Part shown: piece after piece, positions 1-64,000 of the stretch
How the letters are laid out: the number at the start of each line of letters is the position of its first letter
Numbering within the stretch: position 1 is the stretch's first letter
Source: Bolinopsis microptera
Taxonomy: Eukaryota > Ctenophora > Tentaculata > Lobata > Bolinopsidae
Length of the DNA: 64,000 nucleotides
Assembly (NCBI RefSeq): GCF_026151205.1
Contig: NC_087075.1
Location: forward strand, 2,392,359 to 2,456,358
Reading direction: 5' to 3'
Program-made: the position numbers and the translations under genes
The notes under the pieces: model-generated
What the model saw: the letters and a program-made list of their open reading frames with translations, nothing else
Database searches by the model: none
Told to the model about the DNA's origin: nothing

Positions 1-93
1 AATCCTTAGACATCATACTATTGTGTCCAATTAGCGGTTAGGTCTCTAAACTCGTAGCAGAAAACACGTCTTTTTGCCCGTAAGAGCCTCTAC
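1..93. mobile_element. Truncated end of a TIR element (same family as 13080-13936)
   Basis: The first 93 bases match the right end of the element at 13080-13936 almost base for base, including the terminal GCCCGTAAGAGCCTCTAC followed by a TA. The rest of this copy lies outside the window. No coding capacity is visible. Confidence 0.7.
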
Positions 94-404
94 TAATAAT
101 CCATGGCGAGTGAATTAGTGAAACCGAGTGACGATACAGGGGGAGCCGCGCACTTCGTGCGCGGCGGGTCATACAACGTATGACAAGAATAACTACCATA
201 CCCGAAGACAGCTGTACTCGGCAATAAAGATTCAATCAACTTCAGCTAATTCACTAACTACCAGTTACCACCCTTATCCCGAAATACTAGGTATCGACCC
301 AAACGCAACCTAAAGAGATTTTTACAGCAATAGCATGTGATCGATGTAATTTATCGAAACCCATTACAATTCGTAAGCCGTGAATTGAACATTTTTTTGC
401 CCAA

Positions 405-960
405 GTTCTAATTCCAATTAGAAGTGGAGTTATTTTGATTTTAAAGTCGCAAAAACGCTAAAAAAGGTTGTGGTCAATTGCGCAAAACTGCACCCAGCTC
501 CTGATTTAAATTAGGAGCTAAACTCGGGCAGCAAAATGTTCAGAATTATCATATTGAGTGGGGTAGAGCGTGGTTTTGAAGTCATCAGACATCAGGTTGT
601 TGAGATATTAGGCCACACCCTATTCTTACGTTGTCGCGAGTAGCGATCGACGAACTTAATTGACCATTGTTATTGTTAATGGACTAGTTCTGCGAGCGCT
701 ACTATCGTGCCTCGGACTAATATTTCGGGAAGGAAGCGGCGCGCGCTACCTTGAAGAAATTTAGTCTTAGACGAGTAACATCCGTCAACGAACTTAATAC
801 AAAATATTTCGGCTCTGATTGTAGTAAGGAGCTAAATTTGGGCATGAAACTGTTCAGAATTATCATAATAGGTGGGTTAGAGCACAATTACAAAGTTCTC
901 AGACGTCAGGTTGTTGAGTTATTAGGCAAAAACTTATTTTTACGCTCTCGCGAGTAGAGG
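405..960 (-). repeat. Dispersed ~190-bp repeat family, inverted copies
   Basis: Two units of a ~190-bp repeat are recognisable by CTCGCGAGTAG, TTAGGCAAAAAC and GGGGTAGAGC-type blocks. They are the reverse complement of the array at 13995-14705. The 405-510 part also matches 14905-14996 in direct orientation. Short basic ORFs here are not conserved as protein between copies, so I read the stretch as non-coding repeat. Confidence 0.7.
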
Positions 961-1085
961 TTGCAAATGACCATTGTTAATGATCTGGCCCGGCGCGCGC
1001 TACTTCGTAGCACTTGCCATCGGGCCAATTCGAGAAGAAAGCGGCGTGCGCTATTTCGAAGAAATTTAGACGAGTAACATCCATC
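735..1085. repeat. ~55-bp dispersed block, two direct copies
   Basis: A block with GCGCGCGCT, GAAGAAATTTAG and ACGAGTAACATCC occurs at about 737-790 and 1030-1085, and inverted at about 12293-12343. It borders copies of the ~190-bp family and may be an end sequence of the same composite repeat. Function unknown. Confidence 0.5.
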
Positions 1086-1107
1086 AAGCGAGTCCCTAGT
1101 GTTAGAC

Positions 1108-1200
1108 TTAACGGGTGATACTCGTAAAATATCTGTTTCATATATTGGACCGTCGACGAGTCCAACTCGGCGCGCGTCCTGGTAGGTTGTAAACCTACAA
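1108..1200 (-). mobile_element. 93-bp short insertion element with 9-bp target duplication
   Basis: Minus-strand copy of a short element beginning TTGTAGGTTTACAACC and ending ATCACCCGTTAA. It is flanked by GTGTTAGAC on both sides (1099-1107 and 1201-1209), a 9-bp direct repeat read as the target-site duplication. Three other copies occur at 1792-1883, 17754-17839 and 23964-24068. It is non-coding and has no A-tail. The 8-9-bp duplications suggest a non-autonomous hAT- or Mutator-like DNA element; the family assignment is inference. Confidence 0.75.
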
Positions 1201-1209
1201 GTGTTAGAC

Positions 1210-1783
1210 CTTTCACCCTTCACAATCTAACACACCTTGCATGGGCAAGTAGAAGCGCCTGGTGGGGGGCCTAGTCTGATCATGGCACGCATTTCCCCCA
1301 CCCGACACATCACTCTGACTGACTCCTCGAACGGACTCATTTCGTCCTCCCCTTTTGAAGGTCAGATACAAAGCTGCCATATAGCCTGACTGACAATTTT
1401 CTCGACTGACTGACAATGTTTCTTCCTTTCCCCATTTAGAATACAAAGATTAATACATTTTAGCTTATGATTAATATTATATTTTTACCTATAGTTTACC
1501 TAGAATACATCAGCGTGACGTGCCGACCTCCACGTCAGGTTAAGGATGTAAACTGCCACTTCCTGGCAGGCCAAGTGACGCTTACACTGCTATAGAGCAC
1601 AAACCAGGGGCTATGCACCGTCTTATGCATACTAGCACTGATTTGTCCTTCACACACTCCCACTCACTCCACACTCATTCATTTGACGGACTCAACGTTT
1701 TAGAGTCCCAGACAGTATCTCAGTTCTGTTAAGATACTATGACAGGATCTTAGGACCCTTTATATCCACCATTCGTTACCTGC
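1210..1783. other. No gene recognised
   Basis: Mixed-composition sequence between two oppositely oriented copies of the short insertion element. I see no exon, RNA gene or repeat that I can support. The reading frame at 1213-1446 has no recognisable similarity. Confidence 0.5.
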
Positions 1784-1791
1784 AATTTGCC

Positions 1792-1883
1792 TTGTAGGTT
1801 TACAACCTACCAGGACGCGCGCCGAGTTGGACTCGTCGACGGTCAATATATGGAACAGATGTTTTACGAGTATCACCCGTTAA
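1792..1883 (+). mobile_element. 92-bp short insertion element with 9-bp target duplication
   Basis: Plus-strand copy of the element described at 1108-1200. It starts TTGTAGG and ends CACCCGTTAA. CAATTTGCC is found immediately before (1783-1791) and after (1884-1892), a perfect 9-bp target-site duplication. Confidence 0.8.
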
Positions 1884-2012
1884 CAATTTGCCCCATTCGT
1901 TTTTACATGGAACCACGTTTATTAGGTACCAGTTAGACTAGGGATCATTGTTATCCCTCTTTTGACATAACCTCAGCCTGCCCGTTTTCCCGCTTTGTCG
2001 TGACCTTTATGG

Positions 2013-2591
2013 TTGCGGCAAAAGCCTTTCCATTTTTTATCATGGAGACCGTTTTCCAATCATTCCCTGCCATGCCGAGCACTTTGCGCGCAGGTTTTCC
2101 TTCGTCTACTATACCCTTTCAACTCTGCAACACGCAGACTTATACAGACCAGTTCCAGGCCCTCTGGTGAGTTGGCATCCACTAGTGGAATCGCCGACTT
2201 ATTAGAGGAGCCCAGGACACCTAAGGCTGTCCCTAACGGGGCGCCCAGCTCAGGTGTTTCCACCGCAGACCCCGACCTGACTCTCCTAGCTACTAGGACA
2301 GATTGTAGAATACTGACTAGAGAAGACGCATTCCATATCCATGCAGAGATTGCTATAGTGGAGGTAGACTTCCTAGAATCACTGGACTCTAACCCGCACG
2401 ACATAAAATTAATCTACAATTCTAGACAGGCACAAAAATATTTTAATCAAATCATTATCCCAGCCCTCTCACATGGATCAGTACAAAGAACAGCTCTACT
2501 TCTGATCACAGGAACCATCTCCTCCTCACCGACCTGCTACCTAGAGATTCTCACCCAACTGACCTCAGGATCCACTCCATTTCTCTCATAA
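2013..2591 (+). pseudogene. Open frame upstream of the RNase H remnant, possibly part of the same LINE
   Basis: A 192-codon open frame without a clear ATG start. I do not recognise a domain. The text is Ser/Thr/Pro-rich at first, then more ordered (HIHAEIAIVEVDFLESLD and onward). It lies directly 5' of an RNase H retroelement remnant on the same strand, so it may be a decayed part of that element, but this rests on position only. Confidence 0.35.
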
Positions 2592-2819
2592 CTTTCCTCA
2601 GGCTTAACATCACTTCGTCCGCCTCAAACGGACTTAGAGACGGAAAGCTGACATCTCACTCTATCCTTCTCTCCGACCAGCTCAAGAAGATACTTTCACC
2701 TCTTTCCCTTTTAGATATACAACACTTTTAGACATGTAACACCAGCCTCACCCAACCTGTCACAATCATTCAAAACGGATCATATACTCGAACGCTCGGA
2801 AGCCCTAGTTCAGATCCCA

Positions 2820-3680
2820 CTCCTCCATAAATCTGACACACTAGTTGGGTACACTGACTGCTCGGTGAAGAACAATCTTGCAGGAGCGGGGTTCGTCCTC
2901 TATCTTAAATCATCGTCTATTTCAGAACATTATCACCAAACACCACAACCATCTTCCAGGCAGAGTTGCTGGCTTTACTCCACCTCTGCATTCACCTCCC
3001 CAAGACCAACTACGCAGATACTGAGCTCCACATCTGCATCGACAGCAAAGCAGTTCTTCATGCCTTATCGGGCACCATCACCCAATCCCACCTCATCATA
3101 GACACTCTAGGAGCCCTCAACGCAGTTAGAAGGACGCTCTTCGTCACCCCCCACTGGGTACCGGCGTATTGTTGAATTCAAGGCAATAACCTCGCAGATT
3201 CACTGGCCAACAAAGGGCCGGCATCTCCTCCCATTGGACCTCCTCCTTTGGCTCCTTACACTCACTCCTCTCTTTCTAATATTCTAGACAGTAACTTTTT
3301 CCGACCTCACTTTTATCGTATATTACTTTTCAGATCCTCCACTGTTTCCCACCAATCCAATATTATTAGTTTCTTTGACAGACACCTTGACGTTAGACGA
3401 CAAAATAGAGACAAGACTAGAATTCTTACACATCTATTCACAGGATGCAGTTATCTCAGATATTTCCAAAACAAGACTGGCAACGAACCCAACAGCATGC
3501 AAAAAGTGTGATGAAGACAATGAAACTACAGCACACTATCTCACAAGCTGTCCAGCATTCTCCTTACACAGGAAATACTACGTTGGTAACTATACCATCA
3601 GAGAGGATACCTTCCATCACACCTTCTCTACCAGTAACACTGTGGGGATCGCTAGAGCTACCAAGTATCTAGATTTCTAA
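2820..3680 (+). pseudogene. Non-LTR retrotransposon remnant: RNase H domain and C-terminal Cys/His motif
   Basis: Three reading frames together give an RNase HI-like domain: VGYTDCSVKNNLAGAGFVLY (first Asp), QAELLALLH (Glu), ICIDSKAVLHAL (second Asp) and GNNLADSLANKG (third Asp). It is followed by CKKCDEDNETTAHYLTSCP, the Cys-Cys-His-Cys motif common after RNase H in LINE polyproteins. The frame shifts near 2950, and a stop interrupts the domain at about 3173 before GNNLADS, so the copy is dead. Reverse transcriptase motifs are not seen upstream. Confidence 0.75.
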
Positions 3681-4322
3681 GAACCTCCTTAGTCTCTTTT
3701 ATATAATTAGCCTTAGTAATCGTAATTGTCCCTCTAACACCCTCCCCTCCCCTGATTGTTTCCAGACTTGCATCAGGTCCTGCTAGCCAGCCAGTTCTAA
3801 GGGCTCATTAGTCCACAGGACAGTCGGCACTTCTAGCTTGACCCAATGCGTGTCTCTCTCTCTCCCCCCCCCCTCTTCTTTCTTGATCGTTGAAGGGACA
3901 ACCACGTTACTTACACAGTTTCCTTTTATTTCTCAATCACATGATTCAGTGACCTCCCCAGCCCTCTATATCTTTAACATGATACCTCCCAGGACCATAG
4001 TAGCATAGTATACCATACCAGACATTTCTTTAACTCCTCGTTACAGCAAGGCTAATACAACACGGAGAAGAAAAGAAATAGAGAGAAGATTACGACAGCC
4101 ATGGATTCTTACAAAAGACTAACAGAAGGAACATCCCGGTTTGATCTTTCTGAACTATGCATCTTATATCGGTATAGTATTGGTATCTATTTATTACCTA
4201 TTGTTATTTTTTATCTTTGCTAGTTAATCAGGTTTTTGGGTCCCGAGCCATCCTGGTTACCCTGCTATGGGCCGTTCCCCTGGCTTCTGCAGGTCTAGTT
4301 TGCCCATATATAGATCCGTCAA
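3681..4322. other. No gene recognised; possible LINE 3' region
   Basis: Pyrimidine-rich then AT-rich sequence between the end of the RNase H remnant and the outer end of the large inverted repeat. It may be the 3' untranslated part of the LINE remnant, but I see no tail or target duplication that proves it. Confidence 0.4.
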
Positions 4323-4396
4323 GCGAAAAACAGTATCGATCACGTGATATGACCGTATAAGGAAGTTAGTCTAATTTCTCGTTAGGGTTAGGGTTT
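4323..4396. repeat. Outer piece of the left arm of a large inverted repeat, split by insertion
   Basis: This segment is the reverse complement of 12841-12914 (GCGAAAAACAGTATCGATCACG through TTAGGGTTAGGGTTT). The left arm resumes at 11501 with TTTCAGCATATG, exactly where the right arm continues. The 7.1 kb between is therefore an insertion. The segment contains the telomere-like GTTAGGGTTAGGG and a CACGTG palindrome. Confidence 0.85.
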
Positions 4397-4890
4397 ACTT
4401 ACTTTGGATACTTTGGAGAGATTCGTAGATTCCTCTACTGGGTCATCGAATAGTTCGACCGCCCTTGCAGCATCGCTGCTGCCTTATTCATACTCCAGTC
4501 CAGCAAAGAATTTCCATTAGGGCAGCTGTAATTGCTCACAGGTGGGTTATCTGGAAACGGTTTAAGAAATGCTGATAGTTTTGCTTTGAACAGCAGTGGG
4601 TCTTCAATGAGGTGAAGATCTGATGGAATGGTGTTCCATAAACGTGGCCCCATTACTGCAAATGAACCATCATACAATGACTGTTGACGTTGAGTACTGC
4701 TCTTGCTGAGACTTGGAATGGTGGCCTTGATTCCGTGTCTTGATGGAGTAGAAAAAAGAATCCCAAGGTCATTTGGGCAGCGTTGATGTAAGATTTTCCA
4801 CATGTGGATGATAATATAACGCTCTCTCCTCCTTTGAATCGACATTAGATTTAGTGCTTTGAGCCGCTGCTAATAGTCAAGATGTTGAAC
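4397..4890 (-). pseudogene. LINE fragment, 3' part (C-terminus of reverse-transcriptase ORF)
   Basis: The minus strand from 4845 to 4435 reads as a typical non-LTR retrotransposon C-terminus, including GPRLWNTIPSDLHLI. Upstream in the same frame QHLDY is followed by an in-frame TAG where a Trp codon would be expected, then QRLKALNLM. It continues in frame with the fragment at 10607-11500; the Copia element sits between them. The LINE 3' end abuts the inverted-repeat arm at 4396/4397. The stop codon and the insertion make the copy inactive. Confidence 0.85.
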
Positions 4891-5080
4891 TGTTAGTATT
4901 CTCACTGAGCTGCGAGGGCCACATCGCTGCAGTGTTTCTATTTCTATTATGGATTGTATTTGTATTTATATTCATTTATTTATTTATTAAGATGACTAAC
5001 CATCTATCTCCATAGGAGTGGTGGGGCTGTTTTTACACTACAATTACTGCCTATCATTGCACCGTCTAACCAGTAAAACA
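4891..5080 (+). repeat. 5' LTR of the Copia element
   Basis: 190 bp, TG...CA ends. The base after it begins TGGTAAAC, whose TGG fits the start of a tRNA primer-binding site. The last A of the LTR is also the A of the gag-pol ATG, so start codon, LTR boundary and presumed primer-binding site overlap. Confidence 0.93.
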
Positions 5081-8000
5081 TGGTAAACAGTGAAGATGAA
5101 AAAGAAAGTAATCCACCACCTGATACAGCAACATCATCAAATGTTCAAGGAGCAGTACTGCAACCAGAGCCAATACAAGTGCAGTACCAACAGCCAGCAG
5201 CCCGCCTTACAGCCCCACCGCAATGGAAAGCATCTATGAGTTATGAGGAATGGAGACTACAAGTTGAGATGTGGGACAAATTATGTGCAGTCAGAAAAGT
5301 AGACCCCGCAGAGCAAGGGTATGCCTTGTTCAACCTAGTATCTCAACACACTGATCATAATATCGTATCAAAGCTCAACTCAGCAGTAAAAAACAAAGAC
5401 ATCGATGTTCTTGACGGGGAAGGAGTACAAAACATCATGAAGCTATTAGATAGAACATACAGGAAAGATGATACCAGTAAGATGATGAAATCCTGGTCGG
5501 ATTTTATCAATCTTAGGAGAAAGGACAGTCAAGATATGTCAAGCTTTCTCAATAACTTTGATCAAGCCAACACCAACTTGAAAATTAGCAAGATAACTCT
5601 TCCTGGAACTGTGTTAGCATTACACATGCTAGAAAGATCAGGTTTATCAGCAAATGACAAAAAGCTGGTAATGACTGGAGTTGAGTTAGTTAAAACAGAG
5701 TCTGTTGTTGAAGATATGATGAATTCAATCAAGAAATACTTTGGTGAAGGAATCCGTGAGATTGAAAAGAGACCACAATGTGATACGCCCATCAAAGAAG
5801 AGCCAGTATTCAATGGTGAGAGACTTTTTTCTGAATCGTCAGAATCTACACGTTCATCATCAGATCCTGATAACATGTCTGAAGAAGAGGAAGCCTACTA
5901 CACCAATTGGAGAAATAGAGGAAAGGCTTGGAGAAGAACAGATAATAACAGATCATACAACAATCACATCTCAAGATTTAATCGTGACAAAAGGGATAAT
6001 GGCAAAGGAGAATACAAGCCAAAGAGATATTCAGATAATGATCGAAGAAGAGATAACTCTAGAAGTTTCAAAAAAGAGTACTCTAAGACATATAAGACAG
6101 CTGACGACTCTAGGGCAACTCAGAAGTTTAACCCCCGGTTGAGATGTAATAGATGCGAATCAGTAATGCATTTGATTAAAGATTGTCCTCATTCAGATAG
6201 ATCAGAAAATGTTAATGAATGTAGAGAGATTTCAGAGATGGAGACAGCAGAATGCCATCAGGTAGCACTTTTAGACTCTGCTTGCTCGAAGAATGTAGTT
6301 GGCGAAGAATGGATTCGTGAGTACATAGATAACCTGACAGAAGAGGACAAAGCACTCCTGAAAGTGTCAGACGCCCGTTCAAAATACAGTTTTGGAGGTA
6401 GTGACCCTATTGCTGCCGCAGATGCGGTGAGAGTACCTTGTATAATTGCCGGAAAGAAGACATTCCTTTGGGCTGATATAGTGCAAAGGAATATTCCATT
6501 TCTGATCTCCAAAGAAGAGATGGCAAAGCGAGGGTTTAAATTAGACCTTGGTACAAGTACGATTGAAGTAGATGGAGAGGTGATCCCTGTTATAACAACC
6601 GAGTCAGGTCTGATTGGCATATCTCTATGGGATTATAATGAAGTTGCTATAGAAGAGCAATGTAATCTAGTCAATCTAGATGACACAGTCAGCAGTATTA
6701 CCAAACTTCATAAGCAGCTGGGTCATTGTTCAGCAGAGAATCTGAAAAAGATTACCAAAAATGCAAACGTACAAGGTGAAAATGTGAACAAGGTGATTGA
6801 TCAAGTGCTAAAAGAATGTGATGCCTGTGCGAGATATAAAAGAACACCCTCCACACCAGTCGTTGGATTACCTATGGCAACGAAGTTCAATGAGGTAGTA
6901 GCTCTTGATTTGAAACAATTTACTGGAATCAATGGTTATGTGATTTACATTGTTGATATGTTCTCAAGATTCTGCAAAGCTAGGGTGATTTCCAACAAAA
7001 AGCCAGAGACAGTAATAAAAGCCTTTACTATGGAATGGATTGCAGCAGGTATGGGACCTCCAGGAAAAATATTAGTGGACAATGGAGGAGAATTCGCAAA
7101 CAATGAACTTAATGATCTCAGTGAACAACTCAACTTTGAAATTTGTGTTACCAGTGCCTACTCACCTTGGTCAAATGGCTTATGTGAAAGAAACCATGCT
7201 GTGGTTGACAAATCAGTTCTTAAAATGATGTATGACGGGTTTCCATTGAAGATAGCACTTGCATGGTCAATCAATGCCAAGAACACACTGTACAATGTCA
7301 GTGGATTTTCTCCAGTGCAGATAGTGACAGGTCAGAATCCAAACTTTCCTGGGGTATCTTACAACTTGCTTCCTGCTAATGAAGGAGCAGATGAATCATT
7401 ATCAAGCGACATTCAAAGGAATCTTAATGCAATGTATCTAAGCAGAAAAGCATATCTAGAGGCAGAGAATTCAGAAAGAGTTAAAAGAGCTTTGAAAAGA
7501 CCCTTACGAGATATCAACCAAGACTTTATGATTGGTGATGTTGTATTCTACAAAAGACCTAATATTGAACGCTGGAAAGGACCTGCCAAGATAGTCGGCA
7601 AGGAAGGAAAGACTCTTATACTGAGGCATGGAGGACTGCTTATCAAAGCAGCAAGCTGTAGAATTGTGAAACGAGAATATATAGTGAGTGACGAGCACAA
7701 CCAAAACAATGATGATATCTTGGAAACAGAGAATAGCCAACATGATGAAGCAGTCAATCTTAACGATGATCAGTTTGACGAAGCTGCTGAAAACATAGAA
7801 GAAATGCCTATTCAATTTCAAGTGCCAGTGGAAACAGAGGAAATACCAACAGGACAAGAAATTATGAGCTCCTCTCCAATACTTGAAATAGACTCTAAGA
7901 TAATTTCCAATGAACAAAAACAACAACTCAAGATTAAGTATTTGGAAACTAGACTTCAGAAAAACGATGTTTCGGTCGGAGATACGGTGAAACTTGTTAA

Positions 8001-9696
8001 AGAAGGAAAAGAAAATGAATGGGAGACATGTACCGTGACTCAAAAAGGAAAACGGCTTGGCAGAAAAGATCACTGGGTGAAACTTATGACAACCCAAGGT
8101 GAAGAAAAGCTGATAGATTGTACAAAGACGGCTATGTACAAAGCTGATGCTGCTATTGATGCAGAACCTGGAGACGATCACGAAGAATGTAATGTTGTGA
8201 CAATTCCCACTTCCAGACACAATGAAGATGTGGTTATTAAGGCTAAAGTTATTGAATTGACTAACTGGAAGCAGAGAGAAGTATATGATGAAGTCAAGGA
8301 TTGTGATCAGAATGTCATTACAACAACTTGGGTAATAACAGAAAAACCCAGCACTGAACTTGGAGTTAAAGCCCGGTTAGTAGTCCGTGGATTTCAAGAG
8401 CAAAATCAGTCGATTGAAGTGGAGTCACCTACAGTATTCAAAAACACTCTCAAGGTTGTACTTGCTATAGCTGCAAACCAGCAGTGGCAACTAACAACGA
8501 TTGATATCAAAGCTGCCTTTCTGCAAGGAAATAAAATTGAAAGAAATGTTTATGTCATACCACCCAAGGAAGCTCATGTAGAAAAAGGTTATTTGTGGAG
8601 ATTGAGAAAGACAGTGTATGGTTTAAATGATGCGGCAAGAGCTTGGTTTATCAGTGTGAAGGGACTTCTTATCAACCTTGGTTGTACTCAATCAGTGTTA
8701 GATCCTGCTTTGTTCATATGGAGAACTAGTACTGGATTCGAAGGAATACTTGTGCTTCACGTTGATGATTTCTTAGTAGCTGGTACAAAGTCATTCTTTG
8801 ATAGAGTTGTAAAAGAACTGACATCAAACTTTGAAGCTGGTAAAATATGCAAATCAAAGTTCAATTACATTGGTCTATCAGTTGAGCAGACAGAAGACGG
8901 TATCCTAGTGAACCAACATGAATATATCCGAGATCTAGCAGATGTCATCAATGATAAAGAACATGAGATATATCATCTGTCGACTGACAGGAAGCTTAGA
9001 ACAATATGTGGTCAGTTGAACTGGGTAGCTGCTCAATCACGCCCAGATTTGTCGTTCATGACGTATGATTTAAATGTAACAAAGAGTGTAGATCCAGTAG
9101 AAGCTGTTAAGAAGGCCAATAAAGCATTCAGACGGATGAAAGAGCTCAACGGTTGTTACAATACAAAGTTCTCAAAGTTAGGAGACATTTCTACACTAAA
9201 GATTGTGATCTACTCTGATGCATCATCTATGAACCTCGGTGACAAGGTGTCCACAGGAAAAGGTCATCTAATAGTCCTAATGAATGAGGAAGGAAAGATA
9301 TCACCGTTATCATGGGGAAGTCATAAATGTAAACGAGTTGTAAGCAGCACTTTGAGCGCAGAGACTTTGGCATTCAAAGATACATTAGATCATGGAGTGT
9401 ATGTCTCTCATCTGATAAGTGAGATCTACTTCGATCAATTTGATAAGTCAATGGTTCCAGTAATAGGCTTTACAGACAATCAATCGTTAGATAAAGCTTT
9501 GCGATCAAGTAAACATGTTGAAGAAAAGAGGTTGAACGTTGATCTGGCTACCATTAGACAAATGCAGCAGAAAGATGAGATTGAAGTAAAATGGGAAGAG
9601 GGAGCTAAACAGCTTGCGGATCCCTTTACTAAAATAACCAGTAACAGTGATAAACTTTTAGTGATGCTAAATAAAGGAGAAATTGTTTCAATTTAA
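5080..9696 (+). CDS. Copia gag-pol polyprotein (1538 aa)
   Basis: A single frame encodes the whole retrotransposon polyprotein in Copia order. Gag occupies roughly residues 45-230, followed by a basic Arg/Lys-rich stretch and a CCHC knuckle (CNRCESVMHLIKDC, about 356-369). The aspartic protease has LLDSA at about 398. Integrase has an HHCC zinc site (HKQLGHC, CDAC) and a D-D-E core (D610, the DNGGEF Asp at about 667, E at about 703). Reverse transcriptase has TTIDIKAAFLQG and the catalytic HVDD at 1227-1230. RNase H has YSDASS near 1378 and TDNQS later. Integrase before reverse transcriptase separates Copia from Gypsy. No frameshift or stop is seen. ATG at 5080 straddles the LTR end; the next Met is residue 53, inside Gag, so 5080 is the likely start. 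Confidence 0.95.
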   Translation: MVNSEDEKESNPPPDTATSSNVQGAVLQPEPIQVQYQQPAARLTAPPQWKASMSYEEWRLQVEMWDKLCAVRKVDPAEQGYALFNLVSQHTDHNIVSKLNSAVKNKDIDVLDGEGVQNIMKLLDRTYRKDDTSKMMKSWSDFINLRRKDSQDMSSFLNNFDQANTNLKISKITLPGTVLALHMLERSGLSANDKKLVMTGVELVKTESVVEDMMNSIKKYFGEGIREIEKRPQCDTPIKEEPVFNGERLFSESSESTRSSSDPDNMSEEEEAYYTNWRNRGKAWRRTDNNRSYNNHISRFNRDKRDNGKGEYKPKRYSDNDRRRDNSRSFKKEYSKTYKTADDSRATQKFNPRLRCNRCESVMHLIKDCPHSDRSENVNECREISEMETAECHQVALLDSACSKNVVGEEWIREYIDNLTEEDKALLKVSDARSKYSFGGSDPIAAADAVRVPCIIAGKKTFLWADIVQRNIPFLISKEEMAKRGFKLDLGTSTIEVDGEVIPVITTESGLIGISLWDYNEVAIEEQCNLVNLDDTVSSITKLHKQLGHCSAENLKKITKNANVQGENVNKVIDQVLKECDACARYKRTPSTPVVGLPMATKFNEVVALDLKQFTGINGYVIYIVDMFSRFCKARVISNKKPETVIKAFTMEWIAAGMGPPGKILVDNGGEFANNELNDLSEQLNFEICVTSAYSPWSNGLCERNHAVVDKSVLKMMYDGFPLKIALAWSINAKNTLYNVSGFSPVQIVTGQNPNFPGVSYNLLPANEGADESLSSDIQRNLNAMYLSRKAYLEAENSERVKRALKRPLRDINQDFMIGDVVFYKRPNIERWKGPAKIVGKEGKTLILRHGGLLIKAASCRIVKREYIVSDEHNQNNDDILETENSQHDEAVNLNDDQFDEAAENIEEMPIQFQVPVETEEIPTGQEIMSSSPILEIDSKIISNEQKQQLKIKYLETRLQKNDVSVGDTVKLVKEGKENEWETCTVTQKGKRLGRKDHWVKLMTTQGEEKLIDCTKTAMYKADAAIDAEPGDDHEECNVVTIPTSRHNEDVVIKAKVIELTNWKQREVYDEVKDCDQNVITTTWVITEKPSTELGVKARLVVRGFQEQNQSIEVESPTVFKNTLKVVLAIAANQQWQLTTIDIKAAFLQGNKIERNVYVIPPKEAHVEKGYLWRLRKTVYGLNDAARAWFISVKGLLINLGCTQSVLDPALFIWRTSTGFEGILVLHVDDFLVAGTKSFFDRVVKELTSNFEAGKICKSKFNYIGLSVEQTEDGILVNQHEYIRDLADVINDKEHEIYHLSTDRKLRTICGQLNWVAAQSRPDLSFMTYDLNVTKSVDPVEAVKKANKAFRRMKELNGCYNTKFSKLGDISTLKIVIYSDASSMNLGDKVSTGKGHLIVLMNEEGKISPLSWGSHKCKRVVSSTLSAETLAFKDTLDHGVYVSHLISEIYFDQFDKSMVPVIGFTDNQSLDKALRSSKHVEEKRLNVDLATIRQMQQKDEIEVKWEEGAKQLADPFTKITSNSDKLLVMLNKGEIVSI

Positions 9697-9830
9697 TTGG
9701 TATTTAATGGTTTTTTAATTAGTGGTAGGTTTTGACGCCAATGAAACAGTGTGCATTTGTTTTTTTTAATTGTTTATAATTTGTTTATAATTACGAGTGA
9801 CGATGACTTTATTGTATAATTAACCTTTAA

Positions 9831-9897
<67 letters not shown>

Positions 9898-9998
9898 AAC
9901 AACAATCCGAAGTCCCGGTGACACTTTGTCAAGAACAGCTTATTAAAAGAAAAAGACAATCCGAAGTCCCGGTGACACTTTGTCAAGAATCAGCCCAT

Positions 9999-10053
<55 letters not shown>

Positions 10054-10416
10054 AACAATATTTACAGGGTTTCACAAGGAATTGGTACCTGTGCATCTCT
10101 GCTTTGTTTTTGGATCTTGTGATCTCTCTGTGGTAGTGTGGCTCTCCTCTTGGCTAGTACCTACTCTCACCTTGCTCTCAACGTGACAGACTACTTACTT
10201 TCTCCTGCTATCTATGGCCGTTGTGAGAACGGGATACAGACTATGATTAGTACAGTGTAAGAATTTGAAAGGACTGAAAGAATTGAAATGAACAGTATTA
10301 TTATGATTTTTGAAAAAGTAAGGAAGAAAGCATTGAGAATGTGATGATAGTTTTTGGAAAAGTGATGATGATAGTTTTTGGAAAAGTTTTAATCTGTTTT
10401 AGAAATTGGGGTAAGA
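9697..10416 (+). other. Copia 3' untranslated region with two long poly-A tracts
   Basis: Between the stop codon and the 3' LTR are two A-runs, about 66 bases at 9831-9896 and about 50 at 10001-10051. Each lies next to a copy of a ~33-bp direct repeat (CCGAAGTCCCGGTGACAC and flanks at about 9902-9935 and 9957-9990). Just before the 3' LTR is a purine-rich GAAATTGGGGTAAGA, the likely polypurine tract. Internal poly-A is unusual for a Copia element and could record a retroposed insert. Confidence 0.7.
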
Positions 10417-10606
10417 TGTTAGTATTCTCACTGAGCTGCGAGGGCCACATCGCTGCAGTGTTTCTATTTCTATTATGGATTGTATTTGTATTTATATTCA
10501 TTTATTTATTTATTAAGATGACTAACCATCTATCTCCATAGGAGTGGTGGGGCTGTTTTTACACTACAATTACTGCCTATCATTGCACCGTCTAACCAGT
10601 AAAACA
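10417..10606 (+). repeat. 3' LTR of the Copia element
   Basis: 190 bp, the same as the 5' LTR in every base I compared, followed by the TGAAC target duplication. Short frames crossing it are LTR text, not genes. Confidence 0.93.
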
Positions 10607-11500
10607 TGAACACCCCAAATCCTTGAGGTGAAAGTACGCTGTACTCCTTCAATCTGTTGGATGTCTGAAATTTTACTGGTATTCCACAGAGGGCAGCAGT
10701 ACTCTAAATGACTTCGGATAAGTGACGTGTAAAGTGTCAACATTGTGGTTCTATGTCTGCACTTGAACGCACTGAGCACCCAGGCTGCCACTTTTCTAGC
10801 TCGAGATGCCATAGAACTGACATGATGTGACCACGACATATCAGAAGACACTATAACTCCTAGATCCTTAACTTGGTCTGTAGGATAGAGCATATTACCG
10901 CCTGACACCTTGTATGTTTGTGTTTGACATACAAAAGGCAGCTTATACAGACTCTCATTAGGATTCCCCCGGTGAACTAGGAGCTCAAACTTATCCTCAT
11001 GTAAAACCATGTTATTACGTTTGGCCCATGCAATGACATGGTCGAGATCTTGCTGAAGAACGATAACATCCTGTTCTGTATATATGTGCTTCAGTATACG
11101 GGTGTCATCAGCAAAGAATCTTATAATTGAACCAGTCACACAAAGCTTCATGTCATTTATGAAGAGTATAAAAAGGAGGGGTCCAAGAACGGTTCCTTGG
11201 GGGACTCCACTGATAACCAAGGCTGCGAAGGAAGACAACCCGTTCAGAACAACATGTTGATGACGGTCCGACAGAAACGACTCCAGCCACTTAAGAATCC
11301 TTCCGTTAAATCCATACTTTTGCAATTTATCAATGAGAAGACGATGATCCACCTTGTCGAAGGCCTTCGCAAAGTCTAGATATATTGCATCAGTATCTGA
11401 CCCACTCAAAAGGCCACTCATGATGTCGCCGAAGTGGCTAAGAAGCTGAATCAAACAGCTCCTTCCCGAACGAAATCCATGTTGATTATCACACAAAATG
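10607..11500 (-). pseudogene. LINE fragment, reverse transcriptase domain (5' part, truncated)
   Basis: The minus strand reads as a non-LTR reverse transcriptase: GFRSGRSCLIQLL, then motif A IYLDFAKAFDKVDH, motif B SGVPQGTVLGPLLFILFIND, and motif C FFADD. The thumb region follows with EYCCPLWNTS and IEGVQRTFTSRI. The catalytic Asp residues are present, but the copy lacks its N-terminal part (endonuclease) at the junction with the inverted repeat at 11500/11501, and it is broken by Copia at 10607. The remaining C-terminus is at 4397-4890. Confidence 0.9.
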
Positions 11501-12003
11501 TTTCAGCATATGTTTTTGTTAAGGATTGGGTTAGGGTTAGGGTTGGGATCAGATTAGAGGGTTAGGGTTTCGAAAATTCGTTCAGAACCAGCTAGAGAAT
11601 GGGTTAAAAAAGTCACGTGACAGTCGAGTGTAGAGTTATTAATCTTCACCCGGGGTAGAGCATAATTATAAAGTCCTCAGAGTCAGACAATGGGGTGTTC
11701 ATTTATTAGGCCAAACTCTATTTTTATGCTCTCGCAAGTAACAACTATACACTTAAAATTAGTATAACTCGGCTTCTGATTTGTGATTGGAGTTCGAAAC
11801 TAAACTTGGGCATTAAGATGTTCAGAAATAACGTATTAAGTGGGGTAGAGTATAATTTCAAAATCCTCAGACATCACTATCAGGTTGGTGAGTTATTAGG
11901 CAAAAAACCTACTTTTACGATCTCGCGAGTAGCGATTACAGCACTTAAAATCAATATAACTCGGCTTCTGATTAGATTTAGAGCTAGGAACTAAACTTGG
12001 GCT
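11501..12003. repeat. Inner piece of the left arm of the large inverted repeat
   Basis: Reverse complement of about 12349-12840, including TTAGGG-type motifs (11530-11570), CACGTGAC, a CCCGGG-adjacent block and two ~190-bp family units. With 4323-4396 it makes a left arm of about 575 bp against a right arm of about 565 bp. Confidence 0.85.
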
Positions 12004-12348
12004 TAAAAACGTTCAGAATTATCACATTGAGTGGAGTTTCAAAGTTCAGCTTCGAACTCCAATCAGAAGCCGAGTTATATTGATTTTAAATACTGTAATC
12101 ACTACTCGCGAGAGCGTAAAAATAGGGTTTGGCCTAATAAATGAACAACCCCATTGTCTGAGGAGTCCCCCCCCCCTTACTGGGCCGCGCTCAGCCTGTC
12201 ATTCCGCCGAATCTCTATTCTATGTTTATGAACATGATAGCCTGAGTAATTTAGCCTAATTAATTTAGAGGTACCCAGGTAAATTTGACGAATGTTACTC
12301 GTCTAAATTTCTTCGAAGTAGCGCGCGCCGCTTTCTTCTCGAAATGTT
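12004..12348. other. Centre of the large inverted repeat
   Basis: Unpaired spacer containing one further ~190-bp family unit (12050-12160), a C-run, and a ~60-bp segment (12188-12246, GCGCTCAGCCTGTCATTCC...) that also occurs at 22990-23052 and 23906-23962. The ~55-bp block of 735-1085 is present inverted at 12293-12343. No coding sequence. Confidence 0.6.
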
Positions 12349-12914
12349 AGCCCAAGTTTAGTTCCTAACTCTAAATCTAATCAGAAGCCGAGTTATATTG
12401 ATTTTAAGAATAAGAGCTGTAATCGCTACTCGCGAGATCGTAAAAATAGGTTTTTGCCTAATAACTCAACAACCTGATGTCGGAGGACTTTAAAATTATA
12501 CTCTACCCCACTTAATACGTTATTTCTGAACATCTTAATGCCCAAGTTTAGTTTCGAACTCTAATCACAAATCAGAAGCCGAGTTATACTAATTTTAAGT
12601 GTATAGTTGTTACTTGCGAGAGCATAAAAATAGAGTTTGGCCTAATAAATGAACACCCCATTGTCTGAGGAATTTATAATTATGCTCTACCCCGGGTGAA
12701 GATTAATAACTCTACACTCGACTGTCACGTGACTTTTTAACCCATTCTCTAGCTGGTTCTGAACGACTTTTCGAAACCCTAACCCTCTAATCTGATCCCA
12801 ACCCTAACCCTAACCCAATCCTTAACAAAAACATATGCTGAAACCCTAACCCTAACGAGAAATTAGACTAACTTCCTTATACGGTCATATCACGTGATCG
12901 ATACTGTTTTTCGC
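12349..12914. repeat. Right arm of the large inverted repeat
   Basis: Uninterrupted arm that pairs with 4323-4396 plus 11501-12003. It carries CCCTAACCCTAACCC-type tracts at 12776-12818 and 12840-12857. Homology to the left arm stops after CTGTTTTTCGC at 12914. The arms could fold into a very long hairpin; the type of element (foldback or palindromic rearrangement) is not clear. Confidence 0.85.
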
Positions 12915-13079
12915 CAATATCTCGTCAGGAGAGCATTTTAACCCTATGTCATGGGCCCATGGGGGTTGATTCGGAATTAGCGTCCGAAAATACATCGATT
13001 GAAGTTGGTTACAACCATCGGGGGCTCGAAGATCGACTGTAGAGTGATTTAGCACGCTCGCTCTACCCCACTCAATATA

Positions 13080-13936
13080 GTAGAGGCTCTTACGGGCATT
13101 GTCTGCTCGATACGCTAGGGACCCCAGATATACCTTACTAGACGTATTTTTGACCGTAGAATCAATTTAAAGTGGTTTCGAGATGATTGGACTGAGTTTA
13201 CGCGGGTAAAATCGCAAAAAACCGATTTTTGGGCCAAAAATAGGCCAAAAAACCATGTTTTTTGATATTTTGAGCAAGTTAATTTTGTTGGCATGTCGGC
13301 AAAATTTGCATGGCAATAGCTAAAACATAGCCGCACAAGATGATATAAAAATAAAACAAATCGCTCTGTTTTTACGCAGGTAAAAATCCAAAAAAGTGGT
13401 AAAAATGTGCCCTTTTTTGCTTAAAGTTTGAATGATTTTTTGCAGTTGTATTAAATCAACCCAACAATAGTCACATCGTGTTTGACTAAAATTTTCCTTT
13501 CCGAGAAGTACCCACTTCATATACTTTATAGAAGTTTGAATATTGTCACTCCGCAAGCGTTTTTGCCTAATTTTCGACGCGCACTACGCGCAAAAGCATT
13601 TAGTTGTTATCAATGGGCACCCACACGTTCATCATAAATTTCAAACAGCCATAACTCAGCGAGATTATGTCCGTTCTAGCTCATATTTTCACACCAAATA
13701 GAAAACAATGTGATCGTATTGCTGACATAACATGAATATAATTACTTTATAGGCCTAAGAGTTATAGACTGTCAAAGTTTAAAACGCGCATTGGAATAGC
13801 ACGTGACTTATAAGGCTATATTTATATTTCTTAACATATTCTCGATCCTTACACATCATACTATTGTGTCCAATTAATAGTTAGGTCTCTAAACTCATAG
13901 CAGAAAACACGTCTTTTTGCCCGTAAGAGCCTCTAC
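13080..13936. mobile_element. 857-bp non-autonomous TIR element, TA target
   Basis: Starts GTAGAGGCTCTTACGGGCA and ends with its reverse complement, and TA stands on both sides (13078-13079 and 13937-13938). The interior is AT-rich and has no transposase frame; two minus-strand frames of 73 and 78 codons show nothing recognisable. TA duplication suggests Tc1/mariner-type mobilisation (inference). The right end of a second copy is at 1-93. Confidence 0.7.
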
Positions 13937-13994
13937 TAATATTTACGTCTTCAGTTTGCAAATCAGTGAAACACAAACATACTATGCGGGGGGA

Positions 13995-14705
13995 ATGATA
14001 ATTATGAACATTTTGCTGCCCGAGTTAAGCAATAGCTCCTAATTTCAATCAGAAGCTGAGTAATTTTGATTTTAAGCGCTGCAACCGCTACTCGCGAGAG
14101 CGTAAAAATAGGTTTTTGCCTAATTTGTAATTACTCAACGATAACAACCTGACGTCTGAGGACTTTGTAATTGTGCTCTACCCCACCTATTATGATGAAC
14201 ACTTTCATGCCCAAATTTAGCTCCTTACTACAATCAGAAGCCGAGATATCTTGTATTAATTTCGTTGATCGCTACTCGCGACAGCGTAAGAATAGGGTGT
14301 GGCCTAATACTTCAACAACCTGATGTCTGAGGACTTTAAAACTACGCTCTACTCCACTCAATATGACAATTCTGAACATTTTGCTGCCCGAGTTTAGCTC
14401 CTAATTTCAATCAGGAGCTGGATAATTTTGATTTTAAGCGCTGCAGTTGCTACTCGCGAGAGCGTAAAAACAGGTTTTTGCCTTATAACTCAACAACCTT
14501 ACGTCTGAGCACGTTGAACTTGTGATCTACCCTACTTATTGTGATAATTCTGAACATTTTAATGCCCAAGATGAGCACCTAGCTCAATCAGAAGCCGAGA
14601 TATCTCGTATTTAGTGTGAAAATTACGACTCGCGAGCATAAAAAAGGTGCAGTCACATAACTCAACAACCTGATGTCTGTTGACTTTCAAATTATGCTCT
14701 ACCCC
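13995..14705 (+). repeat. ~190-bp repeat family, about 3.5 tandem units
   Basis: Successive units carry CTACTCGCGAGAGCGTAAAAA, TTTTTGCCTAA, CAACCTGA(T/C)GTCTG, GCTCTACCCCAC and CAATCAGAAGCCGAG-type blocks with 10-20 percent divergence. Inverted units are at 405-960 and 11640-12030. The near-palindromic CTCGCGAG core is kept in most units. Origin unknown. Confidence 0.75.
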
Positions 14706-14709
14706 CCTA

Positions 14710-14870
14710 AGGGGTCGTTCATATATTACGTTATCAGCTGAGGGGGGGGGGGGGTTTCCAAATGATTACGTTAGTGTAATTTTGACACAATAGCTATGTG
14801 TAAAACTGATTACGGAGGGGAGGGGGGGTTAAAAATGTTCCAAAAATTGATTACGGGGTGAACGACCCCT
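14710..14870. mobile_element. 161-bp MITE with AGGGGTCGTTCA inverted ends
   Basis: AGGGGTCGTTCA at the left end is mirrored by TGAACGACCCCT at the right end. The interior is rich in G-runs and GATTACG repeats and has no coding capacity. A degenerate inverted copy lies at 15842-15952. Confidence 0.75.
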
Positions 14871-15138
14871 AAATGTGTTGATTCTGAACAACTTTAAAGC
14901 CAAGCTGAGGTTCTAATTCCAATTAGAAGTGGAGTTTGATTTTAAAGTCGCAAAAACGCCAAAAAAGGGCGTGGTCAATTGCGCAAAACTGCACCATGGC
15001 CAAAATTTCTACCCGAGCCAAATTTGTTTCTGGTGGGTCCCTTCAGCTATTCCAAGTCTCAAAACCCGGGGCAGAAGTTATATAAACGGGAATGTCGTCA
15101 GATCCTTGATACGATACGAAAATTATGACATACACTGA

Positions 15139-15181
15139 TTACAAAACAAAACAAAACAAAACAAAACAAAACAAAACAAAA
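15139..15181. repeat. (AAAAC)n microsatellite
   Basis: About eight perfect AAAAC units just after the 14905-14996 repeat match. Confidence 0.9.
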
Positions 15182-16859
15182 CTACGAATTGGAAAGCTAA
15201 AGGGTCATCAATTGGACACAAAAAATCATATTTTAATCAACTAAACCATGTATATTGACAACAAAACTTGAACATAACACAAACTGTAGCTGTAGAGATA
15301 TTTTAGTAATTTTGTGAAATGCCTTACTGGATTTTGAAAATCACACATAATACTAATAGAGTCACACATAACACCACAAAATAGGAAATACCCCTTGGCT
15401 TCCCCCCTACACTGTATACACTGCACTGACCTGTTTCGCTTCTGCGACATACAACCTAAAATCGTAGTATTTTCCAATACAGAGCAGTCCGCGTATGGGA
15501 CTGTACAAATGGTGCCCCGGCATCCCTGAATGTCAAAAATTGTTGTCTGGGCATATTTACAGGTAATATAATGGGTTAATTGCTAATTCAGTCAGATTGG
15601 TTCTCTAAGTATCTAGTAGTATTAGTAATAGTATTAAAATAATAAATAGTATAGTTTTAGTTTCCTGACTTACCCCACTCACTCCAGAAGAAAGGGAAGG
15701 ATGCTATGTTGCTCTGTTTAGAGGAGTTTATCGTGTATGTAACGATCAGATCGTACTTAGACTTCTTATCTTCCATGTCTTTACCGTATATCCTGGTAGT
15801 AAGGGCGGTAAATGCGCACGTATTCACTATTTGGACAATTTGTAACCCCCTCCCCCTCCGTAATCTGTTTTACACATGGCTATTATGTCAAAATTACACT
15901 AGCATAATCATTTGGAAACCCCGCTCAGCTGATTACGTAATATGTGAACGATATTTTATGAGCCAATATTATGAATCGTTTTTATACGAAGAACCACGTC
16001 TCATATAAGAACCGATAAATGCACGCTAATATTTTAACAAAGATGCAAATTTACCCTGTTTTAGAAAATGAATCCTGTTGTTTGAGGCGATAAAATATAT
16101 ATATAATATTAATATAAATATTAATATAAATTATTTATGATGGATGAAAATAAATCCCTGTGTTTGAAAACAGCACGCAACTTTAACACGTATTGTCCAG
16201 GGTCGTATGTCTTGACGAAGATCGTGGCCACCTTGTTCTTTCTCCCGATAAACGTGTAACTGCTTGCCATCTGCCGCTCATTTCGGAGGAGCTTTGTTAC
16301 CAAACCTACATTTCTAGGCGGGAGTAGTCGAACCTGGCAAATTCAAATAATCCATCATTAGTTCGGGGTACTAAATTGTGTGAATTACTAACTACACTCA
16401 ATAAATCTGTTACTAACTTAGTTAGCTTAATGTGGTTACCTTAGCGTCACCGTCACTATCGTCAGGTATAGTTTCCGACTCGTCTAGTAATCTTACATTC
16501 AGCTCGTAGAAGCGTGTAGTAGGGAACACTCTGTTAACGAACTCGTCCTGTTAATTATATTAGAACTCGGTTGTAATTAGTATTACTAAGTTACTAATTA
16601 CTGGAAACGTGTTACTGTTAGGTTAAAGCAATATTATTAAGTAAGTAAGTATCAGAGAGTAGTATGTAGTAAGATAAGAGTAGTTAAAGTATAACTAATA
16701 AAATATACATAATACTTAATTATCCAACAGTTTTTTGACGATTTATTGAATTTAGGGTAATAGAAATATAAACTTTCAATATAAATAATGACCATTTGTA
16801 TCACCGTAGATAAAACACGCTAACATCTAAGGCACACCTCAGTTTACGACAAACAAAAA
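15182..16859. other. AT-rich sequence, no gene recognised; degenerate MITE at 15842-15952
   Basis: No exon-like stretch stands out. Positions 15842-15952 are the reverse complement of the 161-bp MITE at 14710-14870 with scattered substitutions and degraded ends. An AT-only stretch lies at about 16095-16137. Short frames at 15241-15477, 15706-16008 and 16121-16303 have no recognisable similarity. Confidence 0.6.
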
Positions 16860-17266
16860 CTAACAAATTAATTAATAATCAATTAGTTACGCTAGTAAGA
16901 GGGTGAGCTAATTAATTAATTATCTATTAGTTACGCTACTAAGAGGGTGAGCTAATTAATTAATTAATAATCAATTAGTTACCTAGTTAGAGGATGAGCT
17001 AAGTAATTAATCAATAATCGATTAGTTACGCTGGTAAGAGGGTGAGCTAAGTAATTAATTAATAATCAATTAGTTACGGTAGTAAGAGGGTGAGCTAATT
17101 AACAAATTAATTATCAATTAGTTAAGCTGGTAAGAGGGTGAGCTAATTAATTATCAATTAGTTACGCTGGTAAGAGGGTGAGCTAATTAATTATCAATTA
17201 GTTACGCTGGTAAGAGGGTGAGCTAATTAATTATCAATTAGTTACGCTGGTAAGAGGGTGAGCTAG
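16860..17266. repeat. 40-50-bp AT-rich tandem array, about nine units
   Basis: Units combine TAATTAATTATCAATTAGTTACG with CTGGTAAGAGGGTGAGC. The last three units are 40 bp and nearly identical; earlier ones vary in the length of the TAATTA part. Confidence 0.9.
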
Positions 17267-17753
17267 TAGCTGCCAGGACTCATGTTCGGGGTAATGTCCG
17301 TCTATATACTCGCCAGGTGGAGTCAGCCAGTAAAAGTCAGAGTGCCTGCAGAACACACATTTAGCATGGTTAATAATAATGTGCTATTAGTACTGATTAT
17401 GCAAGTTACTATCCTAAAGAATATTATTTTTGTGATATTGCCTCGGTTCAAGTTAGTGGAGAAATGTGGGAATTTTGAGCATATTGTTATGACCACACCG
17501 CTACGGGAATATCAAAAATTGACCCTGCGGTTAATATTATCAATTTTGAATATGATTATGACCGCTAAAAATACCGCCCGTTAAACTTAAAATATGGTGG
17601 AAAATACGCGCCCAAAACCGCCAATTTTTAACCGCCATAGTATATAGTATTAGTGAGCAAAAGGTAATTTACATTATATTTATAATACACTTACACTTTG
17701 ACTTACAGTGACTGTTGACACTTACCGATTATAAATTTTCATCGATAACAATT
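17267..17753. other. No gene recognised
   Basis: A 100-codon open frame at 17282-17584 exists but has no known motif and no neighbouring exon. The 3' end of the receptor gene (minus strand) lies further right, and no clear AATAAA for it was found here. Confidence 0.4.
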
Positions 17754-17839
17754 TTGTAAGTTTACAACCTACCAGGACGCGCGCCGAGTTGGACTCGCGG
17801 TACTCGTGGAACAGATATTTTACAAGTATCACCCGTTAA
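17754..17839 (+). mobile_element. 86-bp short insertion element
   Basis: Third copy of the element at 1108-1200: starts TTGTAAGTTTACAACC and ends CACCCGTTAA. Flanks TAACAATT (17746-17753) and TAACAAAT (17840-17847) form an 8-bp target duplication with one mismatch. Confidence 0.7.
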
Positions 17840-18085
17840 TAACAAATAGGCGACCGACTGCCAACAAATCTATAAAAATATTTTAGAACAGTGGCCATAT
17901 AATAATAATATGACAATTAAAACAAAATTTGATCTAGAACATTCGGAATGCAAATTAATTTCAGGCAAATTCCCTTTAACCCAAATAATATTGAATTATT
18001 GATATTCAAGATACATGAAGTTCAGTTATATTATTAAATATATAGCAATGAATTGGTTCTATAGTCGGAAATAACCACATAGAAT

Positions 18086-21000
18086 CTAGATTGGCTGCAT
18101 TGGAATATTTCCCTGTGCTCCACGGGCTTCCTCAGTTCCCACTATTTTCAATTTTACCGAGGAAGCAAAACCTGAAATTCTAGAACTTGTCCGTGATAGT
18201 AGTACACCAGTGTTCTTCATGATAAGATCACTGTAGAGCAGGGGATTAATTACTGAATTAATCGGTAGTACCACTATGGAGAAAATAGAATACCAAGGAG
18301 TTGCATCAAATAGCTCCAGATAATGTAACATGCAGATCACAATGAATGGCAACCAGCACATAAAGTCTGTTGAGATTATAATCGAGATTTTGTGGTTCAT
18401 TCTTCTCATCTTCTGTCTGGCTTGTTCGTTACCTTTAGCTGATACCCTTTTAGTAGATCTCGCAGAAAGAGTTCCGATAATGATATAGCAGACCGATATT
18501 ACTAGGAAGCAGATGAAGTTCAGCACGAGAACACTCCACACAAACCCCTGTTGAGGATCTGTCTTCCGAATGAAATATTTGAAGAGGCACACACCGTCGT
18601 TACCATAGAAACCCACTTTTGTCCGAGTTTTAGTAAAGTCTGGTATTCCCCGATCATGAGAGAAGATTTCACCCACCATTATATCTGTTAGATACCAACT
18701 GATGGGCTTATCCTGCAGTCGGCCAAAGTATTCTTCAAACACTTTCAAATGAGTTTCTTTGCTTACCGAGCCAACAAACATTTTCAGATCAACGTCATAT
18801 TGCATACCATTTATAAAAAAATCCTCAAACTCTTTGAAGATGGGAGGGAGCGCAACTGTAGCCGAAAGAGCAAGTAAGATGAAAATGACAGCAAGAACTT
18901 TAACAGAACTCTTTACAGTAACCTCACCAGGTATCCTCATAGAGTTCCAGATACCATTAACCCTCACCAGACTCAGCACTGTCATTGCAAACAGAGAAAG
19001 TTGGGATCCAACAGTGCTGAAGACACCAAATACAGAGCACTCCCTGCTCGACAACCAGGTGGACTGGACTTTGCAGTAGTTTCCCCCGTGAACCATACTA
19101 TCAAACACTGAAACAGTTAAGAGATAAGATCCGACTAGGATATCGCCGGTGCTAATCATGATAACTAATGATTTGTTGATAAGAGCAGCAGTAGTCCTGC
19201 TATTTCTCAGGGACAGCATACTGAAGACGATGGTGACAAGGTTAGCGAGAACCGATGAGATGCCGATTATCCAGGAGAGCACTTTCAGACCGGCACCATC
19301 AAGCATTTCTTTTGAGCATTCCTCATTACACTCGTCAGATAAATCCAGACAGTCTATCTTGCCATCACATTTGCTTGTTTTGGGTATGTAATGCTCTGAA
19401 GAGTTACACTTGAAGTGGTTTGTACAGCCTGCTTCATCCGAACCGTCCCCACAATTATCCACAAGATCACAAACCTGGGAGTACGGGATACATTTGACTC
19501 CGTTTTCACATGCAAAAATATCGTTAACGTAGACTCCCTTGACAGGCCCGTGTGATTTGAGAGCGAAAGTGAGGTATTGCTGGTGGGCGAGGGTCCCGAC
19601 TCTGTGGGGGTAATATTCAGGACACGTGTTGTAGAGAGGAGGGTTAGTGAGGGGGCAGCGAGAGTCAGTGCACTTGTTGGTGCAACTTGAGTAGATGTAC
19701 TGCTCTCCGAACATGTTATCACAACTTGTTTTTATGTTTGGTATTATTATTTGAGGTTTTGTTAGCCCATAGATAATATCTGGGAAGATAAAATGCTCTG
19801 AACTGCAAGGATGTGCTAAGGTCTGGAACTGTTCGAGACCCTGTTGGCAGTATGATACGCGTTTTAGAAGTCCTTGATTATAAGATGCCACCTTTTTTAC
19901 TACTGATTTGGATCGTTTTGATGCTTTGCAAACCCTGTTTTCGTTTCCACAGATGTCAATTCCATCACAAAGTTCACTGAGCTCAACAAATCCACCAGTC
20001 CTGCAAACATAAACATTTGAACAACTTGCATTGTCAGCCACGTACCTCGTTGTGATACCCTCTCCGCAAGTGGGCCAGGTATCCTTCCTCTCATCCTCCC
20101 CACCGACACAGTCCTCCACACCATCCTCCAGCCAGGCTAGAGGGAGAGCTCGGCTAACTGTTCCGTTACCCCCTCTTCTCACACATGTTGGTGTGCTAAT
20201 TGTGCTGCACAGGGAGATTCTCTCATCGCTCTTATCAGGACAGTCTGCAATCCCGTCGCAGAGTTGGTGTTTGTGCACTTTACAAGCTGTAGAAACCTGC
20301 TCGCAAACCGAATCTATCGCGTCATCACACAGGGGGCCCTCGCTATTACACAGCCTGTACTTAGATACGGTAGATTTAAAACCTTGAATCTCACATGTCA
20401 TCCCCACTCTATACTGATCCGTACAGTTCGTCTGGTCCACACCGTTCCTACACAGAGCCACTGGGGTGCATCTCGTGAAGTTGAAAACTGAATTAGACTC
20501 ACTAAACATCGGCTCGCCGTCTCCAGTGAAAATAGTTTTGAATTTATATTGACAGAGATCTCTTTCTTCTATGATGTCAGATGTGCACATTGCTGTAGCA
20601 TCGCATACATGACGGTCCGTAGTGTCCCAGTACTCTGGATACCATATCCATCTGAGATACTCACAGCATCTTTTCTCATGTCCTGTAGTGCAGATATCCT
20701 CCGCTTCAATGTAAGTCACGTCTCCAGTACCCTGCTTCTTGCAATACTGCCCGTAAGTGAAACCGTTACAGTTCGCCTCATCCTCGCAGGTCCAAGTTTC
20801 ACAAATATCATTACAGATGTGATCACTACTGACACTTCGTCCAGATGGCATGACAACTGTCTCCATGACAACTGTCTCACTGGTTGGATTCTCGACTAAC
20901 TCTGCAAACACACCGCTGTCGGAGACGACCACCTGGAACTGGCACACCGCGTGCGGGTATGATTGCAGTGTATCTGCCTGGATCTGCTGGTGGATCCCAC

Positions 21001-22004
21001 AAGCTTGGTACGAAATGTCGTCGTTTTCGCATTTGTGATAAAATCGATAGGTGATTTTTGTTTTTCCACTTTTACCAGGTACTCCACCTATTCGCACATC
21101 TTCATACCTCCCGAAGGAGTTATGGCACTCGTATGTGGTCCTTTTCGATTTTCCTGACTCAAACATTCGACAAGTCATCTTTAAAAATCCATCAACATTC
21201 TCAATACCACAGGTTTCTGAAATTAGGAATGAATTACAATATTGATATACGTATAGCATACTATATATATATATACTATATATACTAAATTTGTATATAT
21301 ATAGTTATGTTCTCTAATAATAGTATAACTAGTGCAATGGATATGGAAATATGAATCAAAGTAATGATTATCACAGATTACATCTTACCTGAAATAGAAA
21401 CTGCTGTCATCACTGGTAGTGACCCTGGTAGTGACCCTGGTAGTGACCCTGATAGTGACCCTGGTGGTGACCCTGGTAGTGACCCTGGTAGTGACCCTGG
21501 TGGTGACCCTGGTGGTGACCCTGGTAGTGACCCTGGTAGTGACCCTGATAGTGACCCTGGTGGTGACCCTGGTAGTGACCCTGGTAGTGACCGTGGTGGT
21601 GACCCTGGTAGTGACCCTGGTAGTGATCCTGGTAGTGACTCTGGTAGTGACCCTGGTAGTGACCCTGGTGGTGACCCTGGTAGTGACCCTGGTGATGGCC
21701 CTGGTGGTGACCCTGGTAGTGACCCTGGTAGCGACCCTGGTAGTGACTCTGGTAGTGACCCTGGTAGTGACCCTGGTAGTGACCCTGGTAGTGACCCTGG
21801 TGGTGACCCTGGTAGTGACCCTGGTAGTGACCCTGGTAGTGACCCTGGTAGTGACCCTGGTAGTGACCCTGGTAGTGACCCTGGTAGTGACCCTGGTAGT
21901 GACCCTGGTAGTGACCCTGGCGTTACTGCTCCATTCGCCCCTGCTTCTTCAAACATCAAAAAGAACAAGAGCATCCAATTCCAACGAACAATCATGATTG
22001 TCAT
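18086..22004 (-). CDS. LDLa-repeat class A G-protein-coupled receptor (two exons)
   Basis: Exon 1 is 22004-21389 and exon 2 is 21216-18086, joined across a 172-bp intron (donor TTTCAG/GTAAGA, acceptor TTTCAG/AAACC). Phase is kept: G plus AA makes the Glu codon. Exon 1 starts with ATG after an in-frame TAA and gives a signal peptide (WMLLFFLMF core), then about 42 Leu-Pro-Gly-Ser tetrapeptides. Exon 2 has a long Cys-rich ectodomain with LDL-receptor class A modules, clearest at CDGIADCPDKSDE, CDLVDNCGDGSDEAGC and CDGKIDCLDLSDEC. Seven transmembrane segments follow, with GDIL in TM2, CWLP in TM6 and NPLLY in TM7. The DRY position reads VRV, and extracellular loop 2 is about 95 residues. It is likely a plasma-membrane receptor of the glycoprotein-hormone/relaxin-like side of class A. 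No leucine-rich repeats are seen. Ligand unknown; about 1250 aa in total. Confidence 0.88.
21217..21388 (-). other. Intron of the LDLa receptor gene
   Basis: 172 bp, GT-AG, with a TATATA-rich centre (plus-strand 21259-21302). The upstream exon ends one base into a codon and the downstream exon supplies the other two. Confidence 0.8.
21415..21924. repeat. 12-bp coding minisatellite, about 42 units
   Basis: Plus-strand unit GACCCTGGTAGT with A/G changes at fixed positions. Read on the minus strand it encodes the Leu-Pro-Gly-Ser/Pro stalk of the receptor. Because 12 is a multiple of 3, all copies stay in frame and unit number can change without breaking the protein. Plus-strand frames over it (Asp-Pro-Gly-Ser type) are shadows. 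Confidence 0.9.
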
Positions 22005-22017
22005 CCTTAAAATGTGA

Positions 22018-22580
22018 ATATTTTAAATTGTAAAACTGTGTGTCCAAGAACATTCTTAATGTATCAGTGTAAAATAACGATATGATTACAATCAATTAAA
22101 GCTAATCTAGAGAGGATACATTTTTCTTCATAGAATAAATCTAAATTTAACGTTAATGAAATGTGCAAGTGCAGGTGCTAACGACACATCAAAAAAGTAA
22201 TGAACAAAATAAGATATTGTATATCTTCAGCTTTCATTGGTAATTGGTAACGTACACCATTAGTCAGTACCTTCGTTTATCTTGCATTCAGTACCAGTAC
22301 AATAATTATAAGTATAGACAGTTTAGTTGTATCCGTACATTAATTGCAAAATATCCGTACATAAACTGACACTAGTACTACAGACTACTTCAGGGGGGGG
22401 GGGGGGGGGACACTAATACTAAGATACTATAAATTATAAAAGTAGTGTAGTTGTACAGATAGGAAGTGGCTGATAATGGTATTGTTTAATCCGGCGGTGT
22501 TTAATGAACGATTACGTGATCTAAGGGAGAATCTTCGCGTGTGTTTCGAATACATTTCTCATAGGGGGGGCGGGGGGGGG
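22018..22580. other. Upstream flank of the receptor gene; poly-G tracts
   Basis: AT-rich sequence that should contain the receptor promoter (minus strand), though no TATA box or start can be assigned with confidence. Runs of G at about 22393-22409 and 22564-22580 are candidates for quadruplex structure. No gene recognised. Confidence 0.5.
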
Positions 22581-23963
22581 ATAATGGTATCTCAGCCAGA
22601 TAACTTGTTACGAGATGAGGGCAATTACCCAGGTTATGTGCTTATTGTAACACATTGTTGGACACTATGTGCTATTACATAATTGTAGTAGTGATAAAAG
22701 GTGTAAAGGTAACCATGTGTAACACGTATTAAATCAAGAAGACGAATTCAAATGTGGCATCTTATATGCTTTAGTTCGACACGTACTGTAGTTACACGGA
22801 CTTTATTTAAATTAAATATATTAAATGAATGCCTTAGAGCGTTCACTTTAATGACAATGTCCGTTCAAAATTGTGTCCGTTCACAAAATGTCCGGTCAAA
22901 TAACGTCCGATAAGGTAATTTACAATTTGGAATTTGGTGCAGTGCTTAAAGTTAACTGACCTTTACACAATGGTAGACTAAGCGTTACATGCGCTCAGCC
23001 TGTCATTCCGCTGAATCTCTATTTATATGTTTATGAACATGATAGCCTGAGGTCCCCAGGTAAAACAAGCGGTGCCCAGGTAACTCTTACTCCGTTTTAT
23101 AGATCTAGATTGAAAAACAGTTTTTAAGATTACCTAAACGTTTTAAAATTTCTGATCTCGTGCACCTGCCATTTAACTTTAAGTTTAACCATGTGATTCT
23201 ATGATAAGGACCCGGCAATAACCCTTGGATCACAATCAGAAACTATTTGTCGAACTACTGGAAGTACGCTAACTTGAAGTTCGACAAGGGTGATTTCTGG
23301 CGAACTTAAATTGTCGAACTAGAGTGCGTGTCGAACTAGACAACGTGAATCTGTTCACCAACAGTATGAGTCACCACTATTAAACTTGGTGACGACCACG
23401 ACACTTGCAATTTGCATGGTCTTTTATTATTAATTAAGTTAATGGACAATTACCTACTGTCCATTGTCCACTAATACACATCTTACACCTCTAAAAATAG
23501 CGGAGGGGGGGTAATGGTATCTCAGCTAGATAACTTGTTACGAGATGAGGGCAATTACCCAGGTTATGTGTTTATTGTAACACATTGTTGGACACATTAT
23601 GTGCTATTAAATAGTTGTAGTAGTGATGAAAGGTGTAAAGGTAACCATGTGTAATGTGTATACATACTAACACATTAAATCAAGAAGACGAATTCAAATG
23701 TGGCATATTATATGCTTTAATTCGACACGTACTGTAGTTACACGGACTTTAGTTAAATTAAATATATTAAATGAATGCCTTTGAGTGTTCACTAATTTAA
23801 TGTCCGTTCAAAATTGTGTCCGTTCACAAAATGTTCGGTCAAATAACGTCCGATAAGGTAATTTACAATTTTGAATTTGGTGCTTAATGGTAGACCAAGC
23901 GTTACATGCGCTCAGCCTGTCATTCCGCCGAATCTCTATTTATATGTTTATGAACATGATAGC

Positions 23964-24068
23964 TTGTACTTGTAGGTTTATAACCTTCCAGGGGCAGGAC
24001 GCGCGCCGAGTTGGACTCGTCGACGGTCCAATATTTGAAACAAATATTTAACGTGTATCACCCGTTAA
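23964..24068 (+). mobile_element. 105-bp short insertion element with proven empty site
   Basis: Fourth copy of the element at 1108-1200. It interrupts tandem unit 2; unit 1 shows the uninterrupted site near 23037-23047. ATGATAGC flanks it on both sides (23956-23963 and 24069-24076), an exact 8-bp target duplication. This copy also has extra bases near its start (TTGTAC, GGGGCAGG). Confidence 0.88.
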
Positions 24069-24641
24069 ATGATAGCCTGAGGTCCCCAGGTAAAACAAGC
24101 GGTGCCTAGGTAACTCTTACTCCCTTTTATAGATCTAGATTGAAAAACAGTTTTTAAGATTACCTAAACGTTTTAAAATTTCTGATCTCGTGCACCTGCC
24201 ATTTAACTTTAAGTTTAACCATGTGATTCTATGATAAGGACCCGGCAATAACCCTTGGATCACAATCAGAAACTATTTGTCGAACTACTGGAAGTACGCT
24301 AACTTGAAGTTCGACAAGGGTGATTTCTGGCGAACTTAAATTGTCGAACTAGAGTGCGTGTCGAACTAGACAACGTGAATCTGTTCACCAACAGTATGAG
24401 TCACCACTATTAAACTTGGTGACGACCACGACACTTGCAATTTGCATGGTCTTTTATTATTAATTAAGTTAATGGACAATTACCTACTGTCCATTGTCCA
24501 CTAATACACATCTTACACCTCTAAAAATAGCGGAGGGGGGATAATGGTATCTCAGCTAGATAACTTGTTACGAGATGAGGGCAATTACCCAGGTTATGTG
24601 CTTATTGTAACACATTGTTGGACACATTAAGTTGTATGTGC

Positions 24642-24756
24642 CTTTGGGACGACTTTCGCAAATGCGAGAGGAATGACCTCGGCGAGGGCTCCATTGGTTT
24701 TAGTACGTTGCATATTTATTTAAAAAAAAGAAAAGAAAAAAAAAGAAAAAAAAAAG
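24642..24756 (+). mobile_element. 115-bp A-tailed retroposed insertion
   Basis: Inserted in tandem unit 3, flanked by the 11-bp direct repeat GTTGTATGTGC (24631-24641 and 24757-24767), and ending in an A-rich tail with G interruptions. Tail plus target duplication indicate LINE-machinery retroposition. The body (CTTTGGGACGACTTTCGC...) is either a SINE or a 5'-truncated LINE end. Confidence 0.75.
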
Positions 24757-25223
24757 GTTGTATGTGCTATTACGTCATAGTTGTAGTAGTGATGAAAGGT
24801 GTAAAGGTAACCATGTGTAATGTGTATCCACTAGGAGCTCAGCCTGCAATAAAATAACAAATAACAACTCTAATAACAAACTTGTTGATTACTTCGGCTG
24901 CTAACACATTAAATCAAAAAGACGAATTTAAATGTGGCACCTTACAGTTACATGCTTTAGTTCGACACGTACTGCAGTTCGGCAAACTCTAAAGTTCGAC
25001 TTTGTCGAACTAGAGTGCGTTACACGGACTTTAGTTCGAAACGTACTAAAGTTCGACAAAAGAAATTCGACTGGATAAGAAAAATATTCATGAAGATAAA
25101 ATTTGTAATTCAGAATATCTTTCAATCTAATTTTTTATCGAATAATTTTGAGTTGCATATGAAATTTGATAACGTTCCGTTAGCCAGAAGTAACGGTAAT
25201 ATTAGAGGACATGATGTTCGAAC

Positions 25224-25321
25224 TCAAAAAGTCGGAAAGTTTCCGGGGTAAGAGTACACTTGATTCTGGATCTGATGACTAAACTTTGAGCAGTTCACCT
25301 TTTCCCTAGTGACCAAGGATC
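25224..25321 (-). CDS. Candidate terminal exon of the CAP-Gly/TGc gene (tentative)
   Basis: Acceptor CTTGGCAG/GATCC, then 32 codons to a TGA. It supplies two bases to complete a Gly codon begun by the exon at 25694-25736, so phase fits. The peptide (SLVTREKVNCSKFSH...) has no recognised domain. No poly-A signal was found close by. Support is splice signals and phase only. Confidence 0.35.
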
Positions 25322-25693
25322 CTGCCAAGAAAATTCATACTATAACGTAGTTGTAAACGTTAACTCTTGTTTTTGTTAAAATTGCATGGCTTATTTGTCC
25401 TTGTCCCTCCCATTCAGGATTATGCATTATGCAAAGACTGCGCATTCTTTATAATAATATTCAAGTAAGCCTAGTCGTTAGTCATAGACATAAGACAATC
25501 CGGTCAATCCAGGTTGATGTAGGATTATGTACACATGCTAAAGAGTGCGACTGAGGAGATTTGACACTTAACACTTGACACCGTGCTCAAAAATAATCAT
25601 CGGTCGGCTCAGTTGCTTTCTACTGCAAAGACTGAATTTGGTAAACTTCATAAATTTCGGATAATATCAAACACACTCTTTTCAAACACTTAC

Positions 25694-25736
25694 CCCGAAA
25701 AACCTTAGTTGGGAACTCAGACCTAAGTTTTATAAA
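25694..25736 (-). CDS. Candidate exon of the CAP-Gly/TGc gene (tentative)
   Basis: A pyrimidine-rich acceptor (CTTCAACCTTTCAACAG/TTTAT) and a strong donor (CGGG/GTAAGTG) bracket 43 bp reading FIKLRSEFPTKVFR. It starts in phase 0, which fits exon 8 if the earlier donor TTC/GTAAGA is used. The 10-bp array touches its acceptor side, like the arrays at the well-supported exons. Confidence 0.45.
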
Positions 25737-25740
25737 CTGT

Positions 25741-27274
25741 TGAAAGGTTGAAGTAACTGTAAGTAACTGTAAGTAACTGTAAGTAACTGTAAGTAACTGT
25801 AAGTAACTGTAAGTAACTGTAAGTAACTGTGAGTAACTGTAAGTAACTGTAAGTAACTGTGAGTAACTGTAAGTAACTGTAAGTAACTGTAAGTAACTGT
25901 AAGTAACTGTAAGTAACTGTAAGTAACTGTAAGTAACTGTAAGTAACTGTAAGTAACTGTAAGTAACTGTAAGTAACTGTAAGTAACTGTAAGTAACTGT
26001 AAGTAACTGTAAGTAACTGTAAGTAACTGTAAGTAACTGTAAGTAACTGTAAGTAACTGTAAGTAACTGTAAGTAACTGTAAGTAACTGTAAGTAACTGT
26101 AAGTAACTGTAAGTAACTGTAAGTAACTGTAAGTAACTGTAAGTAACTGTAAGTAACTGTAAGTAACTTTAAGTAACTGTAAGTAACTGTAAGTAACTGT
26201 AAGTAACTGTAAGTAACTGTAAGTAACTGTGAGTAACTGTAAGTAACTGTAAGTAACTGTAAGTAACTGCAAGTAACTGTGAGTAACTGTAAGTAACTGT
26301 GAGTAACTGTAAGTAACTGTGAGTAACTGTAAGTAACTGTAAGTAACTGTAAGTAACTGTAAGTAACTGTGAGTAACTGTAAGTAACTGTAAGTAACTGT
26401 AAGTAACTGCAAGTAACTGTAAGTAACTGTAAGTAACTGTGAGTAACTGTAAGTAACTGCAAGTAACTGTAAGTAACTGCAAGTAACTGTAAGTAACTGT
26501 AAGTAACTGTAAGTAACTGTAAGTAACTGTAAGTAACTGTAAGTAACTGTAAGTAACTGTAAGTAACTGTAAGTAACTGTAAGTAACTGTAAGTAACTGT
26601 AAGTAACTGTAAGTAACTGTAAGTAACTGTAAGTAACTGTAAGTAACTGTAAGTAACTGTAAGTAACTGTAAGTAACTGTAAGTAACTGTGAGTAACTGT
26701 GAGTAACTGTAAGTAACTGTGAGTAACTGTAAGTAACTGTGAGTAACTGTAAGTAACTGTGAGTAACTGTAAGTAACTGTAAGTAACTGTAAGTAACTGT
26801 AAGTAACTGTAAGTAACTGTAAGTAACTGTGAGTAACTGTAAGTAACTGTAAGTAACTGTAAGTAACTGTGAGTAACTGTAAGTAACTGTAAGTAACTGT
26901 AAGTAACTGTAAGTAACTGTAAGTAACTGTAAGTAACTGTAAGTAACTGTAAGTAACTGTAAGTAACTGTAAGTAACTGCAAGTAACTGTAAGTAACTGT
27001 AAGTAACTGTAAGTAACTGTAAGTAACTGTAAGTAACTGTAAGTAACTGCAAGTAACTGTAAGTAACTGTAAGTAACTGTAAGTAACTGCAAGTAACTGT
27101 AAGTAACTGCAAGTAACTGTAAGTAACTGTAAGTAACTGCAAGTAACTGTAAGTAACTGTAAGTAACTGTAAGTAACTGTAAGTAACTGTAAGTAACTGT
27201 AAGTAACTGTAAGTAACTGTAAGTAACTGTAAGTAACTGTAAGTAACTGTAAGTAACTGTAAGTAACTGTAAGT
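25741..27274. repeat. 10-bp minisatellite (AAGTAACTGT)n, about 152 units
   Basis: Near-perfect 10-bp units with A/G and T/C variants. On the minus strand the unit reads ACTTACAG-T, which resembles a 3' splice site, and the array ends about 15 bp before a candidate exon (25736). Thirty bp make ten codons without stop, so very long frames arise by chance and are not genes. A shorter copy is at 49659-50020. Confidence 0.95.
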
Positions 27275-27282
27275 ATCTAAAC

Positions 27283-27385
27283 TATTTATAGACTCTGTCT
27301 GTGTTGGAATGCAGGAGAATATAGCGGTATACGGATCAACAAAGCAAACTGTGTAGATCACTAGGAGATCTCTCAAACTGCGAGC
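27283..27385 (-). CDS. Candidate exon 9 of the CAP-Gly/TGc gene (tentative)
   Basis: After TTTCACAAG/GCTCG the minus strand reads ARSLRDLLVIY then CFVDPYTAIFSCIP. The spacing of Asp-Pro, Ile, Ser and Pro resembles the conserved segment after the TGc core in kyphoscoliosis-type proteins. The frame is phase 0, fitting exon 8 with donor TTC/GTAAGA. The donor is unclear and the 3' limit is approximate. The same sequence is unchanged at about 50022-50127. An alternative is that it is simply intron. Confidence 0.3.
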
Positions 27386-27775
27386 CTTGTGAAACAACAA
27401 AGTGTGAAAGTGTAATTGTACTTGTAGACAAAGTCTTGGCTAGACAATGAAGCCCTGGCGATGTCAACTTCACAATTGCTGCACAATTGCTTCGTTCCCT
27501 CTGGTACCTGACCAGACGTGCATTAAAAACGCGCTTCTAATTTTCTTTCATCTTTGCTTTCTCTCCATGTGAGTAGAGGGACAAACCTCGACGAAATGAA
27601 AATCAAAAATATCAATCTCTCTCTAATTACACTCCCGGAGCGTGGACATCCGCAATTGGGAAAGTGAAACAACACCCCTATAATAAAATAGAGCATCAAA
27701 CGGATCAAACAAATAAACTGCAGTGCCAAAATATTTTGCTCATGCTGCGCAATGTCCTCTTTCCACAGACTAGGG
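27386..27775. other. Intronic or intergenic sequence, no further exon recognised
   Basis: Matched by 50128-50525 in the duplicated copy with a replaced ~40-bp segment (27524-27572 versus 50268-50320). Small frames are not supported. Confidence 0.5.
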
Positions 27776-28212
27776 TGCGACGCCGCGTGATGCCGTGTGA
27801 TGCCGTGTGATGCCGTGTGATGCCGCGTGATGCCGCGTGATGCCGCGTGAAGCCGCGTGATGCCGTGTGATGCCGCGTGATGCCGCGTGATGCCGCGTGA
27901 TGCCGCGTGATGCCGTGTGATGCTGCGTGATGCTGCGTGATGCCGCGTGATGCCGCGTGATGCCGCGTGATGCCGTGTGATGCCGCGTGATGCCGTGTGA
28001 TGCCGTGCGATGCCGCGTGATGCCGCGTGATGCCGTGTGATGCCGCGTGATGCCGTGTGATGCCGTGTGATGCCGCGTGATGCCGTGTGATGCCGTGTGA
28101 TGCCGCGTGATGCCGTGTGATGCCGCGTGATGCCGTGTGATGCCGCATGATGCCGTGTGATGCCGCGTGATGCCGTGTGATGCCGCGTGATGCCGCTTGA
28201 TGTCGTAACGCC
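27776..28212. repeat. 10-bp minisatellite (TGATGCCGCG/TG)n, about 43 units
   Basis: Units alternate CGCG and CGTG, so CpG/TpG transitions mark the variants. Minus-strand His/Arg-rich frames over it are chance products of the 10-bp period. The duplicated copy at 50530-50742 has about 21 units. Confidence 0.95.
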
Positions 28213-28769
28213 GCTTTATGACAGCATGACGACAAACAGGGGCCACGAGGCTACGACTGATGAGATTATTTCTTTGTAAAGTTAAACCTTGGGAATATAT
28301 TTAGGATAATATAACTTTTATTTTATTAACGTGTAAAAGATTTGTGATGCATTATTCTTCATGAAGCTAAACAATGCCTTTTGAAAATTGCATAATTTCT
28401 TGAGAGAATCACAAAATCTTTTTGTTCGGGTAGAATATGGAGTATACTCATAGTGAAATATTAACAGTACCGCGTATATGCTTACACCGGATAATATATC
28501 AGATAAGATGAATCAACCGTCCAACTTTTAAAAGTTAGACGGATCCAAATTGCAAATGAGAAAAGACTTTTCTATCACAATACAAGGAACTATACTGTGA
28601 TAGAAAGCACAAAAAGGAAAGAAATTAAATATTTGAATATCCGAGAATAGTTACATTATTATTCCTGGAAAACACTCAAAGTCAGAGTACATGTAAGTAG
28701 AGTACTTGCACAGTAAACACTCCTGAGCAGTACTCCTCATGAGTCATGACTCAGTACAATATTACTCAC
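28213..28769. other. Intron 8 flank with two short hairpins
   Basis: Single-copy sequence apart from the segmental duplicate (50745-50971 and 53529-53857). Two inverted repeats are kept in both copies: 28517-28542 (CCGTCCAACTTTT and its near mirror) and 28569-28606 (TTTCTATCACA ... TGTGATAGAAA). No exon assigned. Confidence 0.6.
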
Positions 28770-28835
28770 TGTCTTACGAAGAGTTGACGCTCCATGTCCA
28801 TGTGGCCAGCTGCCCACGTTATTTCCAGGAGGTAC
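28770..28835 (-). CDS. Exon A8: end of TGc core
   Basis: Acceptor TGTTACAG/GTACC. The first G completes the Trp codon of exon 7, then YLLEITWAAGHMDMERQ. The residue before ITW is Glu in both modules, where family members usually have the catalytic Asp. Two donors overlap at the 3' end, TTC/GTAAGA (exon end 28778, phase 0) and ACA/GTGAGT (exon end 28770, phase 2). Confidence 0.8.
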
Positions 28836-31800
28836 CTGTAACATTGAGGCAGTTATTTGTAGCATTAACAACTATCAGGACCTAGGCGGTACCTGTAACA
28901 TTGAGGCAGTTGTTTGTAGCATTAACAACTATCAGGACCTAGGAGCTACCTGTAACATTGAGGCAGTTGTTTGTAGCATTAACAACTATCAGGACCTAGG
29001 AGGTACCTGTAACATTGAGGCAGTTGTTTGTAGCATTAACAACTATCAGGACCTAGGAGGTACCTGTAACATTGAGGCAGTTGTTTGTAGCATTAACAAC
29101 TATCAGGACCTAGGAGGTACCTGTAACATTGAGGCAGTTGTTTGTAGCATTAACAACTATCAGGACCTAGGAGGTACCTGTAACATTGAGGCAGTTGTTT
29201 GTAGCATTAACAACTATCAGGACCTAGGAGGTACCTGTAACATTGAGGCAGTTGTTTGTAGCATTAACAACTATCAGGACCTAGGAGGTACCTGTAACAT
29301 TGAGGCAGTTGTTTGTAGCATTAACAACTATCAGGACCTAGGAGGTACCTGTAACATTGAGGCAGTTGTTTGTAGCATTAACAACTATCAGGACCTAGGA
29401 GGTACCTGTAACATTGAGGCAGTTGTTTGTAGCATTAACAACTATCAGGACCTAGGAGGTACCTGTAACATTGAGGCAGTTGTTTGTAGCATTAACAACT
29501 ATCAGGACCTAGGAGGTACCTGTAACATTGAGGCAGTTGTTTGTAGCATCAACAACTATCAGGACCTAGGAGGTACCTGTAACATTGAGGCAGTTGTTTG
29601 TAGCATCAACAACTATCAGGACCTAGGAGGTACCTGTAACATTGAGGCCGTTGTTTGTAGCATTAACAACTATCAGGACCTAGGAGGTACCTGTAACATT
29701 GAGGCAGTTGTTTGTAGCATTAACAACTATCAGGACCTAGGAGGTACCTGTAACATTGAGGCAGTTGTTTGTAGCATTAACAACTATCAGGACCTAGGAG
29801 GTACCTGTAACATTGAGGCAGTTGTTTGTAGCATTAACAACTATCAGGACCTAGGAGGTACCTGTAACATTGAGGCAGTTGTTTGTAGCATTAACAACTA
29901 TCAGGACCTAGGAGGTACCTGTAACATTGAGGCAGTTGTTTGTAGCATTAACAACTATCAGGACCTAATAGGTACCTATAACATTGAGGCAGTTGTTTGT
30001 AGCATTAACAACTATCAGGACCTAGGAGGTACCTGTAACATTGAGGCAGTTGTTTGTAGCATTAACAACTATCAGGACCTAGGAGGTACCAGTAACATTG
30101 AGGCAGTTGTTTGTAGCATTAACAACTATCAGGACCTAGGAGGTACCTGTAACATTGAGGCAGTTGTTTGTAGCATTAACAACTATCAGGACCTAGGAGG
30201 TATCTATAACATTGAGGCAGTTGTTTGTAGCATTAACAACTATCAGGACCTAGGAGGTACCTGTAACATTGAGGCAGTTGTTTGTAGCATTAACAACTAT
30301 CAGGACCTAGGAGCTACCTGTAACATTGAGGCAGTTGTTTGTAGCATTAACAACTATCAGGACCTAGGAGGTACCTGTAACATTGAGGCAGTTGTTTGTA
30401 GCATTAACAACTATCAGGACCTAGGAGGTACCTGTAACATTGAGGCAGTTGTTTGTAGCATTACCAACTATCAGGACCTAGGAGGTACCTGTAACATTGA
30501 GGCAGTTGTTTGTAGCATTAACAACTATCAGGTCCTAGGAGGTACCTGTAACATTGAGGCAGTTTATACCATTATAACAACTATCAGGACCTAGGAGGTA
30601 CCTGTAACATTGAGGCAGTTGTTTGTAGCATTAACAACTATCAGGACCTAGGAGGTACCTATAACATTGAGGCAGTTGTTTGTAGCATTAACAACTATCA
30701 GGATCTAGGAGGTACCTATAACATTGAGGCAGTTGTTTGTAGCATTAACAACTATCAGGACCTAGGAGGTACCTGTAACATTGAGGCCGTTGTTTGTAGC
30801 ATTAACAACTATCAGGACCTAGGAGGTACCTGTAACATTGAGGCAGTTGTTTGTAGCATTAACAACTATCAGGACCTAGGAGGTACCTGTAACATTGAGG
30901 CAGTTGTTTGTAGCATTAACAACTATCAGGACCTAGGAGGTACCTGTAACATTGAGGCAGTTGTTTGTAGCATTAACAACTATCAGGACCTAGGAGGTAC
31001 CTGTAACATTGAGGCAGTTGTTTGTAGCATTAACAACTATCAGGACCTAGGAGGTACCTGTAACATTGAGGCAGTTGTTTGTAGCATTAACAACTATCAG
31101 GTCCTAGGAGGTACCTGTAACATTGAGGCAGTTGTTTGTAGCATTAACAACTATCAGGACCTAGGAGGTACCTGTAACATTGAGGCAGTTGTTTGTAGCA
31201 TTAACAACTATCAGGACCTAGGAGGTACCTGTAACATTGAGGCAGTTGTTTGTAGCATTAACAACTATCAGGACCTAGGAGGTACCTGTAACATTGAGGC
31301 AGTTGTTTGTAGCATCAACAACTATCAGGACCTAGGAGGTACCTGTAACATTGAGGCAGTTGTTTGTAGCATCAACAACTATCAGGACCTAGGAGGTACC
31401 TGTAACATTGAGGCCGTTGTTTGTAGCATTAACAACTATCAGGACCTAGGAGGTAACTGTAACATTGAGGCAGTTGTTTGTAGCATTAACAACTATCAGG
31501 ACCTAGGAGGTACCTGTAACATTGAGGCAGTTGTTTGTAGCATTAACAACTATCAGGACCTAGGAGGTACCTGTAACATTGAGGCAGTTGTTTGTAGCAT
31601 TAACAACTATCAGGACCTAGGAGGTACCTGTAACATTGAGGCAGTTGTTTGTAGCATTAACAACTATCAGGACCTAATAGGTACCTATAACATTGAGGCA
31701 GTTGTTTGTAGCATTAACAACTATCAGGACCTAGGAGGTACCTGTAACATTGAGGCAGTTGTTTGTAGCATTAACAACTATCAGGACCTAGGAGGTACCT

Positions 31801-34800
31801 GTAACATTGAGGCAGTTGTTTGTAGCATTAACAACTATCAGGACCTAGGAGGTACCTGTAACATTGAGGCAGTTGTTTGTAGCATCAACAACTATCAGGA
31901 CCTAGGAGGTACCAGTAACATTGAGGCAGTTGTTTGTAGCATTAACAACTATCAGGACCTAGGAGGTACCTGTAACATTGAGGCAGTTGTTTGTAGCATT
32001 AACAACTATCAGGACCTAGGAGGTACCAGTAACATTGAGGCAGTTGTTTGTAGCATTAACAACTATCAGGACCTAGGAGGTACCTGTAACATTGAGGCAG
32101 TTGTTTGTAGCATTAACAACTATCAGGACCTAGGAGGTACCTATAACATTGAGGCAGTTGTTTGTAGCATTAACAACTATCAGGACCTAGGAGGTACCTG
32201 TAACATTGAGGCAGTTGTTTGTAGCATTAACAACTATCAGGACCTAGGAGCTACCTGTAACATTGAGGCAGTTGTTTGTAGCATTAACAACTATCAGGAC
32301 CTAGGAGGTACCTGTAACATTGAGGCAGTTGTTTGTAGCATTAACAACTATCAGGACCTAGGAGGTACCTGTAACATTGAGGCAGTTGTTTGTAGCATTA
32401 ACAACTATCAGGACCTAGGAGGTACCTGTAACATTGAGGCAGTTGTTTGTAGCATTAACAACTATCAGGTCCTAGGAGGTACCTGTAACATTGAGGCAGT
32501 TTATACCATTATAACAACTATCAGGACCTAGGAGGTACCTGTAACATTGAGGCAGTTGTTTGTAGCATTAACAACTATCAGGACCTAGGAGGTACCTGTA
32601 ACATTGAGGCAGTTGTTTGTAGCATTAACAACTATCAGGACCTAGGAGGTACCTGTAACATTGAGGCAGTTGTTTGTAGCATTAACAACTATCAGGAGCT
32701 AGGAGGTACCTGTAACATTGAGGCAGTTGTTTGTAGCATCAACAACTATCAAGACCTAGGAGGTACCTGTAACATTGAGGCAGTTGTTTGTAGCATTAAC
32801 AACTATCAGGACCTAGGAGGTACCTGTAACATTGAGGCAGTTGTTTGTAGCATTAACAACTATCAGGACCTAGGAGGTACCTGTAACATTGAGGCAGTTG
32901 TTTGTAGCATTAACAACTATCAGGACCTAGGAGGTACCTGTAACATTGAGGCAGTTGTTTGTAGCATTAACAACTATCGGGACCTAGGAGGTACCTGTAA
33001 CATTGAGGCAGTTGTTTGTAGCATTAACAACTATCAGGACCTAGGAGGTACCTGTAACATTGAGGCAGTTGTTTGTAGCATTAACAACTATCAGGACCTA
33101 GGAGGTACCTGTAACATTGAGGCAGTTGTTTGTAGCATTAACAACTATCAGGACCTAGGAGGTACCTGTAACATTGAGGCAGTTGTTTGTAGCATTACCA
33201 ACTATCAGGACCTAGGAGGTACCTGTAACATCGAGGCACTTGTTTGTAGCATTAACAACTATCAGGGCATCCCCATCTTAATCTAATGACACTCCTTCAC
33301 TCCTTTAATGTATTTATTAATAGTAGTGATATTAGGTGAGAGCGCTATTGTATTACTAGTATACTACTAGTTTAGTTATTCTAGTTTAGTATTACTACTA
33401 GTTCAGTTATTCTAGTTTAGTATTACTACTAGTTTAGACTTTAGAGCACTTACCAGTGACCGTTAGCTTTAAAAGCGTTCCAGGCGTGTCTCATTTGCTG
33501 GTCCAGTGGAAGGTTCTTGTTAAACTGGTGACCTTTTGAGTAACCACTAATCTGAAAACATGAAAACAGTAACAACAAAATGTAACATTACTACTACATA
33601 GCGTTACAAAATGTAACATAGCGTTACTTATATTAATAGGAGGAAGCCTAGAGCAGAAAGCTAAACAAAACGAAAAGTTGTATTTTCAAAAGTCTGTCCC
33701 ATTTTCAAATATGAAATTTTCTGAACACACATTTGACAGATTAGATGAAATTTTTGCCCAGAAACCAATTAGTCAGTTAATTGATGATGGTATGAAACCA
33801 AATTGAGGAATTGGGAGTCAAAATCCGGAATAAAATTGCAAAATCATATCGTCCCAATGTCTGTCCCATTTTCAGTTTTTGAAGATGAAATTTCCAGGAC
33901 CGAAATTTTACAAATTTGGCTAATTTTTTCAGCCGCAACCAATTAGTAAGTCAACTATAGTTGGCATATGACACGATTGAGGTACTGGAAGTTTGAGTTG
34001 GGTCGGAAGAAACCCACAGCAGAAAGCTTAACAAAACGAAAAGGTGTATTTTCAAAAGTCTGTCCCATTTTCAAATATGAAATTATCTGAACACAAATTT
34101 GACAGATTGGATGAAATTTTTGCCCAGAAACCAATTAGTCAGTTAATTGATGATGGTATGAAACCATATTGAGGTACTGGGAGTCAAAATCCCGAATAAT
34201 ATCGCAAAATCATATTGTCCCAATGTCTGTCCCATTTTCAGTTTTTGAAGATGAAATTTCCAGGACCGAAATTTTACAGTTTTTGCTGATTTTTCAGCCG
34301 CAACCAATTAGTAAGTCAGCTATAGGTGGCATATGACACGATTGAGGTGCTGGAAGTTTGATTTGGGTCGGAGGAAGCCCACAGCAGATAGCTTAACAAA
34401 ACGAAAAGTTTTTTCAAAAGTTTGTCCCATTTTCAAATATGAAATTTTCTGAACACTCATTTGACAGATTGGATGAAATTTTGGCCCAGAAACCATTTAG
34501 TAAGTTAATTGATGATAGTATGAAACCAAATTGAGGTATTGGGAGTCAAAATCCCGAATAAAATTGCAGAAACATATTGTCCCAATGTCTGTCCCATTTT
34601 CAGTTTTTGAAGATGAAATTTCCAGGACCGAAATTTTACAGTTTTGGCTGATTTTTTCAGCTGCAACCAATTAGTAAGTCAACTATAGGTGGCATATGAC
34701 ACGATTTAGCTGGAAAATTGCAAACTCATATTGTCTCAGATGATTACAGAGAAATTATACTCAAAATTATACTCAAAACTTTTCGGCCGGGTGGTTAAGT

Positions 34801-37800
34801 TGTTACACGATCGCCTCCCAAGCAGAAGGGCCGGATTCAAATCCGGTCGGATGCAAGTCGGCCAGTTATCAAACTGTGATTTGGTACAGCTTCGGCTGGT
34901 GATACACACTCTCTGGCTCGTAGGACTAACCCCCCTACAGCTAGTATAGTGCCTCGGCACAGAGTGGCTTAGGGTTAATGAAAAGGAGATAAGCACCTCA
35001 GGCCATCCCAACACCGGGAGTGACCTAGCCTTGTATCTTGTATCCCAACACCGGGAGTGACCTAACATTGTATCTTGTATCACCGGGAGTGACCTAGCCT
35101 TGTATCTTGTATCACCGGGAGTGACCTAGCCTTGTATCTTGTATCACCGGGAGTGACCTAGCCTTGTATCTTGTATCACCGGGAGTGACCTAGCCTTGTA
35201 TCTTGTATCACCGGGAGTGACCTAGCCTTGTACCTTGTATCACCGGGAGTGACCTAGCCTTGTATCTTGTATCACCGGGAGTGACCTAGCCTTGTATCTT
35301 GTATCACCGGGAGTGACCTAACCTTGTATCTTGTATCACCGGGAGCGACCTAGCCTTGTATCTTGTATCACCAGGAGTGACCTAGCCTTGTATCTTGTAT
35401 CACCGGGAGCGACCTAGCCTTGTATCTTGTATCACCGGGAGTGACCTAGCCTTGTACCTTGTATCACCAGGAGTGACCTAGCCTTGTACCTTGTATCACC
35501 AGGAGTGACCTAGCCTTGTATCTTGTATCACCGGGAGTGACCTAGCCTTGTATCTTGTATCACCGGGAGTGACCTAGCCTTGTACCTTGTATCACCAGGA
35601 GTGACCTAGCCTTGTACCTTGTATCACCAGGAGTGACCTAGCCTTGTATCTTGTATCACCGGGAGTGACCTAGCCTTGTATCTTGTATCACCGGGAGTGA
35701 CCTAGCCTTGTATCTTGTATCACCGGGAGTGACCTAACCTTGTATCTTGTATCACCGGGAGCGACCTAGCCTTGTATCTTGTATCACCAGGAGTGACCTA
35801 GCCTTGTATCTTGTATCACCGGGAGCGACCTAGCCTTGTATCTTGTATCACCGGGAGTGACCTAGCCTTGTACCTTGTATCACCAGGAGTGACCTAGCCT
35901 TGTACCTTGTATCACCAGGAGTGACCTAGCCTTGTATCTTGTATCACCGGGAGTGACCTAGCCTTGTATCTTGTATCACCGGGAGTGACCTAGCCTTGTA
36001 TCTTGTATCACCGGGAGTGACCTAGCCTTGTACCTTGTATCACCGGGAGCGACCTAGCCTTGTAGCTTGTATCACCGGGAGCGACCTAGCCTTGTAGCTT
36101 GTATCACCGGGAGTGACCTAGCCTTGTATCTTGTATCACCGGGAGTGACCTAGCCTTGTATCTTGTATCACCGGGAGTGACCTAGCCTTGTACCTTGTAT
36201 CACCAGGAGTGACCTAGCCTTGTATCTTGTATCACCGGGAGTGACCTAGCCTTGTATCTTGTATCACCGGGAGTGACCTAGCCTTGTACCTTGTATCACC
36301 GGGAGTGACCTAGCCTTGTATCTTGTATCACCGGGAGTGACCTAGCCTTGTACCTTGTATCACCGGGAGTGACCTAGCCTTGTACCTTGTATCACCGGGA
36401 GTGACCTAGCCTTGTATCTTGTATCACCGGGAGTGACCTAGCCTTGTACCTTGTATCACCGGGAGTGACCTAACATTGTATCTTGTATCACCGGGAGTGA
36501 CCTAGCCTTGTACCTTGTATCACCGGGAGTGACCTAGCTTGTATCTTGTATCCCAACACCGGGAGTGACCTAACATTATATCTTGTATCACCGGGAGTGA
36601 CCTAGCCTTGTATCTTGTATCCCAACACCGGGAGTGACCTAGCCTTGTATCTTGTATCACCGGGAGTGACCTAGCCTTGTATCTTGTATCACCGGGAGTG
36701 ACCTAGCCTTGTATCTTGTATCACCGGGAGTGACCTAGCCTTGTACCTTGTATCACCGGGAGTGACCTAGCCTTGTATCTTGTATCACCGGGAGCGACCT
36801 AGCCTTGTATCTTGTATCACCGGGAGTGACCTAGCCTTGTATCTTGTATCACCGGGAGTGACCTAGCCTTGTATCTTGTATCACCGGGAGTGACCTAGCC
36901 TTGTATCTTGTATCACCGGGAGTGACCTAGCCTTGTACCTTGTATCACCGGGAGTGACCTAGCCTTGTATCTTGTATCACCGGGAGCGACCTAGCCTTGT
37001 ATCTTGTATCACCGGGAGTGACCTAGCCTTGTATCTTGTATCACTGGGAGCGACCTAGCCTTGTATCTTGTATCACTGGGAGTGACCTAGCCTTGTATCT
37101 TGTATCACCGAGAGCGACCTAGCCTTGTATCTTGTATCACCGGGAGTGACCTAGCCTTGTATCTTGTATCACCGGGAGTGACCTAGCCTTGTATCTTGTA
37201 TCACCGGGAGTGACCTAGCCTTGTATCTTGTATCCCAACACCGGGAGTGACCTAGCCTTGTATCTTGTATCACCGGGAGTGACCTAGCCTTGTATCTTGT
37301 ATCACCGGGAGTGACCTAGCCTTGTATCTTGTATCACCGGGAGTGACCTAGCCTTGTATCTTGTATCACCGGGAGTGACCTAGCCATGTATCTTGTATCA
37401 CCGGGAGTGACCTAGCATTGTAGCTTGTATCACCGGGAGTGACCTAGCCTTGTAGCTTGTATCACCGGGAGTGACCTAGCCTTGTATCTTGTATCACCGG
37501 GAGTGACCTAGCCTTGTATCTTGTATCACCGGGAGTGACCTAGCCATGTATCTTGTATCACCGGGAGTGACCTAGCATTGTAGCTTGTATCACCGGGAGT
37601 GACCTAGCCTTGTAGCTTGTATCACCGGGAGTGACCTAGCCTTGTAGCTTGTATCACCGGGAGTGACCTAGCCTTGTATCTTGTATCACTTAAAGCCTGC
37701 TACTCACATATACAGCTTTAACCCCAGCAGCATCACACAGCGCCTTGAAGAGGTTAGCGTACCCTGCACACACACTGGTACGGTTAGCTAGGGTCCCCTC

Positions 37801-40800
37801 TGCCGTTACATCTGGGTACCGCATAGCTAGGTAGTCCGCTACTGCATAGCTTATATTCTCCGTTATCCATCTGGGATGTGGTGTTTACATTAGTTGGTGT
37901 TGATTCATTTGGGATGTGGTGTTTACATTAGTTGGTGTTGATTCATTTGGGATGTGGTGCTTACATTAGTTGGTGTTGATTCATTTGGGATGTGGTGCTT
38001 ACATTAGTTGGTGTTGATTCATTTGGGATGTGGTGTTTACATTAATTAGTGTTGATTCATTTGGGATGTGGTGCTTACATTAGTTGGTGTTGATTCATTT
38101 GGGATGTGGTGTTTACATTAGTTGGTGTTGATTCATTTGGGATGTGGTGTTTACATTAGTTGGTGTTGATTCATTTGGGATGTGGTGTTTACATTAATTA
38201 GTGTTGATTCATTTGGGATGTGGTGTTTACATTAGTTGGTGTTGATTCATTTGGGATGTGGTGTTTACATAAGTTGGTGTTGATTCATTTGGGATGTGGT
38301 GTTTACATTAGTTGGTGTTGATTGTGTTTATGAGGTTGGTTTGCGCAGGTAATGGATGATGTGAGTATATGATTCACACTCAGTAGAATGGTCCACATCA
38401 CTCATTTCCTTTCTAAAGATGTTGAAGTATATTACAATGAACATATTCACGAAGTAACCAAATACCTGTAGATAGCCCTTGCCTTGTGGCCTTCATCAGA
38501 GAACTTGCTGGTTAGGTACTTAGCTAACATCTGTAATGACTCTGTAGCCTCAGTAGGAGCGTTGATTGCGTGCATATCTATATCCCTGGGATCATGTGTA
38601 GTCTTACTACTAGTGTAATACTTGTAGGAATTGGACAGGACTGTCAACAACAAGACACAAGGAAATCATGCTTATTCTGCGTCTCACTAATGGCTCAGTT
38701 CGTACTAGTAGCACTATACTATATAGAAGCAGTAATAAATAATAATGAGAACTTACTGGAGCTCTTTGGGAGCGTTTTTTATCTTCTCTGCCTTTTTCCT
38801 AGCGCGGTAGTTTCTCACAAGTCTCTGTATCAGTACCTTGGGTACAATAACAATAACAATAACAATAACAATTGCATAATAATTACCTGGGGACCTCAGG
38901 CTATTAATCACGGATCAGGAAACCGAGTAAAACCAACACTTCATTTTAATTTACCTCTTTTTGTTTGTTTATTGTTTTTCAGCTATTAAAATAAACCTGG
39001 ATACTGTATATTAAAGTCACTATTGTGACGGTACATTAGAACTAGGCTCCCTCTCTAGCTCTGATACGTGACAGGAATTAACGACTGTCACGTGTCAAGC
39101 CAACACTGTCACGTGTCAAGCCAACACTGTCACGTGTCAAGCCAGCACTGTCACGTGTTAAGCCAGCACTGTCACGTGTTAAGCCAGCACTGTCACGTGT
39201 TAAGCCAACACTGTCACGTGTTAAGCCAGCACTGTCACGTGTTAAGCCAACACTGTCACGTGTTAAGCCAGCACTGTCACGTGTCAAGCCAGCACTGTCA
39301 CGTGTTAAGCCAGCACTGTCACGTGTTAAGCCAACACTGTCACGTGTTAAGCCAGCACTGTCACGTGTTAAGCCAGCACTGTCACGTGTTAAGCCAACAC
39401 TGTCACGTGTTAAGCCAACACTGTCACGTGTTAAGCCAGCACTGTCACGTGTCAAGTCAGCACTCACCACAGCTCTACTGAGTGTCCACATTGAGGCGGT
39501 GTTTTTCTCAACTTTGTAGAAAGCTACCATGTTGGGTCTCGCGAAAACACCTCTACCAAGCTCACACTTGAAATACCTGCAACAGGAACATATTTAGTAA
39601 CCGTAGTAACCGTAGTAACCACAGTAACCGTAGTAACCACAGTAACCGTAGTAACAATAGTAACCTCTGCTACCATGTTGGGTCTCGCGAAAACACCTCT
39701 ACCCAGCTTTACCTGCAACAGGAACATACCATCTCCCCACACGTGATGCCCATATAAGGAGATGTTAAAACTACTACAGAACTCCTCACTAGTATCCAGA
39801 ACTACCACCTCCCCACACGTGATGTCCATATAAGGAGATGTTAAAACTACTACATAACTCCTCACTAGTATCCAGAACTACCACCTCCCCACACGTGATG
39901 CCCATAAAGGAGATGTTAAACTACTACAGAACTCCCTCACTAGTATCCCGAAACTACCACCTCCCCACACGTGATGCCCATATAAGGAGATGTTTAAAAC
40001 TACTACAGAACTCCTCACTAGTATCCAGAACTACCACCTCCCCCACACGTGATGCCCATATAAGGAGATGTTAAAACTACTACAGAACTCCTCACTAGAA
40101 TCCAGAACTACCACCTCCCACACGTGATTGCCCATATAAGGAGATGTTAAAACTACTACAGAAATCCTCACTAGTATCCAGAAACTACCACCTCCCCCAC
40201 GTGATGCCCATATAAGGAGAATGTTAAAACTACTACAGAACTCTCCCTAGTATCCAGAACTACCACCTCCCCACACGTGATGGCCCATATAAGGAGATGT
40301 TAAAACTACTACAGAACTCCTCACTAGTATCCAGAACTACCACCTCCCCACACGTGATGCCCATATAAGGAGATGTTAAAACTACTACAGAACTCCTCAC
40401 TAGTATCCAGAACTACCACCTCCCCACACGTGATGCCCATATAAGGAGATGTTAAAACTACTACAGAACTCCTCACTAGTATCCAGAACTACCACTCCCC
40501 ACACGTGATGCCCATATAAGGAGATGTTAAAACTACTACAGAACTCCTCACTAGTATCCAGAACTACACCTCCCCACACGTGATGCCCATATAAGGAGAT
40601 GTTAAAACTACTACAGAACTCCTCACTAGTATCCAGAACTACCACCTCCCCCCACGTGATGCCCATATAAGGAAATGTTAAAACTACTACAGAACTCCTC
40701 ACTAGTATCCAGAACTACCACCTCCCCCCACGTGATGCCCATATAAGGAAGATGTTAAAACTACTACAGAACTCCTCACTAGTATCCAGAACTACCACCT

Positions 40801-43800
40801 CCCCACACGTGATGCCCATATAAGGAGATGTTAAAACTACTACAGAACTCCTCACTAGTATCCAGAACTACCACCTCCCCAACGTGATGCCCCATATAAG
40901 GAGATTTTAAAAATATACAGAACTCCCACTAGATCCAGAACTACCACCCCCACACGTGATCCCCATAAAAGGAGAGTTAAAACTACTACAGAACCCCTCA
41001 TGTATCCAGAACTACCACCTCCCCCCACGTGATCCCCTAAAAGGGAAAAATTTTAAAAACTACTACGAACTCTTCACTAGTATCCAGAATCCCACCTCCC
41101 ACACGTGATCCCCACTAAGGGGAGATGTTAAAATATCAGAATCCTCACAGTATCCAGAACTCCCCACCTCCCCAACGTGATCCCCATATAAGGAGATGTT
41201 AAAAAAACTACGAATTCCCCCACTAGTATCCAGAAAACCCCCTCCCACAGTGATGCCCAAAAAGGAGTTTTAAAAAATACTATACGAACCCCACTAGTTC
41301 CAAAACTACCCCCTCCCACACGTGATCCCCATAAAAGGGATGTTAAAACTACTACGAACTCCTCATATTTCCAGAACTACCACCTCCCCACACGTGATGC
41401 CCATATAAGGAGATGTTAAAACTACTACAGAACTCCTCACTAGTATCCAGAACTACCACCTCCCCACACGTGATGCCCAATAAGGAGATGTTAAAACTAC
41501 TACAGAACTCCTCACTAGTATCCAGAACTACCACCTCCCCCACACGTGATGCCCATATAAGGAGATGTTAAAACTACTACAGAACTCCTCACTAGTATCC
41601 AGAACTACACCTCCCCACACGTGATGCCCATATAAGGAGATGTTAAAACTACTACAGAACTCCCTCACTAGTATCCAGAACTACCACCTCCCCACACGTG
41701 ATGCCCATATAAGGAGATGTTAAAACTACTACAGAACTCCTCACTAGTATCCAGAACTACCACCTCCCCCACACCGTGATGCCCAATAGGAGATGTTAAA
41801 AACTACTACAGAACTCCTCACTAGTATCCAGAACTACCACCCTCCCCACACGTGATGCCCACTATAAGGAAATGTTAAAACTACTACAGAACTCCTCACT
41901 AGTATCGACTACCCCTCCCCCCCCGTGATGCCCATATAAGGAGATTTAAAACTATACAGAACTCCTCACTAGTTCCAAAACCCCCTCCCACACGGTCCCC
42001 ATATAAGGAAATTTTTTAAAAACTACTACAGAACCCCCCTTTTACCCAGAACTCCACCCCCACACGGATGCCCATAAAAGGAGATTTTAAAAACTATACG
42101 AACCCCTCACTATATCCAGAATCCACCCCCCACACGTGATGCCCATAAAAGGAAATTTTTAAAATCTACAGAACTCCCAAGTACCCGAACTACACCCCCC
42201 CACCGGATGTCCATAAAAGGAGATGTTAAAACTACTACAGAACTCCTCATGTACCCAGAAATCCCACCTCCCCAACGTGTGCCATAAAAGGGGAGATTTT
42301 AAAATATAAAAACCCCCTCACTAGTTCCAGAACAAACACTCCCCACAGTGATGCCTTAAAAGGAAATGTTAAAAACTACAGAACTCCTAAATTTAGTATC
42401 CAAAAACTACCACCTCCCCACACGTGATGCCCATATAAGGAGATGTTAAACTACTACAGAACTCCTCACTTGTATCCAGAACTACCACCTCCCCACACGT
42501 GATGCCATATAAGGAGATGTTAAAACTACTACAGAACTCCTCACTAGTATCCAGAACTACCACCTCCCCACACGTGATGCCCATATAAGGAGATGTTAAA
42601 ACTACTACAGAACTCCTCACTAGTATCCAGAACTACCACCTCCCCACACGTGATGCCCATATAAGGAGATGATTAAAACTACTACAGAACTCCTCACTAG
42701 TATCCAGAACTACCACCTCCCCACACGTGATGCCCATATAAGGAGATGTTAAAACTACTACAGAACTCCTCACTAGTATCCAGAACTACCACCTCCCCAC
42801 ACGTGATGCCCATATAAGGAAATGTTAAAACTAACTACAGAAACTCCTCACTAGTATCCAGAACTACCACCTCCCACACGTGATGCCCATATAAGGAGAT
42901 GTTAAAACTACTACAGAACTCCTCACTAGTATCCAGAACTACCACCTCCCCACACGTGATGCCCATATAAGGAGATGTTAAAAACTACTACAGAACTCCT
43001 CACTAGTATCCAGAACTACCACCTCCCCACACGTGATGCCCATATAAGGAGATGTTAAAACTACTACAGAACTCCTCACTAGTATCCAGAACTACCACCT
43101 CCCCCCACGTGATGCCCATATAAGGAGATGTTAAAACTACTACAGAACTCCTCACTAGTATCCAGAACTACCACCTCCCCACACGTGATGCCATATAAGG
43201 AAATGTTAAAACTACTACAGAACTCCTCACTAGTATCCAGAACTACCACCTCCCCACACGTGATGCCCACATAAGGAATGTTTAAAACTACTACAGAACT
43301 CCTCACTAGTATCCAGAACTACCACCTCCCCACACGTGATGCCCATATAAGGAGATGTTAAAACTACTACAGAACCTCCTCACTAGTATCCAGAACTACC
43401 ACCTCCCACACGTGATGCCCACAAGGAAATGTTAAAACTACTACAGAACTCCTCACTAGTATCCAGAACTACCACCTCCCCACACGTGATGCCACTATAA
43501 GGAGATGTTAAAACTACTACAGAACTCCTCACTAGTATCCAGAACTACCCACCTCCCCACACGTGATGCCCATATAAGGAGATGTTAAAACTACTACAGA
43601 AACTCCTCACTAGTATCCAGAACTACCACCTCCCCACACGTGATGCCCACAAAGGAATGTTAAAACTACTACAGAACTCCTCACTAGTATCCAGAACTAC
43701 CACCTCCCCACACGTGATGCCCATATAAGGAGATGTTAAAACTACTACAGAACTCCTCACTAGTATCCAGAACTACCACCTCCCCCCACGTGATGCCCAT

Positions 43801-46800
43801 ATAAGGAAATGTTAAACTACTACAGAACTCCTCACTAGTATCCAGAACTACCACTCCCCACACGTGATGCCCATAAGGAGATGTTAAAACTACTACAGAA
43901 CTCCTCACTAGTATCCAGAACTACCACCTCCCCACACGTGATGCCCATATAAGGAGATGTTAAAACTACTACAGAACTCCTCACTAGTATCCAGAACTAC
44001 CACCTCCCCCCACGTGATGCCCATATAAGGAGATGTTAAAACTACTACAGAACTCCTCACTAGTATCCAGAACTACCACCTCCCCACACGTGATGCCCAT
44101 ATAAGGAGATGTTAAAACTACTACAGAACTCCTCACTAGTATCCAGAACTACCACCTCCCCACACGTGATGCCCATATAAGGAGATGTTAAAACTACTAC
44201 AGAACTCCTCACTAGTATCCAGAACTACCACCTCCCCCCACGTGATGCCCATATAAGGAGATGTTAAAACTACTACAGAACTCCTCACTAGTATCCAGAA
44301 CTACCACCTCCCCACACGTGATGCCCATATAAGGAGATGTTAAAACTACTACAGAACTCCTCACTAGTATCCAGAACTACCACCTCCCCACACGTGATGC
44401 CCATATAAGGAGATGTTAAAACTACTACAGAACTCCTCACTAGTATCCAGAACTACCACCTCCCCCACACGTGATGCCCATATAAGGAGATGTTAAAACT
44501 ACTACAGAACTCCTCACTAGTATCCAGAACTACCACCTCCCCACACGTGATGCCCAAATAAGGAGATGTTAAAACTACTACAGAACTCCTCACTAGTATC
44601 CAGAACTACCACCTCCCCACACTTGATGCCCATATAAGGAGATGTTAAAACTACTACAGAACTCCTCACTAGTATCCAGAACTACCACCTCCCCACACGT
44701 GATGCCCATATAAGGAATGTTAAAACTACTACAGAACTCCTCACTAGTATCCAGAACTACCACCTCCCCACACGTGATGCCCACTAAGGAGATGTTAAAA
44801 CTACTACAGAACTCCTCACTAGTATCCAGAACTACCACCTCCCCACACGTGATGCCCATATAAGGAGATGTTAAAACTACTACAGAACTCCTCACTAGTA
44901 TCCAGAACTACCACCTCCCCACACGTGATGCCCACAAGGAGATGTTTAAAACTACTACAGAACTCCTCACTAGTATCCAGAACTACCACCTCCCCACACG
45001 TGATGCCCACATAAGGAGATGTTAAAACTACTACAGAACTCCTCACTAGTATCCAGAACTACCACCTCCCCACACGTGATGCCCATATAAGGAGATGTTA
45101 AAACTACTACAGAACTCCTCACTAGTATCCAGAACTACCACCTCCCCACACGTGATGCCCATATAAGGAGATGTTAAAACTACTACAGAACTCCTCACTA
45201 GTATCCAGAACTACCACCTCCCCACACGTGATGCCCACATAAGGAGATGTTAAAACTACTTATACAGAACTCCTCACTAGTATCCAGAACTACCACCTCC
45301 CCACACGTGATGCCCATATAAGGAGATGTTAAAACTACTACAGAACTCCTCACTAGTATCCAGAACTACCACCTCCCCACACGTGATGCCCATATAAGGA
45401 GATGTTAAAACTACTACAGAACTCCTCACTAGTATCCAGAACTACCACCTCCCCCCACGTGATGCCCATATAAGGAGATGTTAAAACTACTACAGAACTC
45501 CTCACTAGTATCCAGAACTACCACCTCCCCCCACGTGATGCCCACAAGGAAATGTTAAAACTACTACAGAACTCCTCACTAGTATCCAGAACTACCACCT
45601 CCCCACACATGATGCCCATATAAGGAAATGTTAAAACTACTACAGAACTCCTCACTAGTATCCAGAACTACCACCTCCCCACACGTGATGCCCAATAAGG
45701 AGATGTTAAAACTACTACAGAACTCCTCACTAGTATCCAGAACTACCACCTCCCACACGTGATGTCCCATATAAGGAGATGTTAAAACTACTACAGAACT
45801 CCTCACTAGTATCCAGAACTACCACCTCCCCACACGTGATGCCCATATAAGGAGATGTTAAAACTACTACAGAACTCCTCACTAGTATCCAGAACTACCA
45901 CCTCCCCCCACGTGATGCCCACAAGGAAATGTTAAAACTACTACAGAACTCCTCACTAGTATCCAGAACTACCACCTCCCCACACGTGATGCCCATATAA
46001 GGAGATGTTAAAACTACTACAGAACTCCTCACTAGTATCCAGAACTACCACCTCCCCACACGTGATGCCCATATAAGGAAATGTTAAAACTACTACAGAA
46101 CTCCTCACTAGTATCCAGAACTACCACCTCCCCACACGTGATGCCCATATAAGGAGATGTTAAAACTACTACAGAACTCCTCACTAGTATCCAGAACTAC
46201 CACCTCCCCCCACGTGATGCCCATATAAGGAGATGTTAAAACTACTACAGAACTCCCACTAGTATCCAGAACTACCACCTCCCCACACGTGATGCCCATA
46301 TAAGGAGATGTTAAAACTACTACAGAACTCCTCACTAGTATCCAGAACTACCACCTCCCCACACGTGATGCCCATATAAGGAGATGTTAAAACTACTACA
46401 GAACTCCTCACTAGTATCCAGAACTACCACCTCCCCACACGTGATGCCCATATAAGGAGATGTTAAAACTACTACAGAACTCCTCACTAGTATCCAGAAC
46501 TACCACCTCCCCACACGTGATGCCCATATAAGGAGATGTTAAAACTACTACAGAACTCCTCACTAGTATCCAGAACTACCACCTCCCCCCACGTGATGCC
46601 CATATAAGGAGATGTTAGAAACTACTACAGAACTCCTCACTAGTATCCAGAACTACCACCTCCCCACACGTGATGCCCATATAAGGAGATGTTAAAACTA
46701 CTACAGAACTCCTCACTAGTATCCAGAACTACCACCTCCCCACACGTGATGCCCATATAAGGAGATGTTAAAACTACTACAGAACTCCTCACTAGTATCC

Positions 46801-49115
46801 AGAACTACCACCTCCCCACACGTGATGCCCATATAAGGAGATGTTAAAACTACTACAGAACTCCTCACTAGTATCCAGAACTACCACCTCCCCACACGTG
46901 ATGCCCATATAAGGGAGATGTTAAAACTACTACAGAACTCCTCACTAGTATCCAAACTACCACCTCCCCACACGTTGATGCCCATATAAGGAGATGTTAA
47001 AACTACTACAGAACTCCTCACTAGTATCCAGAACTACCACCTCCCCACACGTGATGCCCCAAATAAGGAAATGTTAAAACTACTACAGAACTCCTCACTA
47101 GTATCCAGAACTACCACCTCCCCCACACTTGATGCCCATATAAGGAAATGTTAAACTACTACAGAACTCCTCACTAGTATCCAGAACTACCACCTCCCCA
47201 CACGAGATGCCCATATAAGGGAATGTATTTTTAAATACTACTACGGAGAACTCCCTCACTAGTAATCCAGACTACCACCTCCCCACACGTGTTGCCCCAA
47301 GGAGGAATGTTAAAACTACTACAGAACTCCCTCACTAGTATCCAGATACTACCACCTCCCCACACGTGATGCCCTCATATACGGAAGATGTTAAACACTA
47401 CAGACTCCCTCACTTAGTATCCAGGAACTACCACCTCCCACACGGTGATGCCCACAAGGAAAATGTTTTTTAAAACTACTACAGAACTCCTCACTAGTAT
47501 CCAGATCTACCACCTCCCCACACGTGATGCCCATATAAGGAGATGTTAAAACTACTACAGAACTCCTCACTAGTATCCAGAACTACCACCTCCCCACACG
47601 TGATGCCCATATAAGGAGATGTTAAAACTACTACAGAACTCTCACTAGTATCCAGAACTACCACCTCCCCCCACGTGATGCCCATATAAGGAGATGTTAG
47701 AACTACTACCGAACTCCTCACTAGTATCCAGAACTACCACCTCCCCACACGTGATGCCCATATAAGGAAGATGTTAAAACTACTACAGAACTCCTCACTA
47801 GTATCCAGAACTACCACCTCCCCCCACGTGATGCCCATATAAGGAGATGTTAAAAACTACTACAGAACCTCCTCACTAGTATCCAGAACTACCACCTCCC
47901 CCACACGTGATGCCCATATAAGGAGATGTTAAAACTACTACAGAACTCCTCACTAGTATCCAGAACTACCACCTCCCCCACACGTGATGCCCATATAAGG
48001 AGATGTTAAAACTACTACAGAACTCCTCACTAGTATCCAGAACTACCACCTCCCCACACGTGATGCCCATATAAGGAAATGTTAAAACTACTACAGAACT
48101 CCTCACTAGTATCCAGAACTACCACCTCCCCACACGTGATGCCATATAAGGAGATGTTAAAACTACTACAGAACTCCTCACTAGTATCCAGAACTACCAC
48201 CTCCCCCACGTGATGCCCATATAAGGAATGTTAAAACTACTACAGAACTCCTCACTAGTATCCAGAACTACCACCTCCCCACACGTGATGCCCATATAAG
48301 GAGATGTTAAAACTACTACAGAACTCCTCACTAGTATCCAGAACTACCACCTCCCCCCCACGTGATGCCATATAAGGATATGTTAAAACTACTACAGAAC
48401 TCCTCACTAGTATCCAGAACTACCACCTCCCCACACGTGATGCCCATATAGGAATGTTAAAACTACTACAGAACTCCTCACTAGTATCCAGAACTACCAC
48501 CTCCCCACACGTGATGCCCATATAAGGAGATGTTAAAACTACTACAGAACTCCTCACTAGTATCCAGAACTACCACCTCCCCCCACGTGATGCCCATATA
48601 AGGAGATGTTAAAAACTACTACAGAACTCCTACCTTTTAAACTTATGAGTACCGTCGTTACCTCCAGGCACCATCTTATCTCCCTCTATTCCTACCCACA
48701 CTCCTTCAGCTATTTCAGTAGGTCCTACATATCTGTTAGATAAAGATTAAGATTATAGAATGAAAAAGCTTTTCAACTTTTTATAATCTGTTTTGAAGGA
48801 CCCTTATAATTCTTCCATTATAAACTCTCTTAAAGTTCTGTAAAAACCTGACGGGGCCCAAAGTGAAAATCCTAAAGTAATAACCTGACAGTTCCAGTGT
48901 ATCCTAAGAAATAACCTGACAGTTCCAGTGTATCTAAAGTAATAACCGACAGTTCCAGTGTATACTAAAGTAATAACTTGACATTTCCCAGTGTATCCAA
49001 AGTAATACCTGACAGTTCCCAGGTATCCTAAAGTAATAACCTGACAGTTCCAGTGTATCCAAAAGTAGCGCCCCTGTCTCCCCCTGGAAGGGGACACGTT
49101 GTGTCGTCGCTCTTC
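28770..49115 (-). CDS. Module A: CAP-Gly, IQ-like and transglutaminase-like protein, exons 1-8
   Basis: Eight minus-strand exons (49041-49115, 48634-48732, 39468-39576, 38757-38836, 38466-38585, 37708-37870, 33454-33551, 28770-28835) join in phase through GT-AG introns into 810 nt. Exons 1-3 make a CAP-Gly domain (GTVRYVGPTE, GVWVGIEGD, GGNDGT, RYFKCELGRGVFARP), which in known proteins binds microtubule and EB C-termini. Exon 4 is an IQ-like basic helix. Exons 5-8 make a transglutaminase-like domain of kyphoscoliosis-peptidase/hillarin type, with Cys in TSVCAGYANLF, His in RHAWNAFKANGHW, and YLLEITW where Asp is usual. A cytoskeletal, microtubule-linked peptidase-fold protein is the natural reading. 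The 5' end is unresolved: exon 1 has no Met, and it can also be joined in phase to exon 8 of the upstream module B. 3' exons are uncertain. Confidence 0.85.
28828..33265. repeat. 57-bp minisatellite in intron 7, about 78 units
   Basis: On the minus strand each unit contains AATGTTACAG/GTACCTCCT, the acceptor of exon 8 with the first 9 exon bases, so the array is a tandem duplication of the intron 7/exon 8 junction. The true exon is the last, unit-adjacent copy. Rare 56-bp units carry TTATACCATTATAAC in place of the usual text. Variant order repeats at about 1.8-1.9 kb (see findings). The module B array at 53918-56425 has about 44 units. Confidence 0.95.
33266..33453. other. Donor-side part of intron 7
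   Basis: Short single-copy sequence with a 34-bp duplication rich in ACTAGTTTAG/TTATTCTAG words (33355-33432). No gene. Confidence 0.6.
33454..33551 (-). CDS. Exon A7: TGc histidine exon
   Basis: Acceptor GTTTTCAG/ATTAG, donor ACTG/GTAAGT, 98 bp. Reads ISGYSKGHQFNKN then RHAWNAFKANGHW with the Trp codon split by the intron. HAWN contains the presumed catalytic His. The B copy (56596-56693) differs by one synonymous base. Confidence 0.9.
33640..34715. repeat. ~366-bp tandem repeat, about three units, intron 6
   Basis: Units begin near GCAGAAAGCT at about 33652, 34019 and 34382 and contain CAAATATGAAATT, CTGTCCCATTTTCAG and CAACCAATTAGTAAGTCA. No coding potential is conserved across units. 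A matching triplet is at 56783-57860. Confidence 0.88.
34783..35020 (+). mobile_element. tRNA-derived SINE
   Basis: The head looks like a tRNA: GGTGGTTAAGTTGTTA fits an A box and GGATTCAAATCC a B box, with partial cloverleaf pairing. A ~150-bp non-tRNA body follows (GGCACAGAGTGGCTTAGGG...AATGAAAAGGAG). The 32-bp array begins at its tail. A duplicate copy is at 57926-58507. Confidence 0.7.
35020..37690. repeat. 32-bp minisatellite in intron 6, about 83 units
   Basis: Unit ACCGGGAGTGACCTAGCC plus TTGTATCTTGTATC. It lies between the SINE tail and the donor of exon 6, whose intron starts only about 20 bases away. A few 36-bp units with CCCAAC are at both ends and near 36550-36640, matching the SINE tail. 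A 13-unit (416-bp) higher-order repeat is visible at about 35313 and 35729. The B copy is 58508-61012. Confidence 0.95.
37708..37870 (-). CDS. Exon A6: TGc nucleophile exon
   Basis: Acceptor ACATCCCAG/ATGGA, donor TATAT/GTGAGT, 163 bp. The first A completes an Arg codon, then WITENISYAVADYLAM and, later, RTSVCAGYANLFKALCDAAG with the presumed catalytic Cys. This is the most diagnostic exon of the transglutaminase-like core. The B copy (61032-61194) has four differences, all synonymous. Confidence 0.93.
37871..38320. repeat. 38-bp minisatellite in intron 5, about 12 units
   Basis: Plus unit TTTGGGATGTGGTGTTTACA and TTAGTTGGTGTTGATTCA. Minus strand: each unit has CCACATCCCA(A/G)ATG(A/G)AT, the exon 6 acceptor and first exon bases, usually with AG changed to AA. 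The B array (61195-62250) has about 28 units, several with the intact CCCAGATGGAT. Confidence 0.95.
38466..38585 (-). CDS. Exon A5: N-terminal part of TGc domain
   Basis: Acceptor ATGATCCCAG/GGATA, donor CTACAG/GTATTT, 120 bp. Reads DIDMHAINAPTEATESLQM then KYLTSKFSDEGHKARAIY, which matches the helix region preceding the catalytic Cys in kyphoscoliosis-type proteins. The B copy differs at three bases, two synonymous and one Lys/Gln (38521 versus 62455). Confidence 0.9.
38757..38836 (-). CDS. Exon A4: IQ-like motif exon
   Basis: Acceptor TGTACCCAAG/GTACT, donor CTCCA/GTAAGT, 80 bp. Reads VLIQRLVRNYRARKKAEK, a basic helix with an IQxxxR core that may bind calmodulin or myosin-type light chains (inference). 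It joins CAP-Gly exon 3 in phase 0 and exon 5 in phase 2. The B copy is the same in every base I compared. Confidence 0.85.
38843..38875. repeat. (AACAAT)n beside the IQ-exon acceptor, about 5 units
   Basis: On the minus strand (TTATTG)n forms the pyrimidine-rich tract just before TACCCAAG/GTACT. The B copy (62863-62945) is expanded to about 14 units. Confidence 0.9.
39079..39464. repeat. 21-bp minisatellite in intron 3, about 18 units
   Basis: Plus unit TGTCACGTGTTAAGCCAGCAC. The array starts within a few bases of the exon 3 donor, and its first unit is the intron's own beginning (GTGAGTGCTGACTTGACACG on the minus strand). Each unit has a CACGTG palindrome. The B copy at 63150-63262 is short and irregular. 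Confidence 0.93.
39468..39576 (-). CDS. Exon A3: C-terminal half of CAP-Gly
   Basis: Acceptor CTGTTGCAG/GTATT, donor GTG/GTGAGT, 109 bp. Reads YFKCELGRGVFARPNMVAFY then KVEKNTASMWTLSRAV. RYFxC...G(V/I)F(A/V)RP is the hallmark end of CAP-Gly. The B copy (63266-63374) differs at four bases, all synonymous, and uses a GTAAGT donor. Confidence 0.92.
39577..39735 (-). pseudogene. Duplicated acceptor plus partial exon 3 and (GTAACC)n, intron 2
   Basis: On the minus strand a second CTGTTGCAG acceptor is followed by about 40 bases of exon 3 text (CTGGGTAGAGGTGTTTTCGC...), then a run of GGTTACT-type hexamer/heptamer units, then the real acceptor. It is an exon-junction duplication one copy deep. Module B has two such extra copies (63375-63635). 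Confidence 0.85.
39733..48630. repeat. 76-bp minisatellite in intron 2, about 117 units
   Basis: Plus unit GAACTACCACCTCCCCACAC, GTGATGCCCATATAAGGAGA, TGTTAAAACTACTACAGAAC, TCCTCACTAGTATCCA. It starts three bases inside the intron: the exon 2 donor AAAAG/GTAGGAGTTCTG runs straight into a unit. Each unit has CTA/GTGAGGAG on the minus strand, resembling that donor, and one CACGTG. 40.86-42.40 kb and 47.21-47.47 kb are full of small indels. Minus-strand frames of 60-100 codons are chance products. Confidence 0.95.
48634..48732 (-). CDS. Exon A2: central CAP-Gly
   Basis: Acceptor TATCTAACAG/ATATG, donor AAAAG/GTAGGA, 99 bp. Reads YVGPTEIAEGVWVGIEGDKM then VPGGNDGTHKFK. The usual GKNDG groove motif is GGNDG here. 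Phase fits exon 1 (AG plus A, Arg) and exon 3 (AG plus G, Arg). Confidence 0.92.
48733..49040. repeat. Intron 1 with ~30-bp junction repeat, about six units (48875-49040)
   Basis: On the minus strand the last ~23 bases of exon 1 (GGATACACTGGAACTGTCAG) and the first bases of the intron (GTTATTACTTT) are repeated at 29-32-bp spacing, so each unit carries a potential 5' splice site. The first one, at 49041, gives the CAP-Gly frame; later ones would lengthen or alter the exon. Confidence 0.9.
49041..49115 (-). CDS. Exon A1: start of CAP-Gly
   Basis: Acceptor CTCCTTTGTAG/GAAGA, donor CTGTCAG/GTTATT, 75 bp. Reads KSDDTTCPLPGGDRGATF then GYTGTVR. GxTGTVR directly before YVGPTE is the canonical CAP-Gly start. 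No Met; it needs an upstream exon ending two bases into a codon. Exon 8 with donor ACA/GTGAGT has that phase. Confidence 0.85.
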
Positions 49116-49533
49116 CTACAAAGGAGTGTTGGTTTTATTTGTTCAATACTGAAGTCTTTTTTCTAATAGTTGATGTTTCTTGAGATTTTTTGGGATATTG
49201 TAATTTTTGGTGGAATGTAATTTCACTTTCAAAAGAGTGCTATACTCTAATCTTGCCAACAATATAATATTTGAATTAAGGATAGATTGTATGTACTTAG
49301 AGATGTGATAACAAGCGCTCTCAGCAGCTATCAAAGTCTTTGAGCGCATGCTCGAAGTCCTCCAGCGCTGTGGGGAGTGCCTCCTCCCCTATCCCCAAAT
49401 GTAGTTCCTAGCTCAGCCAGGTTTATCGTTAACAGTTGTTGTTGATGGGGCAGGGGGGTAAGTTGTGTGTCTTTTGTAATGATTTTTCAGAAGGATTATG
49501 TTGTTTTTTTAAATAAAGATGTTTTTTGGTTCT
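49116..49533. other. Single-copy spacer between modules; possible decayed exon
   Basis: On the minus strand about 49330-49410 reads EEALPTALEDFEHALKDF, which looks coding-like (helical repeat text), but a TGA follows and I find no paired splice sites. It could be a remnant or chance. No other feature. Confidence 0.35.
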
Positions 49534-49656
49534 CCTCACTAGTATCCAGAACTACCACCTCCCCACACGTGATGCCCATATAAGGAGATGTTTAAAACTT
49601 ACCACAGACCTCCTCTCACTAGCTAACCAGAACTACCACCTTCCCCCCCACGTGAT
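49534..49656. repeat. 1.6 units of the 76-bp repeat at the duplication junction
   Basis: 76-bp repeat text, with scattered changes, runs into the (AAGTAACTGT)n array at about 49657. This is the join between the array of intron 2 and the array beyond exon 8, and it marks the breakpoint of the segmental duplication. Confidence 0.88.
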
Positions 49657-49658
49657 GC

Positions 49659-50020
49659 CTGTAAGTAACTGTAAGTAACTGTAAGTAACTGTGAGTAACT
49701 GTAAGTAACTGTAAGTAACTGTAAGTAACTGTAAGTAACTGTAAGTAACTGTGAGTAACTGTAAGTAACTGTAAGCAACTGTGAGTAACTGCAAGTAACT
49801 GTGAGTAACTGTGAGTAACTGTAAGTAACTGCAAGTAACTGTAAGTAACTGTGAGTAACTGTGAGTAACTGTAAGTAACTGCAAGTAACTGTAAGTAACT
49901 GTAAGTAACTGTAAGCAACTGTGAGTAACTGCAAGTAACTGTGAGTAACTGTGAGTAACTGTAAGTAACTGCAAGTAACTGTAAGTAACTGTAAGTAACT
50001 GTAAGTAACTGTAAGTAACT
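49659..50020. repeat. 10-bp minisatellite (AAGTAACTGT)n, about 36 units, module B
   Basis: Same unit as 25741-27274 but shorter and with more G and C variants. Minus-strand frames across it are chance. Confidence 0.93.
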
Positions 50021-50529
50021 CTTTATAGACTCTGTCTGTGTTGGAATGCAGGAGAATATAGCGGTATACGGATCAACAAAGCAAACTGTGTAGATCACTA
50101 GGAGATCTCTCAAACTGCGAGCCTTGTGAAACAACAAAGTGTGAAATCCCCAAGTAATTGTACTTGTAGACAAAGTCTTGGCTAGACAATGAAGCCCTGG
50201 CGATGTCAACTTCACAATTGCTGCACAATTGCTTCGTTCCCTCTGGTACCTGACCAGACGTGCATTAAGTACGTGTCGCACTAGAGTACGTGTCGCACTA
50301 CAGTACGATTACCTAGTTCAGTGAGTAGAGGGACAAACCTCGACGAAATGAAAATCAAAAGTATCAATCTCTCTCTAATTACACTCCCGGAGCGTGGACA
50401 TCCGCAATTGGGAAAGTAAAACAACACCCCTATAATAAAATAAAGCATCAAACGGATCAAACAAATAAACTGCAGTGCCAAAATATTTTGCTCATGCTGC
50501 GCAATGTCCTCTTTCCACAGACTCGGGTG

Positions 50530-50742
50530 CGACGCCGCGTGATGCCGCGCGATGCCGCGTGATGCCGCGCGATGCCGTGTGATGCCGCGTGACGCCGCGT
50601 GATGCCGAGTGATGCCGCGTGATGCCGTGTGATGCCGTGTGATGTCGCGTGATGCCGCGTGATGCCGCGTGATGCCGCGTGATGCCGTGTGATGCCGCGT
50701 GATGCCGCGTGATGCCGTGTGATGCCGTGTGATGCCGTAACG
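50530..50742. repeat. 10-bp minisatellite (TGATGCCGCG)n, about 21 units, module B
   Basis: Duplicate of 27776-28212 with about half the units. Flanks on both sides match module A. Confidence 0.93.
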
Positions 50743-51809
50743 CCGCTTTATGACAGCATGACGAGAAACAGAGGCCACGAGGCTACGACTGATGAGATTA
50801 TTTCTTTGTAAAGTTAAACCTTGGGAATATATTTAGGATAATATAACTTTTATTTTATTGGCGTGTACAAAATTTGTGATGCATTATTTTTCATGAAGCT
50901 AAACAATGCCTTTTGAAAATGGCATAATTTCTTGAGAGAATCACAAAATCTTTTTGTTCGGGTAGAATATATGGACACGTTCATTTGAGTTTGAGGATAT
51001 TGGTAAATATAAGTGACCCTATTAAAAGGCACAGTGTAGTTGACTTTGTCACACTATGAAATTACTTAAACCCTTGATGGTTAGGATAATCGTCTCATCC
51101 TCTAGGCTAACTTTGTCACATAAGGATATCTTAATCAGGTGATAAGATATCGCTTAAATACGGCCGGCACGGAAATGGTTACATTGTCACACTATAAACA
51201 TGTGACGGAGTAAATATGGACCCCTTGCTGCCGTTTTTGACCACATTTTTGAGTGTTCAGTTGATTGGATGGGTACATATGACCATTATCTACATATTTT
51301 ACGACTTTTTTCGTTAGATGGTGCATTCAGGTTTACTCTGTCACACATTAAAGAAAATATGTGATGAATGTTTAGGGCACCCTGATAAGCAATGCTGAGT
51401 AGTGTAAGTTTATTTGATGGCCTGGAAGTGCTGGGGATTGTTATTATATCATATATTCATATAGTCGCGGTCGTAAGAAATTAAAACACAGAAGGCACAA
51501 CCAAGCTTACTTTGTCACACAATCTTGATAATATCTGAACATGTGTGAAATTGAACAAATAATGATATACCAGCTTAAACCCCTTATATTATACGTACTA
51601 TGGATCAAACAACACTGCTAGTACCATGCACCAGTCACATAAATCATTATCAGGTGGTAATATGTTAACAGTGTCACAATTAAACTACCGCTACATGGTC
51701 AAAAATAAGGTAATTTCGTCACACAAAATTATTATAACTCTGTTAGCTCCTTGCTGGCAAAATAACTAGTTTATCGACATTTTTTTGATGATAAAGTTAC
51801 ATAGTATTC

Positions 51810-52480
51810 TAATAGAAGTATAGTTCAAAATAGGGGCAAGACATGTTTACTTTGTCTCATCAGTTATTATAAGAGTTAGGTAATCGTCATCAGATTAAAA
51901 GATATTTTTCGTAGTTTGGGTCGATTAATACTTTAATATACCTGTAATAAATCCTATGCCAATTTTAACACACTATCTTGATACTGTTGGGGCAGGGAAA
52001 GTTAATTTTGTCACATTTTCAATGTCTTTGACAAATTAATCTAAATTTTACAAATTGAGTTCTTATGTTCTGGACAATATTCTTCCAATCGTTTCTGAAA
52101 GATTGTTGAATTCTAATAGAGTTATAGATCTTCAAAATAGGGGCAAGACATGTTTACTTTGTCACATCAGTTATTATAAGAGTTAGGTAATCGTCATCAC
52201 ATTAACATATATTTTTTGTAGTTTGGATTGATTTATATAGGTAATAAAGCAGTCTATGCTAATTTTTACACACTATCTTGAAATTGTTGGGGCATGAAAA
52301 GTTAATTTTGTCACATTTTTAGTGACTTTGACAAATTTAACCTAAAATTGTTAAACTTAAGCTCTGATGTTCTGGACAATATTCTAATAGAGGTATAGAA
52401 TATAGATCTTCAAAATAGGGGTAAGACGTGTTTACTTTGTCACATCAGTTATTATAAGAGTTATTATAAGAGACTATTTC
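51810..52480. repeat. ~290-bp direct repeat inside the TIR element, about 2.3 units
   Basis: Starts near 51815, 52117 and 52384 with CTAATAGA, AAAATAGGGGCAAGAC and CACATCAGTTATTATAAGAG. Non-coding. Confidence 0.8.
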
Positions 52481-52619
52481 ATTCTATAATCATTGTTTTT
52501 AATCTATTTACGATTTCGTATAATTTTTTGTGACAATGTAAACATCAACTGATCTTAACTTGCATCAACTACATTGTAAAATCCGGATTGGAGTATTATT
52601 TATGAGTCGCATTGTTGTA

Positions 52620-52928
52620 ATGTATTCTGGGTAAAAATTATCTTTATCCCGGTTGTTGCGACAAGTAAAAATGCTCTTATTAGGGAAAGGAGATTACTCG
52701 ACGTTTCAATGTAACTACATCGTATTCATGATCTCAAATTATTTGTTATATAGTAGTGTTGAAAGTATTAAAAGTATTAATACTTTCAACACTACTATAT
52801 AACAAATAATTTGAGATCATGAATACGATGTAGTTACATTGAAACGTCGAGTAATCTCCTTTCCCTAATAAGAGCATTTTTACTTGTCGCAACAACCGGG
52901 ATAAAGATAATTTTTACCCAGAATACAT
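52620..52928. repeat. 309-bp near-perfect palindrome
   Basis: Arms of about 150 bp (ATGTATTCTGGGTAAAAATT ... ) mirror one another around AAGTATTAAAAGTATTAATACTT. It would form one long hairpin. Flanks CATCAACTACATTGT (about 52563) and CATCAACTAAATTGT (about 52926) may be a target duplication of a hairpin-type MITE. Confidence 0.88.
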
Positions 52929-53857
52929 CAACTAAATTGTCATCATATAAAATTTTCCCGCCTTTCAAACCAAAATCAGATATAAATTATTCGCCCAAAA
53001 TTTTAAATTTCATATATTGTGACAGAATTAACCTCATTTCCCAATAACCAAGTGCCTGTATTAGCTAACTATTCAAAACAACATATTTTAGGGCTATGCT
53101 TGGTAGAGCAACCATAAAATAATGAGTTGAAAGGGTTTTTAGGACACCTCACAGTAGAATAGAGGTATGGTATCATGAGTGTGACAAAGTTACCCAAATA
53201 TTGCCTTGTAACCGTTCGATCCGTGCCCATTAACCAATGTTGTATCATAATTGTTAGATAGACCTAATTTACTATATTTCAGACCAAGGTATGATAATTA
53301 GACAACTGCAGTTAACTAAGTCACACAAAATGTGACATTTGAAACATTATAGTGCCTAACAACAATAGATTTTCTTTCTGAGCGGTGCATATGGGAGTAT
53401 GGGTTACGTGGCTAATGTTCAGAACTTCTGAACGTGCTAGGTTAAAAGATGTCAAAATTAAGCCACTATCGTCAAAAACGCTATTATTTTTGTTTACCAA
53501 TATCCTCAAACTCAAATGAACGTGTCCGTATATACTCATAGTGAAATATTAACAGTACCGCGTATATGCTTACACCGGATAATATATCAGATAAGATGAA
53601 TCAACCGTCCAACTTTTAAAAGTTAGACGGATCCAAATTGCAAATGAGAAAAGACTTTTCTATCACAATACAATGAACTATACTGTGATAGAAAGCACAA
53701 AAAGGAAAGAAATTAAATATTTGAATATCCGAGAATAGTTACATTATCATTCCTGGAAAAGACTCAAAGTCAGAGTACATGTAAGTAGAGTACTTGCACA
53801 GTAAACACTCCTGAGCAGTACTCCTCATGAGTCATGACTCAGTACAATATTACTCAC

Positions 53858-53923
53858 TGTCTTACGAAGAGTTGACGCTCCATGTCCATGTGGCCAGCTG
53901 CCCACGTTATTTCCAGGAGGTAC
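53858..53923 (-). CDS. Exon B8: end of TGc core
   Basis: Matches A8 in every base I compared, including YLLEITW, the acceptor GTTACAG/GTACC and the two overlapping donors. Confidence 0.8.
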
Positions 53924-56900
53924 CTGTAACATTGAGGCAGTTATTTTTAGCATTAACAACTATAAGGACCTAGGAGGTACCTGTAACATTGAGGCAGTTG
54001 TTTGTAGCATCAACAACTATCAGGACCTAGGAGGTACCTGTAACATTGAGGCAGTTGTTTGTAGCATTAACAACTATCAGGACCTAGGAGGTACCTGTAA
54101 CATTGAGGCAGTTGTTTGTAGCATTAACAACTATCAGGACCTAGGAGGTACCTGTAACATTGAGGCAGTTGTTTGTAGCATTAACAACTATCAGGACCTA
54201 GGAGGTACCTGTAACATTGAGGCAGTTGTTTGTAGCATTAACAACTATCAGGACCTAGGAGGTACCTGTAACATTGAGGCAGTTTATACCATTATAACAA
54301 CTATCAGGACCTAGGAGGTACCTGTAACATTGAGGCAGTTGTTTGTAGCATTAACAACTATCAGGACCTAGGAGGTACCTGTAACATTGAGGCAGTTGTT
54401 TGTAGCATTAACAACTATCAGGACCTAGGAGGTACCTGTAACATTGAGGCAGTTTATACCATTATAACAACTATCAGGACCTAGGAGGTACCTATAACAT
54501 TGAGGCAGTTGTTTGTAGCATTAACAACTATCAGGACCTAGGAGGTACCTGTAACATTGAGGCACTTGTTTGTAGCATCAACAACTATCAGGACCTAGGA
54601 GGTACCTGTAACATTGAGGCAGTTGTTTGTAGCATTAACAACTATCAGGACCTAGGAGGTACCTGTAACATTGAGGCAGTTGTTTGTAGCATCAACAACT
54701 ATCAGGACCTAGGAGGTACCTGTAACATCGAGGCAGTTTTTTGTAGCATTAACAACTATCAGGACCTAGGAGGTACCTGTAACATTGAGGCAGTTGTTTG
54801 TAGCATTAACAACTATCAGGACCTAGGAGGTACCTGTAACATTGAGGCAGTTGTTTGTAGCATTAACAACTATCAGGACCTAGGAGGTACCTGTAACATT
54901 GAGGCAGTTTATACCATTATAACAACTATCAGGACCTAGGAGGTAACTGTAACATTGAGGCAGTTGTTTGTAGCATTAACAACTATCAGGACCTAGGAGG
55001 TACCTGTAACATTGAGGCAGTTGTTTGTAGCATTAACAACTATCAGGAGCTAGGAGGTACCTGTAACATTGAGGCAGTTGTTTGTAGCATTAACAACTAT
55101 CAGGACCTAGGAGGTACCTGTAACATTGAGGCAGTTGTTTGTAGCATTAACAACTATCAGGACCTAGGAGGTACCTGTAACATTGAGGCAGTTGTTTGTA
55201 GCATTAACAACTATCAGGACCTAGGAGGTACCTGTAACATTGAGGCAGTTGTTTGTAGCATTAACAACTATCAGGACCTAGGAGGTACCTGTAACATTGA
55301 GGCAGTTGTTTGTAGCATTAACAACTATCAGGTCCTAGGAGGTACCTGTAACATTGAGGCAGTTGTTTGTAGCATTAACAACTATCAGGACCTAGGAGGT
55401 ACCTGTAACATTGAGGCAGTTGTTTGTAGCATTAACAACTATCAGGACCTAGGAGGTACCTGTAACATTGAGGCAGTTGTTTGTAGCATTAACAACTATC
55501 AGGTCCTAGGAGGTACCTGTAACATTGAGGCAGTTGTTTGTAGCATTAACAACTATCAGGACCTAGGAGGTACCTGTAACATTGAGGCAGTTGTTTGTAG
55601 CATTAACAACTATCAGGACCTAGGAGGTACCTGTAACATTGAGGCAGTTGTTTGTAGCATTAACAACTATCAGGACTTAGGAGGTACCTGTAACATTGAG
55701 GCAGTTGTTTGTAGCATTAACAACTATCAGGACTTAGGAGGTACCTGTAACATTGAGGCAGTTGTTTGTAGCATTAACAACTATCAGGACCTAGGAGGTA
55801 CCTGTAACATTGAGGCAGTTGTTTGTAGCATTAACAACTATCAGGTCCTAGGAGGTACCTGTAACATTGAGGCAGTTGTTTGTAGCATTAACAACTATCA
55901 GGAGCTAGGAGGTACCTGTAACATTGAGGCAGTTGTTTGTAGCATTAACAACTATCAGGACTTAGGAGGTACCTGTAACATTGAGGCAGTTGTTTGTAGC
56001 ATTAACAACTATCAGGACCTAGGAGGTACCTGTAACATTGAGGCAGTTGTTTGTAGCATTAACAACTATCAGGACTTAGGAGGTACCTGTAACATTGAGG
56101 CAGTTGTTTGTAGCATTAAAGCATTAACAACTATCAGGACCTAGGAGGTACCTGTAACATTGAGGCAGTTGTTTGTAGCATCAACAACTATCAGGACCTA
56201 GGAGGTACCTGTAACATTGAGGCAGTTGTTTGTAGCATCAACAACTATCAGGACCTAGGAGGTACCTGTAACATTGAGGCAGTTGTTTGTAGCATTAACA
56301 ACTATCAGGACCTAGGAGGTACCTGTAACATTGAGGCAGTTGTTTGTAGCATTAACAACTATCAGGACCTAGGAGGTACCTGTAACATTGATGCACTTGT
56401 TTGTAGCATTAACAACTATCAGGACATCCCCATCTTAATCTAATGACACTCCTTCACTCCTTTAATGTATTTATTAATAGTAGTGATATTAGGTGAGAGC
56501 GCTATGTACTATTGCATTACTTTTAGTATTACTATACTGCTACTTAAGTTATTCTAGTTTAGTATTCCTACTAGTTTAGACTTTAGAGCACTTACCAGTG
56601 ACCGTTAGCTTTAAAAGCGTTCCAGGCATGTCTCATTTGCTGGTCCAGTGGAAGGTTCTTGTTAAACTGGTGACCTTTTGAGTAACCACTAATCTGAAAA
56701 CATGAAGACAGTAACAACAAAATGTAACATTACTACTAATAGCGTTAAAAAATTTAACATAGCGTTACTTATATTAGTAGGAGGAAGCTTAGAGCAGAAA
56801 GCTTAACAAAACGAAAAGGTGTATTTTCAAAAGTCTGTCCCATTTTCAAATATGAAATTTTCTGAACACAAATTTGACAGATTGGATGAAATTTTTGCCC

Positions 56901-59900
56901 AGAAACCAATTAGTCAGTTAATTGATGATGGTAAGAAACCAAATTGAGGTACTGGGAGTCAAAATCCCGAATAATATTGCAAAATCATATTGTCCCAATG
57001 TCTGTCTCATTTTCAGTTTTTGAAGATGACATTTTCAGGACCGAAATTTTACAGTTTTTGCTGATTTTTCAGCCGCAACCAATTAGTAAGTCAGCTATAG
57101 GTGACATATGACACGATTGAGGTGCTGGAAGTTTGATTTGGGTCGGAGGAATTGGACACAGCAGAAAGTTTAACAAAACGAAAAGTTGTATTTTCGAAAG
57201 TTTGTCCCATTTTCAAATATGAAATTTTCTGAACACTTATTTGACAGATTGGATGAAATTTAGGCCCAGAAACCATTTAGTAAGTTAATTGATGATGGTA
57301 TGAAACCAAATTGAGGTATTGGGAGTCAAAATCCCGAATAATATTGCAAAATCATATTGTCCCGATGTCTGTTTCATTTTCAGTTTTTGAAGATGAAATT
57401 TTCAGGACCGAAATTTTACAGTTTTTGCTGATTTTTCAGCTGCAACCAATTAGTAAGTCAGCTATAGGTGGCATATGACACGATTGAGGTGCTGGAAGTT
57501 TGATTTGGGTCGGAGGAAGGACACAGCAGAAAGTTTAACAAAACGAAAAGTCTATTTTCGAAAGTTTGTCCCATTTTCAAATATGAAATTTTCTGAACAC
57601 TCATTTGACAGATTGGATGAAATTTTGGCCCAGAAACCATTTAGTAAGTTAATTGATGATAGTATGAAACCAAATTGAGGTATTGGGAGTCAAAATCCCG
57701 AATAAAATTGCAAAAACATATTGTCCCAATGTCTGTCCCATTTTCAGTTTTTGAAAATGAAATTTCCAGGACCGAAATTTTACAGTTTTGGCTGATTTTT
57801 TTCAGCTGCAACCAATTAGTAAGTTAACTATAGGTGGCATATGACACGATTTAGCTGGAAAATTGCAAACTCATATTGTCTCAGATGATTACAGAGAAAT
57901 TATACTCAAAATTATACTCAGAACTTTTCGGCCGGGTGGTTTAGTTGTTACACGTTCGCCTCCCAAGCAGAAGGGCCGGATTCAAATCCGGTCGGATGCA
58001 AGTCGGCCAGTTATCAAACTGTTATTTGGTACAGCTTCGGCTGGTGATACACACGGCCAGGTAGCGCAGTTGGTTAGAACGCCTGTCTTACAATCGTTAG
58101 GTTGCGAGTTCGAATCCCACTGACTGCCTGGTCGTGGGGTGAGCGTCGTCGACGTTTAGCTAAGGATCATGAGTGGTCTATGCAGCCCCCCGGTCTACTC
58201 AGCCGAATACTCGAGAAATCGGGTGTGAGGGTTAAATGAGGAGCTGCACATTGCAGCAAAGTCTCGGGCGAAGAAAGTATGGTACACACTACCTTAACCG
58301 TCACTGGCCAAAAAGATCCTTCGGCTTCCTGTAATTGGCTGGTTGCACTTGTGTAACAATGTGGCTGTTGGAATACACCGAAGTAAAATAAGTGTCTTGA
58401 TAGAAAAAACTCTCTGGCTCGTAGGACTAACCCCCCTACAGCTAGTATAGTGCCTCGGCACAGAGTGGCTTAGGGTTAATGAAAAGGAGTTAAGCACCTC
58501 TGGCCATCCCAACACCGGGAGTGACCTAGCCTTGTACCTTGTATCACCGGGAGTGACCTAGCCTTGTAGCTTGTATCACCGGGAGCGACCTAGCCTTGTA
58601 TCTTGTATCACCGGGAGTGACCTAGCCTTGTAGCTTGTATCACCGGGAGTGACCTAGCCTTGTAGCTTGTATCACCGGGAGTGACCTAGCCTTGTATCTT
58701 GTATCACCGGGAGTGACCTAGCCTTGTAGCTTGTATCACCGGGAGTGACCTAACATTGTATATTGTATCACCGGGAGTGACCTAGCCTTGTAGCTTGTAT
58801 CACCGGGAGTGACCTAGCCTTGTATCTTGTATCACCGGGAGCGACCTAGCCTTGTATCTTGTATCACCGGGAGTGACCTAGCCTTGTATCTTGTATCACC
58901 GGGAGTGACCTAGCCTTGTAGCTTGTATCACCGGGAGTGACCTAGCCTTGTATCTTGTATCACCGGGAGTGACCTAGCCTTGTATCTTGTATCACCGGGA
59001 GTGACCTAGCCTTGTATCTTGTATCACCGGGAGTGACCTAGCCTTGTATCTTGTATCACCGGGAGTGACCTAGCCTTGTATCTTGTATCACCGGGAGTGA
59101 CCTAGCCTTGTATCTTGTATCACCGGGAGTGACCTAGCCTTGTATCTTGTATCACCGGGAGTGACCTAGCCTTGTATCTTGTATCACCGGGAGTGACCTA
59201 GCCTTGTAGCTTGTATCACCGGGAGTGACCTAGCCTTGTATCTTGTATCACCGGGAGTGACCTAGCCTTGTAGCTTGTATCACCGGGAGTGACCTAGCCT
59301 TGTAGCTTGTATCACCGGGAGTGACCTAGCCTTGTATCTTGTATCACCGGGAGTGACCTAGCCTTGTATCTTGTATCACCGGGAGTGACCTAGCCTTGTA
59401 TCTTGTATCACCGGGAGTGACCTAGCCTTGTATCTTGTATCACCGGGAGTGACCTAGCCTTGTATCTTGTATCACCGGGAGTGACCTAGCCTTGTAGCTT
59501 GTATCACCGGGAGTGACCTAGCCTTGTATCTTGTATCACCGGGAGTGACCTAGCCTTGTATCTTGTATCACCGGGAGTGACCTAGCCTTGTATCTTGTAT
59601 CACCGGGAGTGACCTAGCCTTGTATCTTGTATCACCGGGAGTGACCTAGCCTTGTATCTTGTATCACCGGGAGTGACCTAGCCTTGTATCTTGTATCACC
59701 GGGAGTGACCTAGCCTTGTATCTTGTATCACCGGGAGTGACCTAGCCTTGTATCTTGTATCACCGGGAGTGACCTAGCCTTGTATCTTGTATCACCGGGA
59801 GTGACCTAGCCTTGTATCTTGTATCACCGGGAGTGACCTAGCCTTGTATCTTGTATCACCGGGAGTGACCTAGCCTTGTATCTTGTATCACCGGGAGTGA

Positions 59901-62900
59901 CCTAGCCTTGTAGCTTGTATCACCGGGAGTGACCTAGCCTTGTAGCTTGTATCACCGGGAGTGACCTAGCCTTGTATCTTGTATCACCGGGAGTGACCTA
60001 GCCTTGTATCTTGTATCACCGGGAGTGACCTAGCCTTGTATCTTGTATCACCGGGAGTGACCTAGCCTTGTATCTTGTATCACCGGGAGTGACCTAGCCT
60101 TGTATCTTGTATCACCGGGAGTGACCTAGCCTTGTAGCTTGTATCACCGGGAGTGACCTAGCCTTGTATCTTGTATCACCGGGAGTGACCTAGCCTTGTA
60201 TCTTGTATCACCGGGAGTGACCTAGCCTTGTATCTTGTATCACCGGGAGTGACCTAGCCTTGTATCTTGTATCACCGGGAGTGACCTAGCCTTGTATCTT
60301 GTATCACCGGGAGTGACCTAGCCTTGTATCTTGTATCACCGGGAGTGACCTAGCCTTGTATCTTGTATCACCGGGAGTGACCTAGCCTTGTATCTTGTAT
60401 CACCGGGAGTGACCTAGCCTTGTATCTTGTATCACCGGGAGTGACCTAGCCTTGTATCTTGTATCACCGGGAGTGACCTAGCCTTGTATCTTGTATCACC
60501 GGGAGTGACCTAGCCTTGTATCTTGTATCACCGGGAGTGACCTAGCCTTGTATCTTGTATCACCGGGAGTGACCTAGCCTTGTATCTTGTATCACCGGGA
60601 GTGACCTAGCCTTGTATCTTGTATCACCGGGAGTGACCTAGCCTTGTAGCTTGTATCACCGGGAGTGACCTAGCCTTGTATCTTGTATCACCGGGAGTGA
60701 CCTAGCCTTGTATCTTGTATCACCGGGAGTGACCTAGCCTTGTATCTTGTATCACCGGGAGTGACCTAGCCTTGTAGCTTGTATCACCGGGAGTGACCTA
60801 GCCTTGTAGCTTGTATCACCGGGAGTGACCTAGCCTTGTATCTTGTATCACCGGGAGTGACCTAGCCTTGTATCTTGTATCACCGGGAGTGACCTAGCCT
60901 TGTATCTTGTATCACCGGGAGTGACCTAGCCTTGTATCTTGTATCACCGGGAGTGACCTAGCCTTGTATCTTGTATCACCGGGAGTGACCTAGCCTTGTA
61001 GCTTGTATCACGTAAAAAGCCTGCTACTCACATAAACAGCTTTAACCCCAGCAGCATCACACAGCGCCTTGAAGAGGTTAGCATAGCCTGCACACACACT
61101 GGTACGGTTAGCTAGGGTACCCTCTGCCGTTACATCTGGGTACCGCATAGCTAGGTAGTCCGCTACTGCATAGCTTATATTCTCCGTTATCCATCTGGGA
61201 TGTGGTGCTTACATTAGTTGGTGTTGATTCATTTGGGATGTGGTGTTTACATTAGTTGATGTTGATTCATTTGGGATGTGGTTTTTACATTAGTTAGTGT
61301 TGATCCATCTGGGATGTGGTGTTTACATAAGTTGGTGTTGATCCATCTGGGATGTGGTGTTTACATTAGTTGGTGTTGATCCATCTGGGATGTGGTGTTT
61401 ACATTAGTTGGTGTTGATTCATCTGGGATGTGGTGTTTACATAAGTTGGTGTTGATCCATCTGGGATGTGGTGTTTACATTAGTTGGTGTTGATTCATTT
61501 GGGATGTGGTGTTTACATTAGTTGGTGTTGATTCATTTGGGATGTGGTGTTTACATTAGTTGGTGTTGATTCATTTGGGATGTGGTGCTTATGCATAAGT
61601 TGGTGTTGATTCATTTGGGATGTGGTGCTTACATTAGTTGGTGTTGATTCATTTGGGATGTGGTGTTTACATTAGTTGATGTTGATTTATTTGGGATGTG
61701 GTGTTTACATTAGTTGGCGTTGATTCATCTGGGATGTGGTGTTTACATTAGTTAGTGTTGATTCATTTGGGATGTGGTGTTTACATTAGTTGGTGTTGGT
61801 TCATTTGGGATGTGGTGCTTACATAAGTTGGTGTTGATTCATTTGGGATGTGGTGCTTACATTAGTTGGTGTTGATTCATTTGGGATGTGGTGTTTACAT
61901 TAGTTGGTGTTGATTCATTTGGGATGAGGTGTTTACATTAGTTGATGTTGATTTATTTGGGATGTGGTGTTTACATTAGTTGGCGTTGATTCATCTGGGA
62001 TGTGGTGTTTACATTAGTTAGTGTTGATTCATTTGGGATGTGGTGTTTACATTAGTTGGTGTTGATTCATTTGGGATGTGGTGTTTACATTAGTTGGTGT
62101 TGATTCATTTGGGATGAGGTGTTTACATTAGTTGGTGTTGATTTATTTGGGATGTGGTGTTTACATTAGTTGGCGTTGATTCATTTGGGATGTGGTGTTT
62201 ACATTAGTTGGTGTTGATTCATTTGGGATGTGGTGTTTACATTAGTTGGTGTTGATTGTGTTTATGAGGTTGGTTTGCGCAGGTAATGGATGATGTGAGT
62301 ATATGATTCACACTCAGTAGAATGGTCCGGATCACTCATGTCCTTTCTGACGATGTTAAAGTATATTACAATGAACATATTCACGAAGTAACCAAATACC
62401 TGTAGATAGCTCTGGCCTTGTGGCCTTCATCAGAGAACTTGCTGGTTAGGTACTGAGCTAACATCTGTAATGACTCTGTAGCCTCAGTAGGAGCGTTGAT
62501 TGCGTGCATATCTATATCCCTGGGATCATGTGTAGTCTTACTACTAGTGTTACTTGTAGGAACTGGGATCATGTGTAGTCTTACTACTAGTGTTACTTGT
62601 AGGAACTGGGATCATGTGTAGTCTTACTACTAGTGTTACTTGTAGGAACTGGACAGGACTGTCAACAACAAGACAAAAGGAAATCAGGCTTATTCTGCGT
62701 CTCACTAATGGCTCAGTTCGTACTAGTAGCACTATACTATATAGAAGCAGTAATAAATAATAATGAGAACTTACTGGAGCTCTTTGGGAGCGTTTTTTAT
62801 CTTCTCTGCCTTTTTCCTAGCGCGGTAGTTTCTCACAAGTCTCTGTATCAGTACCTTGGGTACAATAACAATAACAATAACGATAACAATAACAATAACA

Positions 62901-63374
62901 ATAACAATAACAATAACAATAACAATAACAATAACAATAACGATATCATTACCTGGGGACCTCAGGCTATTAATCACGGATCAGGAAACCGAATAAAACC
63001 AACACTTCGTTTTAATTTACCTCTTTTTGTTTGTTTATTGTTTTTCAGCTATTAAAATAAACCTGGATACTGTATATTAAAGTCACTTTTGTGACGGTAC
63101 ATTAGAACTAGGCTCCCTCTCTAGCTCTGATACGTGACAGGAATTAACGACTGTCACGTGTCAAGCCAGCACTGTCACGTGTCAAGCCAGCACTTACCAC
63201 AGCTCGGCACTTGTTAAGCTGTCACGTGTTAAGCCAACACTGTCACGTGTCAAGCCAGCACTTACCACAGCTCTGCTGAGTGTCCACATTGAGGCGGTGT
63301 TTTTCTCAACTTTGTAGAAAGCTACCATGTTGGGTCTCGCGAATACACCTCTGCCCAGCTCACACTTGAAATAC
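53858..63374 (-). CDS. Module B: duplicated exons 3-8 of the CAP-Gly/IQ/TGc gene
   Basis: Exons 63266-63374, 62775-62854, 62400-62519, 61032-61194, 56596-56693 and 53858-53923 correspond one to one with A3-A8, with the same lengths, phases and splice sites. Across 636 exon bases I count 12 differences from module A, 11 synonymous and one Lys/Gln. That pattern indicates selection on protein in both modules. Exons 1-2 must lie beyond 64000 behind the 76-bp array. Exon B8 can splice in phase to A1 (CA plus G, Gln), so A and B may be one gene with two modules; two tandem genes are the alternative. Catalytic Cys and His are kept, and Glu replaces Asp here too. Confidence 0.83.
53918..56425. repeat. 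57-bp minisatellite in intron 7 of module B, about 44 units
   Basis: Same unit as 28828-33265. It has three 56-bp TTATACCATTATAAC units (about 54284, 54456, 54909) and one unit with a 9-bp duplication (about 56116). Variant order differs from module A. Confidence 0.95.
56596..56693 (-). CDS. Exon B7: TGc histidine exon
   Basis: 98 bp with RHAWNAFKANGHW. One CAC/CAT synonymous difference from A7. Same acceptor and GTAAGT donor. Confidence 0.88.
56783..57860. repeat. ~366-bp tandem repeat, three units, module B
   Basis: Units begin at about 56793, 57160 and 57524, matching 33640-34715 with small differences. No coding potential. Confidence 0.88.
57926..58507 (+). mobile_element. tRNA-derived SINE (copy in module B), interrupted
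   Basis: Counterpart of 34783-35020, split at about 58054 by a second SINE and resuming at about 58408 with CTCTCTGGCTCG. Confidence 0.7.
58055..58407 (+). mobile_element. Second tRNA-derived SINE, nested, absent from module A
   Basis: Starts GGCCAGGTAGCGCAGTTGG (A box TAGCGCAGTTGG) with a B box GAGTTCGAATCCC about 45 bases later, then a ~270-bp body ending in AAAAAA. Anticodon-arm pairing is poor, so it is a SINE rather than a working tRNA. Module A keeps the empty site (about 34907-34912). Confidence 0.78.
58508..61012. repeat. 32-bp minisatellite in intron 6 of module B, about 78 units
   Basis: Same unit as 35020-37690 but far more uniform: few CCAGG or GAGCGACC variants, with GTAGCTTG the main variant. 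Uniformity suggests recent turnover. Confidence 0.95.
61032..61194 (-). CDS. Exon B6: TGc nucleophile exon
   Basis: 163 bp with WITENISYAVADYL and TSVCAGYANLF. Four base differences from A6, all third-position synonymous. Confidence 0.92.
61195..62250. repeat. 38-bp minisatellite in intron 5 of module B, about 28 units
   Basis: Like 37871-38320. Units near 61300-61490 read CCATCTGGGATGTGG on the plus strand, preserving the exact exon 6 acceptor CCCAG/ATGG; most others have changed to CCCAAATG. Confidence 0.95.
62400..62519 (-). CDS. Exon B5: N-terminal part of TGc domain
   Basis: 120 bp with DIDMHAINAPTEATESLQM. Differs from A5 at three bases: two synonymous and one Lys-to-Gln (62455). Confidence 0.88.
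62520..62648. repeat. Nascent 43-bp array at the exon 5 acceptor, three units
   Basis: The 43 bases ending in the acceptor (minus strand GACTACACATGATCCCAG) are present three times, against once in module A (38586-38628). Each unit ends with an AG acceptor; only the last joins in phase to the exon. Confidence 0.9.
62775..62854 (-). CDS. Exon B4: IQ-like motif exon
   Basis: 80 bp matching A4 in every base I compared, LIQRLVRNYRARKK, with the same donor and acceptor. Confidence 0.85.
62863..62945. repeat. (AACAAT)n expanded beside the B4 acceptor, about 14 units
   Basis: Hexamer run with three G-bearing variants. Module A has about five units at the same place. Confidence 0.92.
63150..63262. 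repeat. Short 21-bp array in intron 3 of module B
   Basis: About four CACGTG-bearing units, interrupted by a duplicated donor-side segment (CTTACCACAGCTC near 63191-63203), against about 18 units in module A. Confidence 0.85.
63266..63374 (-). CDS. Exon B3: C-terminal half of CAP-Gly
   Basis: 109 bp with YFKCELGRGVFARPNMV. Four synonymous differences from A3. Donor GTAAGT. Confidence 0.9.
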
Positions 63375-63635
63375 CTGCAACAGGAACATATTTAGTAACC
63401 GTAGTAACCGTAGTAACCACAGTAACCGTAGTAACCACAGTAACCGTAGTAACCATAGTAACCTCTGCTACCATGTTGGGTCTCGCGAAAACACCTCTAC
63501 CCAGCTATACCTGCAACAGGAACAAATTTAGTAACCGTATTAACTGTAGTAACCACAGTAACCGTAGTGACCATAGTAACCACTGCTACCATGTTGGGTC
63601 ACCTCTACCCAGCTATACCTGCAACAGGAACGTGC
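63375..63635 (-). pseudogene. Two tandem copies of the exon 3 acceptor region with (GTAACC)n
   Basis: CTGTTGCAG acceptor copies with about 40 bases of exon 3 text recur at about 63472-63523 and 63588-63632, separated by GTAACC-type runs. The second has lost part of the exon text (TCGCGAAAAC missing). Confidence 0.82.
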
Positions 63636-63698
63636 TGTTCTTAAATTCTTAAAACTATCAAATAACGGAGTAGTTCGCTGTTTATTAGTCTCATGATT

Positions 63699-63815
63699 GA
63701 AATACTGATAGTTGGATATTATCCGGTTTGAAGAGACAAGGACAAATGAAATAACTTCCTTGTTTCATTTGTCCTTGTCTCTTCAAACCGGATAATATCC
63801 AACTATCAGTATTTC
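63699..63815. repeat. 117-bp palindrome (53-bp arms)
   Basis: GAAATACTGATAGTTGGATA... mirrors ...ATATCCAACTATCAGTATTTC around a ~10-bp loop. It sits within ~240 bp (63630-63868) absent from module A at the same position, so it came with a separate insertion. Confidence 0.9.
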
Positions 63816-63869
63816 TTAAACTATAGCGTGATAACACCTATCAAGTGGTTAGATGGTAACACCAGTAAT

Positions 63870-64000
63870 AGTATCCAGAACTACCACCTCCCCACACGTG
63901 ATGCCCATATAAGGAAATGTTAAAACTACTACAGAACTCCTCACTAGTATCCAGAACCACCACCTCCCCCCACGTGATGCCCATATAAGGAGATGTTAAA
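63870..64000. repeat. Start of the 76-bp array of module B
   Basis: Almost two 76-bp units run off the window end. By analogy with module A, exons B2 and B1 lie beyond this array. Confidence 0.93.

Follow-up and report, generated by a model that had tools for sequence, protein, structure and literature searches.

Minisatellites at exon-intron boundaries

The closest described systems are the 'mirage' minisatellites of amphioxus, which are found in Adh3, in the globins BflGb6 and BflGb9, in troponin C and in PGBD5, and whose copy number is unstable between alleles or somatically while regular splicing is undisturbed (PMC3087553, PMC3902484). Other close systems are the gain of introns when AG/GT proto-splice sites are duplicated in tandem (Rogers and Venkatesh, as cited in PMC3087553), the internal tandem repeats that human segmentally duplicated genes carry at their exon-intron boundaries (PMC2812944) and CeRep25B, a C. 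elegans minisatellite that lies in introns close to alternative exons and for which a role in alternative splicing was proposed (PMC4039745).

The arrays considered here were found in a gene of the ctenophore Bolinopsis microptera, in a window (the whole stretch of DNA that was analysed) of 64,000 nucleotides. Their units span exon-intron boundaries, both 5' and 3' boundaries are affected and many units keep AG/GT. The amphioxus mirages are likewise described as tandem repeats across 5' or 3' boundaries with AG/GT kept in many units. Mirage units measure 10-160 bp there and have an unstable copy number; here, copy number differs among paralogues. Unlike the mirages, for which 6 and 3 copies are given in two BflGb6 haplotypes, one array of the present gene reaches ~1005 copies (22 kb), and seven introns of the gene, taken across its copies, are affected together with several unrelated genes. 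Furthermore, splicing was checked by RT-PCR in amphioxus, whereas here it is predicted from the DNA. A minisatellite with multiple splice donor sites was reportedly described in a human interferon-induced transcript by Turri et al. in 1995, and is like the present arrays in combining a minisatellite with splice donors.

In the same way as in proto-splice-site intron gain, splice-site text is duplicated in tandem inside genes, but the arrays appear to grow in pre-existing introns (a difference weakly tested, at intron 2 only). The human repeats are likewise minisatellite expansions in recent gene duplicates, some of them at boundaries; they alter exons there or may give rise to new introns, while exons are unchanged here. 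CeRep25B is also an intronic minisatellite tied to splicing, but is not known to have junction-crossing units. This kind of repeat is known but little studied, and the first-pass annotation, which knew of no description on this scale in one gene, had missed the amphioxus reports. What is new is probably the ctenophore host lineage and the scale; a literature search on intronic minisatellites in ctenophores found no relevant description.

The gene and its copies

The gene encodes CAP-Gly and transglutaminase-like domains and is present in two direct copies, A and B, both on the minus strand, and in a third copy, C, 3.8 Mb distant from them. The predicted protein matches CAP_GLY (PF01302, E 8.9e-18) and Transglut_core (PF01841, E 9e-17), and, having the latter domain, it may be a transglutaminase-like protein of the kyphoscoliosis-peptidase type. 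Its predicted exons in the window are the following.

49041..49106, minus strand: A exon 1, 3' part (CAP-Gly start), donor at 49040; from frame continuity and the CAP_GLY match
48634..48732, minus strand: A exon 2 (CAP-Gly)
39468..39576, minus strand: A exon 3 (CAP-Gly end)
38757..38836, minus strand: A exon 4
38466..38585, minus strand: A exon 5, with a single 43-bp unit at the acceptor
37708..37870, minus strand: A exon 6 (transglutaminase-like core)
33454..33551, minus strand: A exon 7
28770..28835, minus strand: A exon 8
63266..63374, minus strand: B exon 3
62775..62854, minus strand: B exon 4
62400..62519, minus strand: B exon 5
61032..61194, minus strand: B exon 6
56596..56693, minus strand: B exon 7
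53858..53923, minus strand: B exon 8

Outside the window (L001, L002, L006) are exons 0a to 2 of B, its 22-, 32- and 36-bp arrays and the greater part of its 76-bp array. A single reading frame runs across the predicted exon borders. Over exons 2 to 8 and the final 30 bases of exon 1 (the remainder of exon 1 being excluded from the count), 16 changes separate A from B, of which 13 are synonymous and 3 nonsynonymous (P=6.7e-7). The predicted borders are supported by this one frame and by the mostly synonymous changes, and the synonymous excess lends indirect support to the view that regular splicing of the array-bearing gene would be undisturbed. Exons 0a and 0b were predicted from frame and splice signals only and, when joined, matched no Pfam family. 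Copy A has indels in exon 0b and, in the stretch of exon 1 outside the selection count, two more that offset each other, while exon 5 of copy C is 5 bp short; A and C may therefore not make full proteins.

Arrays at the junctions of the gene

The arrays located in the window are listed below.

48869..49067, minus strand: A intron 1, 31-bp array x6.3, takes in 27 exonic bases and the donor
39722..48631, minus strand: A intron 2, 76-bp array x118, begins 2 bases past the donor
39595..39725, minus strand: A intron 2, additional, incomplete exon 3 acceptor region, separated from exon 3 by a 9/18-bp array
39084..39464, minus strand: A intron 3, 21-bp array x18, begins 3 bases past the donor
37868..38323, minus strand: A intron 5, 38-bp array x12, takes in the acceptor and 3 exonic bases
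35049..37689, minus strand: A intron 6, 32-bp array x82, 18 bases past the donor
33639..34706, minus strand: A intron 6, 366-bp array x2.9
33357..33437, minus strand: A intron 7, 31-bp array x2.6, 16 bases past the donor
28827..33266, minus strand: A intron 7, 57-bp array x78, takes in the acceptor and 9 bases of exon 8
62520..62652, minus strand: B intron 4, 43-bp array x3.1, its end coinciding with the exon 5 acceptor
61192..62257, minus strand: B intron 5, 38-bp array x28
58513..61011, minus strand: B intron 6, 32-bp array x78
53915..56425, minus strand: B intron 7, 57-bp array x44, takes in the acceptor and 9 exonic bases

As the first-pass annotation had proposed, arrays border the exons in nearly every intron: six of the seven introns of A hold a TRF array of period at least 10, and in five (introns 1, 2, 3, 5 and 7) an array lies within 10 bp of a junction or across it. 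Intron 4, with an array in B and C only, is a sixth intron with a junction array, and the 32-bp array of intron 6 begins 18-20 bp from the donor. Junction arrays of the gene (within 10 bp or across) are donor-side in four cases and acceptor-side in three. The 31/32-, 22-, 57- and 38-bp arrays extend 3-27 bases into exons, and AG/GT text stands at the junction in several units (57, 36, 45 and 31 bp).

The individual units picked out in the first-pass annotation were recovered. The 57-bp unit includes the acceptor and 9 bases of exon 8 in both A (78 copies) and B (44), and the 38-bp unit takes in the acceptor and the first 3 bases of exon 6 (12 copies in A, 28 in B). The 76-bp array begins 2 (A) or 0 (B) bases past the exon 2 donor and the 21-bp array 3 bases past the exon 3 donor in both copies, while direct reading of the sequence confirms that the exon 3 acceptor region has been duplicated once in A and twice in B. 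The 43-bp unit at the exon 5 acceptor is present once in A and three times in B, as had been noted, and 32 times in C. The ~30-bp unit made of the end of exon 1 and the donor also exists (31 bp x6.3 in A, 32 bp x8.1 in B), but its TRF periodicity begins 27, not ~23, bases inside the exon. A 22-bp unit that carries a perfect donor is repeated ~1005 times over 22 kb in the upstream part of B. Array copy number varies widely among A, B and C, whose arrays are copies of one another and therefore not independent.

Interior units retain the splice site in most arrays, not in all. In the 22-bp array, 996/1004 interior donors are intact, with GTAAGT in 983/1003 units and TTACAG in 938/1003; the splice-site columns of this unit are no better conserved than many of its other columns. 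Interior acceptors are intact in 74/77 (A) and 43/43 (B) units of the 57-bp array and in 30/30 units of the 43-bp array of C; interior donors are intact in 23/23 units of one kinesin locus (L031), and another (L036) shows 50 donors in ~52 units. The 38-bp array keeps AG in 0/11 interior units of A and 7/27 of B (12/133 over A, B and C), AA replacing AG in 11/11 interior units of A and in 87/93 exactly matched units of C. The 21-bp array and the first array of L022 have not kept the splice site either.

Arrays in other genes and their positions

Junction arrays are not special to the CAP-Gly/transglutaminase-like gene, and unrelated genes have them too. Chaperonin, myosin and kinesin genes served as controls, in 32 clusters (164.6 kb) hand-picked from search matches for closely spaced exon matches; 34 of 131 neighbouring exon pairs were dropped (29 because an exon was missing or the overlap was large, 5 because no splice pair was acceptable), and the first exon of L020 was entered shortened. 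The 97 introns hold 45 arrays, nine of them within 10 bp of a junction or across it (7 donor-side, 2 acceptor-side), and 66 introns have no array of period at least 10. Arrays of shorter period were left uncounted, among them one of 8 bp x240 in L016 that extends to an exon match. Five arrays, all in kinesin genes, reach at least 5 bases into the exon, by 11-30 bases. Another junction array, in a peptide N-glycanase gene (L007), was found before the control design and kept out of the statistics. Tandem repeats are plentiful in this genome. Neither COX1 (PF00115) nor the nuclear-receptor domain zf-C4 (PF00105), which ctenophores are not known to have, had a match in it; for zf-C4 the negative is weak, since the control genomes gave no match either.

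The positions were compared with a spanning-neutral null, in which the founding duplication may fall anywhere over the short intron and across its junctions. Arrays within 10 bp of a junction number 7/12 in this gene (4.6 expected, P=0.11), 9/45 in the controls (6.6 expected, P=0.18) and 16/57 when pooled (11.2 expected, P=0.055, a narrow fit). These counts fit the null and do not bear out the first-pass wording that the arrays are seeded at splice junctions. The pooled count at 0 bp or across is 11/57 (8.4 expected, P=0.19). Within 20 bp, one of three cut-offs tried, the pooled 23/57 exceeds the 14.1 expected 1.6-fold (P=0.0015), with 13/45 in the controls (P=0.046) and 10/12 in this gene (P=0.004). 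For the pooled set, a null that allows duplications in intron interiors only is rejected (0.39 expected at 0 bp, 4.3 within 10 bp). With the chaperonin and myosin genes alone (2/14 within 10 bp, 0 across, P=0.20) it is not rejected, so that the control evidence for junction crossing is that of the kinesin genes. Per single word, GTAAGT forms tandem triplets 2-5 times as often as three control words do, which may reflect preferred founding at donors; for TTTCAG triplets there is no clear enrichment (429 per single word versus 219, other control words 466-1055).

A junction-seeking process is not required by these positions, and the excess within 20 bp leaves one possible. The idea of a single process that repeatedly duplicates splice junctions holds in that repeated duplication is real and extends to unrelated genes; its junction-seeking part is not needed.

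Origin of the arrays

The arrays are probably mirage-type minisatellites, born of ordinary tandem duplication that may strike anywhere, tolerated at junctions and then expanded. An ordinary replication or repair error would yield a short tandem duplication, with units of ~10-76 bp, anywhere along the gene. If it fell in an intron or across a junction, the exon-proximal splice site would still give a normal mRNA, the other copies being intron, and the duplication would thus be tolerated; inside an exon, it would be eliminated by selection. The unit could then grow or shrink as any minisatellite does, here from 1-2 to ~1005 copies. We infer that tolerance comes from exon-proximal site choice (exon definition) and that the expansion is neutral.

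The excess within 20 bp, the donor-side share of junction arrays (7/9 in the controls, 4/7 in this gene) and the GTAAGT triplets would also be expected if splicing- or transcription-coupled DNA damage (e.g., R-loops or pausing at 5' splice sites) founded duplications preferentially at junctions. This is unlikely, considering that there is no significant excess over the spanning-neutral null at 0 or 10 bp, that the 20-bp result comes from one of three cut-offs, that the donor bias is equally explicable by donor duplications being better tolerated than acceptor ones, and that TTTCAG triplets lack a clear enrichment. It is distinctly unlikely that duplications are preferentially founded at active 5' splice sites, in a transcription- or splicing-coupled manner, with the resulting ladders read correctly only through a strict innermost-pair (exon definition) rule.

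The AG/GT junctions of several units recall intron birth by tandem duplication of an AG/GT-containing exon stretch, a route that has been published (PMC3087553, PMC3443670, PMC4974935), but the arrays are very unlikely to mark introns newly made in this way. An array-free intron seemingly occupies the place of intron 2 in the second CAP-Gly domain of another CAP-Gly gene (L009; the adjoining pieces match with E 2e-4 and, weakly, E 1.3), the first CAP-Gly domain of which has no intron there; most control introns have no array, and where both ends of an intron were read (L007; introns 5 and 7), the donor side and the acceptor side have no common unit. That intact copies are kept as functional ladders, helping long introns to be recognised or recursively spliced, would suit the GTAAGT and TTACAG counts of the 22-bp array and the mostly intact interior sites of several arrays; it is made highly improbable by the unexceptional conservation of the splice-site columns, by the loss of AG from the 38-bp units of A and C and by the wide copy-number variation. 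Dispersed mobile or satellite repeats, inserted near exons by chance in a genome so rich in tandem repeats, are the least credible source: the units contain bases of the adjoining exon, and this origin was rejected because the genome matches of the array units in a candidate search are, among the matches listed, all in A, B or C.

Under tolerated duplication followed by neutral expansion, the copy numbers seen, 2 (L035, L039), 6, 25, 52 and ~1005, form a series that illustrates how an intron can expand from its own junctions. No clear microhomology was seen at L035 and L039, the two nascent duplications, where it was judged solely by array length. The arrays are also natural experiments on how a single splice site is chosen from many that are almost identical, and clean splicing at the RNA level would imply that the spliceosome must tell such sites apart by position or exon context. 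For instance, a putative exon of 75 bp in the upstream part of B is flanked by ~27 similar acceptors on one side and the ~1005 near-identical donors on the other, and would be set by the innermost pair.

Gene copies and exon borders

In this eukaryotic genome of 264.65 Mb, gene copies A and B are in direct orientation, both on the minus strand of the window, and the third, C, sits on the opposite strand at a distance of 3.8 Mb. Exons 1-8 of A join at GT-AG borders into a single unbroken frame of 266 aa with Pfam matches to CAP-Gly and transglutaminase-like core domains. Over the stretch from the final 30 bases of exon 1 through exon 8, 16 sites differ between A and B, with 13 synonymous changes and 3 nonsynonymous ones (P=6.7e-7); as these changes are mostly synonymous (13/16), the exon borders are backed independently of RNA. 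Exons 0a (75 bp, upstream in B, loci L001, L002 and L006) and 0b are putative exons predicted from frame and splice signals, and joined together they match no Pfam family. Exon 0b of A carries indels, the upstream part of A exon 1 has two that offset each other, exon 5 of C lacks 5 bp, and exons 1, 2 and 8 of C are without match among the matches listed. Judged from sequence, the indels in A and the losses in C would count against full function of every copy.

Arrays at junctions

As proposed in the first-pass annotation, units of about 30, 57 and 38 bp contain a junction, and the 76- and 21-bp arrays begin near donors.

Arrays at junctions in A and B (minus strand; intron, unit and copies, position)
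A intron 1, 31 bp x6.3, begins 27 bases inside exon 1
A intron 2, 76 bp x118, begins 2 bases past the donor
A intron 3, 21 bp x18, begins 3 bases past the donor
A intron 5, 38 bp x12, overlaps exon 6 by 3 bases
A intron 6, 32 bp x83, begins 18 bases past the donor
A intron 7, 57 bp x78, overlaps exon 8 by 9 bases
B intron 4, 43 bp x3.1, end coincides exactly with the acceptor

The 43-bp unit at the exon 5 acceptor is indeed found once in A and three times in B, and reaches 32 copies in C. Copies in A, B and C number 12, 28 and 96 for the 38-bp unit and 78, 44 and 4.4 for the 57-bp unit. A 22-bp array 3' of B exon 0a (about 1005 units, 22.1 kb, unit containing GTAAGTG) starts 12 bases inside this exon, and the unit of a 36-bp array 5' of the same exon includes the acceptor plus the first 12 exon bases.

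Many interior units retain an intact splice site: GT/AG in 996/1004 units of the 22-bp array, 74/77 (A) and 43/43 (B) for the 57-bp array, 2/2 (B) and 30/30 (C) for the 43-bp array, 3/3 and 6/6 for the 31/32-bp arrays. Among the exceptions is the 38-bp array, with AG in only 0/11 (A), 7/27 (B) and 5/95 (C). For the 76-bp array, GT was found in 64/64 interior units of B, these donors being weaker than the real one, and in 2/101 of A, with the scan aligned one base off. Only 2 interior units of the 21-bp array of intron 3 were matched by the scan, both without GT. In the 36-bp array, whose indels misled the ungapped scan (2/26), a recount found 28 acceptor-like matches over some 27 units.

Unrelated genes

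Controls came from the chaperonin, myosin and kinesin families, as 32 clusters of exon matches chosen for closely spaced exons before any look at arrays; frame and splice scores resolved 97/131 neighbouring exon pairs. These 97 introns hold 45 arrays of period at least 10, spread over 31 introns, 9/45 crossing a junction or lying no more than 10 bp from one. All five that extend at least 5 bases into an exon belong to kinesin genes; in chaperonin and myosin genes, 2/14 arrays are within 10 bp of a junction and 0/14 across.

Control arrays extending at least 5 bases into an exon (kinesin genes)
L031, 35 bp x25
L036, 33 bp x52
L039, 38 bp x2
L039, second array, TRF period 109 bp, real unit seemingly shorter
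L035, 53 bp x2

Intact interior sites number 23/23 in L031, 1/1 in L035, and 5/5 (acceptor array) and 1/1 (donor array) in L039; the recount for L036 gave 50 donors in about 52 units, in place of 15/49 by the ungapped scan. In control locus L022, 19/20 interior units of a 13-bp array have GT, as weaker donors like those of the 76-bp array in B, and the ungapped scan matched zero interior units of a 21-bp array. The peptide N-glycanase gene L007 (E 1.7e-23), left out of the control counts, has a 45-bp array whose unit contains the acceptor and first exon bases (4/4 interior sites intact).

Seeding or tolerance

With each array collapsed to one unit, the introns of A measure 167-248 bp (intron 6 alone 793), so that a 20-76-bp unit will often touch a junction by chance. 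A spanning-neutral null was used, in which founding segments fall anywhere, junction crossing allowed; for the focal gene 12 arrays were scored, ten from A and two from B (22 and 43 bp).

Arrays near junctions under the spanning-neutral null (observed vs expected)
Pooled, up to 0 bp: 11/57 vs 8.4, P=0.19
Pooled, up to 10 bp: 16/57 vs 11.2, P=0.055
Pooled, up to 20 bp: 23/57 vs 14.1, P=0.0015
Focal gene, up to 10 bp: 7/12 vs 4.6, P=0.11
Focal gene, up to 20 bp: 10/12 vs 5.5, P=0.004
Controls, up to 10 bp: 9/45 vs 6.6, P=0.18
Controls, up to 20 bp: 13/45 vs 8.5, P=0.046

If arrays are confined within introns, the pooled expectations at 0, 10 and 20 bp are 0.39, 4.3 and 8.1; on their own, the chaperonin and myosin genes do not reject this interior-only null (10 bp, P=0.20). 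From these position statistics, tolerance of junction-crossing duplications accounts for most of the array placement. Seeding of arrays at junctions is not required, since placement up to 10 bp fits the neutral null (narrowly so for the pooled set); the mild excess up to 20 bp may reflect a slight junction preference.

A tandem duplication across a junction would leave the exon-proximal splice site adjoining the full exon. If the spliceosome chose this site, the mRNA would be unchanged and the remaining copies would be intron, and expansion from 2 to about 1005 copies would be ordinary minisatellite turnover. If the next interior donor were taken instead, unit length implies an addition of 22, 31, 35 or 38 bases, a frameshift in each case. 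Better tolerance of donor duplications would give the donor-side bias of the controls, where 7/9 arrays within 10 bp or across are on the donor side.

Tandem triplets number 16,411 for GTAAGT vs 3,055 (reversed word), 5,774 (GTAGAT) and 4,116 (GTAGAT reversed), and 5,408 for TTTCAG vs 1,300 reversed. Per single-word frequency, taken from 192 kb of array-masked DNA, these become 2236, 466, 1018 and 1055, and 429 and 219. Donor word triplets are enriched 2-5 fold and acceptor word enrichment is not clear, the counts tallying units instead of arrays (the 22-bp array alone gives about 1000).

Known relatives

Repeats with junction-crossing units are already a known class, since two papers describe amphioxus "mirages", in globin genes, with Adh3 cited as well (PMC3087553), and in PGBD5 and troponin C (PMC3902484). 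The earlier statement that no description on this scale in one gene was known does not hold for the class itself; the scale is probably new. Mirages of Adh and troponin C are said there to generate no aberrant mRNAs (PMC3902484). In C. elegans an intronic minisatellite is linked to alternative splicing, but junction-crossing units are not among the features described in the available text (PMC4039745). Outside chordates, no report of junction-crossing arrays was found in the open-licence literature searched.

Neighbouring features

Window 5080-9696: Copia-type open frame, 1538 aa, matching integrase and reverse transcriptase
Window 10570-11496: fragment of RVT_1 reverse transcriptase
Window 18086-21259: single-frame predicted receptor, 1057 aa, with LDL-receptor class A repeats and a 7TM domain
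Window 21413-21920: 12-bp array x42, just past the receptor frame
Window 22500-24800: stretch of about 1 kb in two direct copies adjoining the gene pair
Window 25751-27275 and 49659-50020: 10-bp CTGTAAGTAA array 3' of exon 8 in each gene copy (152 units and 36 units, respectively)
Window 49530-49659: 76-bp unit fragment directly abutting the 10-bp CTGTAAGTAA array, likely the A-B tandem duplication breakpoint
Window 50969-53530: insertion of about 2.5 kb with inverted ends, in B and absent from A, probably a later mobile-element insertion
Window 58055-58410 and L005 (copy C) about 200-620: tRNA-like SINE in intron 6 of B and C, not A
L003 957-6983, upstream of copy C: 48-bp array x126, unit with TTGCAG joined to GTGCTC

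The SINE common to B and C serves as a marker of duplication order among the gene copies. In the 10-bp array, CTGTAAGTAA is donor-like on the plus strand and TTACTTACAG acceptor-like on the minus strand.
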